From Tragulus kanchil (lineage: Eukaryota > Chordata > Mammalia > Artiodactyla > Tragulidae): DNA of 64,000 nucleotides. The notes under the pieces are model-generated. The model was not told the origin of the DNA and made no database searches. It saw only the letters and a program-made list of their open reading frames with translations. How positions within the stretch are numbered: position 1 is the stretch's first letter; each line of letters starts with the position of its first letter. Position numbers and translations under genes: made by a program. This document shows, piece after piece, positions 1 to 64,000 of the stretch. The stretch lies in NCBI GenBank assembly GCA_022376925.1, contig JAIOJX010000026.1, positions 201,910,400 through 201,974,399 of the forward strand, read 5' to 3'.

Positions 1-244
1 TTTCTGTGTTAGGGAGGCATGGCCAGTGGCTACACTGGCTGCACTATTGTCAGCATCCATAAGCATCGCCTTACATGTACTGCATGTGGTTCAAGTTGTA
101 ACAGGTATCTGTGAGTGGGTTCAGGGCTTCCTGCTATTGGGTTTGTTTCTGTTGTGCTTTGGAGAGTAGTTGTGGACCCTAGCACCTGGTATTAAAAAGA
201 ATAATGACTAGGGTAAAATTAAATATTCCCAGGCTTTAAACTAG
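1..244. other. unassigned single-copy sequence
   Basis: No open frame, splice-like structure or repeat family that I can name is visible here. It ends at the left border of a Bov-tA SINE. An old, diverged repeat is possible but I cannot support one. Confidence 0.4.
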
Positions 245-465
245 CGTGAAGTTGCTTCAGTCATGTCCAACTCTTTGTGACCCTATGGACTGTATGTAAG
301 GTCCAGGCTCCTCTGTCCATGGGATTCTCCAGGTAAGAAGAATACTGAGTGGGTTGCCATACCATCCTCTAGGGGATCACCCTGACCTGAGGATCGAACA
401 TGAGTCTCTTGTCTCCTGTATCAGTAGGTGGGTTCTTTACCACTAGCACCACCTGGAAAGCCCCC
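245..465 (-). repeat. Bov-tA SINE (antisense)
   Basis: Reads as the reverse complement of the ruminant Bov-tA unit. The Bov-A part comes first (TCATGTCCAACTCTTTGTGA, then a CTCCTCTGTCCATGGGATTC block). The tRNA-like head follows, ending in a diverged form of ACCTGGGAAGCCC. Several substitutions and a small insertion near 289-300 show it is not recent. Bov-tA is known only from ruminants, so it fixes the clade. Confidence 0.93.
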
Positions 466-1951
466 TTAAAACTAGCACGTATATGCACTAATAATTTCCT
501 GTCAAATGAAAGACTGCTTATGACATCCTTATAAAGGCAAAAGCCTTTCTCTGCTTGTCATTATTTGAAAGCTGATGTTTGAATCAGGAGCCGTGCCTTT
601 GTTCTGTGAAATATTTAGTAGTCACTGTTTTTGGTCACTAGAAATTCATGTGCTTTGGGGAACTTCAGTACTAAAAACTAAGGATTCTTTGTATATTATC
701 CAACTATGTAAAAAGTAGTTAACAATAGTATTTTATTGATACTATTAATAGTACTAACTATTTCATAGTACTTGGATTGATCAGGCTAAAAATGCAACTT
801 CTCCTTTATTTAGTTCTGTTCTAATTCATAAGTCTTTCCCAGTTACTCTAGTCACTCTACTCCATTTTCAGTTCAAGGTTAGGCTTAAGTGCTTGCCCCA
901 TGTCAGCTTTGGAGAAGCTTCTTCCCTGTTTGAACTGCAGATTTCTTCCTTTGGCTTCTTGCTATCACTAAATCAGCAGTATAGGAATGGAATTAGTTAA
1001 GAAGTCTCTGACTATATAAGATACTGGCAAATGCCTGCAATTTCTTATTTAGGCAATTGGCAATCAGAGAAATGAGAATATGGGCAGGATAATATGGTTT
1101 TGGCAATGTAAGTGTGGAAAATGGAAGTTTGTTGGCTGAAATTATTTTTTTCTGTAGGTATACTTTAAATTTTTTTGAAATGGCTCATATATGGGAAAAA
1201 AGATGTCTCCAACATATTTTTCTCTATGACAATCAGAAGCAGTGCTAAGTGGATACTGGAATTTGCATCCAGTGATACAGCTTTGATCTAAAGAGTTCAG
1301 TATATTCTTTTTTTTCTGATCATAGTTAAAATATAGATTAAAAATAGTTCACTAATAATAAAGCTATATAGTTATAGCAATATGATTATATAAAAGTATA
1401 AATAAGATTTTTGTACTGGATTCTAACTCATATATGAAATATGATACTAATTACTTTTTTAAATTATTTGAGGTTCCCAAATAAAAAAAAATAACTTGCA
1501 TGATGAACATGAAAAGAACAAAAGTTTTGTGTATATTTATATATATATGGAAATCCCTGTTTTTATAGTTATTGGAAATTTTTGCTGCACACCTGCACAA
1601 AACACAATAAATTAAAAGATAGCAATTTGCCCTTTCTGAAAAAGGTGAATAAAAGACCTTCTAAACTGTAGTTAAAAAAAAAAAAAAAAAACTCTGTATC
1701 ATAGCGATTTTCCATTTACTTGTAAGAAAATCCAGTTTAGCTACTTCAAAAGAATTTTCAAGTGATCTCTGCCCTTAGTTCTGTGTGATTTCAACTGAAA
1801 ATCGCTGTTAATGCTGGTTGAGGAATAAAAAATATGTCCTGAGACTGGATGGGAATGGCGAGATGTCCTAGTTTTCTAAAGGGGGAAGAAGTTTAGACTC
1901 TGCAGACCACAAAGTGGAAATTTTAATATTGATACTGAAAAACATTGAAAT
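466..1951. other. AT-rich non-coding sequence with an A18 tract
   Basis: AT-rich DNA with no long frame. An 18-base A tract (1674-1691) follows two AATAAA-like motifs (about 1606 and 1648), as a retrocopy tail would. I found no matching target-site duplication and no recognisable body upstream, so a retrocopy is not claimed. Confidence 0.5.
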
Positions 1952-4048
1952 GAATTGTCATTATGAGCCTGTAGATACGGGAGAGGTGCTCATGTAAGTC
2001 AGAACTGAGATGACTAAGAACTCCCTTTAGAGACTTCACTTCCAACTGGTAGGGCCAGGAGCTGGGAGACTGAGCAACTCAGTATCTTTGGGTAACTCTG
2101 CAGCTGGGTGGGAGTGCAAAAATGTTAAAACCCAAAATAGTTCAACAGGATCAAACAATGGGCCAAATCCAACAAGATAAAAAGTAGAAGGGAGAGATAC
2201 AACAACTGCCCTGGCCAACTCCAACGTTTCAGTGGATGGTATCCTGCACACAGGTGCCTGGCTGAGGACGTGAGTAGGGACTGTGTCCATCCAGAAAGAA
2301 CATCACTTCCTTATCTGCAAAAAGGCACAGTGAAGCAGAAGGATGAAGGCTTGGAAAAACAGATGTGAAGGGTCTTCATTAACTATGAACTCAGAAAGCT
2401 ACTACTATAATGTGGTCACCATGAGCTGGGAAGGCTAATCCTTGACATGCCATGTCCAGAACAGGGAATAGGGGTCAATGTCTAAGCCAATTTGGATATA
2501 TTGATAGTGGAAAGAGGAGCAGTGGTGACTTGGAGCAAAACTAGAGGAGAAAGGTGAAAACTCTGGAAACTGTGATCTCTGAGGAATAGTGAAAAGGAGA
2601 CTGTTAGTCTGAAGAAGGGAAGATCTAGAAGTGTCAAGGTAGATTCCTAGCAAATTACACATAAGCATAGGACATCACAACATGACATCAAAGGCTAAAA
2701 GCATATTAAAAGAATTTAAAAAAAAAATTTACAATTGAGATTCAGAACAGTGAATCAAAGTTTTCATTATGAGAACATTTAGAGTGAAATTTACTTTCAT
2801 TACTTTAGAATTCAATGTTTTTAAATTTTGAATTGCATATTGCTTACAAGACAGGAAGCACCATAATCTTTTTAATGCTTAGCCACTTCTAAAGTCTTAA
2901 CCAAGATCACATGTCATCTAAACTTTCCATAAATTTGACATGTCCCAAAATGGAACAGACAATATTGTCTGTTGCTTTAAAGAAAGCAGACATGGATTTT
3001 GGGAATTTTGCCTTGGATAATAGAATTGTCATTATGAGCCTGTAGATACGGGAGAGGTGCTCATGTAAGTCAGAACTGAGATGACTAAGAACTCCCTTTA
3101 GAGACTTCACTTCCAACTGGTAGGGCCAGGAGCTGGGAGACTGAGCAACTCAGTATCTTTGGGTAACTCTGCAGCTGGGTGGGAGTGCAAAAATGTTAAA
3201 ACCCAAAATAGTTCAACAGGATCAAACAATGGGCCAAATCCAACAAGATAAAAAGTAGAAGGGAGAGATACAACAACTGCCCTGGCCAACTCCAACGTTT
3301 CAGTGGATGGTATCCTGCACACAGGTGCCTGGCTGAGGACGTGAGTAGGGACTGTGTCCATCCAGAAAGAACATCACTTCCTTATCTGCAAAAAGGCACA
3401 GTGAAGCAGAAGGATGAAGGCTTGGAAAAACAGATGTGAAGGGTCTTCATTAACTATGAACTCAGAAAGCTACTACTATAATGTGGTCACCATGAGCTGG
3501 GAAGGCTAATCCTTGACATGCCATGTCCAGAACAGGGAATAGGGGTCAATGTCTAAGCCAATTTGGATATATTGATAGTGGAAAGAGGAGCAGTGGTGAC
3601 TTGGAGCAAAACTAGAGGAGAAAGGTGAAAACTCTGGAAACTGTGATCTCTGAGGAATAGTGAAAAGGAGACTGTTAGTCTGAAGAAGGGAAGATCTAGA
3701 AGTGTCAAGGTAGATTCCTAGCAAATTACACATAAGCATAGGACATCACAACATGACATCAAAGGCTAAAAGCATATTAAAAGAATTTTAAAAAAAAAAT
3801 TTACAATTGAGATTCAGAACAGTGAATCAAAGTTTTCATTATGAGAACATTTAGAGTGAAATTTACTTTCATTACTTTAGAATTCAATGTTTTTAAATTT
3901 TGAATTGCATATTGCTTACAAGACAGGAAGCACCATAATCTTTTTAATGCTTAGCCACTTCTAAAGTCTTAACCAAGATCACATGTCATCTAAACTTTCC
4001 ATAAATTTGACATGTCCCAAAATGGAACAGACAATATTGTCTGTTGCT
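1952..4048. repeat. tandem duplication 1 (offset 1071)
   Basis: Copy A is 1952-2976 and copy B is 3023-4048. They are almost identical; one extra T/A in an A-rich run near 3785 shifts the offset from 1071 to 1072. Copy A continues to about 3020 as a corrupted version of 4049-4113, sharing AAGCAGACATGGATT and TTTTGCCTTGGATAA with about 22 bases lost. That decay at the junction points to an unmerged sequence end rather than a biological breakpoint. Confidence 0.95.
2140..2640 (+). repeat. CR1/L3-type LINE remnant
   Basis: The stretch around GGGCCAAATCCAACAAGATA, and later GTCCAGAACAGGGAATA and GAGAAAGGTGAAAACTCTGG, resemble the 3' ORF2 region of mammalian L3/CR1 LINEs from memory. It is highly diverged and has no usable frame. 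A second copy lies at about 3211-3711 through duplication 1. Assignment to family is tentative. Confidence 0.45.
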
Positions 4049-4113
4049 AGGATGGTTAGAGGTGAAAGCAGACATGGATTCCTAGATGAAAAGGCAATTT
4101 TTGCCTTGGATAA

Positions 4114-4647
4114 AGTGTAGGGTATTTTAAGGTCTCTGCCCATGCTGAGATTCTAGGATTCTGGAGAAAAGCACTTCTCTAAAGAAGAGAAAAACTGTGA
4201 TCACCAGTATGATTGTCTCGTCTTTTATAAAGGGGACCAGAACTAAAGAGAGAATTGTCTATTAGAGAAGAATTTTATTTTCCTTTGTTATATCCTTATT
4301 TATTCTCAGGGAGAGGATAGAATGACTGATGAGATAGCGATAGAAAAAAACGAGGTGAAGACATCTGAAGTTTACCATACCCCCAATATACAACTTCCTC
4401 CATTAGCTACTTGATTCTTCGTCTCATCATGAGCTGGTTCTGAAGATGAGTGGGGAACGACTATGAGGCAAACATAAATGCAATACTCCTATTCTAGTGA
4501 AATGGGAAAATATATCTAGCAAAAATAACCTTGAAGGAGAAGAAAATCTCACAGAGGGCAGTCTGAAGATGCAGGTGGATGAAGAAAGGATCTGTCACAT
4601 CCACTTAGTTTTGATCAGATGTGTTTCATTTCTCTACAGTGGCCTTT
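4114..4647. other. unassigned AT-rich sequence
   Basis: No gene, named repeat or duplication recognised between duplication 1 and the CHR SINE. Confidence 0.4.
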
Positions 4648-4659
4648 AAAACATGTGGA

Positions 4660-4998
4660 GGGGGGCTTCCCCTGGTGGTCCAGTGGGTAAGGACACTGCC
4701 TTGCAGTGCAAGGGGCGCCAGTTCGATCCCTGGCCTGGGAAGATCCCATGTGCCGTGGAGCGGCTGGACTGATGTGTCCAATCACCGAGCCGGACTCTGG
4801 CACACATGCGCCCAGAGCCGGCGCTCTGCGACAACAGAGGCCACTGCGATGGGAGGCCCATAGGAGCCAAAGAACAAAGACGGATGAAAATAGAGAAAAT
4901 GAAAGACCAATAGAAGTGGCCCTCCTGTACCCCTCCCTCCCCAACCCACCCCCCAAAGGATAAATAAATAAAATAAGTGTTCAAAAAAAAAAAAAACA
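4660..4998 (+). repeat. CHR-type SINE with extended 3' end
   Basis: The tRNA-like head starts GGGCTTCCCCTGGTGGTCCA and carries a B-box-like GTTCGATCCCTGG near 4721. The CHR body (GATCCCATGTGCCGTGGAGC) follows. After GGAGGCCC it continues for about 100 bases (AAAGAACAAAGACGGATGAA onward), then a C-rich stretch, a TAAA run and an A tail. A 12-base target-site duplication, AAAACATGTGGA, sits at 4648-4659 and 4999-5010. The short frames on either strand here are incidental. Confidence 0.85.
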
Positions 4999-5010
4999 AA
5001 AACATGTGGA

Positions 5011-5728
5011 AGCAGGGCAGCAGTGGGTTTGTATCTAAGAATATTGTTCTGATTTTACATGAGTCACAATCATTCTCTACAGACAACCTGAACTCCTTGT
5101 TATTGGCTTAAGATCAGGGAGACCAGACATTCTCAGCAGGGATGACCTGGAATAATCCGGTCATTGGAACTTGCTGGATCATAGGAACAAAGTCAAAGAT
5201 GGGGATACTTCGAGGTGATGTGTATCTCAAGGTCAGGGTATATGCATGGCAGAACTGCAGGAGAAGGTGTGGGTGTGTGTTTTAGGCACAGCCTTCTCCA
5301 CTGTTAATTGGCTACACTCTTAGAATTAGCCATGTTCCATGACAGTTTGTGCCAAGCATATAAAACACTGCCACGGAAGTGAAGTGAGTCACTAGTATTT
5401 CGTACCTAAGGGACATATAGTTAAACAACATGAACCTTGAACCTCATCCCTTGATCTAAGTAGAGCTTCAATAATAAAAGTCTGCCTCTAGACACACATA
5501 GTTATATAATTTTCCTGTTTGAACCTCTTTACATGTGATTGTTTTGCTTATCTGGGTCATCACCATGGTTACCTCCTGAACTTGGACATTACATAGAACT
5601 CTGTATGGTAAAGGTGCTGTTTCACAGATCTTAGACTCTGGGTTCCAGCACTGCTCAGTGGCTTTTTAGTCATGGGTATCTTACAATACGAATTGTTGAA
5701 TTATTGAATGTTTAGTAAAAAGAAAAGT
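5011..5728. other. unassigned single-copy sequence
   Basis: Moderately AT-rich DNA with no named repeat and no credible frame. Confidence 0.4.
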
Positions 5729-6237
5729 GAATGTTTGTGTGTCTGCTAAATTTTTATGTGAAACCCTAATCGCCAATGTGATAGTGCTTGGAGATAGGGG
5801 CCTTGAGGAGATGATTAAGTCATGAGGGTGGGAGCCCTCATGAATGAGATTGTGCTTGTATATGTGCTCAGTTGTGACCAACTCTTTGCCACCCTATGGG
5901 TTATAGCCCACCAGACTCTTCTGTCCATGGAATTTTCCAGGAAAGAATACTGGTGTGGGTTGCCATTTCCTCCTCCAGGGGATCTTCCCAACCCAGGGAT
6001 GGAACCCTCATTTCCTGTATTGGCAGAAGGGTTCTTTACCACAGAACTTCCTTGAAAGGGATTAGTGTGTTTATCAAAGAGTTCCCTTGACTCTTCTATC
6101 CCTGAGGACACAGCAAAAAGACAGCCATCTATAAGCCAAGAAGAAGGCTCACTCTCACCAGACACCTAATCTGCTGGCATCTTGATCTTTTTAACTTCCA
6201 GCCTCCACAACTGTGAGAAACATTTTCTGTTTTTTAT
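5729..6237 (+). repeat. MLT1-type MaLR LTR, split by a SINE
   Basis: The left part has AAACCCTAATCGCCAATGTG and GGAGCCCTCATGAATGAGAT. The right part has GAGGACACAGCAAAAAGACA, CCAGACACCTAATCTGCTGG and CAGCCTCCACAACTGTGAGA. These match MLT1A-like solo LTRs of the ERVL-MaLR group in sense orientation. A Bov-tA at 5860-6056 interrupts it. No internal retroviral genes are present. Confidence 0.8.
5860..6056 (-). repeat. Bov-tA SINE inserted in the MLT1 LTR
   Basis: Antisense Bov-tA with the CTCTTTGCCACCCTATGGGT and TTTCCTCCTCCAGGGGATCT blocks. Related flanks, GATTGTGCTT at 5848 and GATTAGTGTGTT at 6060, look like a diverged target-site duplication. The LTR is therefore older than the SINE. Confidence 0.9.
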
Positions 6238-6239
6238 TA

Positions 6240-7374
6240 GAAAAAAAAAAAAGAGAAAACTTCAGAAAGCATTTAAGACAGAAAAGAGAAAAACTATGGC
6301 AACAACCAGCTAAAGTAAAGTAAGAATCAGCATCAGGTAGTTCTTAGTTGAAAGAATGAATAAATCCAATCAGACATTCAATGTGAGTCCTCTTTTCTGG
6401 GGCCAAGTCACTGAGGGATTTAGGAACATTCCTGGGTTTCTTTATCAATTAGGACAAGCACACAAATTCTTTCCAGTTAAGTAAACTGTGGTTATCCTAA
6501 GGTTTTGAAAGGCAAGTCAGATTTCTTCCACTTAAGGAGATATACCTCATATTTGGTATGTTTCTCTAGTTATATACTTGTTTACTGAAATTCCTTGCAG
6601 GATTATGGGCTGAAAACTTGGAGAGATCATCCTATTACGTGATGAGTTGCTCTTCCAAAGATGGAAAACTTAACTTGAGATTTAAATTCCTGACCCCAAA
6701 TGCCTATAAGAGACAAGGATGAATACATACACTGAATCCACAAATACTAGTGTTGTCGTAGGTGATTTGGGGGAAAGGGTATGGATTAGGAAGAAATGTT
6801 TGAGATACTAGAAAATGCACGATAATGCATTAACTTCCAGCCCCAACTTTTTTTGTTTTTCTCTACAGACAAACATAATACACATAGTAGACTTTAAATG
6901 ATCCCATTTTGCATTTATTCTTGAGAAAGCCCTGAAATTGAGAAAGGGAAAGGATATACTACAAGTCTTCTTCACATGAAACTCAGTGTGGGAGAGAACA
7001 GTAGAATCAGTCCTGTTCCACATTTCAGACAAAGTCACAGCCTCAAAAGTTAGCTCTCTCCTAGATAGGGGGAGCAAACTGAAGGAAGAAAGGAGGCATA
7101 AGAGAGGATGGATATATCAGAAAAGGAACAATGTTCACACTCTTCATCACTTTAAGTCCTCTCCGCACTGGGCAACATCGTAGCTGTGAATACCTTCACC
7201 CCTACTAGCCACAGCCAGACCATGGAAGACAAAGACATTGTATGAGAACCCCAGCCCTAACCATGGTCTGCCAACTTGATAGGCTTCTCCATTTCACAGT
7301 CATGTTCCCTCTGAGTCTCACTCAACATGGCTACCAGCAGCCACTGGACTAAGATGAGACTTGCTGACTAGTAT
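6240..7374. other. unassigned single-copy sequence
   Basis: Starts with an A-rich run after the LTR. Frames of 89 and 65 codons on opposite strands near 6808-7183 overlap each other, show no domain and are probably chance. Confidence 0.4.
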
Positions 7375-7375
7375 G

Positions 7376-7790
7376 CATGGAGAGGAAATGGCAACCCACT
7401 CCAGTATTCTTTTTTCTTTTTTCTGCACTTTTTTTTCTTTGCCTCTAAGTTATTGTTTGTTTCTCATCCATCTTTATTATTTGGCTTGTGTGGGCCTCCC
7501 ATCACAGAGGATTCTCTGGTTGCAGAGCACAAGCTCCAGGCACATGTGCTCCAGAGCACCAGCTTGTAATTGGACACACTGACTCAGTCTTTCCTAGGCA
7601 TGTGGGATCTTCCTGAGCCAGGGATCGAACCAGTGCCCCTTGCATTGCAAGGTGGACTATTTACCCACTAGACTACTAGGGAAACCCCCACTCCAGTATT
7701 CTTGTCTGGGAAAAATCCCATGGACAGAGGAGCCTGGAAAGCTACAATCCTGGGGTCACAAAAGAGTTGGACACTACTGAGCGCATGCGC
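7376..7790 (+). repeat. Bov-A/Bov-tA SINE split by a younger SINE
   Basis: The left fragment begins AGAGGAAATGGCAACCCACT. The right fragment resumes at 7687 with CCCACTCCAGTATTCTTGTC and runs to the CTACTGAGCG end. The middle (7412-7686) is an inserted CHR SINE. It is 5'-truncated and is followed directly by an AC microsatellite. Confidence 0.9.
7412..7686 (-). repeat. CHR-type SINE nested in Bov-tA
   Basis: Starts on the plus strand with a T-rich tail and ends with TACTAGGGAAACCC, the reverse of a tRNA-like SINE head. The 17-base target-site duplication CCCACTCCAGTATTCTT is perfect at 7395-7411 and 7687-7703. Its reversed 3' part resembles the extended CHR elements at 4660 and 49366. Confidence 0.85.
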
Positions 7791-7812
7791 ACACACACAC
7801 ACACACACACAC
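7791..7812. repeat. (AC)n microsatellite
   Basis: Eleven AC units directly after the Bov-A 3' end, a common place for microsatellite birth in ruminants. Confidence 0.95.
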
Positions 7813-8544
7813 ATGCACTAGGTGTACCTTGCCAAAACCTTTGTATTCTCAAAGTGCATTAGAAAGGGGCTCCAATTCTAATAACAAGGCATTTATTCAT
7901 GTCATATAGTTGGCCATATTTGGCTCTGGGAGTATATTAAAATCAGAGATTATTTTTCTTTGAAAAACTGTACTCAAATTGTGCTTATTTTGACTAGGCT
8001 TTCCTAAAACTGAAAATGTAATCATTTGAAACTTCTAAAATCACTTAAAATATTGAAATGACTTTGGAGGCTCTAATTAAGTGTTTTCTAATATGCCATT
8101 TTTGATGGTACAAAAGGCCTTCATTTTCTGGAGACAGAACATAAGATCATTATGGGTAAGGTTTTACTGCACCATAAATCAGTATAAAGCAAATATGCTG
8201 GCTTTAACAAGGCAAGTTAATTATTAAATTCACAAGTTCTTTTTTCAAAGACTTGATTGTTCCAAATACATTTTGAAAGGTTTCCAGAGGCCTGTGAATT
8301 AATATCTTCTTCCCTACCCCCCTATCCATTTTCACTCTGGTCATCAAAAGCATCCAAAATCATTTCACTGACCTTAAACTGGACTTTTGAAACTAGACTT
8401 CTCAAATAGCCTTTAGTTCCTCTTTTGGGCTAAATCAATGAATGAGTGACTAAAAATGCTGAATATTCAGAGGTAGGTCTATTTTGAACAAAGTCAAATG
8501 AACAACTGAGGCACAAATCTTACCTCTAAAGGCATAATCCTTTA

Positions 8545-8755
8545 TTTTCTTATTGCCATCTTGTCGTCCCTATGGCTGAGCTGGAGCTGAAGATGGGGGG
8601 CCCGCCCTGGTCATCAAGTCCTTGGAAGATTCAGTGGGAAATTCGCTTTATGAGGACAACATTTCAGAAATGCTGACGATTACTTGTATTCAGGTTGTGA
8701 CTTTTGCTATGACGAGCAGCAGTGTTTTCTAAGAGATGTGGTTTCTGCCCATTAG
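8545..8755 (+). pseudogene. possible degraded retrocopy, unidentified parent
   Basis: An ATG at 8572 (MAELELKMG) follows a pyrimidine-rich, 5'UTR-like stretch. About 38 bases on, in another frame, the sequence reads VIKSLEDSVGNSLYEDNISE then MLT. After a further shift it reads SGCDFCYDEQQCFLRDVVSA to a TAG at about 8752. The second copy (9676 to about 9856) has its own frame breaks at nearby but different bases. The runs read like protein, but I do not recognise the parent. The opposite strand also has an 84-codon frame here. It could be chance or an old exon. Confidence 0.28.
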
Positions 8756-8779
8756 ACTTCAATGATTTAGTCTTTTTAA

Positions 8780-9053
8780 GGGAACACTCTTTCATTGCTA
8801 GTGGGAATGTAAATTGATATAGCCTCTATGGAAGACAGTATGGAGATTCCTCAAAAAGCTAAAAATAGAAGCATCATACGACCCAGCAAGCTCACTCTTA
8901 GGCTTATACCCTGATGAAATCAAAACTGAAAGAGGCACCTGTACCCCACTGTTCATTGCGGCTCTCTATACAATAGCTATAACATGGAAGCAACCTAGAT
9001 GTCCATAAACGAATGAATGGATAAAAAGACTCTGGTATATATATACAATGGAA
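8780..9053 (+). repeat. LINE-1 ORF2 3' fragment (copy A, cut)
   Basis: GGGAATGTAAATTGATATAG, ATGGAGATTCCTCAAAAAGC and CTGTTCATTGCGGCTCTCTA match the C-terminal ORF2 region of L1. It breaks off at the junction of duplication 2. The uncut version follows at 9884. Confidence 0.85.
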
Positions 9054-9883
9054 GCACTGGTAAAGATTATTTCTTTGAAAAACTGTATTGCTTTTTTACT
9101 AGGCTTTCCTAAAACTGAAAATGTAATCATTTGAAACTTCTAAAATCACTTAAAATATTGAAATGACTTTGAGGCTCTAATTAAGTGTTTTCTAATATGC
9201 CATTTTTGATGGTACAAAAGGCCTTCATTTTCTGGAGACAGAACATAAGATCATTATGGGTAAGGTTTTACTGCACCATAAATCAGTATAAAGCAAATAT
9301 GCTGGCTTTAACAAGGCAAGTTAATTATTAAATTCACAAGTTCTTTTTTCAAAGACTTGATTGTTCCAAATACATTTTGAAAGGTTTCCAGAGGCCTGTG
9401 AATTAATATCTTCTTCCCTACCCCCCTATCCATTTTCACTCTGGTCATCAAAAGCATCCAAAATCATTTCACTGACCTTAAACTGGACTTTTGAAACTAG
9501 ACTTCTCAAATAGCCTTTAGTTCCTCTTTTGGGCTAAATCAATGAATGAGTGACTAAAAATGCTGAATATTCAGAGGTAGGTCTATTTTGAACAAAGTCA
9601 AATGAACAACTGAGGCACAAATCTTACCTCTAAAGGCATAATCCTTTATTTTCTTATTGCCATCTTGTCGTCCCTATGGCTGAGCTGGAGCTGAAGATGG
9701 GGGCCTGCCCTGGTCATCAAGTCCTTGGAAGATTCAGTGGGGAAATTCGCTTTATGAGGACAACATTTCAGAAATGCTGACGTATTACTTGTATTCAGGT
9801 TGTGACTTTTGCTATGACGAGCAGCAGTGTTTTCTAAGAGATGTGGTTTCTGCCCATTAGACTTCAATGATTTAGTCTTTTTA

Positions 9884-10660
9884 AGGGAACACTCTTTCAT
9901 TGCTAGTGGGAATGTAAATTGATATAGCCTCTATGGAAGACAGTATGGAGATTCCTCAAAAAGCTAAAAATAGAAGCATCATACGACCCAGCAAGCTCAC
10001 TCTTAGGCTTATACCCTGATGAAATCAAAACTGAAAGAGGCACCTGTACCCCACTGTTCATTGCGGCTCTCTATACAATAGCTATAACATGGAAGCAACC
10101 TAGATGTCCATAAACGAATGAATGGATAAAAAGACTCTGGTATATATATACAATGGAACACTACACAGCTGTAAAGAGAAATGCAGAAGAATCAGTCCTA
10201 ATGAGGTGGCTGGATCTAGAACCTATCATAAAAAGTGAAGTAAGTCAAAAAGAGAAAGACAATATAGTATTCTAACACACATATATGGAATCTAGTAGGA
10301 TGGTAATGATAATACGCACAGTGAAGCAATGGAAAAACAGACAAAGAGAAAAGACCTATGGACATTGAGGGGAATGAACAGTGGGTGGGAGGCATAGAGG
10401 GAGTAACCTGGAAACCTATACTATCATATGTGAAAAAGATAGCTATTGTCGCTGTGCTGTGGGAATGGGGGATCCTGCAGGGGCACTGTGCGATGGCATG
10501 GAGGGGTGGGATGGGGGGAACTGGGAGGGGCTAGGAGGGGGTAGGGGAACAGTGATATGCATATGACTGATCTTGGAACATACATGTATGTGAACAACAA
10601 AACTCTGTAAAAATATTTAAAAATGAGAAAAAAAGAGAAATATGCCAAATAAACAAAACA
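9884..10660 (+). repeat. LINE-1 3' end
   Basis: Continues past the cut point of the first copy through AATGGAACACTACACAGCTG and AGTCAAAAAGAGAAAGACAA into a G-rich 3'UTR (about 10480-10550) and an A-rich end near 10640. The frame is degraded, so it is an inactive 5'-truncated copy. Confidence 0.85.
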
Positions 10661-12390
10661 TATAATAATTAACAAAGTTAATTCAATCTTCCAGTGCCTT
10701 AAGAGTCATTTGTAATTTTACTGAAGTAGCAAAATAACCAAACAATTTTTAATTATCTCTGCACATGGGAAAAATCAATATTTTTCAATTTCTTTTTGGA
10801 TGATGCTGTAGACTTTACAGTATAAATACTAAAAGCAGAGAATTACAGAAGAATGATAACTATAGGTGGAAGACAGTGGAAGAAGAGTCACTATTGGATT
10901 CTCTAAAAACTGAGCAGTGAGCCCCAGTACTCATTTCCAATTAGCAAGATTTGCTTTTGCTAAACCTTTGATTTTACGCACGCACACACACACACACACA
11001 CACACAGAGTCATATATAGGCCCATACTCTTCTGAGTGTGAACATGATGCAAAGTGGCCTTTTGAGTAACATTTGAGCCAGAGCAGAAAAGACACCTGAG
11101 TTACTCAGATTTCCTGATGACTATATTAAGAACAGCATTCAGTATTTTGTTTACCCACACTGTCCACTTTTCAGGCATTGTCCACATTCCAAGCCATATA
11201 TCTTACCTCTGGCTTACATTCTTTGTTGGCATCCTTGTCTTGTTATAGAAGAACTGATTCTTATATTTTTTGGTTGTTAAATAACTTGATATTTTTAAAG
11301 GTTTTAACAAATTAAGAAGAATGTGTTAGTGGACTCTGTGTACTCTGTACTTTGATGCTGTATTATGCTGATGATTTGAATATGCAAGACAGGAGGCTGC
11401 TTCTTGGCATCTTTCCCTATAACAATCATTTCATCTTCAGCAAAATATTGTCTAACAGAGAGCTGGTTATATGTGGACATTTAAGGGTGTGGTCTCATTG
11501 TATAAAACTGAACAATATTTTCAACTTCTAATACTTTATAAGCAAAGTATGTGTAGACAGCTATCCTTGTAAAAGGTGATTTCTCAGTGAGCCTTATCTT
11601 GAATTTATTTCACACACAGGATAATACCCTGACTTGTACTTTTGGAAGACATGTTTCAGAGGTGACAGAGAACAGTGGTAAATTTTCCCTCTCAGAACAC
11701 ATTGCTATGCTGGTATCTGTAGATGCCCCAAGGCTGAAGTTCCTTTTGAAATTATTTTTAAACTACTTGAATCCCCAACCTCCCACCATTCCCCATATGG
11801 CAAGTTCTTAATGGTGCTGTTGCAAAGGAAATCCACGATTGTGATGCCATGTGTATTTGTGTGTTAGGGTAGGAATATATAAAGACAAGAGAAACAACTA
11901 GCTTAAAAGATCATTATTTGTTCAGAAACTACATTTAAATATAAGTAGAAGTAATACATCAATCTATTTCTCTTCCAGTCAAAAACACCGTTCTTCTCTT
12001 TTATAATTGTACTTTGTTATACTTACTATCTTAGTTGGATTTGAAAATATTGTTATTCGTGTATATTTCTTTCTGGAATCACTCAACAGTGATTCCTTGG
12101 GAAGTAGGCAGCAGGTTTCGTTTCCCCTTCCGCCCCCAGGGACTACTTACAGCGTACACGGTAGATGCTCAGTTATTGTCTCTTCAGTTGATTCCAATTT
12201 CAAACTTTTTGGAAAGGCCCAGCTGTTAGATAGGACCATTTCATTTTGTTTCTCTATGAAGGGCTGTCTCAGGAAATTGAGATCAGAGCCACGGTGGGAA
12301 CCTTTTTGTGTTTTCAGACATTTTTCTGTTCACAATGTAAATGAAACAGCGTTGTCGCAGCGGTCCTTTCGCTGAAGTGGCTGAGGACAC
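10661..12390. other. unassigned single-copy sequence with an AC repeat
   Basis: Contains an AC microsatellite at about 10982-11006. A 122-codon plus-strand frame at 12007-12375 is not repeat-derived as far as I can see. It shows no domain or signal that I recognise and no flanking gene structure, so I leave it uncalled. Confidence 0.4.
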
Positions 12391-14547
12391 ATCAGAGAGA
12401 TGTTTGATTTCTCTTCTAAACCCTTGGTGATGCTCATGTCACAGGCACACTGGGTGCCACCATCAGCAGAGGGACCCCACAGCGGCCGTGGCCACAGAAG
12501 GGGTTTTAGAGACCAAGGGTGGGGACGGAAGTGGGGGTGAGAATGAAGAGGTAGAAAGAGGATACGCGGAATTCAGCCAAGGTGTTATTGTTTCTGACAC
12601 TAAATCTTTCATCACTGTGTCATAAACAAACAGATCTCATGCTAAAGTGCCTTTAACAAGTAACGTCTGGAGAATTAAGCTACTATGCTTAGAAACGGGT
12701 CAACAGTGATTTGAAGTGCGGGGATCTTTTCAAATCGGCACATCACAGACAGACATCAGGAATACATCCTATAAGTTGTGACAAAAGTAAACACCACCTG
12801 GAGATCATATTGATCATCTCTTTTGAGTGGGACCCAGAGGTGGGATAGCTTCTGATCCAAGCTTTGTCTTAGTTTGCTCAGAGCTCACTGGGGAGTGCTT
12901 TGAGTTTTGCTTCCTCTCACCAGCAGTTCTCTGGGTCATCTTGATTCGTTGCCCCTTCCCCTCAATAGGTAGGGAAAGACAAAACATTGTTTCTCAGTGT
13001 TTAATGGTCTTAACGTTCATGCGTTAATCACTAAAACGTACATATATCACAATCCCTACCCTCCTTCGGTTATATCCCAGGATATTATCACAGGCCACAC
13101 CCTTAAATACCCAGTTACTCAGACAGAAGAATGTCATCCCCTTTCTTTGAAAAGTAAGCATTGATTGGATCAGAAACAAGATGGGGGTCAGTTGGAATTA
13201 GATATTTCCTGCAAGAATGCATGGATATATCGAGTGATGGACTAATTTCATTGTTCTACCCACTAAGTACATGGAGTCGGGATGGGAAGCAATGAGGTAG
13301 GGTGGGAAGGACTGGACGGGGACTTGCAGGCAGGTAGAGGATAAGAAGGGCTTTGCCAGATACTCACTCCTGGTTGTCTTCCGCTGCCTGGGTCTCTCCA
13401 GGTGCTCTGGTTCCTGGGTTTCCTCATCTCAATCTCAGCAGAACTGTGTGCTAGCATGTTTTCTTTCAAACGCCTTGGATGGATCAGAGAGATGTTTGAT
13501 CTCTCTTCTAAACCCTTGGTGATGCTCATGTCACAGGCACACTGGGTGCCACCATCAGCAGAGGGACCCCACAGCGGCCGTGGCCACAGAAGGGGTTTTA
13601 GAGACCAAGGGTGGGGACGGAAGTGGGGGTGAGAATGAAGAGGTAGAAAGAGGATACGCGGAATTCAGCCAAGGTGTTATTGTTTCTGACACTAAATCTT
13701 TCATCACTGTGTCATAAACAAACAGATCTCATGCTAAAGTGCCTTTAACAAGTAACGTCTGGAGAATTAAGCTACTATGCTTAGAAACGGGTCAACAGTG
13801 ATTTGAAGTGCGGGGATCTTTTCAAATCGGCACATCACAGACAGACATCAGGAATACATCCTATAAGTTGTGACAAAAGCAAACACCACCTGGAGATCAT
13901 ATTGATCATCTCTTTTGAGTGGGACCCAGAGGTGGGATAGCTTCTGATCCAAGCTTGTCTTAGTTTGCTCAGAGCTCACTGGGGAGTGCTTTGAGTTTTG
14001 CTTCCTCTCACCAGCAGTTCTCTGGGTCATCTTGATTCGTTGCCCCTTCCCCTCAATAGGTAGGGAAAGACAAAACATTGTTTCTCAGTGTTTAATGGTC
14101 TTAACGTTCATGCGTTAATCACTAAAACGTACATATATCACAATCCCTACCCTCCTTCGGTTATATCCCAGGATATTATCACAGGCCACACCCTTAAATA
14201 CCCAGTTACTCAGACAGAAGAATGTCATCCCCTTTCTTTGAAAAGTAAGCATTGATTGGATCAGAAACAAGATGGGGGTCAGTTGGAATTAGATATTTCC
14301 TGCAAGAATGCATGGATATATCGAGTGATGGACTAATTTCATTGTTCTACCCACTAAGTACATGGAGTCGGGATGGGAAGCAATGAGGTAGGGTGGGAAG
14401 GACTGGACGGGGACTTGCAGGCAGGTAGAGGATAAGAAGGGCTTTGCCAGATACTCACTCCTGGTTGTCTTCCGCTGCCTGGGTCTCTCCAGGTGCTCTG
14501 GTTCCTGGGTTTCCTCATCTCAATCTCAGCAGAACTGTGTGCTAGCA
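12391..14547. repeat. tandem duplication 3 (offset 1092/1091)
   Basis: Copy A is 12391-13456 and copy B is 13483-14547, with filler 13457-13482. Differences include AAAGTAAACACC versus AAAGCAAACACC and a T-run indel in the AAGCTTTGTCTTAG motif. The unit is unique, fairly CpG-rich DNA (CACAGCGGCCGTGGCCACAG). The end of copy B is shared with the start of duplication 4. Confidence 0.95.
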
Positions 14548-16613
14548 GACAGAGAGCAGGCATCCTGAGAGACATCTCCTGCCTGGAAGGCAACTCTCAA
14601 AGCGTGAGCTGTCTGTGTGTCTTCTGCCATGGTCTGGTTATTAGCAAAACCTCCACTCCTTTCTCCTCTGCCCTCCAGGTCCCCTCCCCTCCGCCCTCTA
14701 GTACAGTGTTCCTTGGGGGCTGAAACACTGTCAGGATGGATTCTTTGAACTATTGTTTGCTTTCCAGGGAAACTAGCAGTCAAGGTTGTATCAGCAGGAT
14801 ATCATTTCAGGAAAATGTTTCAATTTCACAGGAGAAGAGATGTAGGGAAAAATCCTGTAGGGTATATAGGATAGCGCTAATTTAGCAAGATAAAAGCCAG
14901 CACATTCTGAGAGTTGCGAGGGCCAGCACTGGATTTGTGTGGTAGCTGTGGAAGGATAGGCTATTTGGTGATGTTGTTCATGTCAGGGGAAGTGGCAATG
15001 ACCGGATACTGAACACTGACCTAGGAGCCTGAAATGGATGACTCCTATAGGACAAATGATTCATCTCATAAAAATAAAATCTCAGTTTCTTGGTACTTGC
15101 TTTGGAATAAACTTATGTACTATAAAGTTAGAAATGATAAATATTTTTTTATTGAGTTTCTCCTAGCCCATTTTAGGGATTTACTGCTCCCTTTGAAAAC
15201 CAGAAATAGTCGGATGAAGAAGTGATGTGATTCTAAGAGTACTTGTTTTTATCAACAAAGTTAATTTCTGTCTGAGAAGCTGGGAGGGTTAAATTGTGTA
15301 TATGGTTCCTGACTACTGTCTCTATGTGGAGACATTCACATTGTTAGGTTAAATTTATTACCTTGTTGGAAATTTCCAACCCAGCATTCAGTAACCTTAG
15401 CTGGGTGGGTTCTTAATTTCCTGATCTTACAACACGCCCTGAATACAGATCTAATGAGGGAATGAATGCAGCAATTCTTTTATTTGATTTAAAGCTTATG
15501 TTTTGGTTTCCCTTGCAAGAGACCAAAAAATATTTTATTAATTTTCAATGGAACGTCTAAACAAGTTGATTTAATCAGATGCAGGTCCCCCCGGGGGTTT
15601 TTTCCCATCTCAATCTCAGCAGAACTGTGTGCTAGCAGACAGAGAGCAGGCATCCTGAGAGACATCTCCTGCCTGGAAGGCAACTCTCAAAGCGTGAGCT
15701 GTCTGTGTGTCTTCTGCCATGGTCTGGTTATTAGCAAAACCTCCACTCCTTTCTCCTCTGCCCTCCAGGTCCCCTCCCCTCCGCCCTCTAGTACAGTGTT
15801 CCTTGGGGGCTGAAACACTGTCAGGATGGATTCTTTGAACTATTGTTTGCTTTCCAGGGAAACTAGCAGTCAAGGTTGTATCAGCAGGATATCATTTCAG
15901 GAAAATGTTTCAATTTCACAGGAGAAGAGATGTAGGGAAAAATCCTGTAGGGTATATAGGATAGCGCTAATTTAGCAAGATAAAAGCCAGCACATTCTGA
16001 GAGTTGCGAGGGCCAGCACTGGATTTGTGTGGTAGCTGTGGAAGGATAGGCTATTTGGTGATGTTGTTCATGTCAGGGGAAGTGGCAATGACCGGATACT
16101 GAACACTGACCTAGGAGCCTGAAATGGATGACTCCTATAGGACAAATGATTCATCTCATAAAAATAAGATCTCAGTTTCTTGGTACTTGCTTTGGAATAA
16201 ACTTATGTACTATAAAGTTAGAAATGATAAATATTTTTTTATTGAGTTTCTCCTAGCCCATTTTAGGGATTTACTGCTCCCTTTGAAAACCAGAAATAGT
16301 CGGATGAAGAAGTGATGTGATTCTAAGAGTACTTGTTTTTATCAACAAAGTTAATTTCTGTCTGAGAAGCTGGGAGGGTTAAATTGTGTATATGGTTCCT
16401 GACTACTGTCTCTATGTGGAGACATTCACATTGTTAGGTTAAATTTATTACCTTGTTGGAAATTTCCAACCCAGCATTCAGTAACCTTAGCTGGGTGGGT
16501 TCTTAATTTCCTGATCTTACAACACGCCCTGAATACAGATCTAATGAGGGAATGAATGCAGCAATTCTTTTATTTGATTTAAAGCTTATGTTTTGGTTTC
16601 CCTTGCAAGAGAC
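14517..16613. repeat. tandem duplication 4 (offset 1090)
   Basis: Copy A is about 14517-15522 and copy B is 15607-16613. One internal substitution is visible (AAAATAAAATCTC versus AAAATAAGATCTC). The filler between them ends in C6-G5-T6 at 15587-15603, a corrupted form of the true upstream CAGGTGCTCTGGTTCCTGGG at 14490. The duplicated frames here are not genes. Confidence 0.95.
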
Positions 16614-16950
16614 AATATTTTATAATACAATGGAAACAAGTGATAAAAATATTGATATCGTCATTGTCAGTCATGTTCAACTCTTTGAGTACTCATGCGT
16701 AGCGTTGATAGGAACGAACTTAACACATAGAATACAGACTTACTGTGTTCATGTAGGGGAGACAGAAGTAGCCAAGGGTATCAGTTCTAATGATGACCTT
16801 ATCTGTGTTGTGATCTGACTGCATCAGTGGCAGTTCAAAGAGTGTTTCCAGCACTTTGCATCAATAGAGTAATTATAATCTTGAAAAACCTCACATTTTC
16901 TATCTAAGATAGGAAGAGTCAAAAAATATGAGTCCCCCTAAGGTAAACAT

Positions 16951-17162
16951 TGTTGCTTAGTTCCTAGGTCATGTATGACTCTTTGTGACCCCATTACTTG
17001 AACTCCCTTGGCTCTTTTGTCCATGGGATTTTTTTCTAGGCAAGAATACAGGAGTAGATTGCCATTTCCTTCACCAGGGGTGATCTTCCTGACCCAGGTA
17101 TCGAACCCTGGCCTCCTGAATTGCAGGTGGATTCTTTACCTGCTGTGCTACCGGGAAAGCCC
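16951..17162 (-). repeat. Bov-tA SINE (antisense)
   Basis: TGACTCTTTGTGACCCCATT, GTCCATGGGATTTTTTTCTA and the reversed tRNA-like head ending CTACCGGGAAAGCCC. Flanks TAAGGTAAACATT and CAAGGTAAGTATATT may be a decayed target-site duplication. Confidence 0.9.
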
Positions 17163-17203
17163 AAGGTAAGTATATTCATTGTGAAAAATGAGTTAGCTAA
17201 TTG

Positions 17204-17440
17204 CAATGTTGTTTGTAATAAGAAAAAATTGGAAACAGTTAAAATTGAAATAGTTAAATAAACAATGGTGTATTTATTTAATCCAATGCTATTTGCTATT
17301 TAAAAATGAGGAAGTTTGAGGTATTAACTAAGAAAAATATCCATATTATAGAAAGTGGGAATAACTACAGATGATATGCAAATCATAATTTGATAAAGAC
17401 AAATAACTATATCTATGTATGCACTATAGGTTGGGACACA
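17204..17440 (+). repeat. old LINE-1 fragment
   Basis: GTTTGTAATAAGAAAAAATT, AGTTAAATAAACAATGGTGT and TTTAAAAATGAGGAAGTTTG resemble the ORF2 3' region of ancient L1M elements. Highly diverged and with no frame. Confidence 0.55.
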
Positions 17441-17576
17441 TACACAGACATGTATGTCTACAGCTATGGCAGTGTGGTGTGTGTGCGTGTGTAGAGGGAT
17501 GAGAAAATAATTGAGTAAATGTAGGAAGGCAGACATTGCATGTTTTTCTCTTCCGATTTTTTGCACTGTTTTACTT

Positions 17577-17775
17577 TTTATTGTACTTTATTATAGTTAA
17601 CATACAATATTATGTTAGTTACAGGCATACCACAAAGTGATTTGACATGAATACACACAAACAATGTTCACTGCAGTGTCTAATAGCCATTTGTCTCCAT
17701 AAAAAATTATAGTACTATTGGTAACATTCCTTATGCTGTATAATACACCCCATGGCTTACTTATCTTCTAGCATG
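17577..17775 (-). repeat. possible antisense LINE-1 3' fragment
   Basis: TATGTTAGTTACAGGCATAC and CACAAAGTGATTTGACATGA resemble the antisense 3' part of mammalian L1M sequences. Family not certain. Confidence 0.45.
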
Positions 17776-18333
17776 TTTTCCTTTTTATATTCATAAAGTA
17801 GCATGTACATATTTAAACAACAAATATCTAATGAAAACACTACCAACGCAATAGATGGGTTTCACCAAATTAAATGTGTTATATACTAAAACCACCATCA
17901 AGTTCGGATGTTTTATTTAAGGTCACAATGAAAGCATATGTGTTTCTGATCCAGGTCAGAGAATCTGGCAATGATGACTTGATTTATGCTTGTAACTCCC
18001 ATTGTCTTCATTCGTTTAAAAGAGTTTACCTCAGCATTCTATCTGGGTGGTCTAGAGACTGAAATAGTGTATTATAGCACTCCGGAATAACTGTCATTAG
18101 GCAACTAGGATCTTGCAGAGTATTACATTCTAAGCATGTTTTCATTTCCCTGCGTAAATATTTTGACAGTAACCTATGTGCACTGATAACATTTTGCATA
18201 ACAAAGAATAACAGGTGCAGTGAAAAGGGAATCAAGTTCCTTGAGGATGAATTTTGAATTTATTGTGTATATCTTGACTTTTCTAAAGGTATATTAATAA
18301 TAATAATAGCTTTGTGGTGTCATTGGTTACCAT

Positions 18334-20571
18334 GGATTACCGATAACAATGAAAACCCTCTTTCAAGGTCTTCCCTGGCAGTCTACTGGCCAAGACTCAG
18401 CTCTTCCACTTCAGACAGCATGGGTTTGATGCCTCATCAAGGAACTAAGGTCCTGCATGATGTTCTGCATGGCCAGAGATTTCAGAAAGTGAGAAATCTC
18501 CTCAGATGAGTTCAGGAGACCATGGAGAGGCATTCTGATCAAAAGCTCTGCTACGCAAGGGTGCAGCCCTCCTATGCCCCATGCTGATGGTTCCCTGGGC
18601 TCTGCTGAGCCAGCCTGACTAATGGGCAGGAAGAAATACGGATGGCGTCAGAAAAACACAAACTCAGGTCTGTCCATCTAGTGAGCAGAGGCAGTGCCAA
18701 CAATTACTCGAGTCCACCCCACACCCACACAGGTATAGCTGTGAACACTTGCTAATTTAGAAAGAATGAATAATGCCTGCCATCACCCAGGGCCAGAGGA
18801 CATGGCAAACTCTTTTTGGTAGGTAGACTTCTTCCTTTTAATGGCTATATATGCAAATCTAGTTTAACATGCATTTGTGGTTAGAAGAAAAACCATAAAA
18901 AGGCCTGCCTACTGTTATAAAGATTTTTGGAACTAAAGGAAGGTTGATTTCCTCTCCTTCCAGAATTGCCTGACTATGATTTCTGGTAAAATACAAACTA
19001 AACCCATATATTTCATGCTGTTTGCAACATGTGAAGTCAGCCTGAAAATAGTATATAAGGAAAAATCAAGGCTAATACAAAAAGGCAAAATCCAAAATTC
19101 TTTACAGCTGTCATTGCATTAAAATCATGGGCAGAAAGCAGTGTTTTCTGTTTTAAAATGGAATAAAAAGTGTTGGAAAATTAATACGATAATAGTTCTC
19201 TGAATGTGTTCAGAGGAAAAAATCCAAATTCTTTCATCCAACATAAACACATTGGTTCTCCCTCACCTAACTTCTGAGGTTGCTATTGTAGCTTCAGCAG
19301 ATTCATTTTACAGTTTTATGAACTTGAAATTAATGTAGCTTTCTGATTAGATACAGACTTATGGTTCTCTTTCTGTCTCTTCCTCTCCCTCTCTGTTTCT
19401 CTCACTCTTTCTCTTCATATAAATCACTTCATCTCAGCCGTTTAATCTTCCATAAAGTCATCTTAGATCTCCTCTCTTTTTGGATTACGATAAATGAAAA
19501 CCCTCTTTCAAGGTCTTCCTGGCAGTCTGCAAGCTCGTTCCACTTCAGACAGCATGGGTTTGATGCCTCATCAAGGAACTAAGGTCCTGCATGATGTTCT
19601 GCATGGCCAGAGATTTCAGAAAGTGAGAAATCTCCTCAGATGAGTTCAGGAGACCATGGAGAGGCATTCTGATCAAAAGCTCTGCTACGCAAGGGTGCAG
19701 CCCTCCTATGCCCCATGCTGATGGTTCCCTGGGCTCTGCTGAGCCAGCCTGACTAATGGGCAGGAAGAAATACGGATGGCGTCAGAAAAACACAAACTCA
19801 GGTCTGTCCATCTAGTGAGCAGAGGCAGTGCCAACAATTACTCGAGTCCACCCCACACCCACACAGGTATAGCTGTGAACACTTGCTAATTTAGAAAGAA
19901 TGAATAATGCCTGCCATCACCCAGGGCCAGAGGACATGGCAAACTCTTTTTGGTAGGTAGACTTCTTCCTTTTAATGGCTATATATGCAAATCTAGTTTA
20001 ACATGCATTTGTGGTTAGAAGAAAAACCATAAAAAGGCCTGCCTACTGTTATAAAGATTTTTGGAACTAAAGGAAGGTTGATTTCCTCTCCTTCCAGAAT
20101 TGCCTGACTATGATTTCTGGTAAAATACAAACTAAACCCATATATTTCATGCTGTTTGCAACATGTGAAGTCAGCCTGAAAATAGTATATAAGGAAAAAT
20201 CAAGGCTAATACAAAAAGGCAAAATCCAAAATTCTTTACAGCTGTCATTGCATTAAAATCATGGGCAGAAAGCAGTGTTTTCTGTTTTAAAATGGAATAA
20301 AAAGTGTTGGAAAATTAATACGATAATAGTTCTCTGAATGTGTTCAGAGGAAAAAATCCAAATTCTTTCATCCAACATAAACACATTGGTTCTCCCTCAC
20401 CTAACTTCTGAGGTTGCTATTGTAGCTTGAGCAGATTCATTTTACAGTTTTATGAACTTGAAATTAATGTAGCTTTCTGATTAGATACAGACTTATGGTT
20501 CTCTTTCTGTCTCTTCCTCTCCCTCTCTGTTTCTCTCACTCTTTCTCTTCATATAAATCACTTCATCTCAG
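18334..20571. repeat. tandem duplication 5 (offset 1148 to 1134)
   Basis: Copy A is 18334-19437 and copy B is 19482-20571, with filler 19438-19481. The first 75 bases of copy B are a shortened, corrupted version of copy A inside a SINE head (14 bases lost). After that the copies match, apart from GTAGCTTCAGC versus GTAGCTTGAGC. Confidence 0.95.
18365..18480 (+). repeat. short CHR-like tRNA-derived SINE
   Basis: TCTTCCCTGGCAGTCTACTG, GGGTTTGATGCCTCATCAAG and GGAACTAAGGTCCTGCATGA follow the CHR-1-like head pattern, which ends at GGCCA. A second copy with a damaged start lies at about 19503-19615. Confidence 0.75.
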
Positions 20572-21250
20572 TTACCCTAAACATGAATTTTTAATCTTTT
20601 CAAGCACTAGTTTTTAAACCCTGGTCTGAAACCAAGTGAAGAGTTAGCATTTTAAAAATACCTACCAGTCTAATTTTTCTCCCCGTGTAACTCTAGTATA
20701 TTTATAATGCAGAGTGCAAGGCAAGTTATTAAACACTAGCATTACATTCATTCACAGAATTCTCTTTTGTAATAGATATGAATGAATGCTCTGGTTCGTG
20801 ACTTTCATTACTAGGTTCATAGGCTCTTATAATGGTTTAATACAATTTAAAAGTGTAACACACTTTGCCATTAAAAACATCCCATTTATTTCTCTTGGCT
20901 GTTGGGTTATGGATCATTAGCTCCGACTTAAACCACTCACTCCTCAGCATTCCTGTATTATTGGTGAAAGAACAGTAATGGAAACTCAAACAAGAAGACA
21001 AAATTAGCAGATGGCCTATCAATGGCTGACTGAGGACACAGCCTTACACATAGAGTAAGAGTTCCTTATGTATTGAATTAATGGGGAAACGTATTCAGGG
21101 ATTTTTGAGTTTGGTTCTATGGAGACTGCATTCAATTGCACTAGGTTTAGTGAGGCTGAAAGAGAAATCATCTTAATTCAGGGGAACTAAGTCATTTCTG
21201 TACTGAAGAGAGCAGTAGCATGTCTGTATTTGGCAGCAGGCATGTTTGCA

Positions 21251-21457
21251 TGCTAAGTTAGTTCAGTCATGTCTGACTCTTTTGTGCCCCCATGGACTAT
21301 AGCCCACCAGGCTCCTCTGTCCATGGATTTCTCCAGGCAAGAACACTGGAGTAGACTGACATGTTATTCACCAGGGGATCTTCTTGACCCAGGGATCAAA
21401 CCCTCATCTCCTGCATTGGCAGGCAGAATTTTTACTGCTGGGCCATGGGGGAAGCCC
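21251..21457 (-). repeat. Bov-tA SINE (antisense), first copy
   Basis: CATGTCTGACTCTTTTGTGC, CCACCAGGCTCCTCTGTCCA and CACCAGGGGATCTTCTTGAC. The 83-codon frame across it is the usual incidental antisense frame of Bov-tA. Confidence 0.93.
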
Positions 21458-22367
21458 ACCAATTTGGTGGGGAGGATCACTATTAAAGCATTTCTCAGTT
21501 TAAAAGAAATCTGTAAATAAAATACTATGTATCAGGAAAGCCAGGACTTATTAAGTGAGTATGACATAGGCATTTTCCCCAAGCTAGTTTAAAAGAGTAA
21601 GTTAACATCAAAAGAGGGAGACAGACTTCTGTATATCTGATCATAACAAAACACACATCTGTGCTAAAATCAAGGTCTAGTTGTTAGAAAGAGAGAGAAA
21701 ATAATTCATCTTAAATTTACAGAAACTTTTTATTTCCAAAAATAAGATTCCTTGTTAGTTCAGCACATGTAAAACTTTGGGGTGAAGTCCATGTTTAAAG
21801 TGCTTTTCTAAGCAATTTATACTGGTTAAAAAAATATGGGCAGTCCTTGAAAGTCAGTAAAATATCTACAGGGGCATAGAAGCTGACATTTGTGGGATTA
21901 TTGACACAGAACTTACAGTTTCTAAACATACATGGAACATTTCTGGAATCAATTTGGCCTTAAAGATCTAACTTTTTGGAAGATTGGTTGTAAATTCCCA
22001 TTTATTTCTCTTGGCTGTTGGGTTATGGATCATTAGCTCCGACTTAAACCACTCACTCCTCAGCATTCCTGTATTATTGGTGAAAGAACAGTAATGGAAA
22101 CTCAAACAAGAAGACAAAATTAGCAGATGGCCTATCAATGGCTGACTGAGGACACAGCCTTACACATAGAGTAAGAGTTCCTTATGTATTGAATTAATGG
22201 GGAAACGTATTCAGGGATTTTTGAGTTTGGTTCTATGGAGACTGCATTCAATTGCACTAGGTTTAGTGAGGCTGAAAGAGAAATCATCTTAATTCAGGGG
22301 AACTAAGTCATTTCTGTACTGAAGAGAGCAGTAGCATGTCTGTATTTGGCAGCAGGCATGTTTGCAT

Positions 22368-22574
22368 GCTAAGTTAGTTCAGTCATGTCTGACTCTTTTG
22401 TGCCCCCATGGACTATAGCCCACCAGGCTCCTCTGTCCATGGATTTCTCCAGGCAAGAACACTGGAGTAGACTGACATGTTATTCACCAGGGGATCTTCT
22501 TGACCCAGGGATCAAACCCTCATCTCCTGCATTGGCAGGCAGAATTTTTTACTGCTGGGCCATGGGGGAAGCCC
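22368..22574 (-). repeat. Bov-tA SINE (antisense), second copy
   Basis: Same element as at 21251 with one extra T in the AGAATTTTT run. The extra base truncates the overlapping frame from 83 to 72 codons. It is not an independent insertion. Confidence 0.93.
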
Positions 22575-23503
22575 ACCAATTTGGTGGGGAGGATCACTAT
22601 TAAAGCATTTCTCAGTTTAAAAGAAATCTGTAAATAAAATACTATGTATCAGGAAAGCCAGGACTTATTAAGTGAGTATGACATAGGCATTTTCCCCAAG
22701 CTAGTTTAAAAGAGTAAGTTAACATCAAAAGAGGGAGACAGACTTCTGTATATCTGATCATAACAAAACACACATCTGTGCTAAAATCAAGGTCTAGTTG
22801 TTAGAAAGAGAGAGAAAATAATTCATCTTAAATTTACAGAAACTTTTTATTTCCAAAAATAAGATTCCTTGTTAGTTCAGCACATGTAAAACTTTGGGGT
22901 GAAGTCCATGTTTAAAGTGCTTTTCTAAGCAATTTATACTGGTTAAAAAAATATGGGCAGTCCTTGAAAGTCAGTAAAATATCTACAGGGGCATAGAAGC
23001 TGACATTTGTGGGATTATTGACACAGAACTTACAGTTTCTAAACATACATGGAACATTTCTGGAATCAATTTGGCCTTAAAGATCTAACTTTTTTGGAAG
23101 ATTGGTAACATTCCTCTCACATTTTCTTACTGTAATGCAGTAAATAGATGACCAAAACTGTTCTGTGCATTCAGAAAGTTTAAAACACACTTCTAAACCA
23201 GTCAAGGAAGAATGAATAGAAATTAGGAAATTCTTAAAAATGAGTAATAAATAAAATACTATATGTCAAAACTTATGGGATGTAGTAAGATTGCACTGAA
23301 AGAGAAATTTATGGCTTTAAATGCTTGTTATAAAAAAAAAAAATGAAAACAAAGTAGAGCAAAGCATCCAATTTAAGAAATCAGAGGGAAGAACAAATTC
23401 ACTGAATAACTCAAAGAAAGCTGAAGACACAGAAATTAATGAAACAGAAATCAAAGATACAAATGAGAATATAAAAAAAATCTATTTTTAAAAGAATAAT
23501 GAA

Positions 23504-23758
23504 GGCCTTTCCTAGTGGCACAGTGGCTGGGAATCTGCCTGTCAATTCAGACAACATAGGTTTGATCCCTGGTGCAGGAAGATTCCACTTGCTACAGGGC
23601 AACTAAGCCCAGCCACTTTAACTACTGAGGCCATGCCCTATGTGCTGCAACAAGAGAAGCCACCAAAATGAGAAGCCTGCCCACCTCAAGGAAGAGTCGC
23701 GCCCGCTCAGGCAACTAGAGAAAGCCAGTGCTACCAAAAAAAAAAATAATAATAAAAA
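23504..23758 (+). repeat. CHR-type SINE, first copy
   Basis: GGCCTTTCCTAGTGGCACAG head, GGTTTGATCCCTGGTGCAGG B-box region, CAACTAAGCCCAGCCACTTT body and a CAACTAGAGAAAGCCAGTGC end before an A-rich tail. It is an older CHR form without the 3' extension seen at 4660. Confidence 0.85.
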
Positions 23759-24614
23759 CGGCAACTTCTGTTAAGCTTTGTCAAGGGTAAGGAAAAGAAA
23801 AGAATGTTACTACACATGTTGTATTACAAGATTAGATAAATGAGAGAAAACAAGTCTATGCCCATAAATTTAAAACTTCTAAGAAATAGATGTGTTACAA
23901 GGAAAATAAATATCACATACTCTGAGACTAAAAAAAAGAGGAAAAATAATTCATCTTAAATTTACAGAAATTTTTTCCTTTGTTAGTTCAGCACATGTAA
24001 AACTTTGGGGTGAAGTCCATGTTTAAAGTGCTTTTCTAAGCAATTTATACTGGTTAAAAAAATATGGGCAGTCCTTGAAAGTCAGTAAAATATCTACAGG
24101 GGCATAGAAGCTGACATTTGTGGGATTATTGACACAGAACTTACAGTTTCTAAACATACATGGAACATTTCTGGAATCAATTTGGCCTTAAAGATCTAAC
24201 TTTTTTGGAAGATTGGTAACATTCCTCTCACATTTTCTTACTGTAATGCAGTAAATAGATGACCAAAACTGTTCTGTGCATTCAGAAAGTTTAAAACACA
24301 CTTCTAAACCAGTCAAGGAAGAATGAATAGAAATTAGGAAATTCTTAAAAATGAGTAATAAATAAAATACTATATGTCAAAACTTATGGGATGTAGTAAG
24401 ATTGCACTGAAAGAGAAATTTATGGCTTTAAATGCTTGTTTTAAAAAAAAGAAATGAAAAAAAAATTGAGCAAAGCATCCAATTTAAGAAATCAGAGGGA
24501 AGAACAAATTCACTGAATAACTCAAAGAAAGCTGAAGACACAGAAATTAATGAAACAGAAATCAAAGATACAAATGAGAATATAAAAAAAATCTATTTTT
24601 AAAAGAATAATGAA

Positions 24615-24869
24615 GGCCTTTCCTAGTGGCACAGTGGCTGGGAATCTGCCTGTCAATTCAGACAACATAGGTTTGATCCCTGGTGCAGGAAGATTCCACT
24701 TGCTACAGGGCAACTAAGCCCAGCCACTTTAACTACTGAGGCCATGCCCTATGTGCTGCAACAAGAGAAGCCACCAAAATGAGAAGCCTGCCCACCTCAA
24801 GGAAGAGTCGCGCCCGCTCAGGCAACTAGAGAAAGCCAGTGCTACCAAAAAAAAAAATAATAATAAAAA
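24615..24869 (+). repeat. CHR-type SINE, second copy
   Basis: Copy of the element at 23504 produced by duplication 7. The two bodies look identical, which argues against two separate insertions. Confidence 0.85.
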
Positions 24870-25702
24870 CGGCAACTTCTGTTAAGCTTTGTCAAGGGTA
24901 AGGAAAAGAAAAGAATGTTACTACACATGTTGTATTACAAGATTAGATAAATGAGAGAAAACAAGTCTATGCCCATAAATTTAAAACTTCTAAGAAATAG
25001 ATGTGTTACAAGGAAAATAAATATCATCAGAACTGACTGAAAAAAAACCTGACTTATGCTATAACCATGGAAAAAATTGAATTAAAACTTTAAACTCTTT
25101 CTGAGAGCAAAATCTTATGCCCAGATTATCTCCAAAGACAAGTTCAAGGTGTTGCTAATTCCAAATTTAAACTGTTTCAGAGAAGAGAAAAAGATGAAGC
25201 ACCTCTTTTCAACTCATTTTATGAGTTCATGACAACCTTGATATCAAAACTAGACAAGAATGGCATGAGAAAAGAAACTTATTAAAAGAAATTATTAAAC
25301 GCAGAGACAAAATTCTGAAAGAAATGATCAGCAACCAAAATTTAGCCATCGATTAGAAAAAAATCACAGCCAAGCTTACAAATCTAGGATAGTAGGTTAT
25401 TTAGCAGGTTAAGGGGGTGTGGGAGGAGAGAGAGGAATATGATTACCTGAGCAGTAATAGAACAAATATTTGACAAAATCACACACCTGTTCATAGTTTA
25501 ACAAGCAAACACAGCTTCTAATAACAGGAAGATCATCTCTGCCTTAATGAGAAAAGGTGAATATAAAAAATTGCCTTTAGTTTTTCAGCGATCTAGAAGG
25601 TAACTAGAAATAAGCTTTCTTGCTCTGTAAAAAGATGAGAAAAAGTTGTTAATATTTAAACCATTATTCCCCATTACATGTATAAATATGGGCATGTTTT
25701 GT

Positions 25703-25885
25703 TATAGTAGTTAAGAGCATGAGTTCTGGAAGACAATTGCTAAATTAAAATCCTAGGATTGTATGATTATGGACAAGTTTTCTAACCTTGCTATGCCTCA
25801 GTTTTCTAACCTGTAAAATGGGTGAGGAAAACACCTCATTTGGGTTGTGAAATCTGAATAAATAAATACATGTGAAGCACATAAG
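25703..25885 (+). repeat. MIR SINE, first copy
   Basis: AGTAGTTAAGAGCATGAGTT, GCCTCAGTTTTCTAACCTGT and AAAATGGGTGAGGAAAACAC follow the MIR core and 3' pattern. An ancient mammalian SINE. Confidence 0.85.
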
Positions 25886-26806
25886 AAAAAAACTTTCCTG
25901 GTGGCTGAAACAGGGTACCTCCATGCTCGCTGCTTCTCCTAAGGCAGGACAGTTGCAGCATTGCTCTGACCATGTGTCATAACCCTGTAACAGTCCACTC
26001 TGAGTTCTGGCGATTCCAGAGGAAAAGGAAAGGCTCTTTTTGATCATTTTGAGAAAAAGTGCAGCAGAATCAACCATGGAACATCCTAACTATGGATGTT
26101 CACACTCTGCCGTTGAAGACTGTAGTTTGGCAAGTCCAAAGGCGCTTGCATATTTGTGGGCACCTTAGTTGTAATCAACTGCTTTGTTCTGTTTTTACTT
26201 CAACTTTTTCCACATCCTGACACCAGCAGCCCTCAGCTGATGGGTTTTAATCACATGCAGCACTACCCAATGAATATCAATTAATTTTCTGATTTGTTCA
26301 GAAAATATTCTAGGTTAGAAAAAGGAAAAACAACATTCCTCATCCTCAGAAGTTTAAATTTTCATGTAGGAAGACAGAAGTAAACACAAAGGATATTTAT
26401 AGAGTGTAATAAGTGGTCTTAAAAGAGGAAATAAAGAGGGTGATACGACAGAGTGATAGGAGAGGATGCTTGAGACAGGTGCCCAAGGACAGCTGTGCTG
26501 AGTAGGTGATGCTACAGTGCAGGCTCTGAAATGAGAGGGAGTAGTTTATGCCCAGAGGGTGATAGAGAGATGATCACAAACATCACACACCTGTTCATAG
26601 TTTAACAAGCAAACACAGCTTCTAATAACAGGAAGATCATCTCTGCCTTAATGAGAAAAGGTGAATATAAAAAATTGCCTTTAGTTTTTCAGCGATCTAG
26701 AAGGTAACTAGAAATAAGCTTTCTTGCTCTGTAAAAAGATGAGAAAAAGTTGTTAATATTTAAACCATTATTCCCCATTACATGTATAAATATGGGCATG
26801 TTTTGT

Positions 26807-26989
26807 TATAGTAGTTAAGAGCATGAGTTCTGGAAGACAATTGCTAAATTAAAATCCTAGGATTGTATGATTATGGACAAGTTTTCTAACCTTGCTATGC
26901 CTCAGTTTTCTAACCTGTAAAATGGGTGAGGAAAACACCTCATTTGGGTTGTGAAATCTGAATAAATAAATACATGTGAAGCACATAAG
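26807..26989 (+). repeat. MIR SINE, second copy
   Basis: Identical to the MIR at 25703 and present only because of duplication 8. Independent MIRs would differ by tens of percent. Confidence 0.85.
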
Positions 26990-27433
26990 AAAAAAACTTT
27001 CCTGGTGGCTGAAACAGGGTACCTCCATGCTCGCTGCTTCTCCTAAGGCAGGACAGTTGCAGCATTGCTCTGACCATGTGTCATAACCCTGTAACAGTCC
27101 ACTCTGAGTTCTGGCGATTCCAGAGGAAAAGGAAAGGCTCTTTTTGATCATTTTGAGAAAAAAGTGCAGCAGAATCACCCATGGAACATCCTAACTAAGG
27201 ATGTTCACACTCTGCCCTTGAAGACTGTAGTTTGGCAAGTCCAAAGGCGCTTGCATATTTGTGGGCACCTTAGTTGTAATCAACTGCTTTGTTCTGTTTT
27301 TACTTCAACTTTTTCCACATCCTGACACCAGCAGCCCTCAGCTGATGGGTTTTAATCACATGCAGCACTACCCAATGAATATCAATTAATTTTCTGATTT
27401 GTTCAGAAAATATTCTAGGTTAGAAAAAGGAAA

Positions 27434-28280
27434 AACAACATTCCTCATCCTCAGAAGTTTAAATTTTCATGTAGGAAGACAGAAGTAAACACAAAGGATA
27501 TTTATAGAGTGTAATAAGTGGTCTTAAAAGAGGAAATAAAGAGGGTGATACGACAGAGTGATAGGAGAGGATGCTTGAGACAGGTGCCCAAGGACAGCTG
27601 TGCTGAGTAGGTGATGCTACAGTGCAGGCTCTGAAATGAGAGGGAGTAGTTTATGCCCAGAATAGAAGTGAATATCTTCCAAGCAGAGGCAACAGCCACT
27701 GTAACAGGAAAGAACTCTGCATGTTCAAGGTTGGTGTCTGGAATATCATGTGTAGGAGGAGACCCTGGGGAGGTCAATGTATGGGGACTTGTACAGGTCA
27801 AAGTGGTTGGGGTTTACTCTAGTGAAAAGTGAGTAGCTCAGTCATGTCTGACTCTTTGCGACCCATGGACAAGCCATGGAATTCTCCAGGCAAGAATACT
27901 GAAGTGGGTTCTCCATGAGAACTTCCCAACCCAGGAATTGAAATGAGGTCTCCTGCATTGCAGGCAGATTCTTTATCAACTGAGCTTCAAGGGTTTATTC
28001 TAAAAGAAAATCACAAGGTTTTCGGGTGGGTACAGTGGAGGTGACATAGGAAATTCATGTTTTCAAAGACTGCGCTGGTTTTAAATATGGAGATAGATTG
28101 GTTTAAAATAATAGCAGAAACAAGGAAACTTCTGGAAGACCATTGCAAAACCTGGATGAGAAATGATGGCAGCTTGACTTGGGGGGCAGCAGAGAGCTGG
28201 TGAGGGGTGAATCAAGCTGAGCTTTCTTTGGAGGTAGATGGCAAGCAGGGTATTTGTGGTAGATTCACAGCTCTGATTGG
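27434..28280 (+). repeat. L2-type LINE remnant, split by Bov-tA
   Basis: TATAGAGTGTAATAAGTGGT, CTTCCAAGCAGAGGCAACAG, AGCCACTGTAACAGGAAAGA and, after the SINE, ACCTGGATGAGAAATGATGG fit the order of an L2-like ancient LINE 3' region. The left part also occurs in duplication 8 copy A (26330-26556). The 99-codon antisense frame at 27502-27801 lies in this remnant. Confidence 0.55.
27829..27990 (-). repeat. Bov-tA SINE (antisense), internally deleted
   Basis: CTCAGTCATGTCTGACTCTT and GAATTCTCCAGGCAAGAATA identify it. About 40 bases are missing relative to other copies. Flanks GGGTTTACTCTAGTGAAAA and GGGTTTATTCTAAAAGAAAA (27810 and 27991) look like a decayed target-site duplication. Confidence 0.88.
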
Positions 28281-28883
28281 CAATATGGCAGCTATAGATC
28301 AGGCTACTGGGTCAAAAGCCACCTTCCCATGAGCGTAAATGGAAAGAATGCTGATTAGTCTCACAGGTTCAAAATCTAAGTTCCCATTTGTCCTTTTGGA
28401 CCATTGGATAGTTAACACTGTGGCAGCTGTAAATGCCTTACTCTGTCAAGAGAATGAGACATTGTTTTTGCTGAGGGATCAGTTACCAGCTGTAGAACTC
28501 CATATTCTGGGCATCATTTGGGCTCACTTGATCACCCTCTTATGTCAGAGGTAGGATAAGTCTAGGCTTCTTCAGTCCCAGGAGGTCTGCTCTAGACGAG
28601 GGGCAGGCTCCAGGGTGTATGGGGCATCTGTTTCATGTTTCTGAGGAGTCCTGACCTCATCTGAACCTTTGGGACTTCCCTCTTGAGAGGACCAGTGCTA
28701 ACCTGCTTCTTAGAGGCAGATTCTGAGCTGGAGCTAATCTGAGTGCAGGGCAGATGCCCCTTATTCTCTTCATTCTTAACTCACTGTGACTGAGACTGAG
28801 TTCACCCAAGCCCTACTCAGCCCTGGGCCAGGTCCAGAGTCTCAGGCTGGTCAGGAACTGAGGGACAGGGCCCTGTGCCCCGT
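28281..28883. other. GC-richer unassigned sequence
   Basis: Richer in C and G than its surroundings, especially 28560-28870 (GGGCCAGGTCCAGAGTCTCA). The 71-codon frame at 28339-28554 has no recognisable domain. No splice or promoter structure could be supported. Confidence 0.35.
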
Positions 28884-29083
28884 GCGTAAGGAATCAGTCG
28901 TGTCTGACTCTGTGACCCCATAGACCGCAGCCTGACAGGGTCATCTGTCTATGGGATTTTCCAGGCAAGAATACTAGAGTGGGTTTCCATTTCCTTCTCC
29001 AGGGGAGCTTCCTGACTCAGGGATCAAACCAGCATCACCTTCTTGGCAGGCAGAATCTTTACCATTGCACCATCTGGGAAGCC
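28884..29083 (-). repeat. Bov-tA SINE (antisense)
   Basis: AATCAGTCGTGTCTGACTCT, TTCCTTCTCCAGGGGAGCTT and a reversed head ending CCATCTGGGAAGCC. Confidence 0.93.
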
Positions 29084-29359
29084 TGATAGGATCAAAGGGG
29101 AAGTGTGGTGTGACAGTCGCTGTGGCAAAAGCAGAAACGGGGTGAAAACATACCTCATGTCCCCATTTCCTATCAGGACAAAATGATGATTTATTGCAAA
29201 ACCCACAATTCTCAGATGGTTATGCATGGTATGATATGCTGGAACATTCTCAACTATACAGCTTAAAGAAACCATAAATAAACCAGTGTGTAAGTCAAAT
29301 GACACACTGACTGCCCTCAGCATTAGGAAAGATATTCGCATGCATATGAATTATAGGGT

Positions 29360-31634
29360 GCTTCCAAGTGTACGATCTGTTTTCTTTATCTCATCCACAA
29401 ACAAACTTTGTAAAGGACTTGGACCTTTATGGTACTGTGTGAGGAGTCAGGAGTAAACTTAGAAGCAATTTGAAGACATGAAAGCTATAACCATATATTT
29501 TATAGCTTAAAAATATTAAACTGTGATATGGATATAAATGCAATGAAAGTGGTAAATATTGGGTCAAGTTTTTAAGGTTTTCTAGAAAAACAAGTTTCAA
29601 AGCATCAAGTATTAACTGTTTAATTGAAAACTGAACAATTTGGTGCTTCACTGAATCTAAGAAGCTAGCCCGGTTTCAGAAATGTTAATTTGTGAGTATA
29701 GATGCATTAATAAAGGTTTTTCTAAATGGGTTTTATCGTTGTTTTTAAATAAATGTTTTAAAGGCAGAAAGTGTGTGTTAGAACCGTATATTCTAAAATG
29801 TTAACAGAGAAATATTGTAACTTAAAATGTTAAAAATATGCCTCTGCAAGAACGGAGTGGGGTGAAATAAAGGACCCTATCTATTATTCAATATACTGTT
29901 TCATTATTTGAACTTTTTACAATGAGGATGTATTGAGAGGATTTGTGTGTGTGTGTCTCTCTCTGTGTATATATGACACTGATTCATATGAGTAAAGCTA
30001 TATATAAATTTGTCAGTGAAAAATTTTTCTGTATGGAGCAAATAGGCCAATAGGCTATGAATTTTATTAGCAGAGCAAACACTCACATAATTTAGGGGAG
30101 GTCAAAGAAATTTTCTGTTTGTGCTTCAACTGCACATTCCTACCTGCTGTGAAATAAACCCAACCTTCCTGCCGGGGTCTGTTGATTCAGCTTTGCCATC
30201 TGGAGCCATCTAGCCTTCACAGTCTGAATGGAATAATGCTGTTTTGGTCAGAGGCTCTGGGGGAAGCAAAGTTTGTGGTAGATGGTGTTAATTACATTCT
30301 TTCCATAAAATATCAGGGCTTTAGGCATAAGCTGGGTTGAAGCCATTGAGCCCATGTGGCAGCCAAGATTCCGAATATAGGCAATTCCCTGGAATTTCAT
30401 CTGTTATCTCATATGCAAGAGAGGAATCCAGATTCAGATCACAGGTGAAAGGTCTGTGGGCAAGAACACCAGCCGAATAATAGGCATGACATCCCCCAGC
30501 ATAGAAAGCAATGGGGCTTCCAAGTGTACGATCTGTTTTCTTTATCTCATCCACAAACAAACTTTGTAAAGGACTTGGACCTTTATGGTACTGTGTGAGG
30601 AGTCAGGAGTAAACTTAGAAGCAATTTGAAGACATGAAAGCTATAACCATATATTTTATAGCTTAAAAATATTAAACTGTGATATGGATATAAATGCAAT
30701 GAAAGTGGTAAATATTGGGTCAAGTTTTTAAGGTTTTCTAGAAAAACAAGTTTCAAAGCATCAAGTATTAACTGTTTAATTGAAAACTGAACAATTTGGT
30801 GCTTCACTGAATCTAAGAAGCTAGCCCGGTTTCAGAAATGTTAATTTGTGAGTATAGATGCATTAATAAAGGTTTTTCTAAATGGGTTTTATCGTTGTTT
30901 TTAAATAAATGTTTTAAAGGCAGAAAGTGTGTGTTAGAACCGTATATTCTAAAATGTTAACAGAGAAATATTGTAACTTAAAATGTTAAAAATATGCCTC
31001 TGCAAGAACGGAGTGGGGTGAAATAAAGGACCCTATCTATTATTCAATATACTGTTTCATTATTTGAACTTTTTACAATGAGGATGTATTGAGAGGATTT
31101 GTGTGTGTGTGTGTCTCTCTCTGTGTATATATGACACTGATTCATATGAGTAAAGCTATATATAAATTTGTCAGTGAAAAATTTTTCTGTATGGAGCAAA
31201 TAGGCCAATAGGCTATGAATTTTATTAGCAGAGCAAACACTCACATAATTTAGGGGAGGTCAAAGAAATTTTCTGTTTGTGCTTCAACTGCACATTCCTA
31301 CCTGCTGTGAAATAAACCCAACCTTCCTGCCGGGGTCTGTTGATTCAGCTTTGCCATCTGGAGCCATCTAGCCTTCACAGTCTGAATGGAATAATGCTGT
31401 TTTGGTCAGAGGCTCTGGGGGAAGCAAAGTTTGTGGTAGATGGTGTTAATTACATTCTTTCCATAAAATATCAGGGCTTTAGGCATAAGCTGGGTTTAAG
31501 CCATTGAGCCCATGTGGCAGCCAAGATTCCGAATATAGGCAATTCCCTGGAATTTCATCTGTTATCTCATATGCAAGAGAGGGGAATCCAGATTCAGATC
31601 ACAGGTGAAAGGTCTGTGGGCAAGAACACCAGCC
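29360..31634. repeat. tandem duplication 9 (offset 1156 to 1160)
   Basis: Copy A is 29360-30474 and copy B is 30516-31634, with filler 30475-30515. Differences are a GT-repeat length change (29944 versus 31100), a GAGAGGAATCC to GAGAGGGGAATCC indel and GGGTTGAAG versus GGGTTTAAG. A GT-unit change is what two alleles or slippage would give. Confidence 0.95.
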
Positions 31635-33732
31635 AGGCAGGGCCATAAAGTCTGGGAAGTGACTGCATCATTATTCATGAGTCCTGTTGCTTCTGAGCAC
31701 ATTCTGTACCATGTGCACTGTTGCCTTAGTACAAATTCCAAAGCCATTTTTTTTTTATTATCGTTTAGAATCTCATTTTCAGAAGAGGTAGATAAATAAG
31801 CTGATAGTTAAACATTTGTGAACCAATACATTCCAACAGAATCCACCCATTGAGCATGGGACCAAAGGACATCACGGAGCTTTAGAGTTAGTGCAGAAAG
31901 CAACCTTCCCCGGTCTATTGGAAAGCAGCATTCATTCATTCAATAAATGACTTCCTTAGTGCCTTCTCTGTGTTAGAAATACACACTGATGAAAACAGAG
32001 AGGTTCTCACTCTTCTAGAGTTTGCATTCTGGTGACAATGACAGATAATGAACAAACAAAGAAATAATTCCCAATGCTGACAAGGTTATGAAGAGCATGA
32101 GTGACATGGTAGAGGGTAGGGGGCGTGAGAGTGAGCGAGGAGGCTCTTCCTCTGGTTTAGGGTGCAAAGGAGACCTTGCTGGCGAGGCACCACTGAATTT
32201 CACTGCCAAAGAGTGCAAACGTAGCAGTAGAAGCTTCTGGAAGAATCCTTCCTAAGCATCAGAAGACCCGGGTATCAGTGGGCAGTATATTCCTCAAGGA
32301 GCCACCTCGCAGTGAATCTAAATAATTGCAAGTCCATTAATTGAAAAAGAGTAAAGTAGGTCAGATAAAGATTAAATTAGTTAGGAACTGGCAAGTTCCA
32401 CTGCCTAATTTGCAGTACCTGGTGCAAAATAAAAAGGCAGGACTTTGTGTTCAAAAATGATTAAGAATTTCAAAGTGACAACAGCAGAGCTTTGGACAAT
32501 GTAACTTCCGAGCACAGGGCCCTGGGTGACTGCATGGTTGCCTGCTTGTGAAGGCCAGCCCCGGGAACTTCACTTTCATCAGATTTGTTAATTACATTCT
32601 TTCCATAAAATATCAGGGCTTTAGGCATAAGCTGGGTTGAAGCCATTGAGCCCATGTGGCAGCCAAGATTCCGAATATAGGCAATTCCCTGGAATTTCAT
32701 CTGTTATCTCATATGCAAGAGAGGGGAATCCAGATTCAGATCACAGGTGAAAGGTCTGTGGGCAAGAACACCAGCCAGGCAGGGCCATAAAGTCTGGGAA
32801 GTGACTGCATCATTATTCATGAGTCCTGTTGCTTCTGAGCACATTCTGTACCATGTGCACTGTTGCCTTAGTACAAATTCCAAAGCCATTTTTTTTTTAT
32901 TATCGTTTAGAATCTCATTTTCAGAAGAGGTAGATAAATAAGCTGATAGTTAAACATTTGTGAACCAATACATTCCAACAGAATCCACCCATTGAGCATG
33001 GGACCAAAGGACATCACGGAGCTTTAGAGTTAGTGCAGAAAGCAACCTTCCCCGGTCTATTGGAAAGCAGCATTCATTCATTCAATAAATGACTTCCTTA
33101 GTGCCTTCTCTGTGTTAGAAATACACACTGATGAAAACAGAGAGGTTCTCACTCTTCTAGAGTTTGCATTCTGGTGACAATGACAGATAATGAACAAACA
33201 AAGAAATAATTCCCAATGCTGACAAGGTTATGAAGAGCATGAGTGACATGGTAGAGGGTAGGGGGCGTGAGAGTGAGCGAGGAGGCTCTTCCTCTGGTTT
33301 AGGGTGCAAAGGAGACCTTGCTGGCGAGGCACCACTGAATTTCACTGCCAAAGAGTGCAAACGTAGCAGTAGAAGCTTCTGGAAGAATCCTTCCTAAGCA
33401 TCAGAAGACCCGGGTATCAGTGGGCAGTATATTCCTCAAGGAGCCACCTCGCAGTGAATCTAAATAATTGCAAGTCCATTAATTGAAAAAGAGTAAAGTA
33501 GGTCAGATAAAGATTAAATTAGTTAGGAACTGGCAAGTTCCACTGCCTAATTTGCAGTACCTGGTGCAAAATAAAAAGGCAGGACTTTGTGTTCAAAAAT
33601 GATTAAGAATTTCAAAGTGACAACAGCAGAGCTTTGGACAATGTAACTTCCGAGCACAGGGCCCTGGGTGACTGCATGGTTGCCTGCTTGTGAAGGCCAG
33701 CCCCGGGAACTTCACTTTCATCAGATTTGTTG
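31444..33732. repeat. tandem duplication 10 (offset 1142, clean junction)
   Basis: Copy A is 31444-32588 and copy B is 32586-33732. There is no filler: the copies join through a few shared bases (TGTT). Inside I saw only GGGTTTAAG versus GGGTTGAAG. Its left part is the third occurrence of the TGTTAATTACATTCTTTCCA block, after 30288 and 31444. Confidence 0.95.
31929..32215 (+). repeat. L2-type LINE remnant
   Basis: CATTCATTCAATAAATGACT, GTGCCTTCTCTGTGTTAGAA and GCATTCTGGTGACAATGACA follow the common L2-like pattern of target-like CATT units, size words and ACAATGAACA. A second copy at 33071-33357 comes from duplication 10. Confidence 0.5.
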
Positions 33733-33756
33733 GAGAAGGGTCAGGGAAGGCTGGGT

Positions 33757-33781
33757 TCTCTCTCTCTCTCTCTCTCTCTCT
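33757..33781. repeat. (TC)n microsatellite
   Basis: Uninterrupted TC run of about 12 units immediately right of duplication 10. Confidence 0.95.
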
Positions 33782-34034
33782 GGCTATATTTATAGCCAAG
33801 GTACATATTTACCAAAATACTAGATTGTCAAATAGTAGTTTTTATTAATGTAACCATACCATTGAGCTTATTCCAAGAAATCTGATCTATTTCTTCAGTT
33901 GGTATTTTCTACCCTCTTCTTTCAATAATTCAAAAATCTGGGCCAATATCCTTTCCAAAAACTTATAGCATCTGACTTGTTTGGATATAAGTTGTCTTGA
34001 GAAAAATGACTTTTGTGAACTAAAATTTGAAATA

Positions 34035-34135
34035 AGAATGCTTGAATATGAGTCCTGGTCAGGCCTTAATATTTGTGTGATTGTTGGTAAGTTGCTTGGG
34101 CTCACTGAACTTTAGCTTCTTCGAAACTGAAAGAA
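34035..34135 (+). repeat. possible MIR fragment
   Basis: GTTGGTAAGTTGCTTGGGCT followed by ACTGAACTTTAGCTTCTTCG resembles the middle of MIR (the GGGCAAGTTACTTAACCTCT region). Short and diverged. Confidence 0.4.
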
Positions 34136-34449
34136 CAGTCAGTTCTTTACAAAGAACTATCTCTTTACAAATGAGTCTGAATTGTTGGTAAGGAGTCAGT
34201 GATGTCATGGCTACTGACCTACAACGCATGTCACATATAGAAAATGATTCTCTGGTGTTTTTTGTCTGAAGGCCAGGAAGGGCTGACAGTCAGCTGACTT
34301 GCACTAATGAGAGATGTCATTTTTTACTGGGGGCTTGTGTTCCTTGGTGATATTAAATATTTTGAACATCACCCTTGTATGGTAGCATGTGTGCCATACT
34401 GATTTGCCTAGCAATGGTAAGTTACAATATTAACAATAACTCAATGAGA

Positions 34450-35075
34450 TGGTATACAAATTTTGAAAACTAACATTGAATTCATATAACATAAAGTTAA
34501 CTATTTTAATGTGAACAACTCAGTGGCAGTTCATTCACAATGTCGTAGAGTCATCGTGTTTATCTAGTTCCCAAGCATCCTCATCACCTTAAAGGAAACC
34601 TGGTCCCCTTTAAGCAGTCATTCCCCTATTTCTTTCTTCCCTCAGCCCCTGGCTATAATTCATATGTTTTCTGTTTCTATGGATTTCATATGTTTTCTGT
34701 TTCTATGGATTTACCTATTCTGGATGCCTTGTATAAATGGAGTCACACAAAATATGTGACTTTTATGTCTGGCTTCCTTGACTTAGCCTGCGTTTTCAAG
34801 GCTCACCCTGTTGAAGCCTATATCAGTACTCACTTCTTTTTATGAACAGTCTTCTACTCTACGTATATGTCACAGCCTGTTTATCCATCTATCTGGTAAT
34901 GGACGTTGGACTTTTTTCCATGTTTTAGACACTGGGAATAGAGCCACTATGAAAATGCAAGCGTGTGTACTGGTTTTAACACCTGTTTTCAGTTCTTTAG
35001 GTACATAAGTAGGAATAGAATTTCTGGGTCATATGGTAATTCTATGCTTGACTTTTTTAGGAACAAGCCATGCAA
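34450..35075 (-). repeat. ancient LINE-1 3' region (antisense)
   Basis: TCACCTTAAAGGAAACCTGG, TGGATTTACCTATTCTGGAT, ATATGTGACTTTTATGTCTG and AATTTCTGGGTCATATGGTA match the antisense order of L1M-class elements. A 26-base tandem repeat (34661-34712) lies inside. The 65-codon frame here is incidental. Confidence 0.8.
34661..34712. repeat. 26-base tandem repeat (2 units)
   Basis: Two perfect units beginning CATATGTTTTCTGTTTCTAT, period 26, inside the L1 remnant. The L1 family has this segment once, so it is a local duplication. Confidence 0.9.
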
Positions 35076-35970
35076 TTTTAAGGCCTAATTGGTAATCAAA
35101 TGCACTATTTTATTAACAACCAGAAAACACTTCCGTTAACTTGCTGTTCTATCCCAGCTGCTGGCTCTTGAACTACTTCAGCCACAAGACTGACCTAAAT
35201 GAAGGACTTGGACTCCAGGGCCCCTGATTTTGACTCAGAGACCTTCCAGCTGAGAGTTCCCAGGAATGTGTTAGATGTCAATACTAGGACCCATGAGCCA
35301 AACTGCATTTTGTGTTTCCATCTTCCACTGTCTATTATGGGTGCCTGCTGCTTTTAATAGCTTCTGAGTCAGTCTAGTAAGAGAACTATGAGCCAAGGTT
35401 AATTATCATCACTGAAATGTGAGTAAATGAAAGAAAGTGAGTCACACATTAAGGTGATTTTATGGCACTTTGTGAGGGAAGGGTAAACCAAGCGTTCAAA
35501 TCTAAACTACAGGGAACATTTGAGTGGGGCTGAATCATACATTTAAGTGGATATATATTTTATAGCATGTGCCTGTAGATCCTTCAGGTGACAGTCTCAC
35601 TGCTGTGGTCAGACTGTTCTCTTCCTGGAGACCCAGCAGTGACCTCTCCAAATCTATCAAGTAAAGTCCAGGACACATCACTTAGGGGCACCCAGATTGG
35701 GGAAGAAGAAAACAGAAAGGGAAGAAAGAGCAGCAAAGTCACATCTCTTTTTCTGAGTTTCATCAAGAGCTAGCTTTCATCCTGCAGTAGACTCTTTCCC
35801 CAACAATTCATACATTTTAACACATTTGAGCACAGCAGCCTCAGGAAAGTAGCAAGCAGGGAGTACAAGGGAATGAAATGACCAAAGAGAAAGGACAGCA
35901 TTTCTCTAGCCCATCAACACCACCGTGTGTATCCCAGATGTGTTCTTACAGTCTAAGCCTAGATGCCTTC
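35076..35970. other. unassigned single-copy sequence
   Basis: No named repeat. Two fully overlapping opposite-strand frames of about 60 codons (35584-35773) are of the kind expected by chance. Confidence 0.4.
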
Positions 35971-38134
35971 ATGCCTTCTTTACCTATGTGTTATTCATTT
36001 CCTTAGTTAATGATCTGATTTCTAGGTCTGCCCCAGGCACTGTGTTAAATGTTCTCTGGAATATAGACATGGATCAGAGTGAACTCTGTTCTAAGTAAGC
36101 TTGGGGGTAGAACAAAACGTCGGGTGTGGGTGCCTATAATCTTAGCCTGGTGAAAGGAGTGTGAGGAGCGTGAGAGCATGAACTCTGAGCCCAGCCCGCC
36201 TTGACTTGAGTTCTGTTCCACCTTGGCAGAGTGACCTCCTGTCTCTGTTGCTTTGGCTTATGTCTATAAAATGAAGGCAATACTAGAACACATCACATAG
36301 GCTTGTTTTGAGGAACTCACTTGGAACAGTGTCGATGCTAGGTAAGTGCTACAAAAAAAATTAATGCCAAATATCCTAGCAGAAGAGCAACTCAGCTGTC
36401 CTGGGTTTCAGAGGTAGCCCTGTGCTTGGAGACTAGGAGGACTCAGGGTAGAGACTGCAGGTGACCTTGGCCTTCCAGACTCAGCAAAACTCTCCAGTCC
36501 ATGTTCTTTGTTCACCTATCCATCTGAGTCAGCGCTCTCAGCATGAGATAAGCAAAACTTTGCCCAAATTTCTCTATGCATAACTGCTCATATAATGCTT
36601 ATAATTAATATAACATAGTATATCTATGTAATATGTGCTCGACTCTTAAAACATGCTTCTGAGGACACAAAGTAATTTTTTTTTTCATATTTAAGGGTTA
36701 GTTATGTGTTCTTAAAATCATCAGATTGCTATTTGCTTTGAGTTAGTCACCTCTCTGAGACTTGGTTAACCCCTTTGGAGTAGAGAAGGTCTAGACTCAG
36801 GAAGCACTATGGCTTTAAAATATAACTCTAAACTCTTATAAGTATTAACAATCATGCTGTGAGTTTTAGCCTTGAATATCGTTCACATTATTTTTTGAAG
36901 AGTTGAGGTCACATCACAAAAGACTTAGGCCTCAGTTTTTTAGTGATTGATTTCCCTCTGAAGCTTTATATTATAAAATCTCCAGAGGAATTTTCCAAAA
37001 GCGTAAGAGTGCCCCAAATTCTATTTGACCAACAAAGTTTACAATGTTTATGCCTTCTTTACCTATGTGTTATTCATTTCCTTAGTTAATGATCTGATTT
37101 CTAGGTCTGCCCCAGGCACTGTGTTAAATGTTCTCTGGAATATAGACATGGATCAGAGTGAACTCTGTTCTAAGTAAGCTTGGGGGTAGAACAAAACGTC
37201 GGGTGTGGGTGCCTATAATCTTAGCCTGGTGAAAGGAGTGTGAGGAGCGTGAGAGCATGAACTCTGAGCCCAGCCCGCCTTGACTTGAGTTCTGTTCCAC
37301 CTTGGCAGAGTGACCTCCTGTCTCTGTTGCTTTGGCTTATGTCTATAAAATGAAGGCAATACTAGAACACATCACATAGGCTTGTTTTGAGGAACTCACT
37401 TGGAACAGTGTCGATGCTAGGTAAGTGCTACAAAAAAAATTAATGCCAAATATCCTAGCAGAAGAGCAACTCAGCTGTCCTGGGTTTCAGAGGTAGCCCT
37501 GTGCTTGGAGACTAGGAGGACTCAGGGTAGAGACTGCAGGTGACCTTGGCCTTCCAGACTCAGCAAAACTCTCCAGTCCATGTTCTTTGTTCACCTATCC
37601 ATCTGAGTCAGCGCTCTCAGCATGAGATAAGCAAAACTTTGCCCAAATTTCTCTATGCATAACTGCTCATATAATGCTTATAATTAATATAACATAGTAT
37701 ATCTATGTAATATGTGCTCGACTCTTAAAACATGCTTCTGAGGACACAAAGTAATTTTTTTTTTCATATTTAAGGGTTAGTTATGTGTTCTTAAAATCAT
37801 CAGATTGCTATTTGCTTTGAGTTAGTCACCTCTCTGAGACTTGGTTAACCCCTTTGGAGTAGAGAAGGTCTAGACTCAGGAAGCACTATGGCTTTAAAAT
37901 ATAACTCTAAACTCTTATAAGTATTAACAATCATGCTGTGAGTTTTAGCCTTGAATATCGTTCACATTATTTTTTGAAGAGTTGAGGTCACATCACAAAA
38001 GACTTAGGCCTCAGTTTTTTAGTGATTGATTTCCCTCTGAAGCTTTATATTATAAAATCTCCAGAGGAATTTTCCAAAAGCGTAAGAGTGCCCCAAATTC
38101 TATTTGACCAACAAAGTTTACAATGTTTATGCCT
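35971..38134. repeat. tandem duplication 11 (offset 1079, clean junction)
   Basis: Copy A is 35971-37055 and copy B is 37050-38134, joined through shared ATGCCT. I saw no internal difference. The right end of copy B is duplicated again by duplication 12. Confidence 0.95.
36165..36350 (+). repeat. MIR SINE, first copy
   Basis: GTGAGAGCATGAACTCTGAG, TATAAAATGAAGGCAATACT and ACTTGGAACAGTGTCGATGC follow the MIR pattern. Second copy at 37244-37429 through duplication 11. Confidence 0.85.
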
Positions 38135-40045
38135 CTGTTTACAAATTCCATCTTTATCCACCCCACCCCTGGTCTGTCAGCTTCCTTCATTTTACCTCGT
38201 GAAGAAAACACAGCTACCCTATACTACTACAATAAAAGTCAGTGTTCTTCCTACAAGTACAGAAATCTCTAAAGGAGTAGATTTTTTTTTTTTTTTTTTG
38301 AGATTTGTGACCTAATTTCAGTAAAGTCACTACTTAATTTTGCTTCAGTTTATTCATACTTGTTATAGGTTCACAGAGTGTGTTGCCTAAGAGAAAATAG
38401 AGCTTCTGATTGTTTTCTATGGGTTAGCTGTAAAGAAATCTGGCATACGACAAAAGAGATGTAGCTCTTCAGCCTTTGGGTTGCTAAGGGGGAGGGATGG
38501 AAATGAATGGGCTATAATAGAGTTAGGTTACACTAGCTTACACTTAGAGAAACAGAGACCTGTAAGAGATACTGTGAAGATGAAGGAAGCAATGAGTGAG
38601 ACACTTAAACAAGAGCATCATTTGTCAGTAATGGATCACTACTTTCGGTCCCAGGATATGATTTATTAAGCCTCCTTTTCAACTACCACAAGCAATTTAT
38701 TCATGGATTAGAAGTTATAAGTATCTTTAAAAAGCTAATGATTTATTTTCTGCTTACCAGCAGGATTAGACTTAGGTCCACCCAATATCTTTGAAACCTG
38801 TCAGAGACTGAGGGCCATGTGGTATATGAGTACAGAGAGAACAAGGTGTAAAGGAAAACTTTGACATACACTGGGCTGATTAATAACATCTACTCACCTG
38901 TACTTCTCTGTTAGGAATCTTAGGAATGTCCTCGTGCCTCCCTTTCTCTCACTTCCCAGCCCAATTGTTGCATTGCCAAATTCCAGAAATTTTGCCCTAA
39001 AATTATTTTTGAAGAGTTGAGGTCACATCACAAAAGACTTAGGCCTCAGTTTTTTAGTGATTGATTTCCCTCTGAAGCTTTATATTATAAAATCTCCAGA
39101 GGAATTTTCCAAAAGCGTAAGAGTGCCCCAAATTCTATTTGACCAACAAAGTTTACAATGTTTATGCCTCTGTTTACAAATTCCATCTTTATCCACCCCA
39201 CCCCTGGTCTGTCAGCTTCCTTCATTTTACCTCGTGAAGAAAACACAGCTACCCTATACTACTACAATAAAAGTCAGTGTTCTTCCTACAAGTACAGAAA
39301 TCTCTAAAGGAGTAGATTTTTTTTTTTTTTTTTTGAGATTTGTGACCTAATTTCAGTAAAGTCACTACTTAATTTTGCTTCAGTTTATTCATACTTGTTA
39401 TAGGTTCACAGAGTGTGTTGCCTAAGAGAAAATAGAGCTTCTGATTGTTTTCTATGGGTTAGCTGTAAAGAAATCTGGCATACGACAAAAGAGATGTAGC
39501 TCTTCAGCCTTTGGGTTGCTAAGGGGGAGGGATGGAAATGAATGGGCTATAATAGAGTTAGGTTACACTAGCTTACACTTAGAGAAACAGAGACCTGTAA
39601 GAGATACTGTGAAGATGAAGGAAGCAATGAGTGAGACACTTAAACAAGAGCATCATTTGTCAGTAATGGATCACTACTTTCGGTCCCAGGATATGATTTA
39701 TTAAGCCTCCTTTTCAACTACCACAAGCAATTTATTCATGGATTAGAAGTTATAAGTATCTTTAAAAAGCTAATGATTTATTTTCTGCTTACCAGCAGGA
39801 TTAGACTTTGGTCCACCCAATATCTTTGAAAGCTGTCAGAGACTGAGGGCCATGTGGTATATGAGTACAGAGAGAACAAGGTGTAAAGGAAAACTTTGAC
39901 ATACACTGGGCTGATTAATAACATCTACTCACCTGTACTTCTCTGTTAGGAATCTTAGGAATGTCCTCGTGCCTCCCTTTCTCTCACTTCCCAGCCCAAT
40001 TGTTGCATTGCCAAATTCCAGAAATTTTGCCCTAAAATTAATTTT
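37967..40045. repeat. tandem duplication 12 (offset 1035, clean junction)
   Basis: Copy A is 37967-39008 and copy B is 39003-40045. Differences near the right end are GACTTAGGTCC versus GACTTTGGTCC and GAAACCTGTC versus GAAAGCTGTC. The two 97-codon and two 62-codon frames are this duplication, not gene pairs. A T-rich run (38281 and 39316) lies inside. Confidence 0.95.
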
Positions 40046-40435
40046 GAATTTGGCCACCCCATGCCATTCTGTGATCACTGAATTATTCCCTCACTACCTC
40101 CAGAGGGATGTTTGTAATAGCCTAGCGTTCCACCTCCAGATTCTTTCCCATTCCTTCTTTCATGGTCTTGTTAGAGTTGCTCTTTCTGAAAAGAATCAGG
40201 CTATGCCCAACCCATTTTCTGAGTCACTGCTCTCGTGGTTATTGTTTATTAATAACTAGAGCAGCAGCAAACATTTGTTCCTTTTGATTTTGTAATTTTC
40301 TTGAATTTTGGTCTTGTTACACTTTTAACTGTTTGCTTGATAACCCACTTGCCCCAGATATCTTTTGAGGAGCACAAACCTTCAAGTGACATGCTCCAAA
40401 CAGAATTATCATCTACAAATCTCCTCTCTTGCAGT

Positions 40436-40554
40436 AGAAAATGGCAACTGACTCCAGTATTCTTGCCTGGAAAATCCCGTGGACTGGACAACCTGACAGG
40501 CTACAGTCCATGGCGTCACAAAAGAGTCAGACACACTTTAGCAACTAAACAATA
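40436..40554 (+). repeat. 5'-truncated Bov-A SINE
   Basis: AATGGCAACTGACTCCAGTA, CAGGCTACAGTCCATGGCGT and a short AACAATAACA tail. Target-site duplication CAAATCTCCTCTCT at 40416-40429 and ACAATCTCCTCTCT at 40555-40568. Confidence 0.92.
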
Positions 40555-40568
40555 ACAATCTCCTCTCT

Positions 40569-40826
40569 AGAGGTCAGGGTGCCAGCATGGTGGATCTCTG
40601 GTGAGGTCCTCTTCTGGGCTGCAGACTGTTGACTTCTCCCTGTGTCCTCACATGGAGGAAGAGAAGGTCTGTGGGATCTCTTCTAAAGAGCACTGATTTC
40701 ATTCATGAAAGTTCCACTCTCTGACCTTATCACTTCCCAAAGGCTCCACCTCCTAGTACCTGTGCATTGAGGATAGGATTTTACTATGTGAGTTTTAGGG
40801 GGACCCAAACACCCAGACCATGGCAA
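40569..40826 (-). repeat. MLT1-type MaLR LTR (antisense)
   Basis: CCCTGTGTCCTCACATGGAG, CTTCCCAAAGGCTCCACCTC and the ACCCAAACACCCAGACCATG end match an MLT1A-like LTR on the minus strand. It is solo, without internal genes, and adjacent to a Bov-A insertion on its left. Confidence 0.75.
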
Positions 40827-41754
40827 TACGACTCTAAACTGATCCCTGAAGCTGGAAATTTGGCCACAGGAGCTCCACTTCTCCTTGACTGGCATCCTGT
40901 CATCTAGCATCTCATCTAAATCTGTATTCTTGTGTGAGTCTCAGTACAATGTGGCAAGTACATGTCCCTTTTCCTTGCTGGTCTAACACACTTGCCTTGG
41001 AGAAATCTTGAGGAACAAGCCCAAATGCTATTCATTGCCTTGGTGTGGTTTTATTCTTTGTTTGGAATAGTACCTTCATGTAATTTTTCATAACTAAGAA
41101 ATATGAATCATTTTATTTTCTGGTTGTACAGCATGTGCTAAAATAAGAAAAAGACCTACAGGCTAGTATTTAGGTCTTTACTCTCAAGGCTTTGTTATGG
41201 GTATTTTCAAGAACTGAGTCTTCCAAGGGTCGTTATTCTGATCTCCTATTCATAGAAAGTATGACCTTTAAAAGGAAAAGCTGAATTAAATTCTCTAGCT
41301 ATTGAGATATCCTTTCTTTTTGATTATGGGTGTCAGTGTCCAAACCATTCTTAAATTATAAGGCATGTGATATGAACTTAAAACTGTTTTTGCAATTCTA
41401 GTTCATCTTCTTGATATGGTTATCAGTAAAGACGAAAGGCACAGTTTTAGGACAACGCCTCATGAGCCTGAAGAATGATGCTAATTTTTATTTACCTAAA
41501 GTTAGAGGGAATAATATTGTTTGGAGCCTAAAGTGCATTTCAGGCCACAAGGAGAGGTTTTTATCACACTCTCTGCATCTCCGCGTGCTGACATTCTGCT
41601 TATTTTAGCCTGTTTCAAATGCCTTCTTCACAAAGGCTTTCCCAGTCCCAGCCAACCAGCTGGATGTCTTTGTTTTCCCTCCGTTTTAGGTCTTCGTTCT
41701 GTTGTTATCATGGCTTCACATTTTAGTCTGCATGGTAGCTACTGGAGGTGCACG
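40827..41754. other. unassigned sequence, possible L2 trace
   Basis: Mostly unrecognised. CCTTCTTCACAAAGGCTTTC (about 41621) resembles an L2 3' segment, but too weakly to call. Overlapping frames at 41411-41886 show no domain. Confidence 0.35.
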
Positions 41755-41948
41755 TGGTTTAAAAGGGAAAGCACAGACCTTGGAGGCGGGCAGATGGGGG
41801 TTCGACTGTGGCTATGTCTCTTGGTTTGTGTGGCTCAGATATGTCACCACCCTCGCCAAATCTCAGTCTCCCCATCTCTAAAATGAGAATTTTAGTACTC
41901 GTTTTGCAGAGCTGCCATGAGAATGAAAGAAAATACTGTGCTTGGAGT
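41755..41948 (+). repeat. MIR SINE
   Basis: GAAAGCACAGACCTTGGAGG, CTCAGTCTCCCCATCTCTAA and AATGAGAATTTTAGTACTCG follow the MIR order, including the trailing GCTGCCATGAGAATGAAAGA. Confidence 0.85.
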
Positions 41949-42470
41949 CACTCCGGGTTACACCTGGTATCAGTAATGGTGGAAACCTTGGACTTACCTG
42001 AGTCAGCCCATTTGCATCTCCTCCAGAGCGTGGGCTCTGTCCTTTTTTAGATGCTTTGCAGAGGCTGCAAGCAACTTGAATGCGGGTGCTGGAGAAATCT
42101 TTGTGGAATTGGAAAAAAATAGTCTTTTCTCCAAAACAAATATGATTCCAGCTTTTCCTATAACGTCTTTTTTTTTTTTTTTACAGCACATTTATTTATG
42201 ATAGCTATGGATATTAAGCAGCAATGTTAATTATATCCTGAAATTTGAATAGTTGGAATCATGAAATCAGATGATCAGTATCTTTTATATTTTCACAACT
42301 TCTATTGGACATATTTTCTCTTCAGAAATGAAGGAAAATTCTCTCATTTTTGAGCCATTCATTTATGTGACTTCTACAAAATTGCATATAACTTTATAAA
42401 TATCTTTAAAAGATACAGTTTTGTAAATATTAAATATTCTGCTAATTTGATTTTGAATTATAAATGTCAA
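41949..42470. other. AT-rich unassigned sequence
   Basis: Contains a T13-like run near 42169-42181, then AT-rich DNA. No gene or named repeat. Confidence 0.4.
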
Positions 42471-44650
42471 GTATTATGTCTGAGAGTTTTTTATGTCTTA
42501 TTATACTTGTTTAAAAAGAAATTATATTTTTGGAATGCTTTTATGAGTAAATTTAATGCACTAAAAATACATTTTTTTCAAAGTAAATTAAATCTGTAGA
42601 TAGAAGCAGAATGTGTATGGTATGCTTCTGTAAGTGCAGGTATTTCTTTGGGTGTTAACACAGAATTAGAAGGAAGTTTGCTGTCTCTTAGGCCTCAGGG
42701 TCTGAGTCTGCAGGTCCATGGCCTCTGAAGCAGCCACACAGAGGAGAGTCTTAGAAACAAACTGCATAGAAGTGTTTAAACTTTTAATTCTCATTGTCAT
42801 TAAAAATGAAACCAAAACTATATAAAAATGGGTTTACCTGTCTGTATATTTTCCCTAGAAATCTTTTGGTCAAATTTCTCTACAGGGGAAAAAAAAAAAA
42901 AAAAAAAACAGTTGCTATACTATACTGAAATAAAGTATACAATTCATTCTTTGTAAGTGGAAGGTCATGAGTCCTCCCTGCAAACAGTTCTTTTCCTCTT
43001 GGGGACCTAAGGGCTCACTCATGCTTCTTTTCTTCTGTGTGAATTACAAAACTGTGACGTAGGATGCAACCTTGTGTACCATCAGTGCTTCACTGGCTGT
43101 CCTTTCCTCCCACAAGTGTGTCAACAGAAAATGCATACCAGCAGCTGAGTTTTAGGAGGACATTGAATACTATATTTAGGAATTCTTATTTGCATTGAAT
43201 TTCTCAAAAATAAAACCAGTAGAAATAAAAGTAAATACTGTTTGGTCAAGGTCGTGAGGGCTAGAGTACCAAAGGGCAACCTTAAGGGAATTCAGAAATA
43301 AGCAGACCAGCCTTCTGAATAGAGTCTAGGTTTTTCGGAAGACTGTGAGTATTCTTTTACCAGCACTGATTATTACTAACACATTTTGGGGAAGGAAAAA
43401 AGTCCAGAAGCCCATACTATGTTCTCAGTCGTTTATTTGTTGGATCATTTGTTCACTCTTTCATTGAAAACATTTTTCTTTTTCTCAGCTAAGAATGGGG
43501 CATATTTTCTAATAAAGGCCACTTAATGCATGCATGCAGGCTCAGTTGCTCAGTCAGTTTTACGTATTATGTCTGAGAGTTTTTTATGTCTTATTATACT
43601 TGTTTAAAAAGAAATTATATTTTTGGAATGCTTTTATGAGTAAATTTAATGCACTAAAAATACATTTTTTTCAAAGTAAATTAAATCTGTAGATAGAAGC
43701 AGAATGTGTATGGTATGCTTCTGTAAGTGCAGGTATTTCTTTGGGTGTTAACACAGAATTAGAAGGAAGTTTGCTGTCTCTTAGGCCTCAGGGTCTGAGT
43801 CTGCAGGTCCATGGCCTCTGAAGCAGCCACACAGAGGAGAGTCTTAGAAACAAACTGCATAGAAGTGTTTAAACTTTTAATTCTCATTGTCATTGAAGAT
43901 GAAACCTAAACTATATAAATATGGGTTTCCCTGTCTGTATATTTTCCCTAGAGATCTTTTGGTCAAATTTCTCTACAGGGGAAAAAAAAAAAAAAAAAAA
44001 AACAGTTGCTATACGATACTGAAATAAAGTATACAATTCATTCTTTGTAAGTGGAAGGTCATGAGTCCTCCCTGCAAACAGTTCTTTTCCTCTTGGGGAC
44101 CTAAGGGCTCACTCATGCTTCTTTTCTTCTGTGTGAATTACAAAACTGTGACGTAGGATGCAACCTTGTGTACCATCAGTGCTTCACTGGCTGTCCTTTC
44201 CTCCCACAAGTGTGTCAACAGAAAATGCATACCAGCAGCTGAGTTTTAGGAGGACATTGAATACTATATTTAGGAATTCTTATTTGCATTGAATTTCTCA
44301 AAAATAAAACCAGTAGAAATAAAAGTAAATACTGTTTGGTCAAGGTCGTGAGGGCTAGAGTACCAAAGGGCAACCTTAAGGGAATTCAGAAATAAGCAGA
44401 CCAGCCTTCTGAATAGAGTCTAGGTTTTTCGGAAGACTGTGAGTATTCTTTTACCAGCACTGATTATTACTAACACATTTTGGGGAAGGAAAAAAGTCCA
44501 GAAGCCCATACTATGTTCTCAGTCGTTTATTTGTTGGATCATTTGTTCACTCTTTCATTGAAAACATTTTTCTTTTTCTCAGCTAAGAATGGGGCATATT
44601 TTCTAATAAAGGCCACTTAATGCATGCATGCAGGCTCAGTTGCTCAGTCA
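42471..44650. repeat. tandem duplication 13 (offset 1093/1094)
   Basis: Copy A is 42471-43556 and copy B is 43564-44650. About eight substitutions cluster within roughly 100 bases around 42814-42922 versus 43907-44016, next to an A20/A21 run. The rest is identical. Copy A breaks off eight bases into a Bov-tA that is whole in copy B. Confidence 0.95.
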
Positions 44651-44846
44651 TGTCTGACTCTTTGCGACCCCATGGACTATAGCCCACCAAACTCTTCCAT
44701 CCATGAGATTTTCCTGGTGAGACTACTGGAGCGGATTGCCATAGCTTCTTCCAGGGGATCTTTCAGACCAAAGGATTGAACTGGCATCTCCTGGTGCTCC
44801 TGAATTGGCAGACAGATTCTTTACCACAGAGCCATCCAGGAAGCCT
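44617..44846 (-). repeat. Bov-tA SINE (antisense), first whole copy
   Basis: CATGTCTGACTCTTTGCGAC, GGACTATAGCCCACCAAACT and a head ending ATCCAGGAAGCC. Near-match flanks TTCTAATAAAGGCCAC (44601) and CTCTATTAAAGGCCAT (44845) are a target-site duplication. Second copy at 45725-45954 through duplication 14. Confidence 0.92.
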
Positions 44847-45724
44847 CTATTAAAGGCCATGGGCCATCATAAAATATTCATCATGTGACAAAGAGCCATT
44901 CTATTAATGCAGTCATCCTCCATCCATCTCAATGTCAAGATCACATGGTGAGAATTTACCACTGGCTCTCTCTTCAATCCTGTCTCAGGGGTGCAGTATC
45001 TGATCTGGCAGTCCCTCATAGAAGGTAGGACCCATAGTTCTCAGCACTTCTATGCGTATGCATGTAATTATGCTTCATATCATCAAAGAATTTAGGACTG
45101 AAGATCATAAGGTCCTTAGCACACAATGAATTTTCAAATTTCTCACAGTAGCCAACATGTCCCTCTAGTTTGTTTCCTGGAATCTAAGTATACCTTTCAC
45201 TGATCCCTGTTAACATTTAAGCCTATAGTTTCAGCATTGCAAAATCTTTTGAAATCTTGAGCTATCTTTTGGCATATTGCTTATTCTTCTTTGTCTCCTC
45301 TGAAAGTTCAATTAACCCATATTTATCAAGTATCTTTGAATTTTTCAATTTAGTGTGCCCCTTATTAGCAGGTTCAAAAAACTTGAAGTCTTCCCTAAAC
45401 TGAAATTCACTATATTTGGGAAAATTTTTAAAAAAAAGGCTGTTTGGTCAAGGTCGTGAGGGCTAGAGTACCAAAGGGCAACCTTAAGGGAATTCAGAAA
45501 TAAGCAGACCAGCCTTCTGAATAGAGTCTAGGTTTTTCGGAAGACTGTGAGTATTCTTTTACCAGCACTGATTATTACTAACACATTTTGGGGAAGGAAA
45601 AAAGTCCAGAAGCCCATACTATGTTCTCAGTCGTTTATTTGTTGGATCATTTGTTCACTCTTTCATTGAAAACATTTTTCTTTTTCTCAGCTAAGAATGG
45701 GGCATATTTTCTAATAAAGGCCAC

Positions 45725-45954
45725 TTAATGCATGCATGCAGGCTCAGTTGCTCAGTCATGTCTGACTCTTTGCGACCCCATGGACTATAGCCCACCAAAC
45801 TCTTCCATCCATGAGATTTTCCTGGTGAGACTACTGGAGCGGATTGCCATAGCTTCTTCCAGGGGATCTTTCAGACCAAAGGATTGAACTGGCATCTCCT
45901 GGTGCTCCTGAATTGGCAGACAGATTCTTTACCACAGAGCCATCCAGGAAGCCT
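45725..45954 (-). repeat. Bov-tA SINE (antisense), second copy
   Basis: Same insertion as at 44617, with the same flanks on both sides, so it is a copy and not a new insertion. Confidence 0.92.
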
Positions 45955-46772
45955 CTATTAAAGGCCATGGGCCATCATAAAATATTCATCATGTGACAAA
46001 GAGCCATTCTATTAATGCAGTCATCCTCCATCCATCTCAATGTCAAGATCACATGGTGAGAATTTACCACTGGCTCTCTCTTCAATCCTGTCTCAGGGGT
46101 GCAGTATCTGATCTGGCAGTCCCTCATAGAAGGTAGGACCCATAGTTCTCAGCACTTCTATGCGTATGCATGTAATTATGCTTCATATCATCAAAGAATT
46201 TAGGACTGAAGATCATAAGGTCCTTAGCACACAATGAATTTTCAAATTTCTCACAGTAGCCAACATGTCCCTCTAGTTTGTTTCCTGGAATCTAAGTATA
46301 CCTTTCACTGATCCCTGTTAACATTTAAGCCTATAGTTTCAGCATTGCAAAATCTTTTGAAATCTTGAGCTATCTTTTGGCATATTGCTTATTCTTCTTT
46401 GTCTCCTCTGAAAGTTCAATTAACCCATATTTATCAAGTATCTTTGAATTTTTCAATTTAGTGTGATTCCACTAACTTTACTATCATGTAGCAGGTTCTA
46501 TGAAGGTATTACAAAACGTTGCCAAGTACCTTCAGACCACGTATATAGTATTTCTAAACTGATACTTTAATAACTTCATTATGAGGCTAGTTTACTTGGA
46601 CTTATTATTCATCAACTAATGGAAGCTTCTTTAGTTGACACTTCCTTAGGTAAATTCTGCATATCATCTGTTTAACCAACCTCAGGTGAAAGATACTCTC
46701 TTTCTAAGGCAGAAACAAATTAGGGGAGAATTTTATCATCCTTTCTGGTTCATTTTTTTGAAGTAATTTAAA

Positions 46773-46890
46773 AACTTATTTATTTATTTAAATTTATTTT
46801 TTAATTGGAGGAAAATTGTTTTACAGTGTTGCATTGGTTTCTGTTGTACAACAATGCCATAATTATGCATATATACCACCCCTCTGGCCC
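46773..46890 (-). repeat. ruminant LINE-1 3' fragment (antisense)
   Basis: TTTTTAATTGGAGGAAAATT, GTTTTACAGTGTTGCATTGG and CTGTTGTACAACAATGCCAT resemble a motif that is very common in bovine DNA and that I associate with antisense L1 3' ends. Second copy at 47895-48012. Confidence 0.6.
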
Positions 46891-47177
46891 CCTGCCATAA
46901 GCCTTTTAATTTTATGCTATCGGCCAAGCAGTGGGCCTACATCTTCTTTGTTTTTAGAAGTTTTTACCTGCCCTTAGCAATTTGTACAAGTGCTTCTAGC
47001 CATTTAGCCTTTTATTTCAGCCTGTGCTGTTTTCTCCTCCCTGACACCCCGCCCTCCAACCTTTTGTATCTTACTTACTTGCATTTTTCTCTTGTATATT
47101 ATGTGCTTGCATTTTTAATACGGAACCCTCAGCTTATTTTGAGGTCTGAATGTGCACAATTCTATTGCTAGCAAATC

Positions 47178-47335
47178 TTGTGCCCTTGGCTGACTTTCTG
47201 GATCTCTCAGAGATTTAGTTCTTTCATCTGTAAAATTGCAGGATGAAAATGCATGACTTACAAAGTAGTTATAAAGGTCAAATAGAGTGGTAACTTCAAA
47301 AGCTTTTGGTAAACTCTAAAGCATTATTAAAAATG
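47178..47335 (+). repeat. MIR-like SINE fragment
   Basis: TTAGTTCTTTCATCTGTAAA followed by GCAGGATGAAAATGCATGAC and TATAAAGGTCAAATAGAGTG fits the MIR 3' half. Second copy at 48300-48457. Confidence 0.65.
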
Positions 47336-48578
47336 TAAGCTCTTATCATCTAGGAGCCAAGTTGTACTATATAGAAGCTTATATAGACTATTAATACTGG
47401 AAAAGACTGGAGCATCTTGTCCAACCCTTCAATTAACAGACAAGGAAACTGCCTATAGTTGCAGCATTGCAAAATCTTTTGAAATCTTGAGCTATCTTTT
47501 GGCATATTGCTTATTCTTCTTTGTCTCCTCTGAAAGTTCAATTAACCCATATTTATCAAGTATCTTTGAATTTTTCAATTTAGTGTGATTCCACTAACTT
47601 TACTATCATGTAGCAGGTTCTATGAAGGTATTACAAAACGTTGCCAAGTACCTTCAGACCACGTATATAGTATTTCTAAACTGATACTTTAATAACTTCA
47701 TTATGAGGCTAGTTTACTTTGACTTATTATTCATCAACTAATGGAAGCTTCTTTAGTTGACACTTCCTTAGGTAAATTCTGCATATCATCTGTTTAACCA
47801 ACCTCAGGTGAAAGATACTCTCTTTCTAAGGCAGAAACAAATTAGGGGAGAATTTTATCATCCTTTCTGGTTCATTTTTTTGAAGTAATTTAAAAACTTA
47901 TTTATTTATTTAAATTTATTTTTTAATTGGAGGAAAATTGTTTTACAGTGTTGCATTGGTTTCTGTTGTACAACAATGCCATAATTATGCATATATACCA
48001 CCCCTCTGGCCCCCTGCCATAAGCCTTTTAATTTTATGCTATCGGCCAAGCAGTGGGCCTACATCTTCTTTGTTTTTAGAAGTTTTTACCTGCCCTTAGC
48101 AATTTGTACAAGTGCTTCTAGCCATTTAGCCTTTTATTTCAGCCTGTGCTGTTTTCTCCTCCCTGACACCCCGCCCTCCAACCTTTTGTATCTTACTTAC
48201 TTGCATTTTTCTCTTGTATATTATGTGCTTGCATTTTTAATACGGAACCCTCAGCTTATTTTGAGGTCTGAATGTGCACAATTCTATTGCTAGCAAATCT
48301 TGTGCCCTTGGCTGACTTTCTGGATCTCTCAGAGATTTAGTTCTTTCATCTGTAAAATTGCAGGATGAAAATGCATGACTTACAAAGTAGTTATAAAGGT
48401 CAAATAGAGTGGTAACTTCAAAAGCTTTTGGTAAACTCTAAAGCATTATTAAAAATGTAAGCTCTTATCATCTAGGGAGCCAAGTTGTACTATATAGAAG
48501 CTTATATAGACTATTAATACTGGAAAAGACTGGAGAGTTCATCTTGTCCAACCCTATCAATTAACAGACAAGGAAACA

Positions 48579-49262
48579 AATTGGAAGGGTCAGTGGAACT
48601 CACCAAATCTCCCATCTGAAGGGATCATGGTAGAAAGCTTCTCATACTCTGGACAGTGATTCATGATCTCAGTTGTTTCCATCCAAATCTGATGACCTTG
48701 GTTCTAGTCCAAGTTCTGCTGCTAAATGGTTATGACTTCCCCGGAGCTGAACTTGAAATTATTCCACCTTCTCTACCACTCCCTATTGCATCCACTGCAC
48801 CCTCTTGTATTAACTTCCTTCCTTGTACCTTAACTTCCTTCTCTACACAGCATCACAGACGCCAAGACCAGCCTTCCTAAGGGAGCCTTTCTTTAAATTC
48901 TTCTTCTATATTCTGCCGGGGTTCATTTGTTCTCTCCAGCCAAAATAATTTTGTTGTTGTTGTTGTTTTGCTCTTTACCATTTAGTGGCAAACTGCTTCC
49001 AGAGACATTGATGAAATCAATAAACAAAAGCATGGGAAATGGAAGCTCTGGGTGAAAGCTGGTGTAATTTCTTTGTTTTGAAGAACATACATAATTAAAC
49101 AAAGGAACACATACTTATTTAGTGCCTGCTAGATATGAGACCTGACAGTGCACAAGGTAGTGTCTTAGAACTCAAGGTCAGGAGTTTAAAATATTCTAAA
49201 GAATATTTTAAATATCCATATAAACAATGCTGCTTTAGATAATAGACAATAGCTGCCACTTT
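48579..49262. other. unassigned sequence with a (TTG)n run
   Basis: TTG repeat at about 48950-48967. The 74-codon frame at 48656-48880 has no recognised domain. No other element called. Confidence 0.4.
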
Positions 49263-49365
49263 TGGAATGCCTATAGGCTGTGTGTGGACATATTAACACC
49301 GCAGAGAAGTACTATTGGTTTTGCTTTATGGGTAAGGAGACTGAGACTCAAAAAGCTGAAGTTCT

Positions 49366-49708
49366 GGGCTTCCCCTGGTGGCCCAGTGGATAAGGAGACC
49401 GCCTTGCATTGCAAGGGGCGCCGGTTGGATCCCTGGCCTGGGAAGATCCCACGTGCCGTGGAGCGGCTGGACTGATGTGTCCAATCACCGAGCCGGAGCT
49501 CTGGGGCGCATGCGCCCAGAGCTGGCACTGTGCGACAACAGACGCCACCGCGATGGGAGGCCCGCAGGAGCCAAAGAACAAAGACGGATGAAAATAGAGA
49601 AATGAAAGACCAATAGAAGTGGCCCGCCTGCTCCCCTCCCTCTGCAGCCCGACCCCCGCCCAAAATAAATAAATAAATAAATAAATCTTTTAAAAAATAA
49701 TAATAAAA
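49366..49708 (+). repeat. CHR-type SINE with extended 3' end, first copy
   Basis: Head GGGCTTCCCCTGGTGGCCCA, B-box region GGTTGGATCCCTGG, CHR body ACGTGCCGTGGAGCGGCTGG, then the same long 3' extension as the element at 4660 (AAAGAACAAAGACGGATGAA; GAAAGACCAATAGAAGTGGC), ending in a TAAA/TAA-rich tail. The 16-base target-site duplication AAAAAGCTGAAGTTCT is perfect at 49350-49365 and 49709-49724, so this insertion is young. Confidence 0.9.
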
Positions 49709-50435
49709 AAAAAGCTGAAGTTCTTCACACTGGGGTACATAGCCAAATGATTTAATCAAAATTTGAACTTACATTGGCCTGCTTTTGGTTTGTGCTTTTT
49801 ATGAAAGTTTCAGAGATGTACTTCCTGTTGTAAATTACACATCTGACTACACCCAGTATTATGAAGTCTCAGATGGCATGTTTGTTTTCTCTCAAATTTG
49901 ATTCATCCAAATAATTAGAGATAGAAGCAAAGAACACTTAATTTTAGAAAATCAGTTAATGGCCAGATGGAATTCAGCCAAGAACCGTTTCTAGCCTGGT
50001 AGCTTCCTATCTCAGATCTGGGCCTTTCTGTCCTCAAAATATACAGATTTAACTTTAAATTTACCTTTCAAGGTACTAAAAAGCAACAGAATAATTAACT
50101 AATCCAGAATGCTTTTATCTTTATTGAAAATTTACATGCACAATTAGTTTCTACCTTTTTTTAAACTAGACAACAGATGAACTTATTTTAGACAGAATGC
50201 ATTCACTTGGCCATATTTTCTGAACCAAGATCTCTTTATTCTGTCCTGCTTTAGCTACTAGTTCTTTGTTGGAATAAAGGTCTCTCCCCTTAGGCTTTTT
50301 CCAGAAGTATTCAGATTGCAACTTATCCTGGCCTGGAATGCCTATAGGCTGTGTGTGGACATATTAACACCGCAGAGAAGTACTATTGGTTTTGCTTTAT
50401 GGGTAAGGAGACTGAGACTCAAAAGCTGAAGTTCT

Positions 50436-50780
50436 GGGCTTCCCCTGGTGGCCCAGTGGATAAGGAGACCGCCTTGCATTGCAAGGGGCGCCGGTTGGAT
50501 CCCTGGCCTGGGAAGATCCCACGTGCCGTGGAGCGGCTGGACTGATGTGTCCAATCACCGAGCCGGAGCTCTGGGGCGCATGCGCCCAGAGCTGGCACTG
50601 TGCGACAACAGACGCCACCGCGATGGGAGGCCCGCAGGAGCCAAAGAACAAAGACGGATGAAAATAGAGAAATGAAAGACCAATAGAAGTGGCCCGCCTG
50701 CTCCCCTCCCTCTGCAGCCCGACCCCCGCCCAAAATAAATAAATAAATAAATAAATCTTTTAAAAAATAATAATAATAAA
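50436..50780 (+). repeat. CHR-type SINE with extended 3' end, second copy
   Basis: Copy of the element at 49366 with the same target-site duplication on both sides (50421 and 50781). One fewer A precedes the head and the tail is slightly longer. Confidence 0.9.
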
Positions 50781-51392
50781 AAAAGCTGAAGTTCTTCACA
50801 CTGGGGTACATAGCCAAATGATTTAATCAAAATTTGAACTTACATTGGCCTGCTTTTGGTTTGTGCTTTTTATGAAAGTTTCAGAGATGTACTTCCTGTT
50901 GTAAATTACACATCTGACTACACCCAGTATTATGAAGTCTCAGATGGCATGTTTGTTTTCTCTCAAATTTGATTCATCCAAATAATTAGAGATAGAAGCA
51001 AAGAACACTTAATTTTAGAAAATCAGTTAATGGCCAGATGGAATTCAGCCAAGAACCGTTTCTAGCCTGGTAGCTTCCTATCTCAGATCTGGGCCTTTCT
51101 GTCCTCAAAATATACAGATTTAACTTTAAATTTACCTTTCAAGGTACTAAAAAGCAACAGAATAATTAACTAATCCAGAATGCTTTTATCTTTATTGAAA
51201 ATTTACATGCACAATTAGTTTCTACCTTTTTTTAAACTAGACAACAGATGAACTTATTTTAGACAGAATGCATTCACTTGGCCATATTTTCTGAACCAAG
51301 ATCTCTTTATTCTGTCCTGCTTTAGCTACTAGTTCTTTGTTGGAATAAAGGTCTCTCCCCTTAGGCTTTTTCCAGAAGTATTCAGATTGCAA

Positions 51393-52620
51393 TGTCATTG
51401 TAAATTCTTTTAATGGGAACTGGGAGCAGCAGTATAAACATTCATCCCAAATCTTTGCCTTGAGGTTGTACTGTCCTGACCTGTGTCCTAAAGCAGAGAA
51501 TGAGTGGAAAACACTTAGAACATCCCTTGTGTCTCTAAAGACCAATAATGAAAGAAGATGTTAGTTTGTGTGGGTGACCTGGGTTTAGTCTGAGGGGCTT
51601 GTTTATTTGTAGACAGTAGCATACCATTGATGTTCTCTTGCCATCAGAGGAATTAACCGACTTTTTTTCTTTGAAGAATTATTATCTATTCACTGTTTAG
51701 AAATTATTTATGATGCTGCTAAATCTAAACAGCTGTTATGTAGGATCTCTTGCCACTTGAGCACATCATGTGTGAATCCATACACTTCTGTTCAAACAAG
51801 TTAGGAAATTTCAGTTGACGATGCTGATCAGACAAGTGGTAATGCAACAAGACAGGGTGTCCATTAGCTTCCTTATCTTTGTGGTTAATTCACAGACATA
51901 TTATGAGAATTTGACCTTTGGATCTATTTACCTGTCTGAAAAATAGCAGTAATAGGCACTTTGGTACTGTCTACTTATCTCCTTTTTTGGTGTACTGAAG
52001 ATTTAAGAGTTAAGCTCCCTTAGCTATCCAAATGAAGGGTTTGGCATCATCATCAACTATGATTAAGGAAATGAGTAAGGTTACAAGCATTCTACCCCTA
52101 GAAGGCATTTCTGGAGTGAACTAATTTTACCTCTCGGTTCTCTACCATCAAATCCAGACTGGCATACGGTTTAATATAAAGCAGGCAGAATAAATTACCT
52201 TCACTGTTCAGGTTCTACTGACAAACTTTACTTAATTAGAATTTGGCTTGGAACAAGGGGGTAAAGAGGTATTATCAATTATTACTCCTGACACTTTTAA
52301 GTAGTTTTTAAGCTCTTAAAATGCCCCTAATCCTGAATTTCAAGGGAGAGAAAGAATGATGGGGTAATGGTAAACCAGAAGGGATTATGTTCTTCCTGTA
52401 ATTGCGATATATCGTGCTTTAACAAAACTCTTAACTATTTCCTTGGCTCCTGAGTTAACTTTTAACCTTTTTATGGGAAAAAAAATTGCAAGTAAGATTT
52501 GTTTAATTTTTTTGCCACTTGTTCATGGTATGTCAGAGGAAGGGTAATCCTAGGATGTTTACAGTAAAGTAAAACACTGTGGAACATAAGGAGGGAAAAA
52601 ATAGGGAGCACTCATAAATA
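51393..52620. other. unassigned single-copy AT-rich sequence
   Basis: No named repeat or credible frame. The 102-codon antisense frame at 51237-51545 crosses the right edge of duplication 16 and has no domain. Confidence 0.4.
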
Positions 52621-52754
52621 AATGTTCCTTCACAACTTTTCCTATGAGAATTTTGCACTAAGATATATATTTATGAAAAGCAACAATAATTGGTTCTTCA
52701 GCTCTAGTCCTCTGTGACTTTAATACCAGAAACATGTCCCATCTACTTTGTATA

Positions 52755-53015
52755 GACACTGCTCCTAGTATTCAGGAAACACTGAAATGAATAAGCTATG
52801 GACATTGCCTTCCATGTCCTTTCTATCTAATGGAGGAGACTGAGGTGTAAGCACTAACTAGAAGATGGATTTAAGAGTCTGAACAGAAGCAACTCAAATG
52901 GTATATGTGGGGAAAATAGAAGAGAAAAAGATTAAATGTGACCAGGGTTGTCAGGAAGAGATTTAGAGAAGACTTTGCACTTGGTTGGAGCTTTGGGCAA
53001 ATTTGGAGACATGGC
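52755..53015 (+). repeat. L2-type LINE remnant
   Basis: CATTGCCTTCCATGTCCTTT, CTAATGGAGGAGACTGAGGT and GTTGTCAGGAAGAGATTTAG follow the L2-like order. Second copy at 53900-54160. Frames of 84 and 101 codons on the minus strand overlap each other here and are incidental. Confidence 0.45.
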
Positions 53016-53388
53016 ACTTCATGCTGAGTACCAACAAAAAAAATGGGGACATAGAAGAGCCTGTTTGGGAAGTGACGAGAAGGCTGATGGGGCTGGAGAG
53101 TAGGACCAAGTAGGAGAAGAAGTTGGAATCATAGTTGGGGTCAAATTCTGGGGGAAGATGAACACTTTTCTCTGCCAATTCTTTTTGCCAGTTCTCATAA
53201 AAAAATTGCAGACACATCTCTTTAACTGCTTTTCTTCAAATGCACTTGCTGTGTTAAACAATTTTTTTTTAAAACAAGATCTGTTAAGGTACCCAACTAT
53301 TGCCAAGTCTAGGCTATTTACCAATGGGCCATAGCTATGAAGTAGCAGGATTAGAAACAGACACAGAAGTCACTTAGTACAACCTTGT

Positions 53389-53660
53389 ATTAGTTACTTA
53401 TGGCTGCTGTGACAAATTACTGTAAACTTAGTGGCTTAATGCAACATAAGTTTACACTGTTTTGGTTCTGTAGGCCAGAAGTCTAAAATCAATTTCACTG
53501 AACTAAGTCAAGATGACCACAGGGCTAGTTCCTTCTGAAGAACCTGAGGAAAGATTTTGTTTATTCTGTTTTTCCAGCTGGAGCTTGTTTCATCTTCAGA
53601 TCACCTCAGTCCAATTTATGCTTCCATTATCACCTTGCCTTTTCCTCTGATTAACTTCTG
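53389..53660 (-). repeat. MaLR/MLT1-like LTR fragment (antisense)
   Basis: TTAGTTACTTATGGCTGCTG, ACAAATTACTGTAAACTTAG, GGCCAGAAGTCTAAAATCAA and GGGCTAGTTCCTTCTGAAGA match the antisense start of MLT1-class LTRs. Second copy at 54534-54805. Exact subfamily uncertain. Confidence 0.6.
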
Positions 53661-53680
53661 GATCTCTTTGCTAAGGATGG

Positions 53681-53761
53681 TGGTGGTGCTTTAGTTTCTA
53701 AATCATGCCCAACTCTTGTGATTCCATGGACAGTAGCCCACCAGGTTCCTCTGTCCATGGG
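53681..53761 (-). repeat. Bov-tA SINE remnant cut by the duplication junction
   Basis: Holds only the reversed 3' third of the element whose whole version is at 54824. The cut coincides with the end of copy A of duplication 17. Confidence 0.9.
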
Positions 53762-54823
53762 CTAAAATGTTCCTTCACAACTTTTCCTATGAGAATTTTG
53801 CACTAAGATATATATTTATGAAAAGCAACAATAATTGGTTCTTCAGCTCTAGTCCTCTGTGACTTTAATACCAGAAACATGTCCCATCTACTTTGTATAG
53901 ACACTGCTCCTAGTATTCAGGAAACACTGAAATGAATAAGCTATGGACATTGCCTTCCATGTCCTTTCTATCTAATGGAGGAGACTGAGGTGTAAGCACT
54001 AACTAGAAGATGGATTTAAGAGTCTGAACAGAAGCAACTCAAATGGTATATGTGGGGAAAATAGAAGAGAAAAAGATTAAATGTGACCAGGGTTGTCAGG
54101 AAGAGATTTAGAGAAGACTTTGCACTTGGTTGGAGCTTTGGGCAAATTTGGAGACATGGCACTTCATGCTGAGTACCAACAAAAAAAATGGGGACATAGA
54201 AGAGCCTGTTTGGGAAGTGACGAGAAGGCTGATGGGGCTGGAGAGTAGGACCAAGTAGGAGAAGAAGTTGGAATCATAGTTGGGGTCAAATTCTGGGGGA
54301 AGATGAACACTTTTCTCTGCCAATTCTTTTTGCCAGTTCTCATAAAAAAATTGCAGACACATCTCTTTAACTGCTTTTCTTCAAATGCACTTGCTGTGTT
54401 AAACAATTTTTTTTTAAAACAAGATCTGTTAAGGTACCCAACTATTGCCAAGTCTAGGCTATTTACCAATGGGCCATAGCTATGAAGTAGCAGGATTAGA
54501 AACAGACACAGAAGTCACTTAGTACAACCTTGTATTAGTTACTTATGGCTGCTGTGACAAATTACTGTAAACTTAGTGGCTTAATGCAACATAAGTTTAC
54601 ACTGTTTTGGTTCTGTAGGCCAGAAGTCTAAAATCAATTTCACTGAACTAAGTCAAGATGACCACAGGGCTAGTTCCTTCTGAAGAACCTGAGGAAAGAT
54701 TTTGTTTATTCTGTTTTTCCATCTGGAGCTTGTTTCATCTTCAGATCACCTCAGTCCAATTTATGCTTCCATTATCACCTTGCCTTTTCCTCTGATTAAC
54801 TTCTGGATCTCTTTGCTAAGGAT

Positions 54824-55022
54824 GGTGGTGGTGCTTTAGTTTCTAAATCATGCCCAACTCTTGTGATTCCATGGACAGTAGCCCACCAGGTTCCTCTGTC
54901 CATGGGATTATTCAGGCAAGAATACTGGAGTGGGTTGCCATTTCCTCCTCCAGGGTATCTTTCCAGGAAATTGACCTGGGTCTCCTGCACTGCAGGAAGA
55001 TTCTTTACTGACTGAGCTATGA
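54824..55022 (-). repeat. Bov-tA SINE (antisense), whole copy
   Basis: GCCCACCAGGTTCCTCTGTC, ATACTGGAGTGGGTTGCCAT and a diverged head ending near ACTGAGCTATGAGAC. Confidence 0.92.
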
Positions 55023-55475
55023 GACAGTTGTAATTATCTCAGGTCCACCTAGATAATGCAAGACAATCTCCCCATCTCAAGTTCTTTAACCATCATATCT
55101 GCAAGTCACTTCTTTTTTTTTTTTTTTGTATGAGGTAACACTAATAGGTTTCAGGATGAGGATGTAGACATATTTGCAAGGGTCTCCATTATTTACCCTC
55201 CCACAAACCTCCACATTTTGTAAGGAAGAATGTTCAGATTCAGTTTCGTGTAAGGTCATACAAGTAGCTATTGACAGAGCTGGACCTATCACTCATGGTG
55301 CCTGACTCCCAGTTCTCTTTCCATGGCACCATAATGTCAGTCTTTCATGCTTTCAGTGAGGAATTGGTGACACTTTTGGAAAGCAGAGATCCCAACCAGC
55401 TGAGACTGAGACTGCTCAGAAGCACCCAGAAAGGCCATTTGAGACTGGAGTGGTCTCTTTATCCTTGGTGTCACT
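55023..55475. other. unassigned sequence with a T-rich run
   Basis: T-rich run at about 55111-55128. An 80-codon frame (55271-55513) runs into the next SINE and has no domain. Confidence 0.4.
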
Positions 55476-55655
55476 GCACGCTCAGTCTCTCAGTTGTGTT
55501 TGACTCTTTGTGACCCAGGCAAGAATTCTCCAGGCAAGATTGCTGAACTAGGTTTTCATTTCCTTCTCCAGGGGATCTTCCTGGTCCAAGTATCAGGCCC
55601 ACATCCCCTGTGTCTTCTGAGTTGGCTGGCAGATTCTATACCACTGCGTCACCTG
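55476..55655 (-). repeat. Bov-tA SINE (antisense)
   Basis: GTGTTTGACTCTTTGTGACC, TTCCTTCTCCAGGGGATCTT and a diverged head. A block near CCCATGGACT is missing. GTGTCACTGC and CTGTCACTGTG at the flanks may be the target-site duplication. Confidence 0.88.
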
Positions 55656-57022
55656 TCACTGTGCAAGGACCAATTTGAGAAAAGAGTAAATGATCTTTTG
55701 AGGTCCAAAAATAATGCTGTGGAATTGTTCTTCTGTTGAGTGGAGAAGAAATTGGGGAAGGGAAAAGAGAAATGTGCAAGAAAAGATAAGGCAGAATGCA
55801 GAGAAGGAGAAGTTGTAGTTGAAGTGGACTCAAAAATAAAAAGGAAAAGATGGTCAGGTATATCCCATATAATGCCACCCTTCTCTGTATATGGTCTCTC
55901 AAACCAAGTGTATCCTGCAATACTTTCTCTTCATTAATGCCTAGAGTTTATCTTCCATAACAGTCATATTATTCTGCTTATATATCTTTTGCTCACAATT
56001 CATGTCCTATACTGATTCATCCTCCTCAGTATTAGATTCTCTAGAAAAGAGCAATAATTTCCATTTCTTTGTACATCATAGAGCACCAAAAGGTGCTGTA
56101 TAAGTTTTTCATCATTTTCATGATGATATACAAAGTATATCACACTACTATCATTAGAATTTTTCTTTGAAAATGTTCTGGAGAAATTCCTATCTAATTT
56201 TGTACTTTAACTAAAAGAAGGGCTTGAGGCTAATATAAAGGGGATATTGTTTTGAAACTAATAAAGAAAGTAAAGATTACCATGAAAATAGCAAAGACAT
56301 GTTGATGTAAAATTGGAAAGGCAGTGCAAGAGATGAAATGGACTTTTGAGAGGAAAGGGAAAGTTTAAAAATGACTTATAACTATAAATGGAAAAAGGCA
56401 AGGACAGTATAAAATGTTCCCCTAATATTACAGGAGGAAGCAGTGCTGATTGGTGACACTAAAATAGAAGCTTTTAAAAATGTTCATTTTAACCCAGAGT
56501 CACCTGCAATGAGTCAATCTATGTATGAATTAGCTAAGAGGTGAATGAAGTTGAAAGAATATGGAACATTATCACTGTATTTACTAATAAATATTTAGTA
56601 TTTTATGTTAATATTTCTGTCTTATAATTTCCTAGCTTCCCCAAGGTAGACAAGTTTTATGCTATTGTTGTAATTTGTCTTATATCTGCCAACAGATTTC
56701 AATACATGATGGGTACTTAATAAGTATGTGACAATGATTATTAATATGAATTAAAGCTCTTGAAAATATCCAACTACTTAAACGTTTGATTTGGAATATT
56801 TATTTATGCTCATCAACACAGAATGTATAAAAATGAAAATAAATCTAGTATAATTTTTACTTTGAGTATTTTCTTTTGGTAAGTAGTCTGAAAAACATAC
56901 CCAAATGCTCTCCATTTCCTGATCCCAAGCCATTTATAGACATCTTTGAAATGCCTATAATACTTTGGTTGATTCACCTTGACCTCTTACTTACACATGG
57001 ATTTGAATTCTTTCTGTTAAGT
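55656..57022. other. AT-rich unassigned sequence
   Basis: Strongly AT-rich from about 56150. No gene. Opposite-strand frames at 55636-55937 overlap and are chance. Confidence 0.45.
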
Positions 57023-57033
57023 CTATGTCATCT

Positions 57034-57236
57034 GTGTATGTGTTAGTCACTCAGTTGTGCCCAACTCTTGGTGACCCCATGGATGGTAGCCCACTATGCT
57101 CCTCTGCCCATGGAATTCTCCAAGCAAGAATACTGGAGGGGGTAGGCATTCCGTGAATCTTTCCTACCAAGGAAATGAACCCAGGTCTTCTGAATTTCAA
57201 GCAGATTCATTACCATCTGAACCACCAGGGAAGCCC
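57034..57236 (-). repeat. Bov-tA SINE (antisense)
   Basis: TTAGTCACTCAGTTGTGCCC start, CCACCAGGGAAGCCC end. Perfect 11-base target-site duplication CTATGTCATCT at 57023-57033 and 57237-57247, so it is one of the cleaner insertions in the window. Confidence 0.95.
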
Positions 57237-57247
57237 CTATGTCATCT

Positions 57248-58029
57248 AATTAATAATTCTTCAAAGGCAAAATCTTTCTATTCATACTTTTTGACTAGTG
57301 CACTAGTCATCTAAAAATAAACACTATGGATAAGTATGAACAAATCAATGAAATGACTATTCTGTAATATTAAATCAGGATTACCTTGACGAAATCCTAT
57401 GTACTCTACACATTGAATCAGTTCTTCTAAGCATGAGGATGTCATCTGCAATTTTATTATTTTTGACTTATGCCCAAGTTATCCACATATAGCCATGCAG
57501 GCACCTGGCATCAGTAGCATTTATGAATCACTCAGCAATAAGTCAGTTGGATATAAAGTTCATCTTATTATGTGCCTGTGTATGTGTACACAGATATGAG
57601 TACAGCTAGTTATCAGAGAATGGGCAATCTGTTTCTAAGAGGGAGGTAAGAGTAATGGAAGATCTCCAAAAACAAGTAATGGTAGATATCAACTGAGTGA
57701 GATTGGTTGATAATTCACATAAAGCCAATCTTCTGGAGAAAATCTGGGTCAGCTCTACATATCCAGTGGAGAGTTAATTAAGACCATTAAGTAGGCTCTG
57801 ATACTCATGCCTGTTCTCCGTAAGCTGTCGTGATAATTATGAGTCATTCTTTCACATCACATCTGTTATAATAACTTTACCCTGTATTTACTCACTTAAT
57901 TTTACAGGAAATGTTAAGGGTACCCTTGAAATTCTACTTCACTTTTCATGCTGTCAATAGGTACCTAAAGGGAGTTTTCATTAAAGATGACTACTTGAAT
58001 TCTTCTCAAAGGCATAATAATATGCTAGT
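57248..58029. other. unassigned AT-rich single-copy sequence
   Basis: No named repeat or gene recognised between the two SINEs. Confidence 0.4.
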
Positions 58030-58041
58030 AAAGAGAAGACT

Positions 58042-58261
58042 GGGCTTCCCTGGTGGTGCTAGTGGTAAAGAAGAATTTTGCCAATGCAGGAGGAAAAAGA
58101 GATGCTGATTTGATCCCTGGGCTGGGAAGATCCCCTGGAAGAGGACATGACAACCCACTCCAGTATTCTTGCTTGAAGAATCCATGGAAAGAAGAGCCTG
58201 GTGGGCTACAGTCCATAAAGTCACAAAGAGTCAGACACTACTGAAGCAACTTAGCATGCAC
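58042..58261 (+). repeat. Bov-tA SINE (sense)
   Basis: GGGCTTCCCTGGTGGTGCTA head, TGGGAAGATCCCCTGGAAGA, ACTCCAGTATTCTTGCTTGA and CAGACACTACTGAAGCAACT. Target-site duplication AAAGAGAAGACT at 58030 and AAAGGGAAGACT at 58262. Confidence 0.95.
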
Positions 58262-58273
58262 AAAGGGAAGACT

Positions 58274-59964
58274 ACAAAGCCTCAAAGACAAAGAAAACAG
58301 AAGAAAAATCAGGAGATGAAAGACCTCAACTTTTTTATGTGACACAAAGGAGATGGAGAAGTCTTAAGAGACTCAAAAGAGAGGAGGAATCTATAATCTA
58401 CGGGACCTTCCAAGTAAAAGTGCTAATGAAAAGTGAGCCTATCACCATCATAGAAACTGTAAGAGACTGGCAATAGAGTGACTGCGTAGATCTCTTTCTG
58501 AACTTAAGATAGCCTATGGTTAACCTACACTGTTACCAAGGGCAGGAGATCTGAAATTTGTTCTCAAGCAGCATTGAAGGGAGAAAACTTCAGACATGGA
58601 AAAGTGAAAATGTTTGAGACATGGGCTGCTAGAGGGATTGAAAAAGCCTGCATATTGAATAGTGAGAACTACTTCCCTTTTCTGTTCTGTGTTTATGGTA
58701 CAGATATTTACTTCTCAGTCAGAAAACTCTTCTTGGAAGACACAAATGTCATCAGAGAAGAGATTTCTTCATCCTGATGTTTGACAGTCTCACCCAAAGT
58801 ATTTGACATACCCCGACTATTTCACAATGAGTCTCATCAGTTGATAACCTCTGTGCTTGCACACAGAGCTGTTAGTGCTTTGTTCCTAAACGTTGATTGG
58901 TGGCCAAGGATCATCAGATGTTCTTGGAAAACCTCCAACACAAAAGAGAAATCAAATATACAAACAGAAATGAAGAAACTTAGAAATTCAGGTCAGTCAG
59001 GGAATAGCTTGATTTTTCCACTTCCTTTCATTTACTGAAACCCTCTGACTGCTATTTTTTTCCTCATTTTTATTTTAATGACCAAGCTCCCCTCTTGTAC
59101 CTCTTCTGGGAGTCCCTGCTTTGTTCCTATGTCCAAGACAGCCCTGAAATCCACCCAGTACTTATTCCTTCCTAGCCCAAGCTCTTGCCTGCTCTTATTT
59201 CTAGGCACACAAAGGTCTCTTCTTCCCAGTGTTCTAAACTCAGGGTTTGTAGCTTGAGTCTGCCTTCAGCCTTTTCTGAGCTGGTAACCTACCCACCTGT
59301 TTGTGAGAGTTTTGACTTCCCCTTGCCTGCCTCTGCCCACCTGAGGTATACTTCCATTTCACTGGACCTGCTGATTGTTCTGCTGACTGTCCTCCTGGTG
59401 GCCTCTGCCTCCTTCTTGCCAATCTCTAACCTGGACAAGCTGAAAGTCTCAAGGAGTAAGTTGGTCCAAAGTTGCTCATGATACTGTGTTTTGGTTGAAA
59501 AATCTATTATTCTCAATTCCTTTACTAGGAGTGGAAATCCTGATTGCTTAGGACCCTCTGAGACATAGGTTAGCAGAGGTAGAGACCTGCCCTTCCTACC
59601 TGCCTCTCACAGGTAAGCTGCCTCTGCCATCCCAGCTTCCACACTGTAAAGTCTTGGCTGCGTGGGCCTCTGTACCTTGTGTTGTTTTCTTCCAGTCCAT
59701 CTGGGTGCTGAGTGAAAGTGCCAGGATCCCATAGTTGAATTGCTGCAGCTCTGCAGATCCTTTAAACAAAGACAGTGTTTTGCAGACAAGTTTTTGAACT
59801 TGAAAAATCTCAGAATGATTAAAATGAAGGCTGATACATGAAAATATACTCCTAAGAGATAGCTCCAAGCAAAAGTCTTTAAATCTTTTTAATGTTTTGG
59901 AAGAAATAAAGGAGATAAAAAACATTTAATTTTTTGTACTTCTTTCAGAAGCCAGCCTCCTACT
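58274..59964. other. unassigned single-copy sequence
   Basis: The longest stretch in the right half without a repeat that I can name. The 98-codon frame at 59185-59481 includes a hydrophobic run (LDLLIVLLTVLLVASA). A 109-codon antisense frame lies at 59596-59925. Neither has a recognisable domain, a paired exon or a start context that persuades me. Confidence 0.4.
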
Positions 59965-62086
59965 TGATGAGCCATTAAGTGCCCAATGATAAGAGAAATG
60001 CTCTTAAGGTGTAAATTGAAATAGGGAAATCTTCTAAATCCACCTACGTTTCTCCATTGTTCTTACTCCCAAAGTCTTATTTAAATGTAACTTGTTTTCT
60101 CATAAAATTGAATTTCAGATTTTAGCTCCTGAATATGACCTACTTAGTCAAACATTATAAATCCTTCAAAAGTGGTGAAGTATTGTCTTTAGAAAAACAT
60201 ATTGTAATCTTGCAAAGCACATTGTAATCTTGCAAAGCACATGATCATAAGCCAGAACACTGCTTTAAAAACTTTAATCTATCAGTTAATTATTTTAGTT
60301 ATAGTTATAATTCCAAATGCCAAGATGGTGTTAATCATGAACAGAGGTGATTTTCAGAGGAACATAATGACAAGCATTACTATTAATTGAATTACATAGA
60401 GAGAAAGCTAGCTTTCTTAAATTCTTTTCAGTCATTCTTAGTCTGATTTTTTTTGAATTCTTCACTTTTGTTAATCTCCCATTTTGGAAAAGAAAGCAAG
60501 CCTCGGGCCCTGAGGCTTTCATACATTCCAGTTAGAATGACAATCACATTGTTATGATATTTTTTAAATTGCTTCTTGTTTATGACAAATGATGTTGGTA
60601 TAAAATTCATGATTATTTTATTCCAAGAATTATTATATTCTATTGTGCTGTAGGTGTTGCACAGGTATGGTGCAAGTTGGGCAGTTGGTATGTGAACAAT
60701 AGAAACTTAGGAAACATTGGCTTCTGGCAAGTTAGAGTGTTTCTCAAGCTTGACTAGTTGGTTGATTTTTTTTCCCCATTGAATCAACCAAGTTAACAGG
60801 TTGTTTGATGTAAGATACACACAATCACCGGTGACTCCACACTTTTGACATGTTAATAAAAGGCAACTGTTCTTTAGGTATTTAGATTTAATGGTAGTTT
60901 TTAAAGGAGATCAATTCCTTCAAAGTCCTGTGAAGTAAACAGTCACTGGTAACTACCTTTAAACTTCAGAGAAATCTCTGAAAGTTAGAATTGGTTTCAC
61001 ATCAGCATAATCACAAATATGGTCCTCATTTGATGAGCCATCTTAAGAGAAATGCTCTTAAGGTGTAAATTGAAATAGGAAATCTTCTAAATCCACCCCG
61101 TTTCTCCATTGTTCTTACTCCCAAAGTCTTATTTAAATGTAACTTGTTTTCTCATAAAATTGAATTTCAGATTTTAGCTCCTGAATATGACCTACTTAGT
61201 CAAACATTATAAATCCTTCAAAAGTGGTGAAGTATTGTCTTTAGAAAAACATATTGTAATCTTGCAAAGCACATTGTAATCTTGCAAAGCACATGATCAT
61301 AAGCCAGAACACTGCTTTAAAAACTTTAATCTATCAGTTAATTATTTTAGTTATAGTTATAATTCCAAATGCCAAGATGGTGTTAATCATGAACAGAGGT
61401 GATTTTCAGAGGAACATAATGACAAGCATTACTATTAATTGAATTACATAGAGAGAAAGCTAGCTTTCTTAAATTCTTTTCAGTCATTCTTAGTCTGATT
61501 TTTTTTGAATTCTTCACTTTTGTTAATCTCCCATTTTTGGAAAAGAAAGCAAGCCTCGGGCCCTGAGGCTTTCATACATTCCAGTTAGAATGACAATCAC
61601 ATTGTTATGATATTTTTTAAATTGCTTCTTGTTTATGACAAATGATGTTGGTATAAAATTCATGATTATTTTATTCCAAGAATTATTATATTCTATTGTG
61701 CTGTAGGTGTTGCACAGGTATGGTGCAAGTTGGGCAGTTGGTATGTGAACAATAGAAACTTAGGAAACATTGGCTTCTGGCAAGTTAGAGTGTTTCTCAA
61801 GCTTGACTAGTTGGTTGATTTTTTTTCCCCATTGAATCAACCAAGTTAACAGGTTGTTTGATGTAAGATACACACAATCACCGGTGACTCCACACTTTTG
61901 ACATGTTAATAAAAGGCAACTGTTCTTTAGGTATTTAGATTTAATGGTAGTTTTTAAAGGAGATCAATTCCTTCAAAGTCCTGTGAAGTAAACAGTCACT
62001 GGTAACTACCTTTAAACTTCAGAGAAATCTCTGAAAGTTAGAATTGGTTTCACATCAGCATAATCACAAATATGGTCCTCATTTGA
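59965..62086. repeat. tandem duplication 18 (offset 1066 to 1053)
   Basis: Copy A is 59965-61034 and copy B is 61031-62086. Copy B's first 70 bases have lost about 14 bases (the TTAAGTGCCCAATGATAAG segment collapsed to CTTAAG; CACCTACG to CACCCCG). After that they match, apart from a T-run indel (CCCATTTTGG versus CCCATTTTTGG). Confidence 0.95.
60201..60240. repeat. 20-base perfect tandem repeat (2 units)
   Basis: Two identical units of ATTGTAATCTTGCAAAGCAC. Also present in copy B of duplication 18 at about 61253-61292, so it predates or is independent of that junction. Confidence 0.95.
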
Positions 62087-62439
62087 GAGAAAGGAATCTT
62101 GTAATAACATTTGGTTAAAAAAATACCAAGAATATTTTATATATTAAGAAATTGTTTAAATAAAAATATTTTCAGAAATTCTTGTCAAAAGTCAATATGT
62201 CCCTGCATCTAGAATATTTAAGGAATATTTGGCTTCTCAAATACTTTTACCCATTTTTTCTAGCTTCCTACTCTTTAAAGCTAAGAATTCCCAAATAATA
62301 CTGACTTCAAAGCTGAAATGAAAGAGAAACAATCATTCTTCCTTGACTATATCTAAACATGTATTAGCAGACCACACTGAAAGTTGGTATCACACTGTGA
62401 ACTGGAACAGAGTCAAAGAATAGTAAAACACTGGCTTTA
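62087..62439. other. AT-rich unassigned sequence
   Basis: AT-rich DNA right of duplication 18. No gene or named repeat. Confidence 0.4.
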
Positions 62440-63215
62440 CCAAAGGAGCTCATAGGCTCATGGGGCAGAGAAAGGAGCATAGGGCAACCATAAGACAAGA
62501 CAGGATATGAAGGAGGAACTTAACTGTACAAATCAAAGCTATGGGGATCTGAATGAAGAAAACTTTTCATTAGTGGGGGATACCAACAAAGTCCTAAAAG
62601 AGATGGTATTTGAGATGACATCTGAAGAATGAGCAGAATTCAGAGTGTTATTCTAGATGGATCACCCTCAAACTTTCATTAAGAATATGTTCTGTACTAG
62701 GAGCTAGTAGAGGGCACATCACAATAAAATGATGTTGATGATAATAATAATAATCTATTACAGAAGAACACCTCAGTGGAAGACATGGATGCAAATTGTT
62801 ACCACACAGCCTGCTAACTAGTGTGACAGTACTCTTCAGAAGCAACTATGGAGGAAGAAATTATTTCTGCCTGGGGGATTGAGAAAGCATTTCTAAAGGA
62901 AATGAACTTTGATCTGGGCTTGAATAATGAGTGGAGTTTTACCAGATGGAAAAAGATGAGAAATATATTCCAGGCAATGAGAACAACATATGACAAACTA
63001 TGAAGGCATAAAAGAACAGAATGTATTTGGGAAGGGTGAGAACCTTCTATGTGGTTAGAGTGTCAGGGGAGGAGGTGATGATGGAAATGGAGATTGGTGG
63101 AGAAAGTTCCTGGAAAGACATATAGAGGCTAATTTGTGAAAGGCAATGTAGGCCATACTATGGAATTTAAACTTCATCCTGTAAGACATTGTTTTAAATG
63201 AAACAGATCTCTGCT
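62440..63215 (+). repeat. L2-type LINE remnants
   Basis: AGGAGCTCATAGGCTCATGG, TTTGAGATGACATCTGAAGA, GATCTGGGCTTGAATAATGA, TATTCCAGGCAATGAGAACA and AATTTAAACTTCATCCTGTA occur in the order of an L2-like 3' region. Diverged and without a frame. Confidence 0.55.
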
Positions 63216-64000
63216 TTTAGAAATATAATTTTGGGGACAGGCTAGAGGCAACACAGGAAGTATGGTGCTGGGGAAGTAAGGAGAATGTGCCCTGAACAGA
63301 CAGAGTCTTGCATGAGAATATGGAGTGAACTGTCGAGAGCCTTGAAGGCCAGCTTTGGGCACTGGCACGGAACTCTGTGACAACAGAAACTGCCAGTGCT
63401 CTGTTTTATGAAGACTGATCTGGATAGGATCTGCGGAATGGATTACCATGGGGAGACCCTAGGGTCCAGAACACAGCTTGGAGTCTGTAATGAGGACTCA
63501 GGAGATAGGATGCAGCAGATACCCCCAAGCCAGCATCTGTTCTACCCCTGCTTCTTCCTTTTTCACTACATCCTGGTTTCTTCTGTTATCTTCCCTCCTT
63601 TCCCTAACCCTGGGCTTCAGAAGAGGAAGCACTAGTCCCTGCCCAGAGGATGAAAGTTGCTCTAGCATGAGACGATGGAATCCATTTCTAGCCAATGAGA
63701 TGAGAAGAAATTCCTCTAGGGACCCCTGGGACCTTTACTTTTTCTTCTTCTTTTTTTTTTTATGAAAAAACACAGAAAGAGACAGTTTCTTCTGCTGAAA
63801 GTCGTCTCCATGTAGCATTTTGAATTACCAGCTCACCATTTTGTTGTGTTAAGAGGAGCTACTCCATGGACAAAGCAAATATCCAAGGAACCTAATTTCC
63901 TGAACTAGTGTGACAGTACTCTTCAGAAGCAACTATGGAGGAAGAAATTATTTCTGCCTGGGGGATTGAGAAAGCATTTCTAAAGGAAATGAACTTTGAT
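62816..64000. repeat. tandem duplication 19, truncated by the window edge (offset 1087)
   Basis: Copy A begins at 62816 (AACTAGTGTGACAGTACTCT). Copy B begins at 63903 and matches copy A for the remaining 98 bases to the window end. Continuation lies outside. The start and spacing fit the other eighteen. Confidence 0.9.
63216..63902. other. unassigned sequence with a T-rich run
   Basis: T-rich run near 63740-63761. Overlapping frames on both strands at 63396-63765 have no recognised domain. Confidence 0.4.

What the first reader, a model, noticed from the sequence alone, without database searches (positions are those of the whole stretch)
1952..64000. Ladder of 19 unrelated ~1.1 kb direct tandem duplications
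Nineteen different stretches are each followed at once by a near-identical copy of themselves. Offsets are 1071, 1105, 1092, 1090, 1134, 1117, 1111, 1104, 1156, 1142, 1079, 1035, 1093, 1108, 1122, 1071, 1145, 1053 and 1087. All are direct; units share no sequence between loci; borders ignore SINE, LINE and unique DNA alike. No transposon or repair process known to me gives one fixed length at so many unrelated places. Unmerged overlaps between neighbouring contigs explain all of it, with junction spacing of about 1.8-7.3 kb as the contig steps. A genuine new duplication process is the less likely alternative.
Basis: partly seen in the sequence, partly recalled or inferred. Interest (0 to 1): 0.85.

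Follow-up and report, generated by a model that had tools for sequence, protein, structure and literature searches.

The report
Unmerged overlaps in a genome assembly
The repeated 1.1 kb blocks are an assembly error: the chromosome was pieced together from overlapping segments whose shared ends were written out twice, and the same fault, about a third of the bases, turned up in every large contig sampled.

Summary
In detail: 18 complete direct tandem duplications with offsets 1035-1156, and a nineteenth that the window end cuts. It is not biology. The window lies in a 3.17 Gb assembly of 32 contigs. All 15 sampled 10-kb stretches, on 15 of its 16 chromosome-size contigs, hold the same duplications: with the window 63 in 217 kb, mean 1107, sd 33. 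Of two 7-kb stretches on small contigs one has one, one none. The scan found no direct repeat of 200 bp or more at other spacings, except 7 at 2.0-2.4 kb, where three segments overlap. Differences pile up at segment ends: 33 per kb in the outer 50 bases, about 1-1.6 inside. Homeobox exons are doubled at the same spacing: 44 pairs among 150 scored matches. The bell-shaped, near-constant overlap points to a fixed-size layout unit shared by consecutive consensus segments and never merged, rather than ordinary contig overlaps. A wtdbg-type layout is my best named guess, unproven. No reads were available.

The parts
1952..4080 (.). duplication 1: left copy 1952-2998, right copy 3023-4080, offset 1071-1072
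8006..10158 (.). duplication 2: left 8006-9053, right 9111-10158, offset 1104-1105
12391..14547 (.). duplication 3: left 12391-13456, right 13483-14547, offset 1092-1091
14510..16623 (.). duplication 4: left 14510-15538, right 15601-16623, offset 1090
18333..20571 (.). duplication 5: left 18333-19437, right 19481-20571, offset 1134; noisy start
20880..23106 (.). duplication 6: left 20880-21988, right 21996-23106, offset 1116-1117; three-fold overlap with duplication 7 (21752-21977 also at +2228)
22815..25026 (.). duplication 7: left 22815-23915, right 23943-25026, offset 1111
25473..27661 (.). duplication 8: left 25473-26556, right 26576-27661, offset 1104-1105
29360..31634 (.). duplication 9: left 29360-30474, right 30516-31634, offset 1156-1158
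31444..33731 (.). duplication 10: left 31444-32589, right 32586-33731, offset 1142, one mismatch
35971..38134 (.). duplication 11: left 35971-37055, right 37050-38134, offset 1079, identical
37971..40048 (.). duplication 12: left 37971-39013, right 39006-40048, offset 1035
42471..44650 (.). duplication 13: left 42471-43556, right 43564-44650, offset 1093-1094; three-fold overlap with duplication 14 (43238-43556 also at +2202)
44332..46465 (.). duplication 14: left 44332-45357, right 45440-46465, offset 1108, identical in the matched part
46329..48577 (.). duplication 15: left 46329-47449, right 47451-48577, offset 1122
49291..51392 (.). duplication 16: left 49291-50321, right 50362-51392, offset 1070-1071
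52620..54906 (.). duplication 17: left 52620-53761, right 53765-54906, offset 1145, one mismatch
59990..62086 (.). duplication 18: left 59990-61033, right 61044-62086, offset 1052-1053
62816..64000 (.). duplication 19: left copy from about 62816, offset 1087; right copy runs past the window end into L019

Best explanation
Assembly artefact. The chromosome sequence is a chain of consensus segments, about 1.7-7.3 kb long where measured. Neighbouring segments both contain a shared block of about 1.1 kb, and the step that should have joined them on that block wrote them out end to end, so each shared block appears twice. Shown: the duplications, their single length class, their presence in every large contig sampled, the noisy segment ends, and homeobox exons doubled at the same spacing. 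Inferred (about 0.75): the shared block is a fixed-size layout unit inside the assembler's contigs. Guessed from memory of the program (about 0.4): a wtdbg-type assembler, whose node of four 256-base bins (1024 bases of raw read) becomes about 1.1 kb in consensus if the reads are deletion-prone, with the unit-joining step failing. The confidence given is for the artefact by unmerged overlaps; the first two rivals below are variants of it that differ in what the pieces are.
For: (1) Same class elsewhere: 15 of 15 ten-kb stretches, on 15 of 16 chromosome-size contigs, hold 44 duplications; with the 19 of the window, mean 1107, sd 33, range 1024-1197. (2) Scan of the window and all 17 sampled stretches for direct repeats of at least 200 bp with offset 60-9000 (24-base words present 2-7 times): 63 at 0.9-1.3 kb (18 window, 44 in the 10-kb stretches, 1 in L026), 7 at 2.0-2.4 kb, none at other spacings. 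The 7 are three-fold overlaps of short segments. (3) Differences in the aligned overlaps: 33 per kb in the outer 50 bases, 10 in the next 50, 0.95-1.6 further in: the sign of thin consensus at segment ends. (4) In 8 of the 15 window joints with unaligned bases, those bases resemble the expected continuation more than all 60 random controls. (5) Overlap length is compatible with a normal curve (Shapiro p 0.43, n 63) and poorly fits an exponential above the minimum or above 1000 (KS p 2e-7 and 2e-9, scale fitted from the data); the window (19) and other loci (44) do not differ (p 0.39). (6) 44 same-strand homeobox pairs at 1013-1203 bases (mean 1111, sd 37) among 150 scored matches, on all 16 chromosome-size contigs, 11 of them in four HOX-like clusters; 35 of the 44 have equal E-values (my count). 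(7) Of 47 complete segments none is under 1.7 kb and 18 are 1.71-2.21 kb, as expected if each carries a 1.1 kb block at both ends.
Against: Reads and the assembly report could not be seen. Clean joints show a small excess of matches running past the joint: 8 of 63 have 6 or more bases against 2 of 200 simulated blunt joints (matches may hold a mismatch), which blind end-to-end writing does not predict; a joiner that settles on a short chance match would. Noise at joints was not shown to be a corrupted continuation in 7 of 15 window joints, and 4 of 63 joints have 137-287 unmatched bases. Against the wtdbg guess: unduplicated steps go down to 609 bases, shorter than the node overlap I recall would allow; overlap length does not follow homopolymer content (rho 0.06, p 0.64) or GC (rho -0.09, p 0.51), as a deletion-prone-read model might predict; a 258-264 base period in steps under 3 kb (R 0.40, n 36) is weak, that subset was chosen by me in the same script without a prior reason, and over all 47 steps no such period leads (best 1322-1348, R 0.35). 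L025 has no duplication in 7 kb. Removing the copies would leave about 2.1-2.2 Gb if the sample is typical, small for a ruminant (recalled, 2.6-2.9 Gb).
Confidence: 0.97

Rival explanations
1. Variant: unmerged overlaps between independent contigs, contigs of a few kb laid side by side by a scaffolder without trimming their shared ends.
For: Same end product: direct, adjacent, near-identical copies with bad ends.
Against: Independent contigs would overlap by varied amounts (general knowledge); here sd is about 33 on 1107-1109 and the shape is normal. Pieces of 1.7-7.3 kb, with no N in the window, are too short to be ordered by the usual long-range data (general knowledge).
Confidence: 0.15
2. 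Variant: chain of long reads joined at the smallest acceptable overlap (cut-off 1 kb) without trimming.
For: Smallest offset is 1024-1025, just above 1 kb; segment lengths resemble reads.
Against: Smallest-overlap choice should give an exponential tail above the cut-off; poor fit (KS p 2e-9 above 1000, 2e-7 above the minimum). Interior agreement of about 99.9% (82 differences in 63 overlaps) needs consensus or very accurate reads.
Confidence: 0.05
3. Haplotype (heterotype) false duplication: both alleles written in tandem.
For: A known cause of false duplications in vertebrate assemblies (PMC2864568, PMC9516828; passages seen).
Against: 24 of 63 overlaps have no interior difference and the mean is 1.3 per unit; 21 of 82 interior differences are homopolymer indels, though 42 are mismatches, some of which could be allelic. 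Allelic bubbles have no fixed length (general knowledge).
Confidence: 0.01
4. A genuine biological process makes 1.1 kb tandem duplications throughout the genome.
For: Excess of 6-10 base matches at clean joints (8 of 63 against 2 of 200 simulated), as microhomology-mediated repair might leave.
Against: About 2.9 per 10 kb in the sampled large contigs, one length class, low and similar divergence, bad sequence at both segment ends, and homeobox exons doubled in HOX-like clusters, which I know of in no vertebrate (recalled).
Confidence: 0.005

Closest known systems
Duplicated overlapping contigs (DOC), Kelley and Salzberg 2010, PMC2864568 (abstract and passages seen)
   Same: Nearby sequence duplicated because two pieces that overlap at their ends were not merged.
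   Different: There the study is restricted to separate contigs, heterozygosity is the cause, and few contigs align above 99.5%; amounts are Mb per genome (1.18 Mb of mis-assembled contained contigs in cow; the cow DOC figure was cut off in the passage I saw). Here: fixed 1.1 kb, about 99.9% inside, no N at the window's joints, about 30% of the sampled bases.
Homotype false duplication, Ko et al. 2022, PMC9516828 (passages seen)
   Same: Under-collapsed copies due to sequence error rather than allelic difference.
   Different: Amounts in the passages are under 0.1% to 2.7% of an assembly; I saw no fixed length mentioned; read depth and k-mers, the defining tests, could not be run here.
wtdbg/wtdbg2 layout with a separate consensus program (PMC9915519, passages seen; node size and joining option recalled)
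   Same: Contigs are first held as overlapping sequences of reads and a second program makes the consensus; as I recall, adjacent units share a node that must be merged, and the node length of 1024 is close to the smallest overlap seen.
   Different: Which program made this assembly is unknown; a standard run merges the units (recalled); steps down to 609 bases do not fit the recalled defaults.

Membership tests
Assembly false duplication by unmerged overlap | Adjacent direct copies, near-identical | tested here: met
Assembly false duplication by unmerged overlap | Errors concentrated at the ends of the joined pieces | tested here: met
Assembly false duplication by unmerged overlap | Copies share reads: half depth on each, no read spans both | not testable with these tools
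   no reads held
Assembly false duplication by unmerged overlap | Conserved single exons doubled in the same way | tested here: met
   44 homeobox pairs at 1013-1203 bases among 150 scored matches, 11 pairs in HOX-like clusters; sequence identity of the pairs not aligned, but 35 of 44 have equal E-values
Homotype (not heterotype) false duplication | No allelic differences between copies | tested here: inconclusive
   24 of 63 overlaps without interior difference, mean 1.3; needs read k-mers
wtdbg-type unmerged layout node | Overlap of fixed size with jitter | tested here: met
wtdbg-type unmerged layout node | Steps quantised in 256-base bins | tested here: inconclusive
   R 0.40 at 258-264 for 36 steps under 3 kb; not leading over all 47
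wtdbg-type unmerged layout node | No step shorter than node minus allowed node overlap (recalled) | tested here: not met
   shortest step 609
Genuine tandem duplication process | Range of ages and lengths, clean sequence at breakpoints | tested here: not met

The most novel reading that the evidence does not exclude
A real genome-wide process makes tandem copies of 1.1 kb and leaves short microhomology at clean joints (8 of 63 against 2 of 200 in simulation).
Probability: 0.004. Interest if true: 0.95.

Novelty: not a real feature. Interest (0 to 1): 0.15.

Why it matters
If this assembly is used as a reference, about 30% of the bases sampled are false copies (32%; about 31% with the two small-contig stretches added). 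Extrapolated to 3.17 Gb that is about 1 Gb and some 0.9 million false tandem duplications. It would yield false exon and gene duplications (85 of 150 scored homeobox matches sit in pairs at this spacing), halved read depth, and wrong structural-variant and repeat statistics. It should be repairable by redoing the consensus.

Tried and rejected
Minimum-overlap read chain: disfavoured by the shape of the overlap lengths. Dependence of overlap length on homopolymers or GC, as a sign of raw-read units: none seen. 256-base quantisation of steps: weak, subset not chosen beforehand. Naming the species: 16 chromosome-size contigs summing to 3.15 Gb suggest n about 16; searches for antelope, gazelle, kudu, eland and mouse-deer assemblies showed no assembly paper that I could match in the rows listed (6 to 15 rows of up to 812 papers, 2); not resolved. 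A search for wtdbg node details gave 0 papers. None of the listings showed this fixed-length artefact; they are partial listings of one library, so I do not claim it is unpublished. Rfam scan of the window at gathering scores: no match. ARAGORN: one tRNA-Cys-like stretch.

Full report
Observation. A diagonal word scan of the window finds 18 complete direct tandem duplications with offsets 1035-1156. Pairwise alignment gives their borders. The nineteenth begins near 62816 and is found in full length class once the 3 kb that follow the window are added. The copies agree at about 99.9% inside (82 interior differences in 63 overlaps); the same scan gave 0 repeats in 20 block-shuffled windows.

Where the window lies. 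It is bases 201,910,400-201,974,399 of contig C15 (292 Mb) in an assembly of 3,167,203,957 bases and 32 contigs. Sixteen contigs are chromosome-size (73-297 Mb) and hold 3.15 Gb; the other sixteen are 0.19-10.7 Mb.

It is not local. I took 10-kb stretches, at positions chosen without sight of the sequence, on 15 of the 16 chromosome-size contigs. All 15 hold one to four duplications of the same class, 44 in all. With the 19 of the window the 63 offsets average 1107 (sd 33, range 1024-1197), 2.9 per 10 kb, 32% of the bases; the 15 stretches alone give the same density (44 in 150 kb). Two further 7-kb stretches on small contigs gave none (L025) and one of 1190 (L026). Over the window and all 17 stretches the scan found no direct repeat of 200 bp or more with an offset of 60-9000 at any other spacing, except seven at 2.0-2.4 kb, where three neighbouring segments overlap. 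The scan uses 24-base words present 2-7 times, so it does not see old or very abundant repeats.

It doubles conserved exons. A search of the whole assembly with the homeodomain family scored 150 of 439 candidates. Among same-strand matches 44 pairs are 1013-1203 bases apart (mean 1111, sd 37), involving 85 of the 150 matches and all 16 chromosome-size contigs. By my count, 35 of the 44 pairs have equal E-values and 9 do not; I did not align the pairs. Some pairs share one duplication (double homeoboxes on C2, C31 and C32) and some loci have three copies. Eleven pairs lie in four groups of homeoboxes, each within about 94-213 kb, on C3, C15, C17 and C27, which I take to be the four HOX clusters (general knowledge, not tested gene by gene); 8 of these 11 have equal E-values. 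The 14 control genomes of that tool gave no match at all, so they are no control for spacing. Other same-strand homeobox pairs within 20 kb lie at 243-829 bases, 1315-2670 and above 6.5 kb; these may be true double or clustered homeoboxes or combinations of the two.

Anatomy of a joint. In the aligned overlaps, differences between the two copies occur at 33 per kb in the outermost 50 bases, 10 per kb in the next 50 and 0.95-1.6 per kb further in (the innermost bin is slightly underestimated). The 82 interior differences are 42 mismatches, 21 homopolymer indels, 8 simple-repeat indels and 11 other indels; 24 of 63 overlaps have none. In 8 of 15 window joints with unaligned bases these resemble the expected continuation of a neighbouring segment more than any of 60 random controls; in the other 7 this could not be shown. 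Four of 63 joints have 137-287 unmatched bases. Clean joints show a small excess of matches running 6-10 bases past the joint (8 of 63 against 2 of 200 simulated joints). A joiner that accepted a short chance match would do this; so might microhomology-mediated repair. It is the one result that does not follow from blind end-to-end writing.

Mechanism. Overlap lengths (mean 1109, sd 34 by the alignment measure) are compatible with a normal curve and fit an exponential above a cut-off poorly, so the shared block seems to have a set size with jitter rather than being the smallest acceptable overlap. The 47 complete segments run from 1.7 to 7.3 kb; 18 are 1.71-2.21 kb, about two blocks, and none is shorter (longer segments are under-sampled in 10-kb stretches). 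This suits a layout in which each segment runs from one fixed-size unit to the next and consecutive segments share a unit. Wtdbg-type assemblers work in this way as I recall them (node of 1024 raw bases; that a separate program makes the consensus is in PMC9915519, passages seen). Against that name: steps down to 609 bases, no link between overlap length and homopolymers, and only a weak 258-264 base period in a subset of steps. I hold the artefact for nearly certain, the fixed-size layout unit for likely (about 0.75), and the program for a guess (about 0.4).

Known relatives. Duplications from unmerged overlapping contigs are described in vertebrate assemblies, cow included (PMC2864568; abstract and passages), and false duplications by sequence error are named homotype duplications (PMC9516828; passages). 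What is unusual against the figures seen there is the scale, about 30% of the bases sampled, and the fixed length.

Noticed in passing
L003 (G000:C1:20000001-20010000), 416-477 and 4150-4481: Two N runs of non-round length (62 and 332 bases); whether scaffold gaps or stretches withheld by the operators is unknown. This stretch has one duplication, the fewest of the 15.
   Followed up: partly
whole assembly G000: Sixteen chromosome-size contigs sum to 3.15 Gb; with about 30% false copies in the sample the unique part would be near 2.1-2.2 Gb, small for a ruminant (recalled).
   Followed up: partly
window 4646-5107 and 49271-49768, minus strand: Two open frames with similar translations in what looks like an interspersed repeat; ARAGORN calls a tRNA-Cys-like gene at 4667-4743. 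Perhaps a tRNA-derived SINE (recalled, not tested).
   Followed up: no
joints in all sampled loci: Excess of 6-10 base matches across clean joints, 8 of 63 against 2 of 200 in simulation.
   Followed up: partly
L025 (G000:C9:700001-707000): No duplication in 7 kb, against about 2.9 per 10 kb in the large contigs sampled.
   Followed up: no
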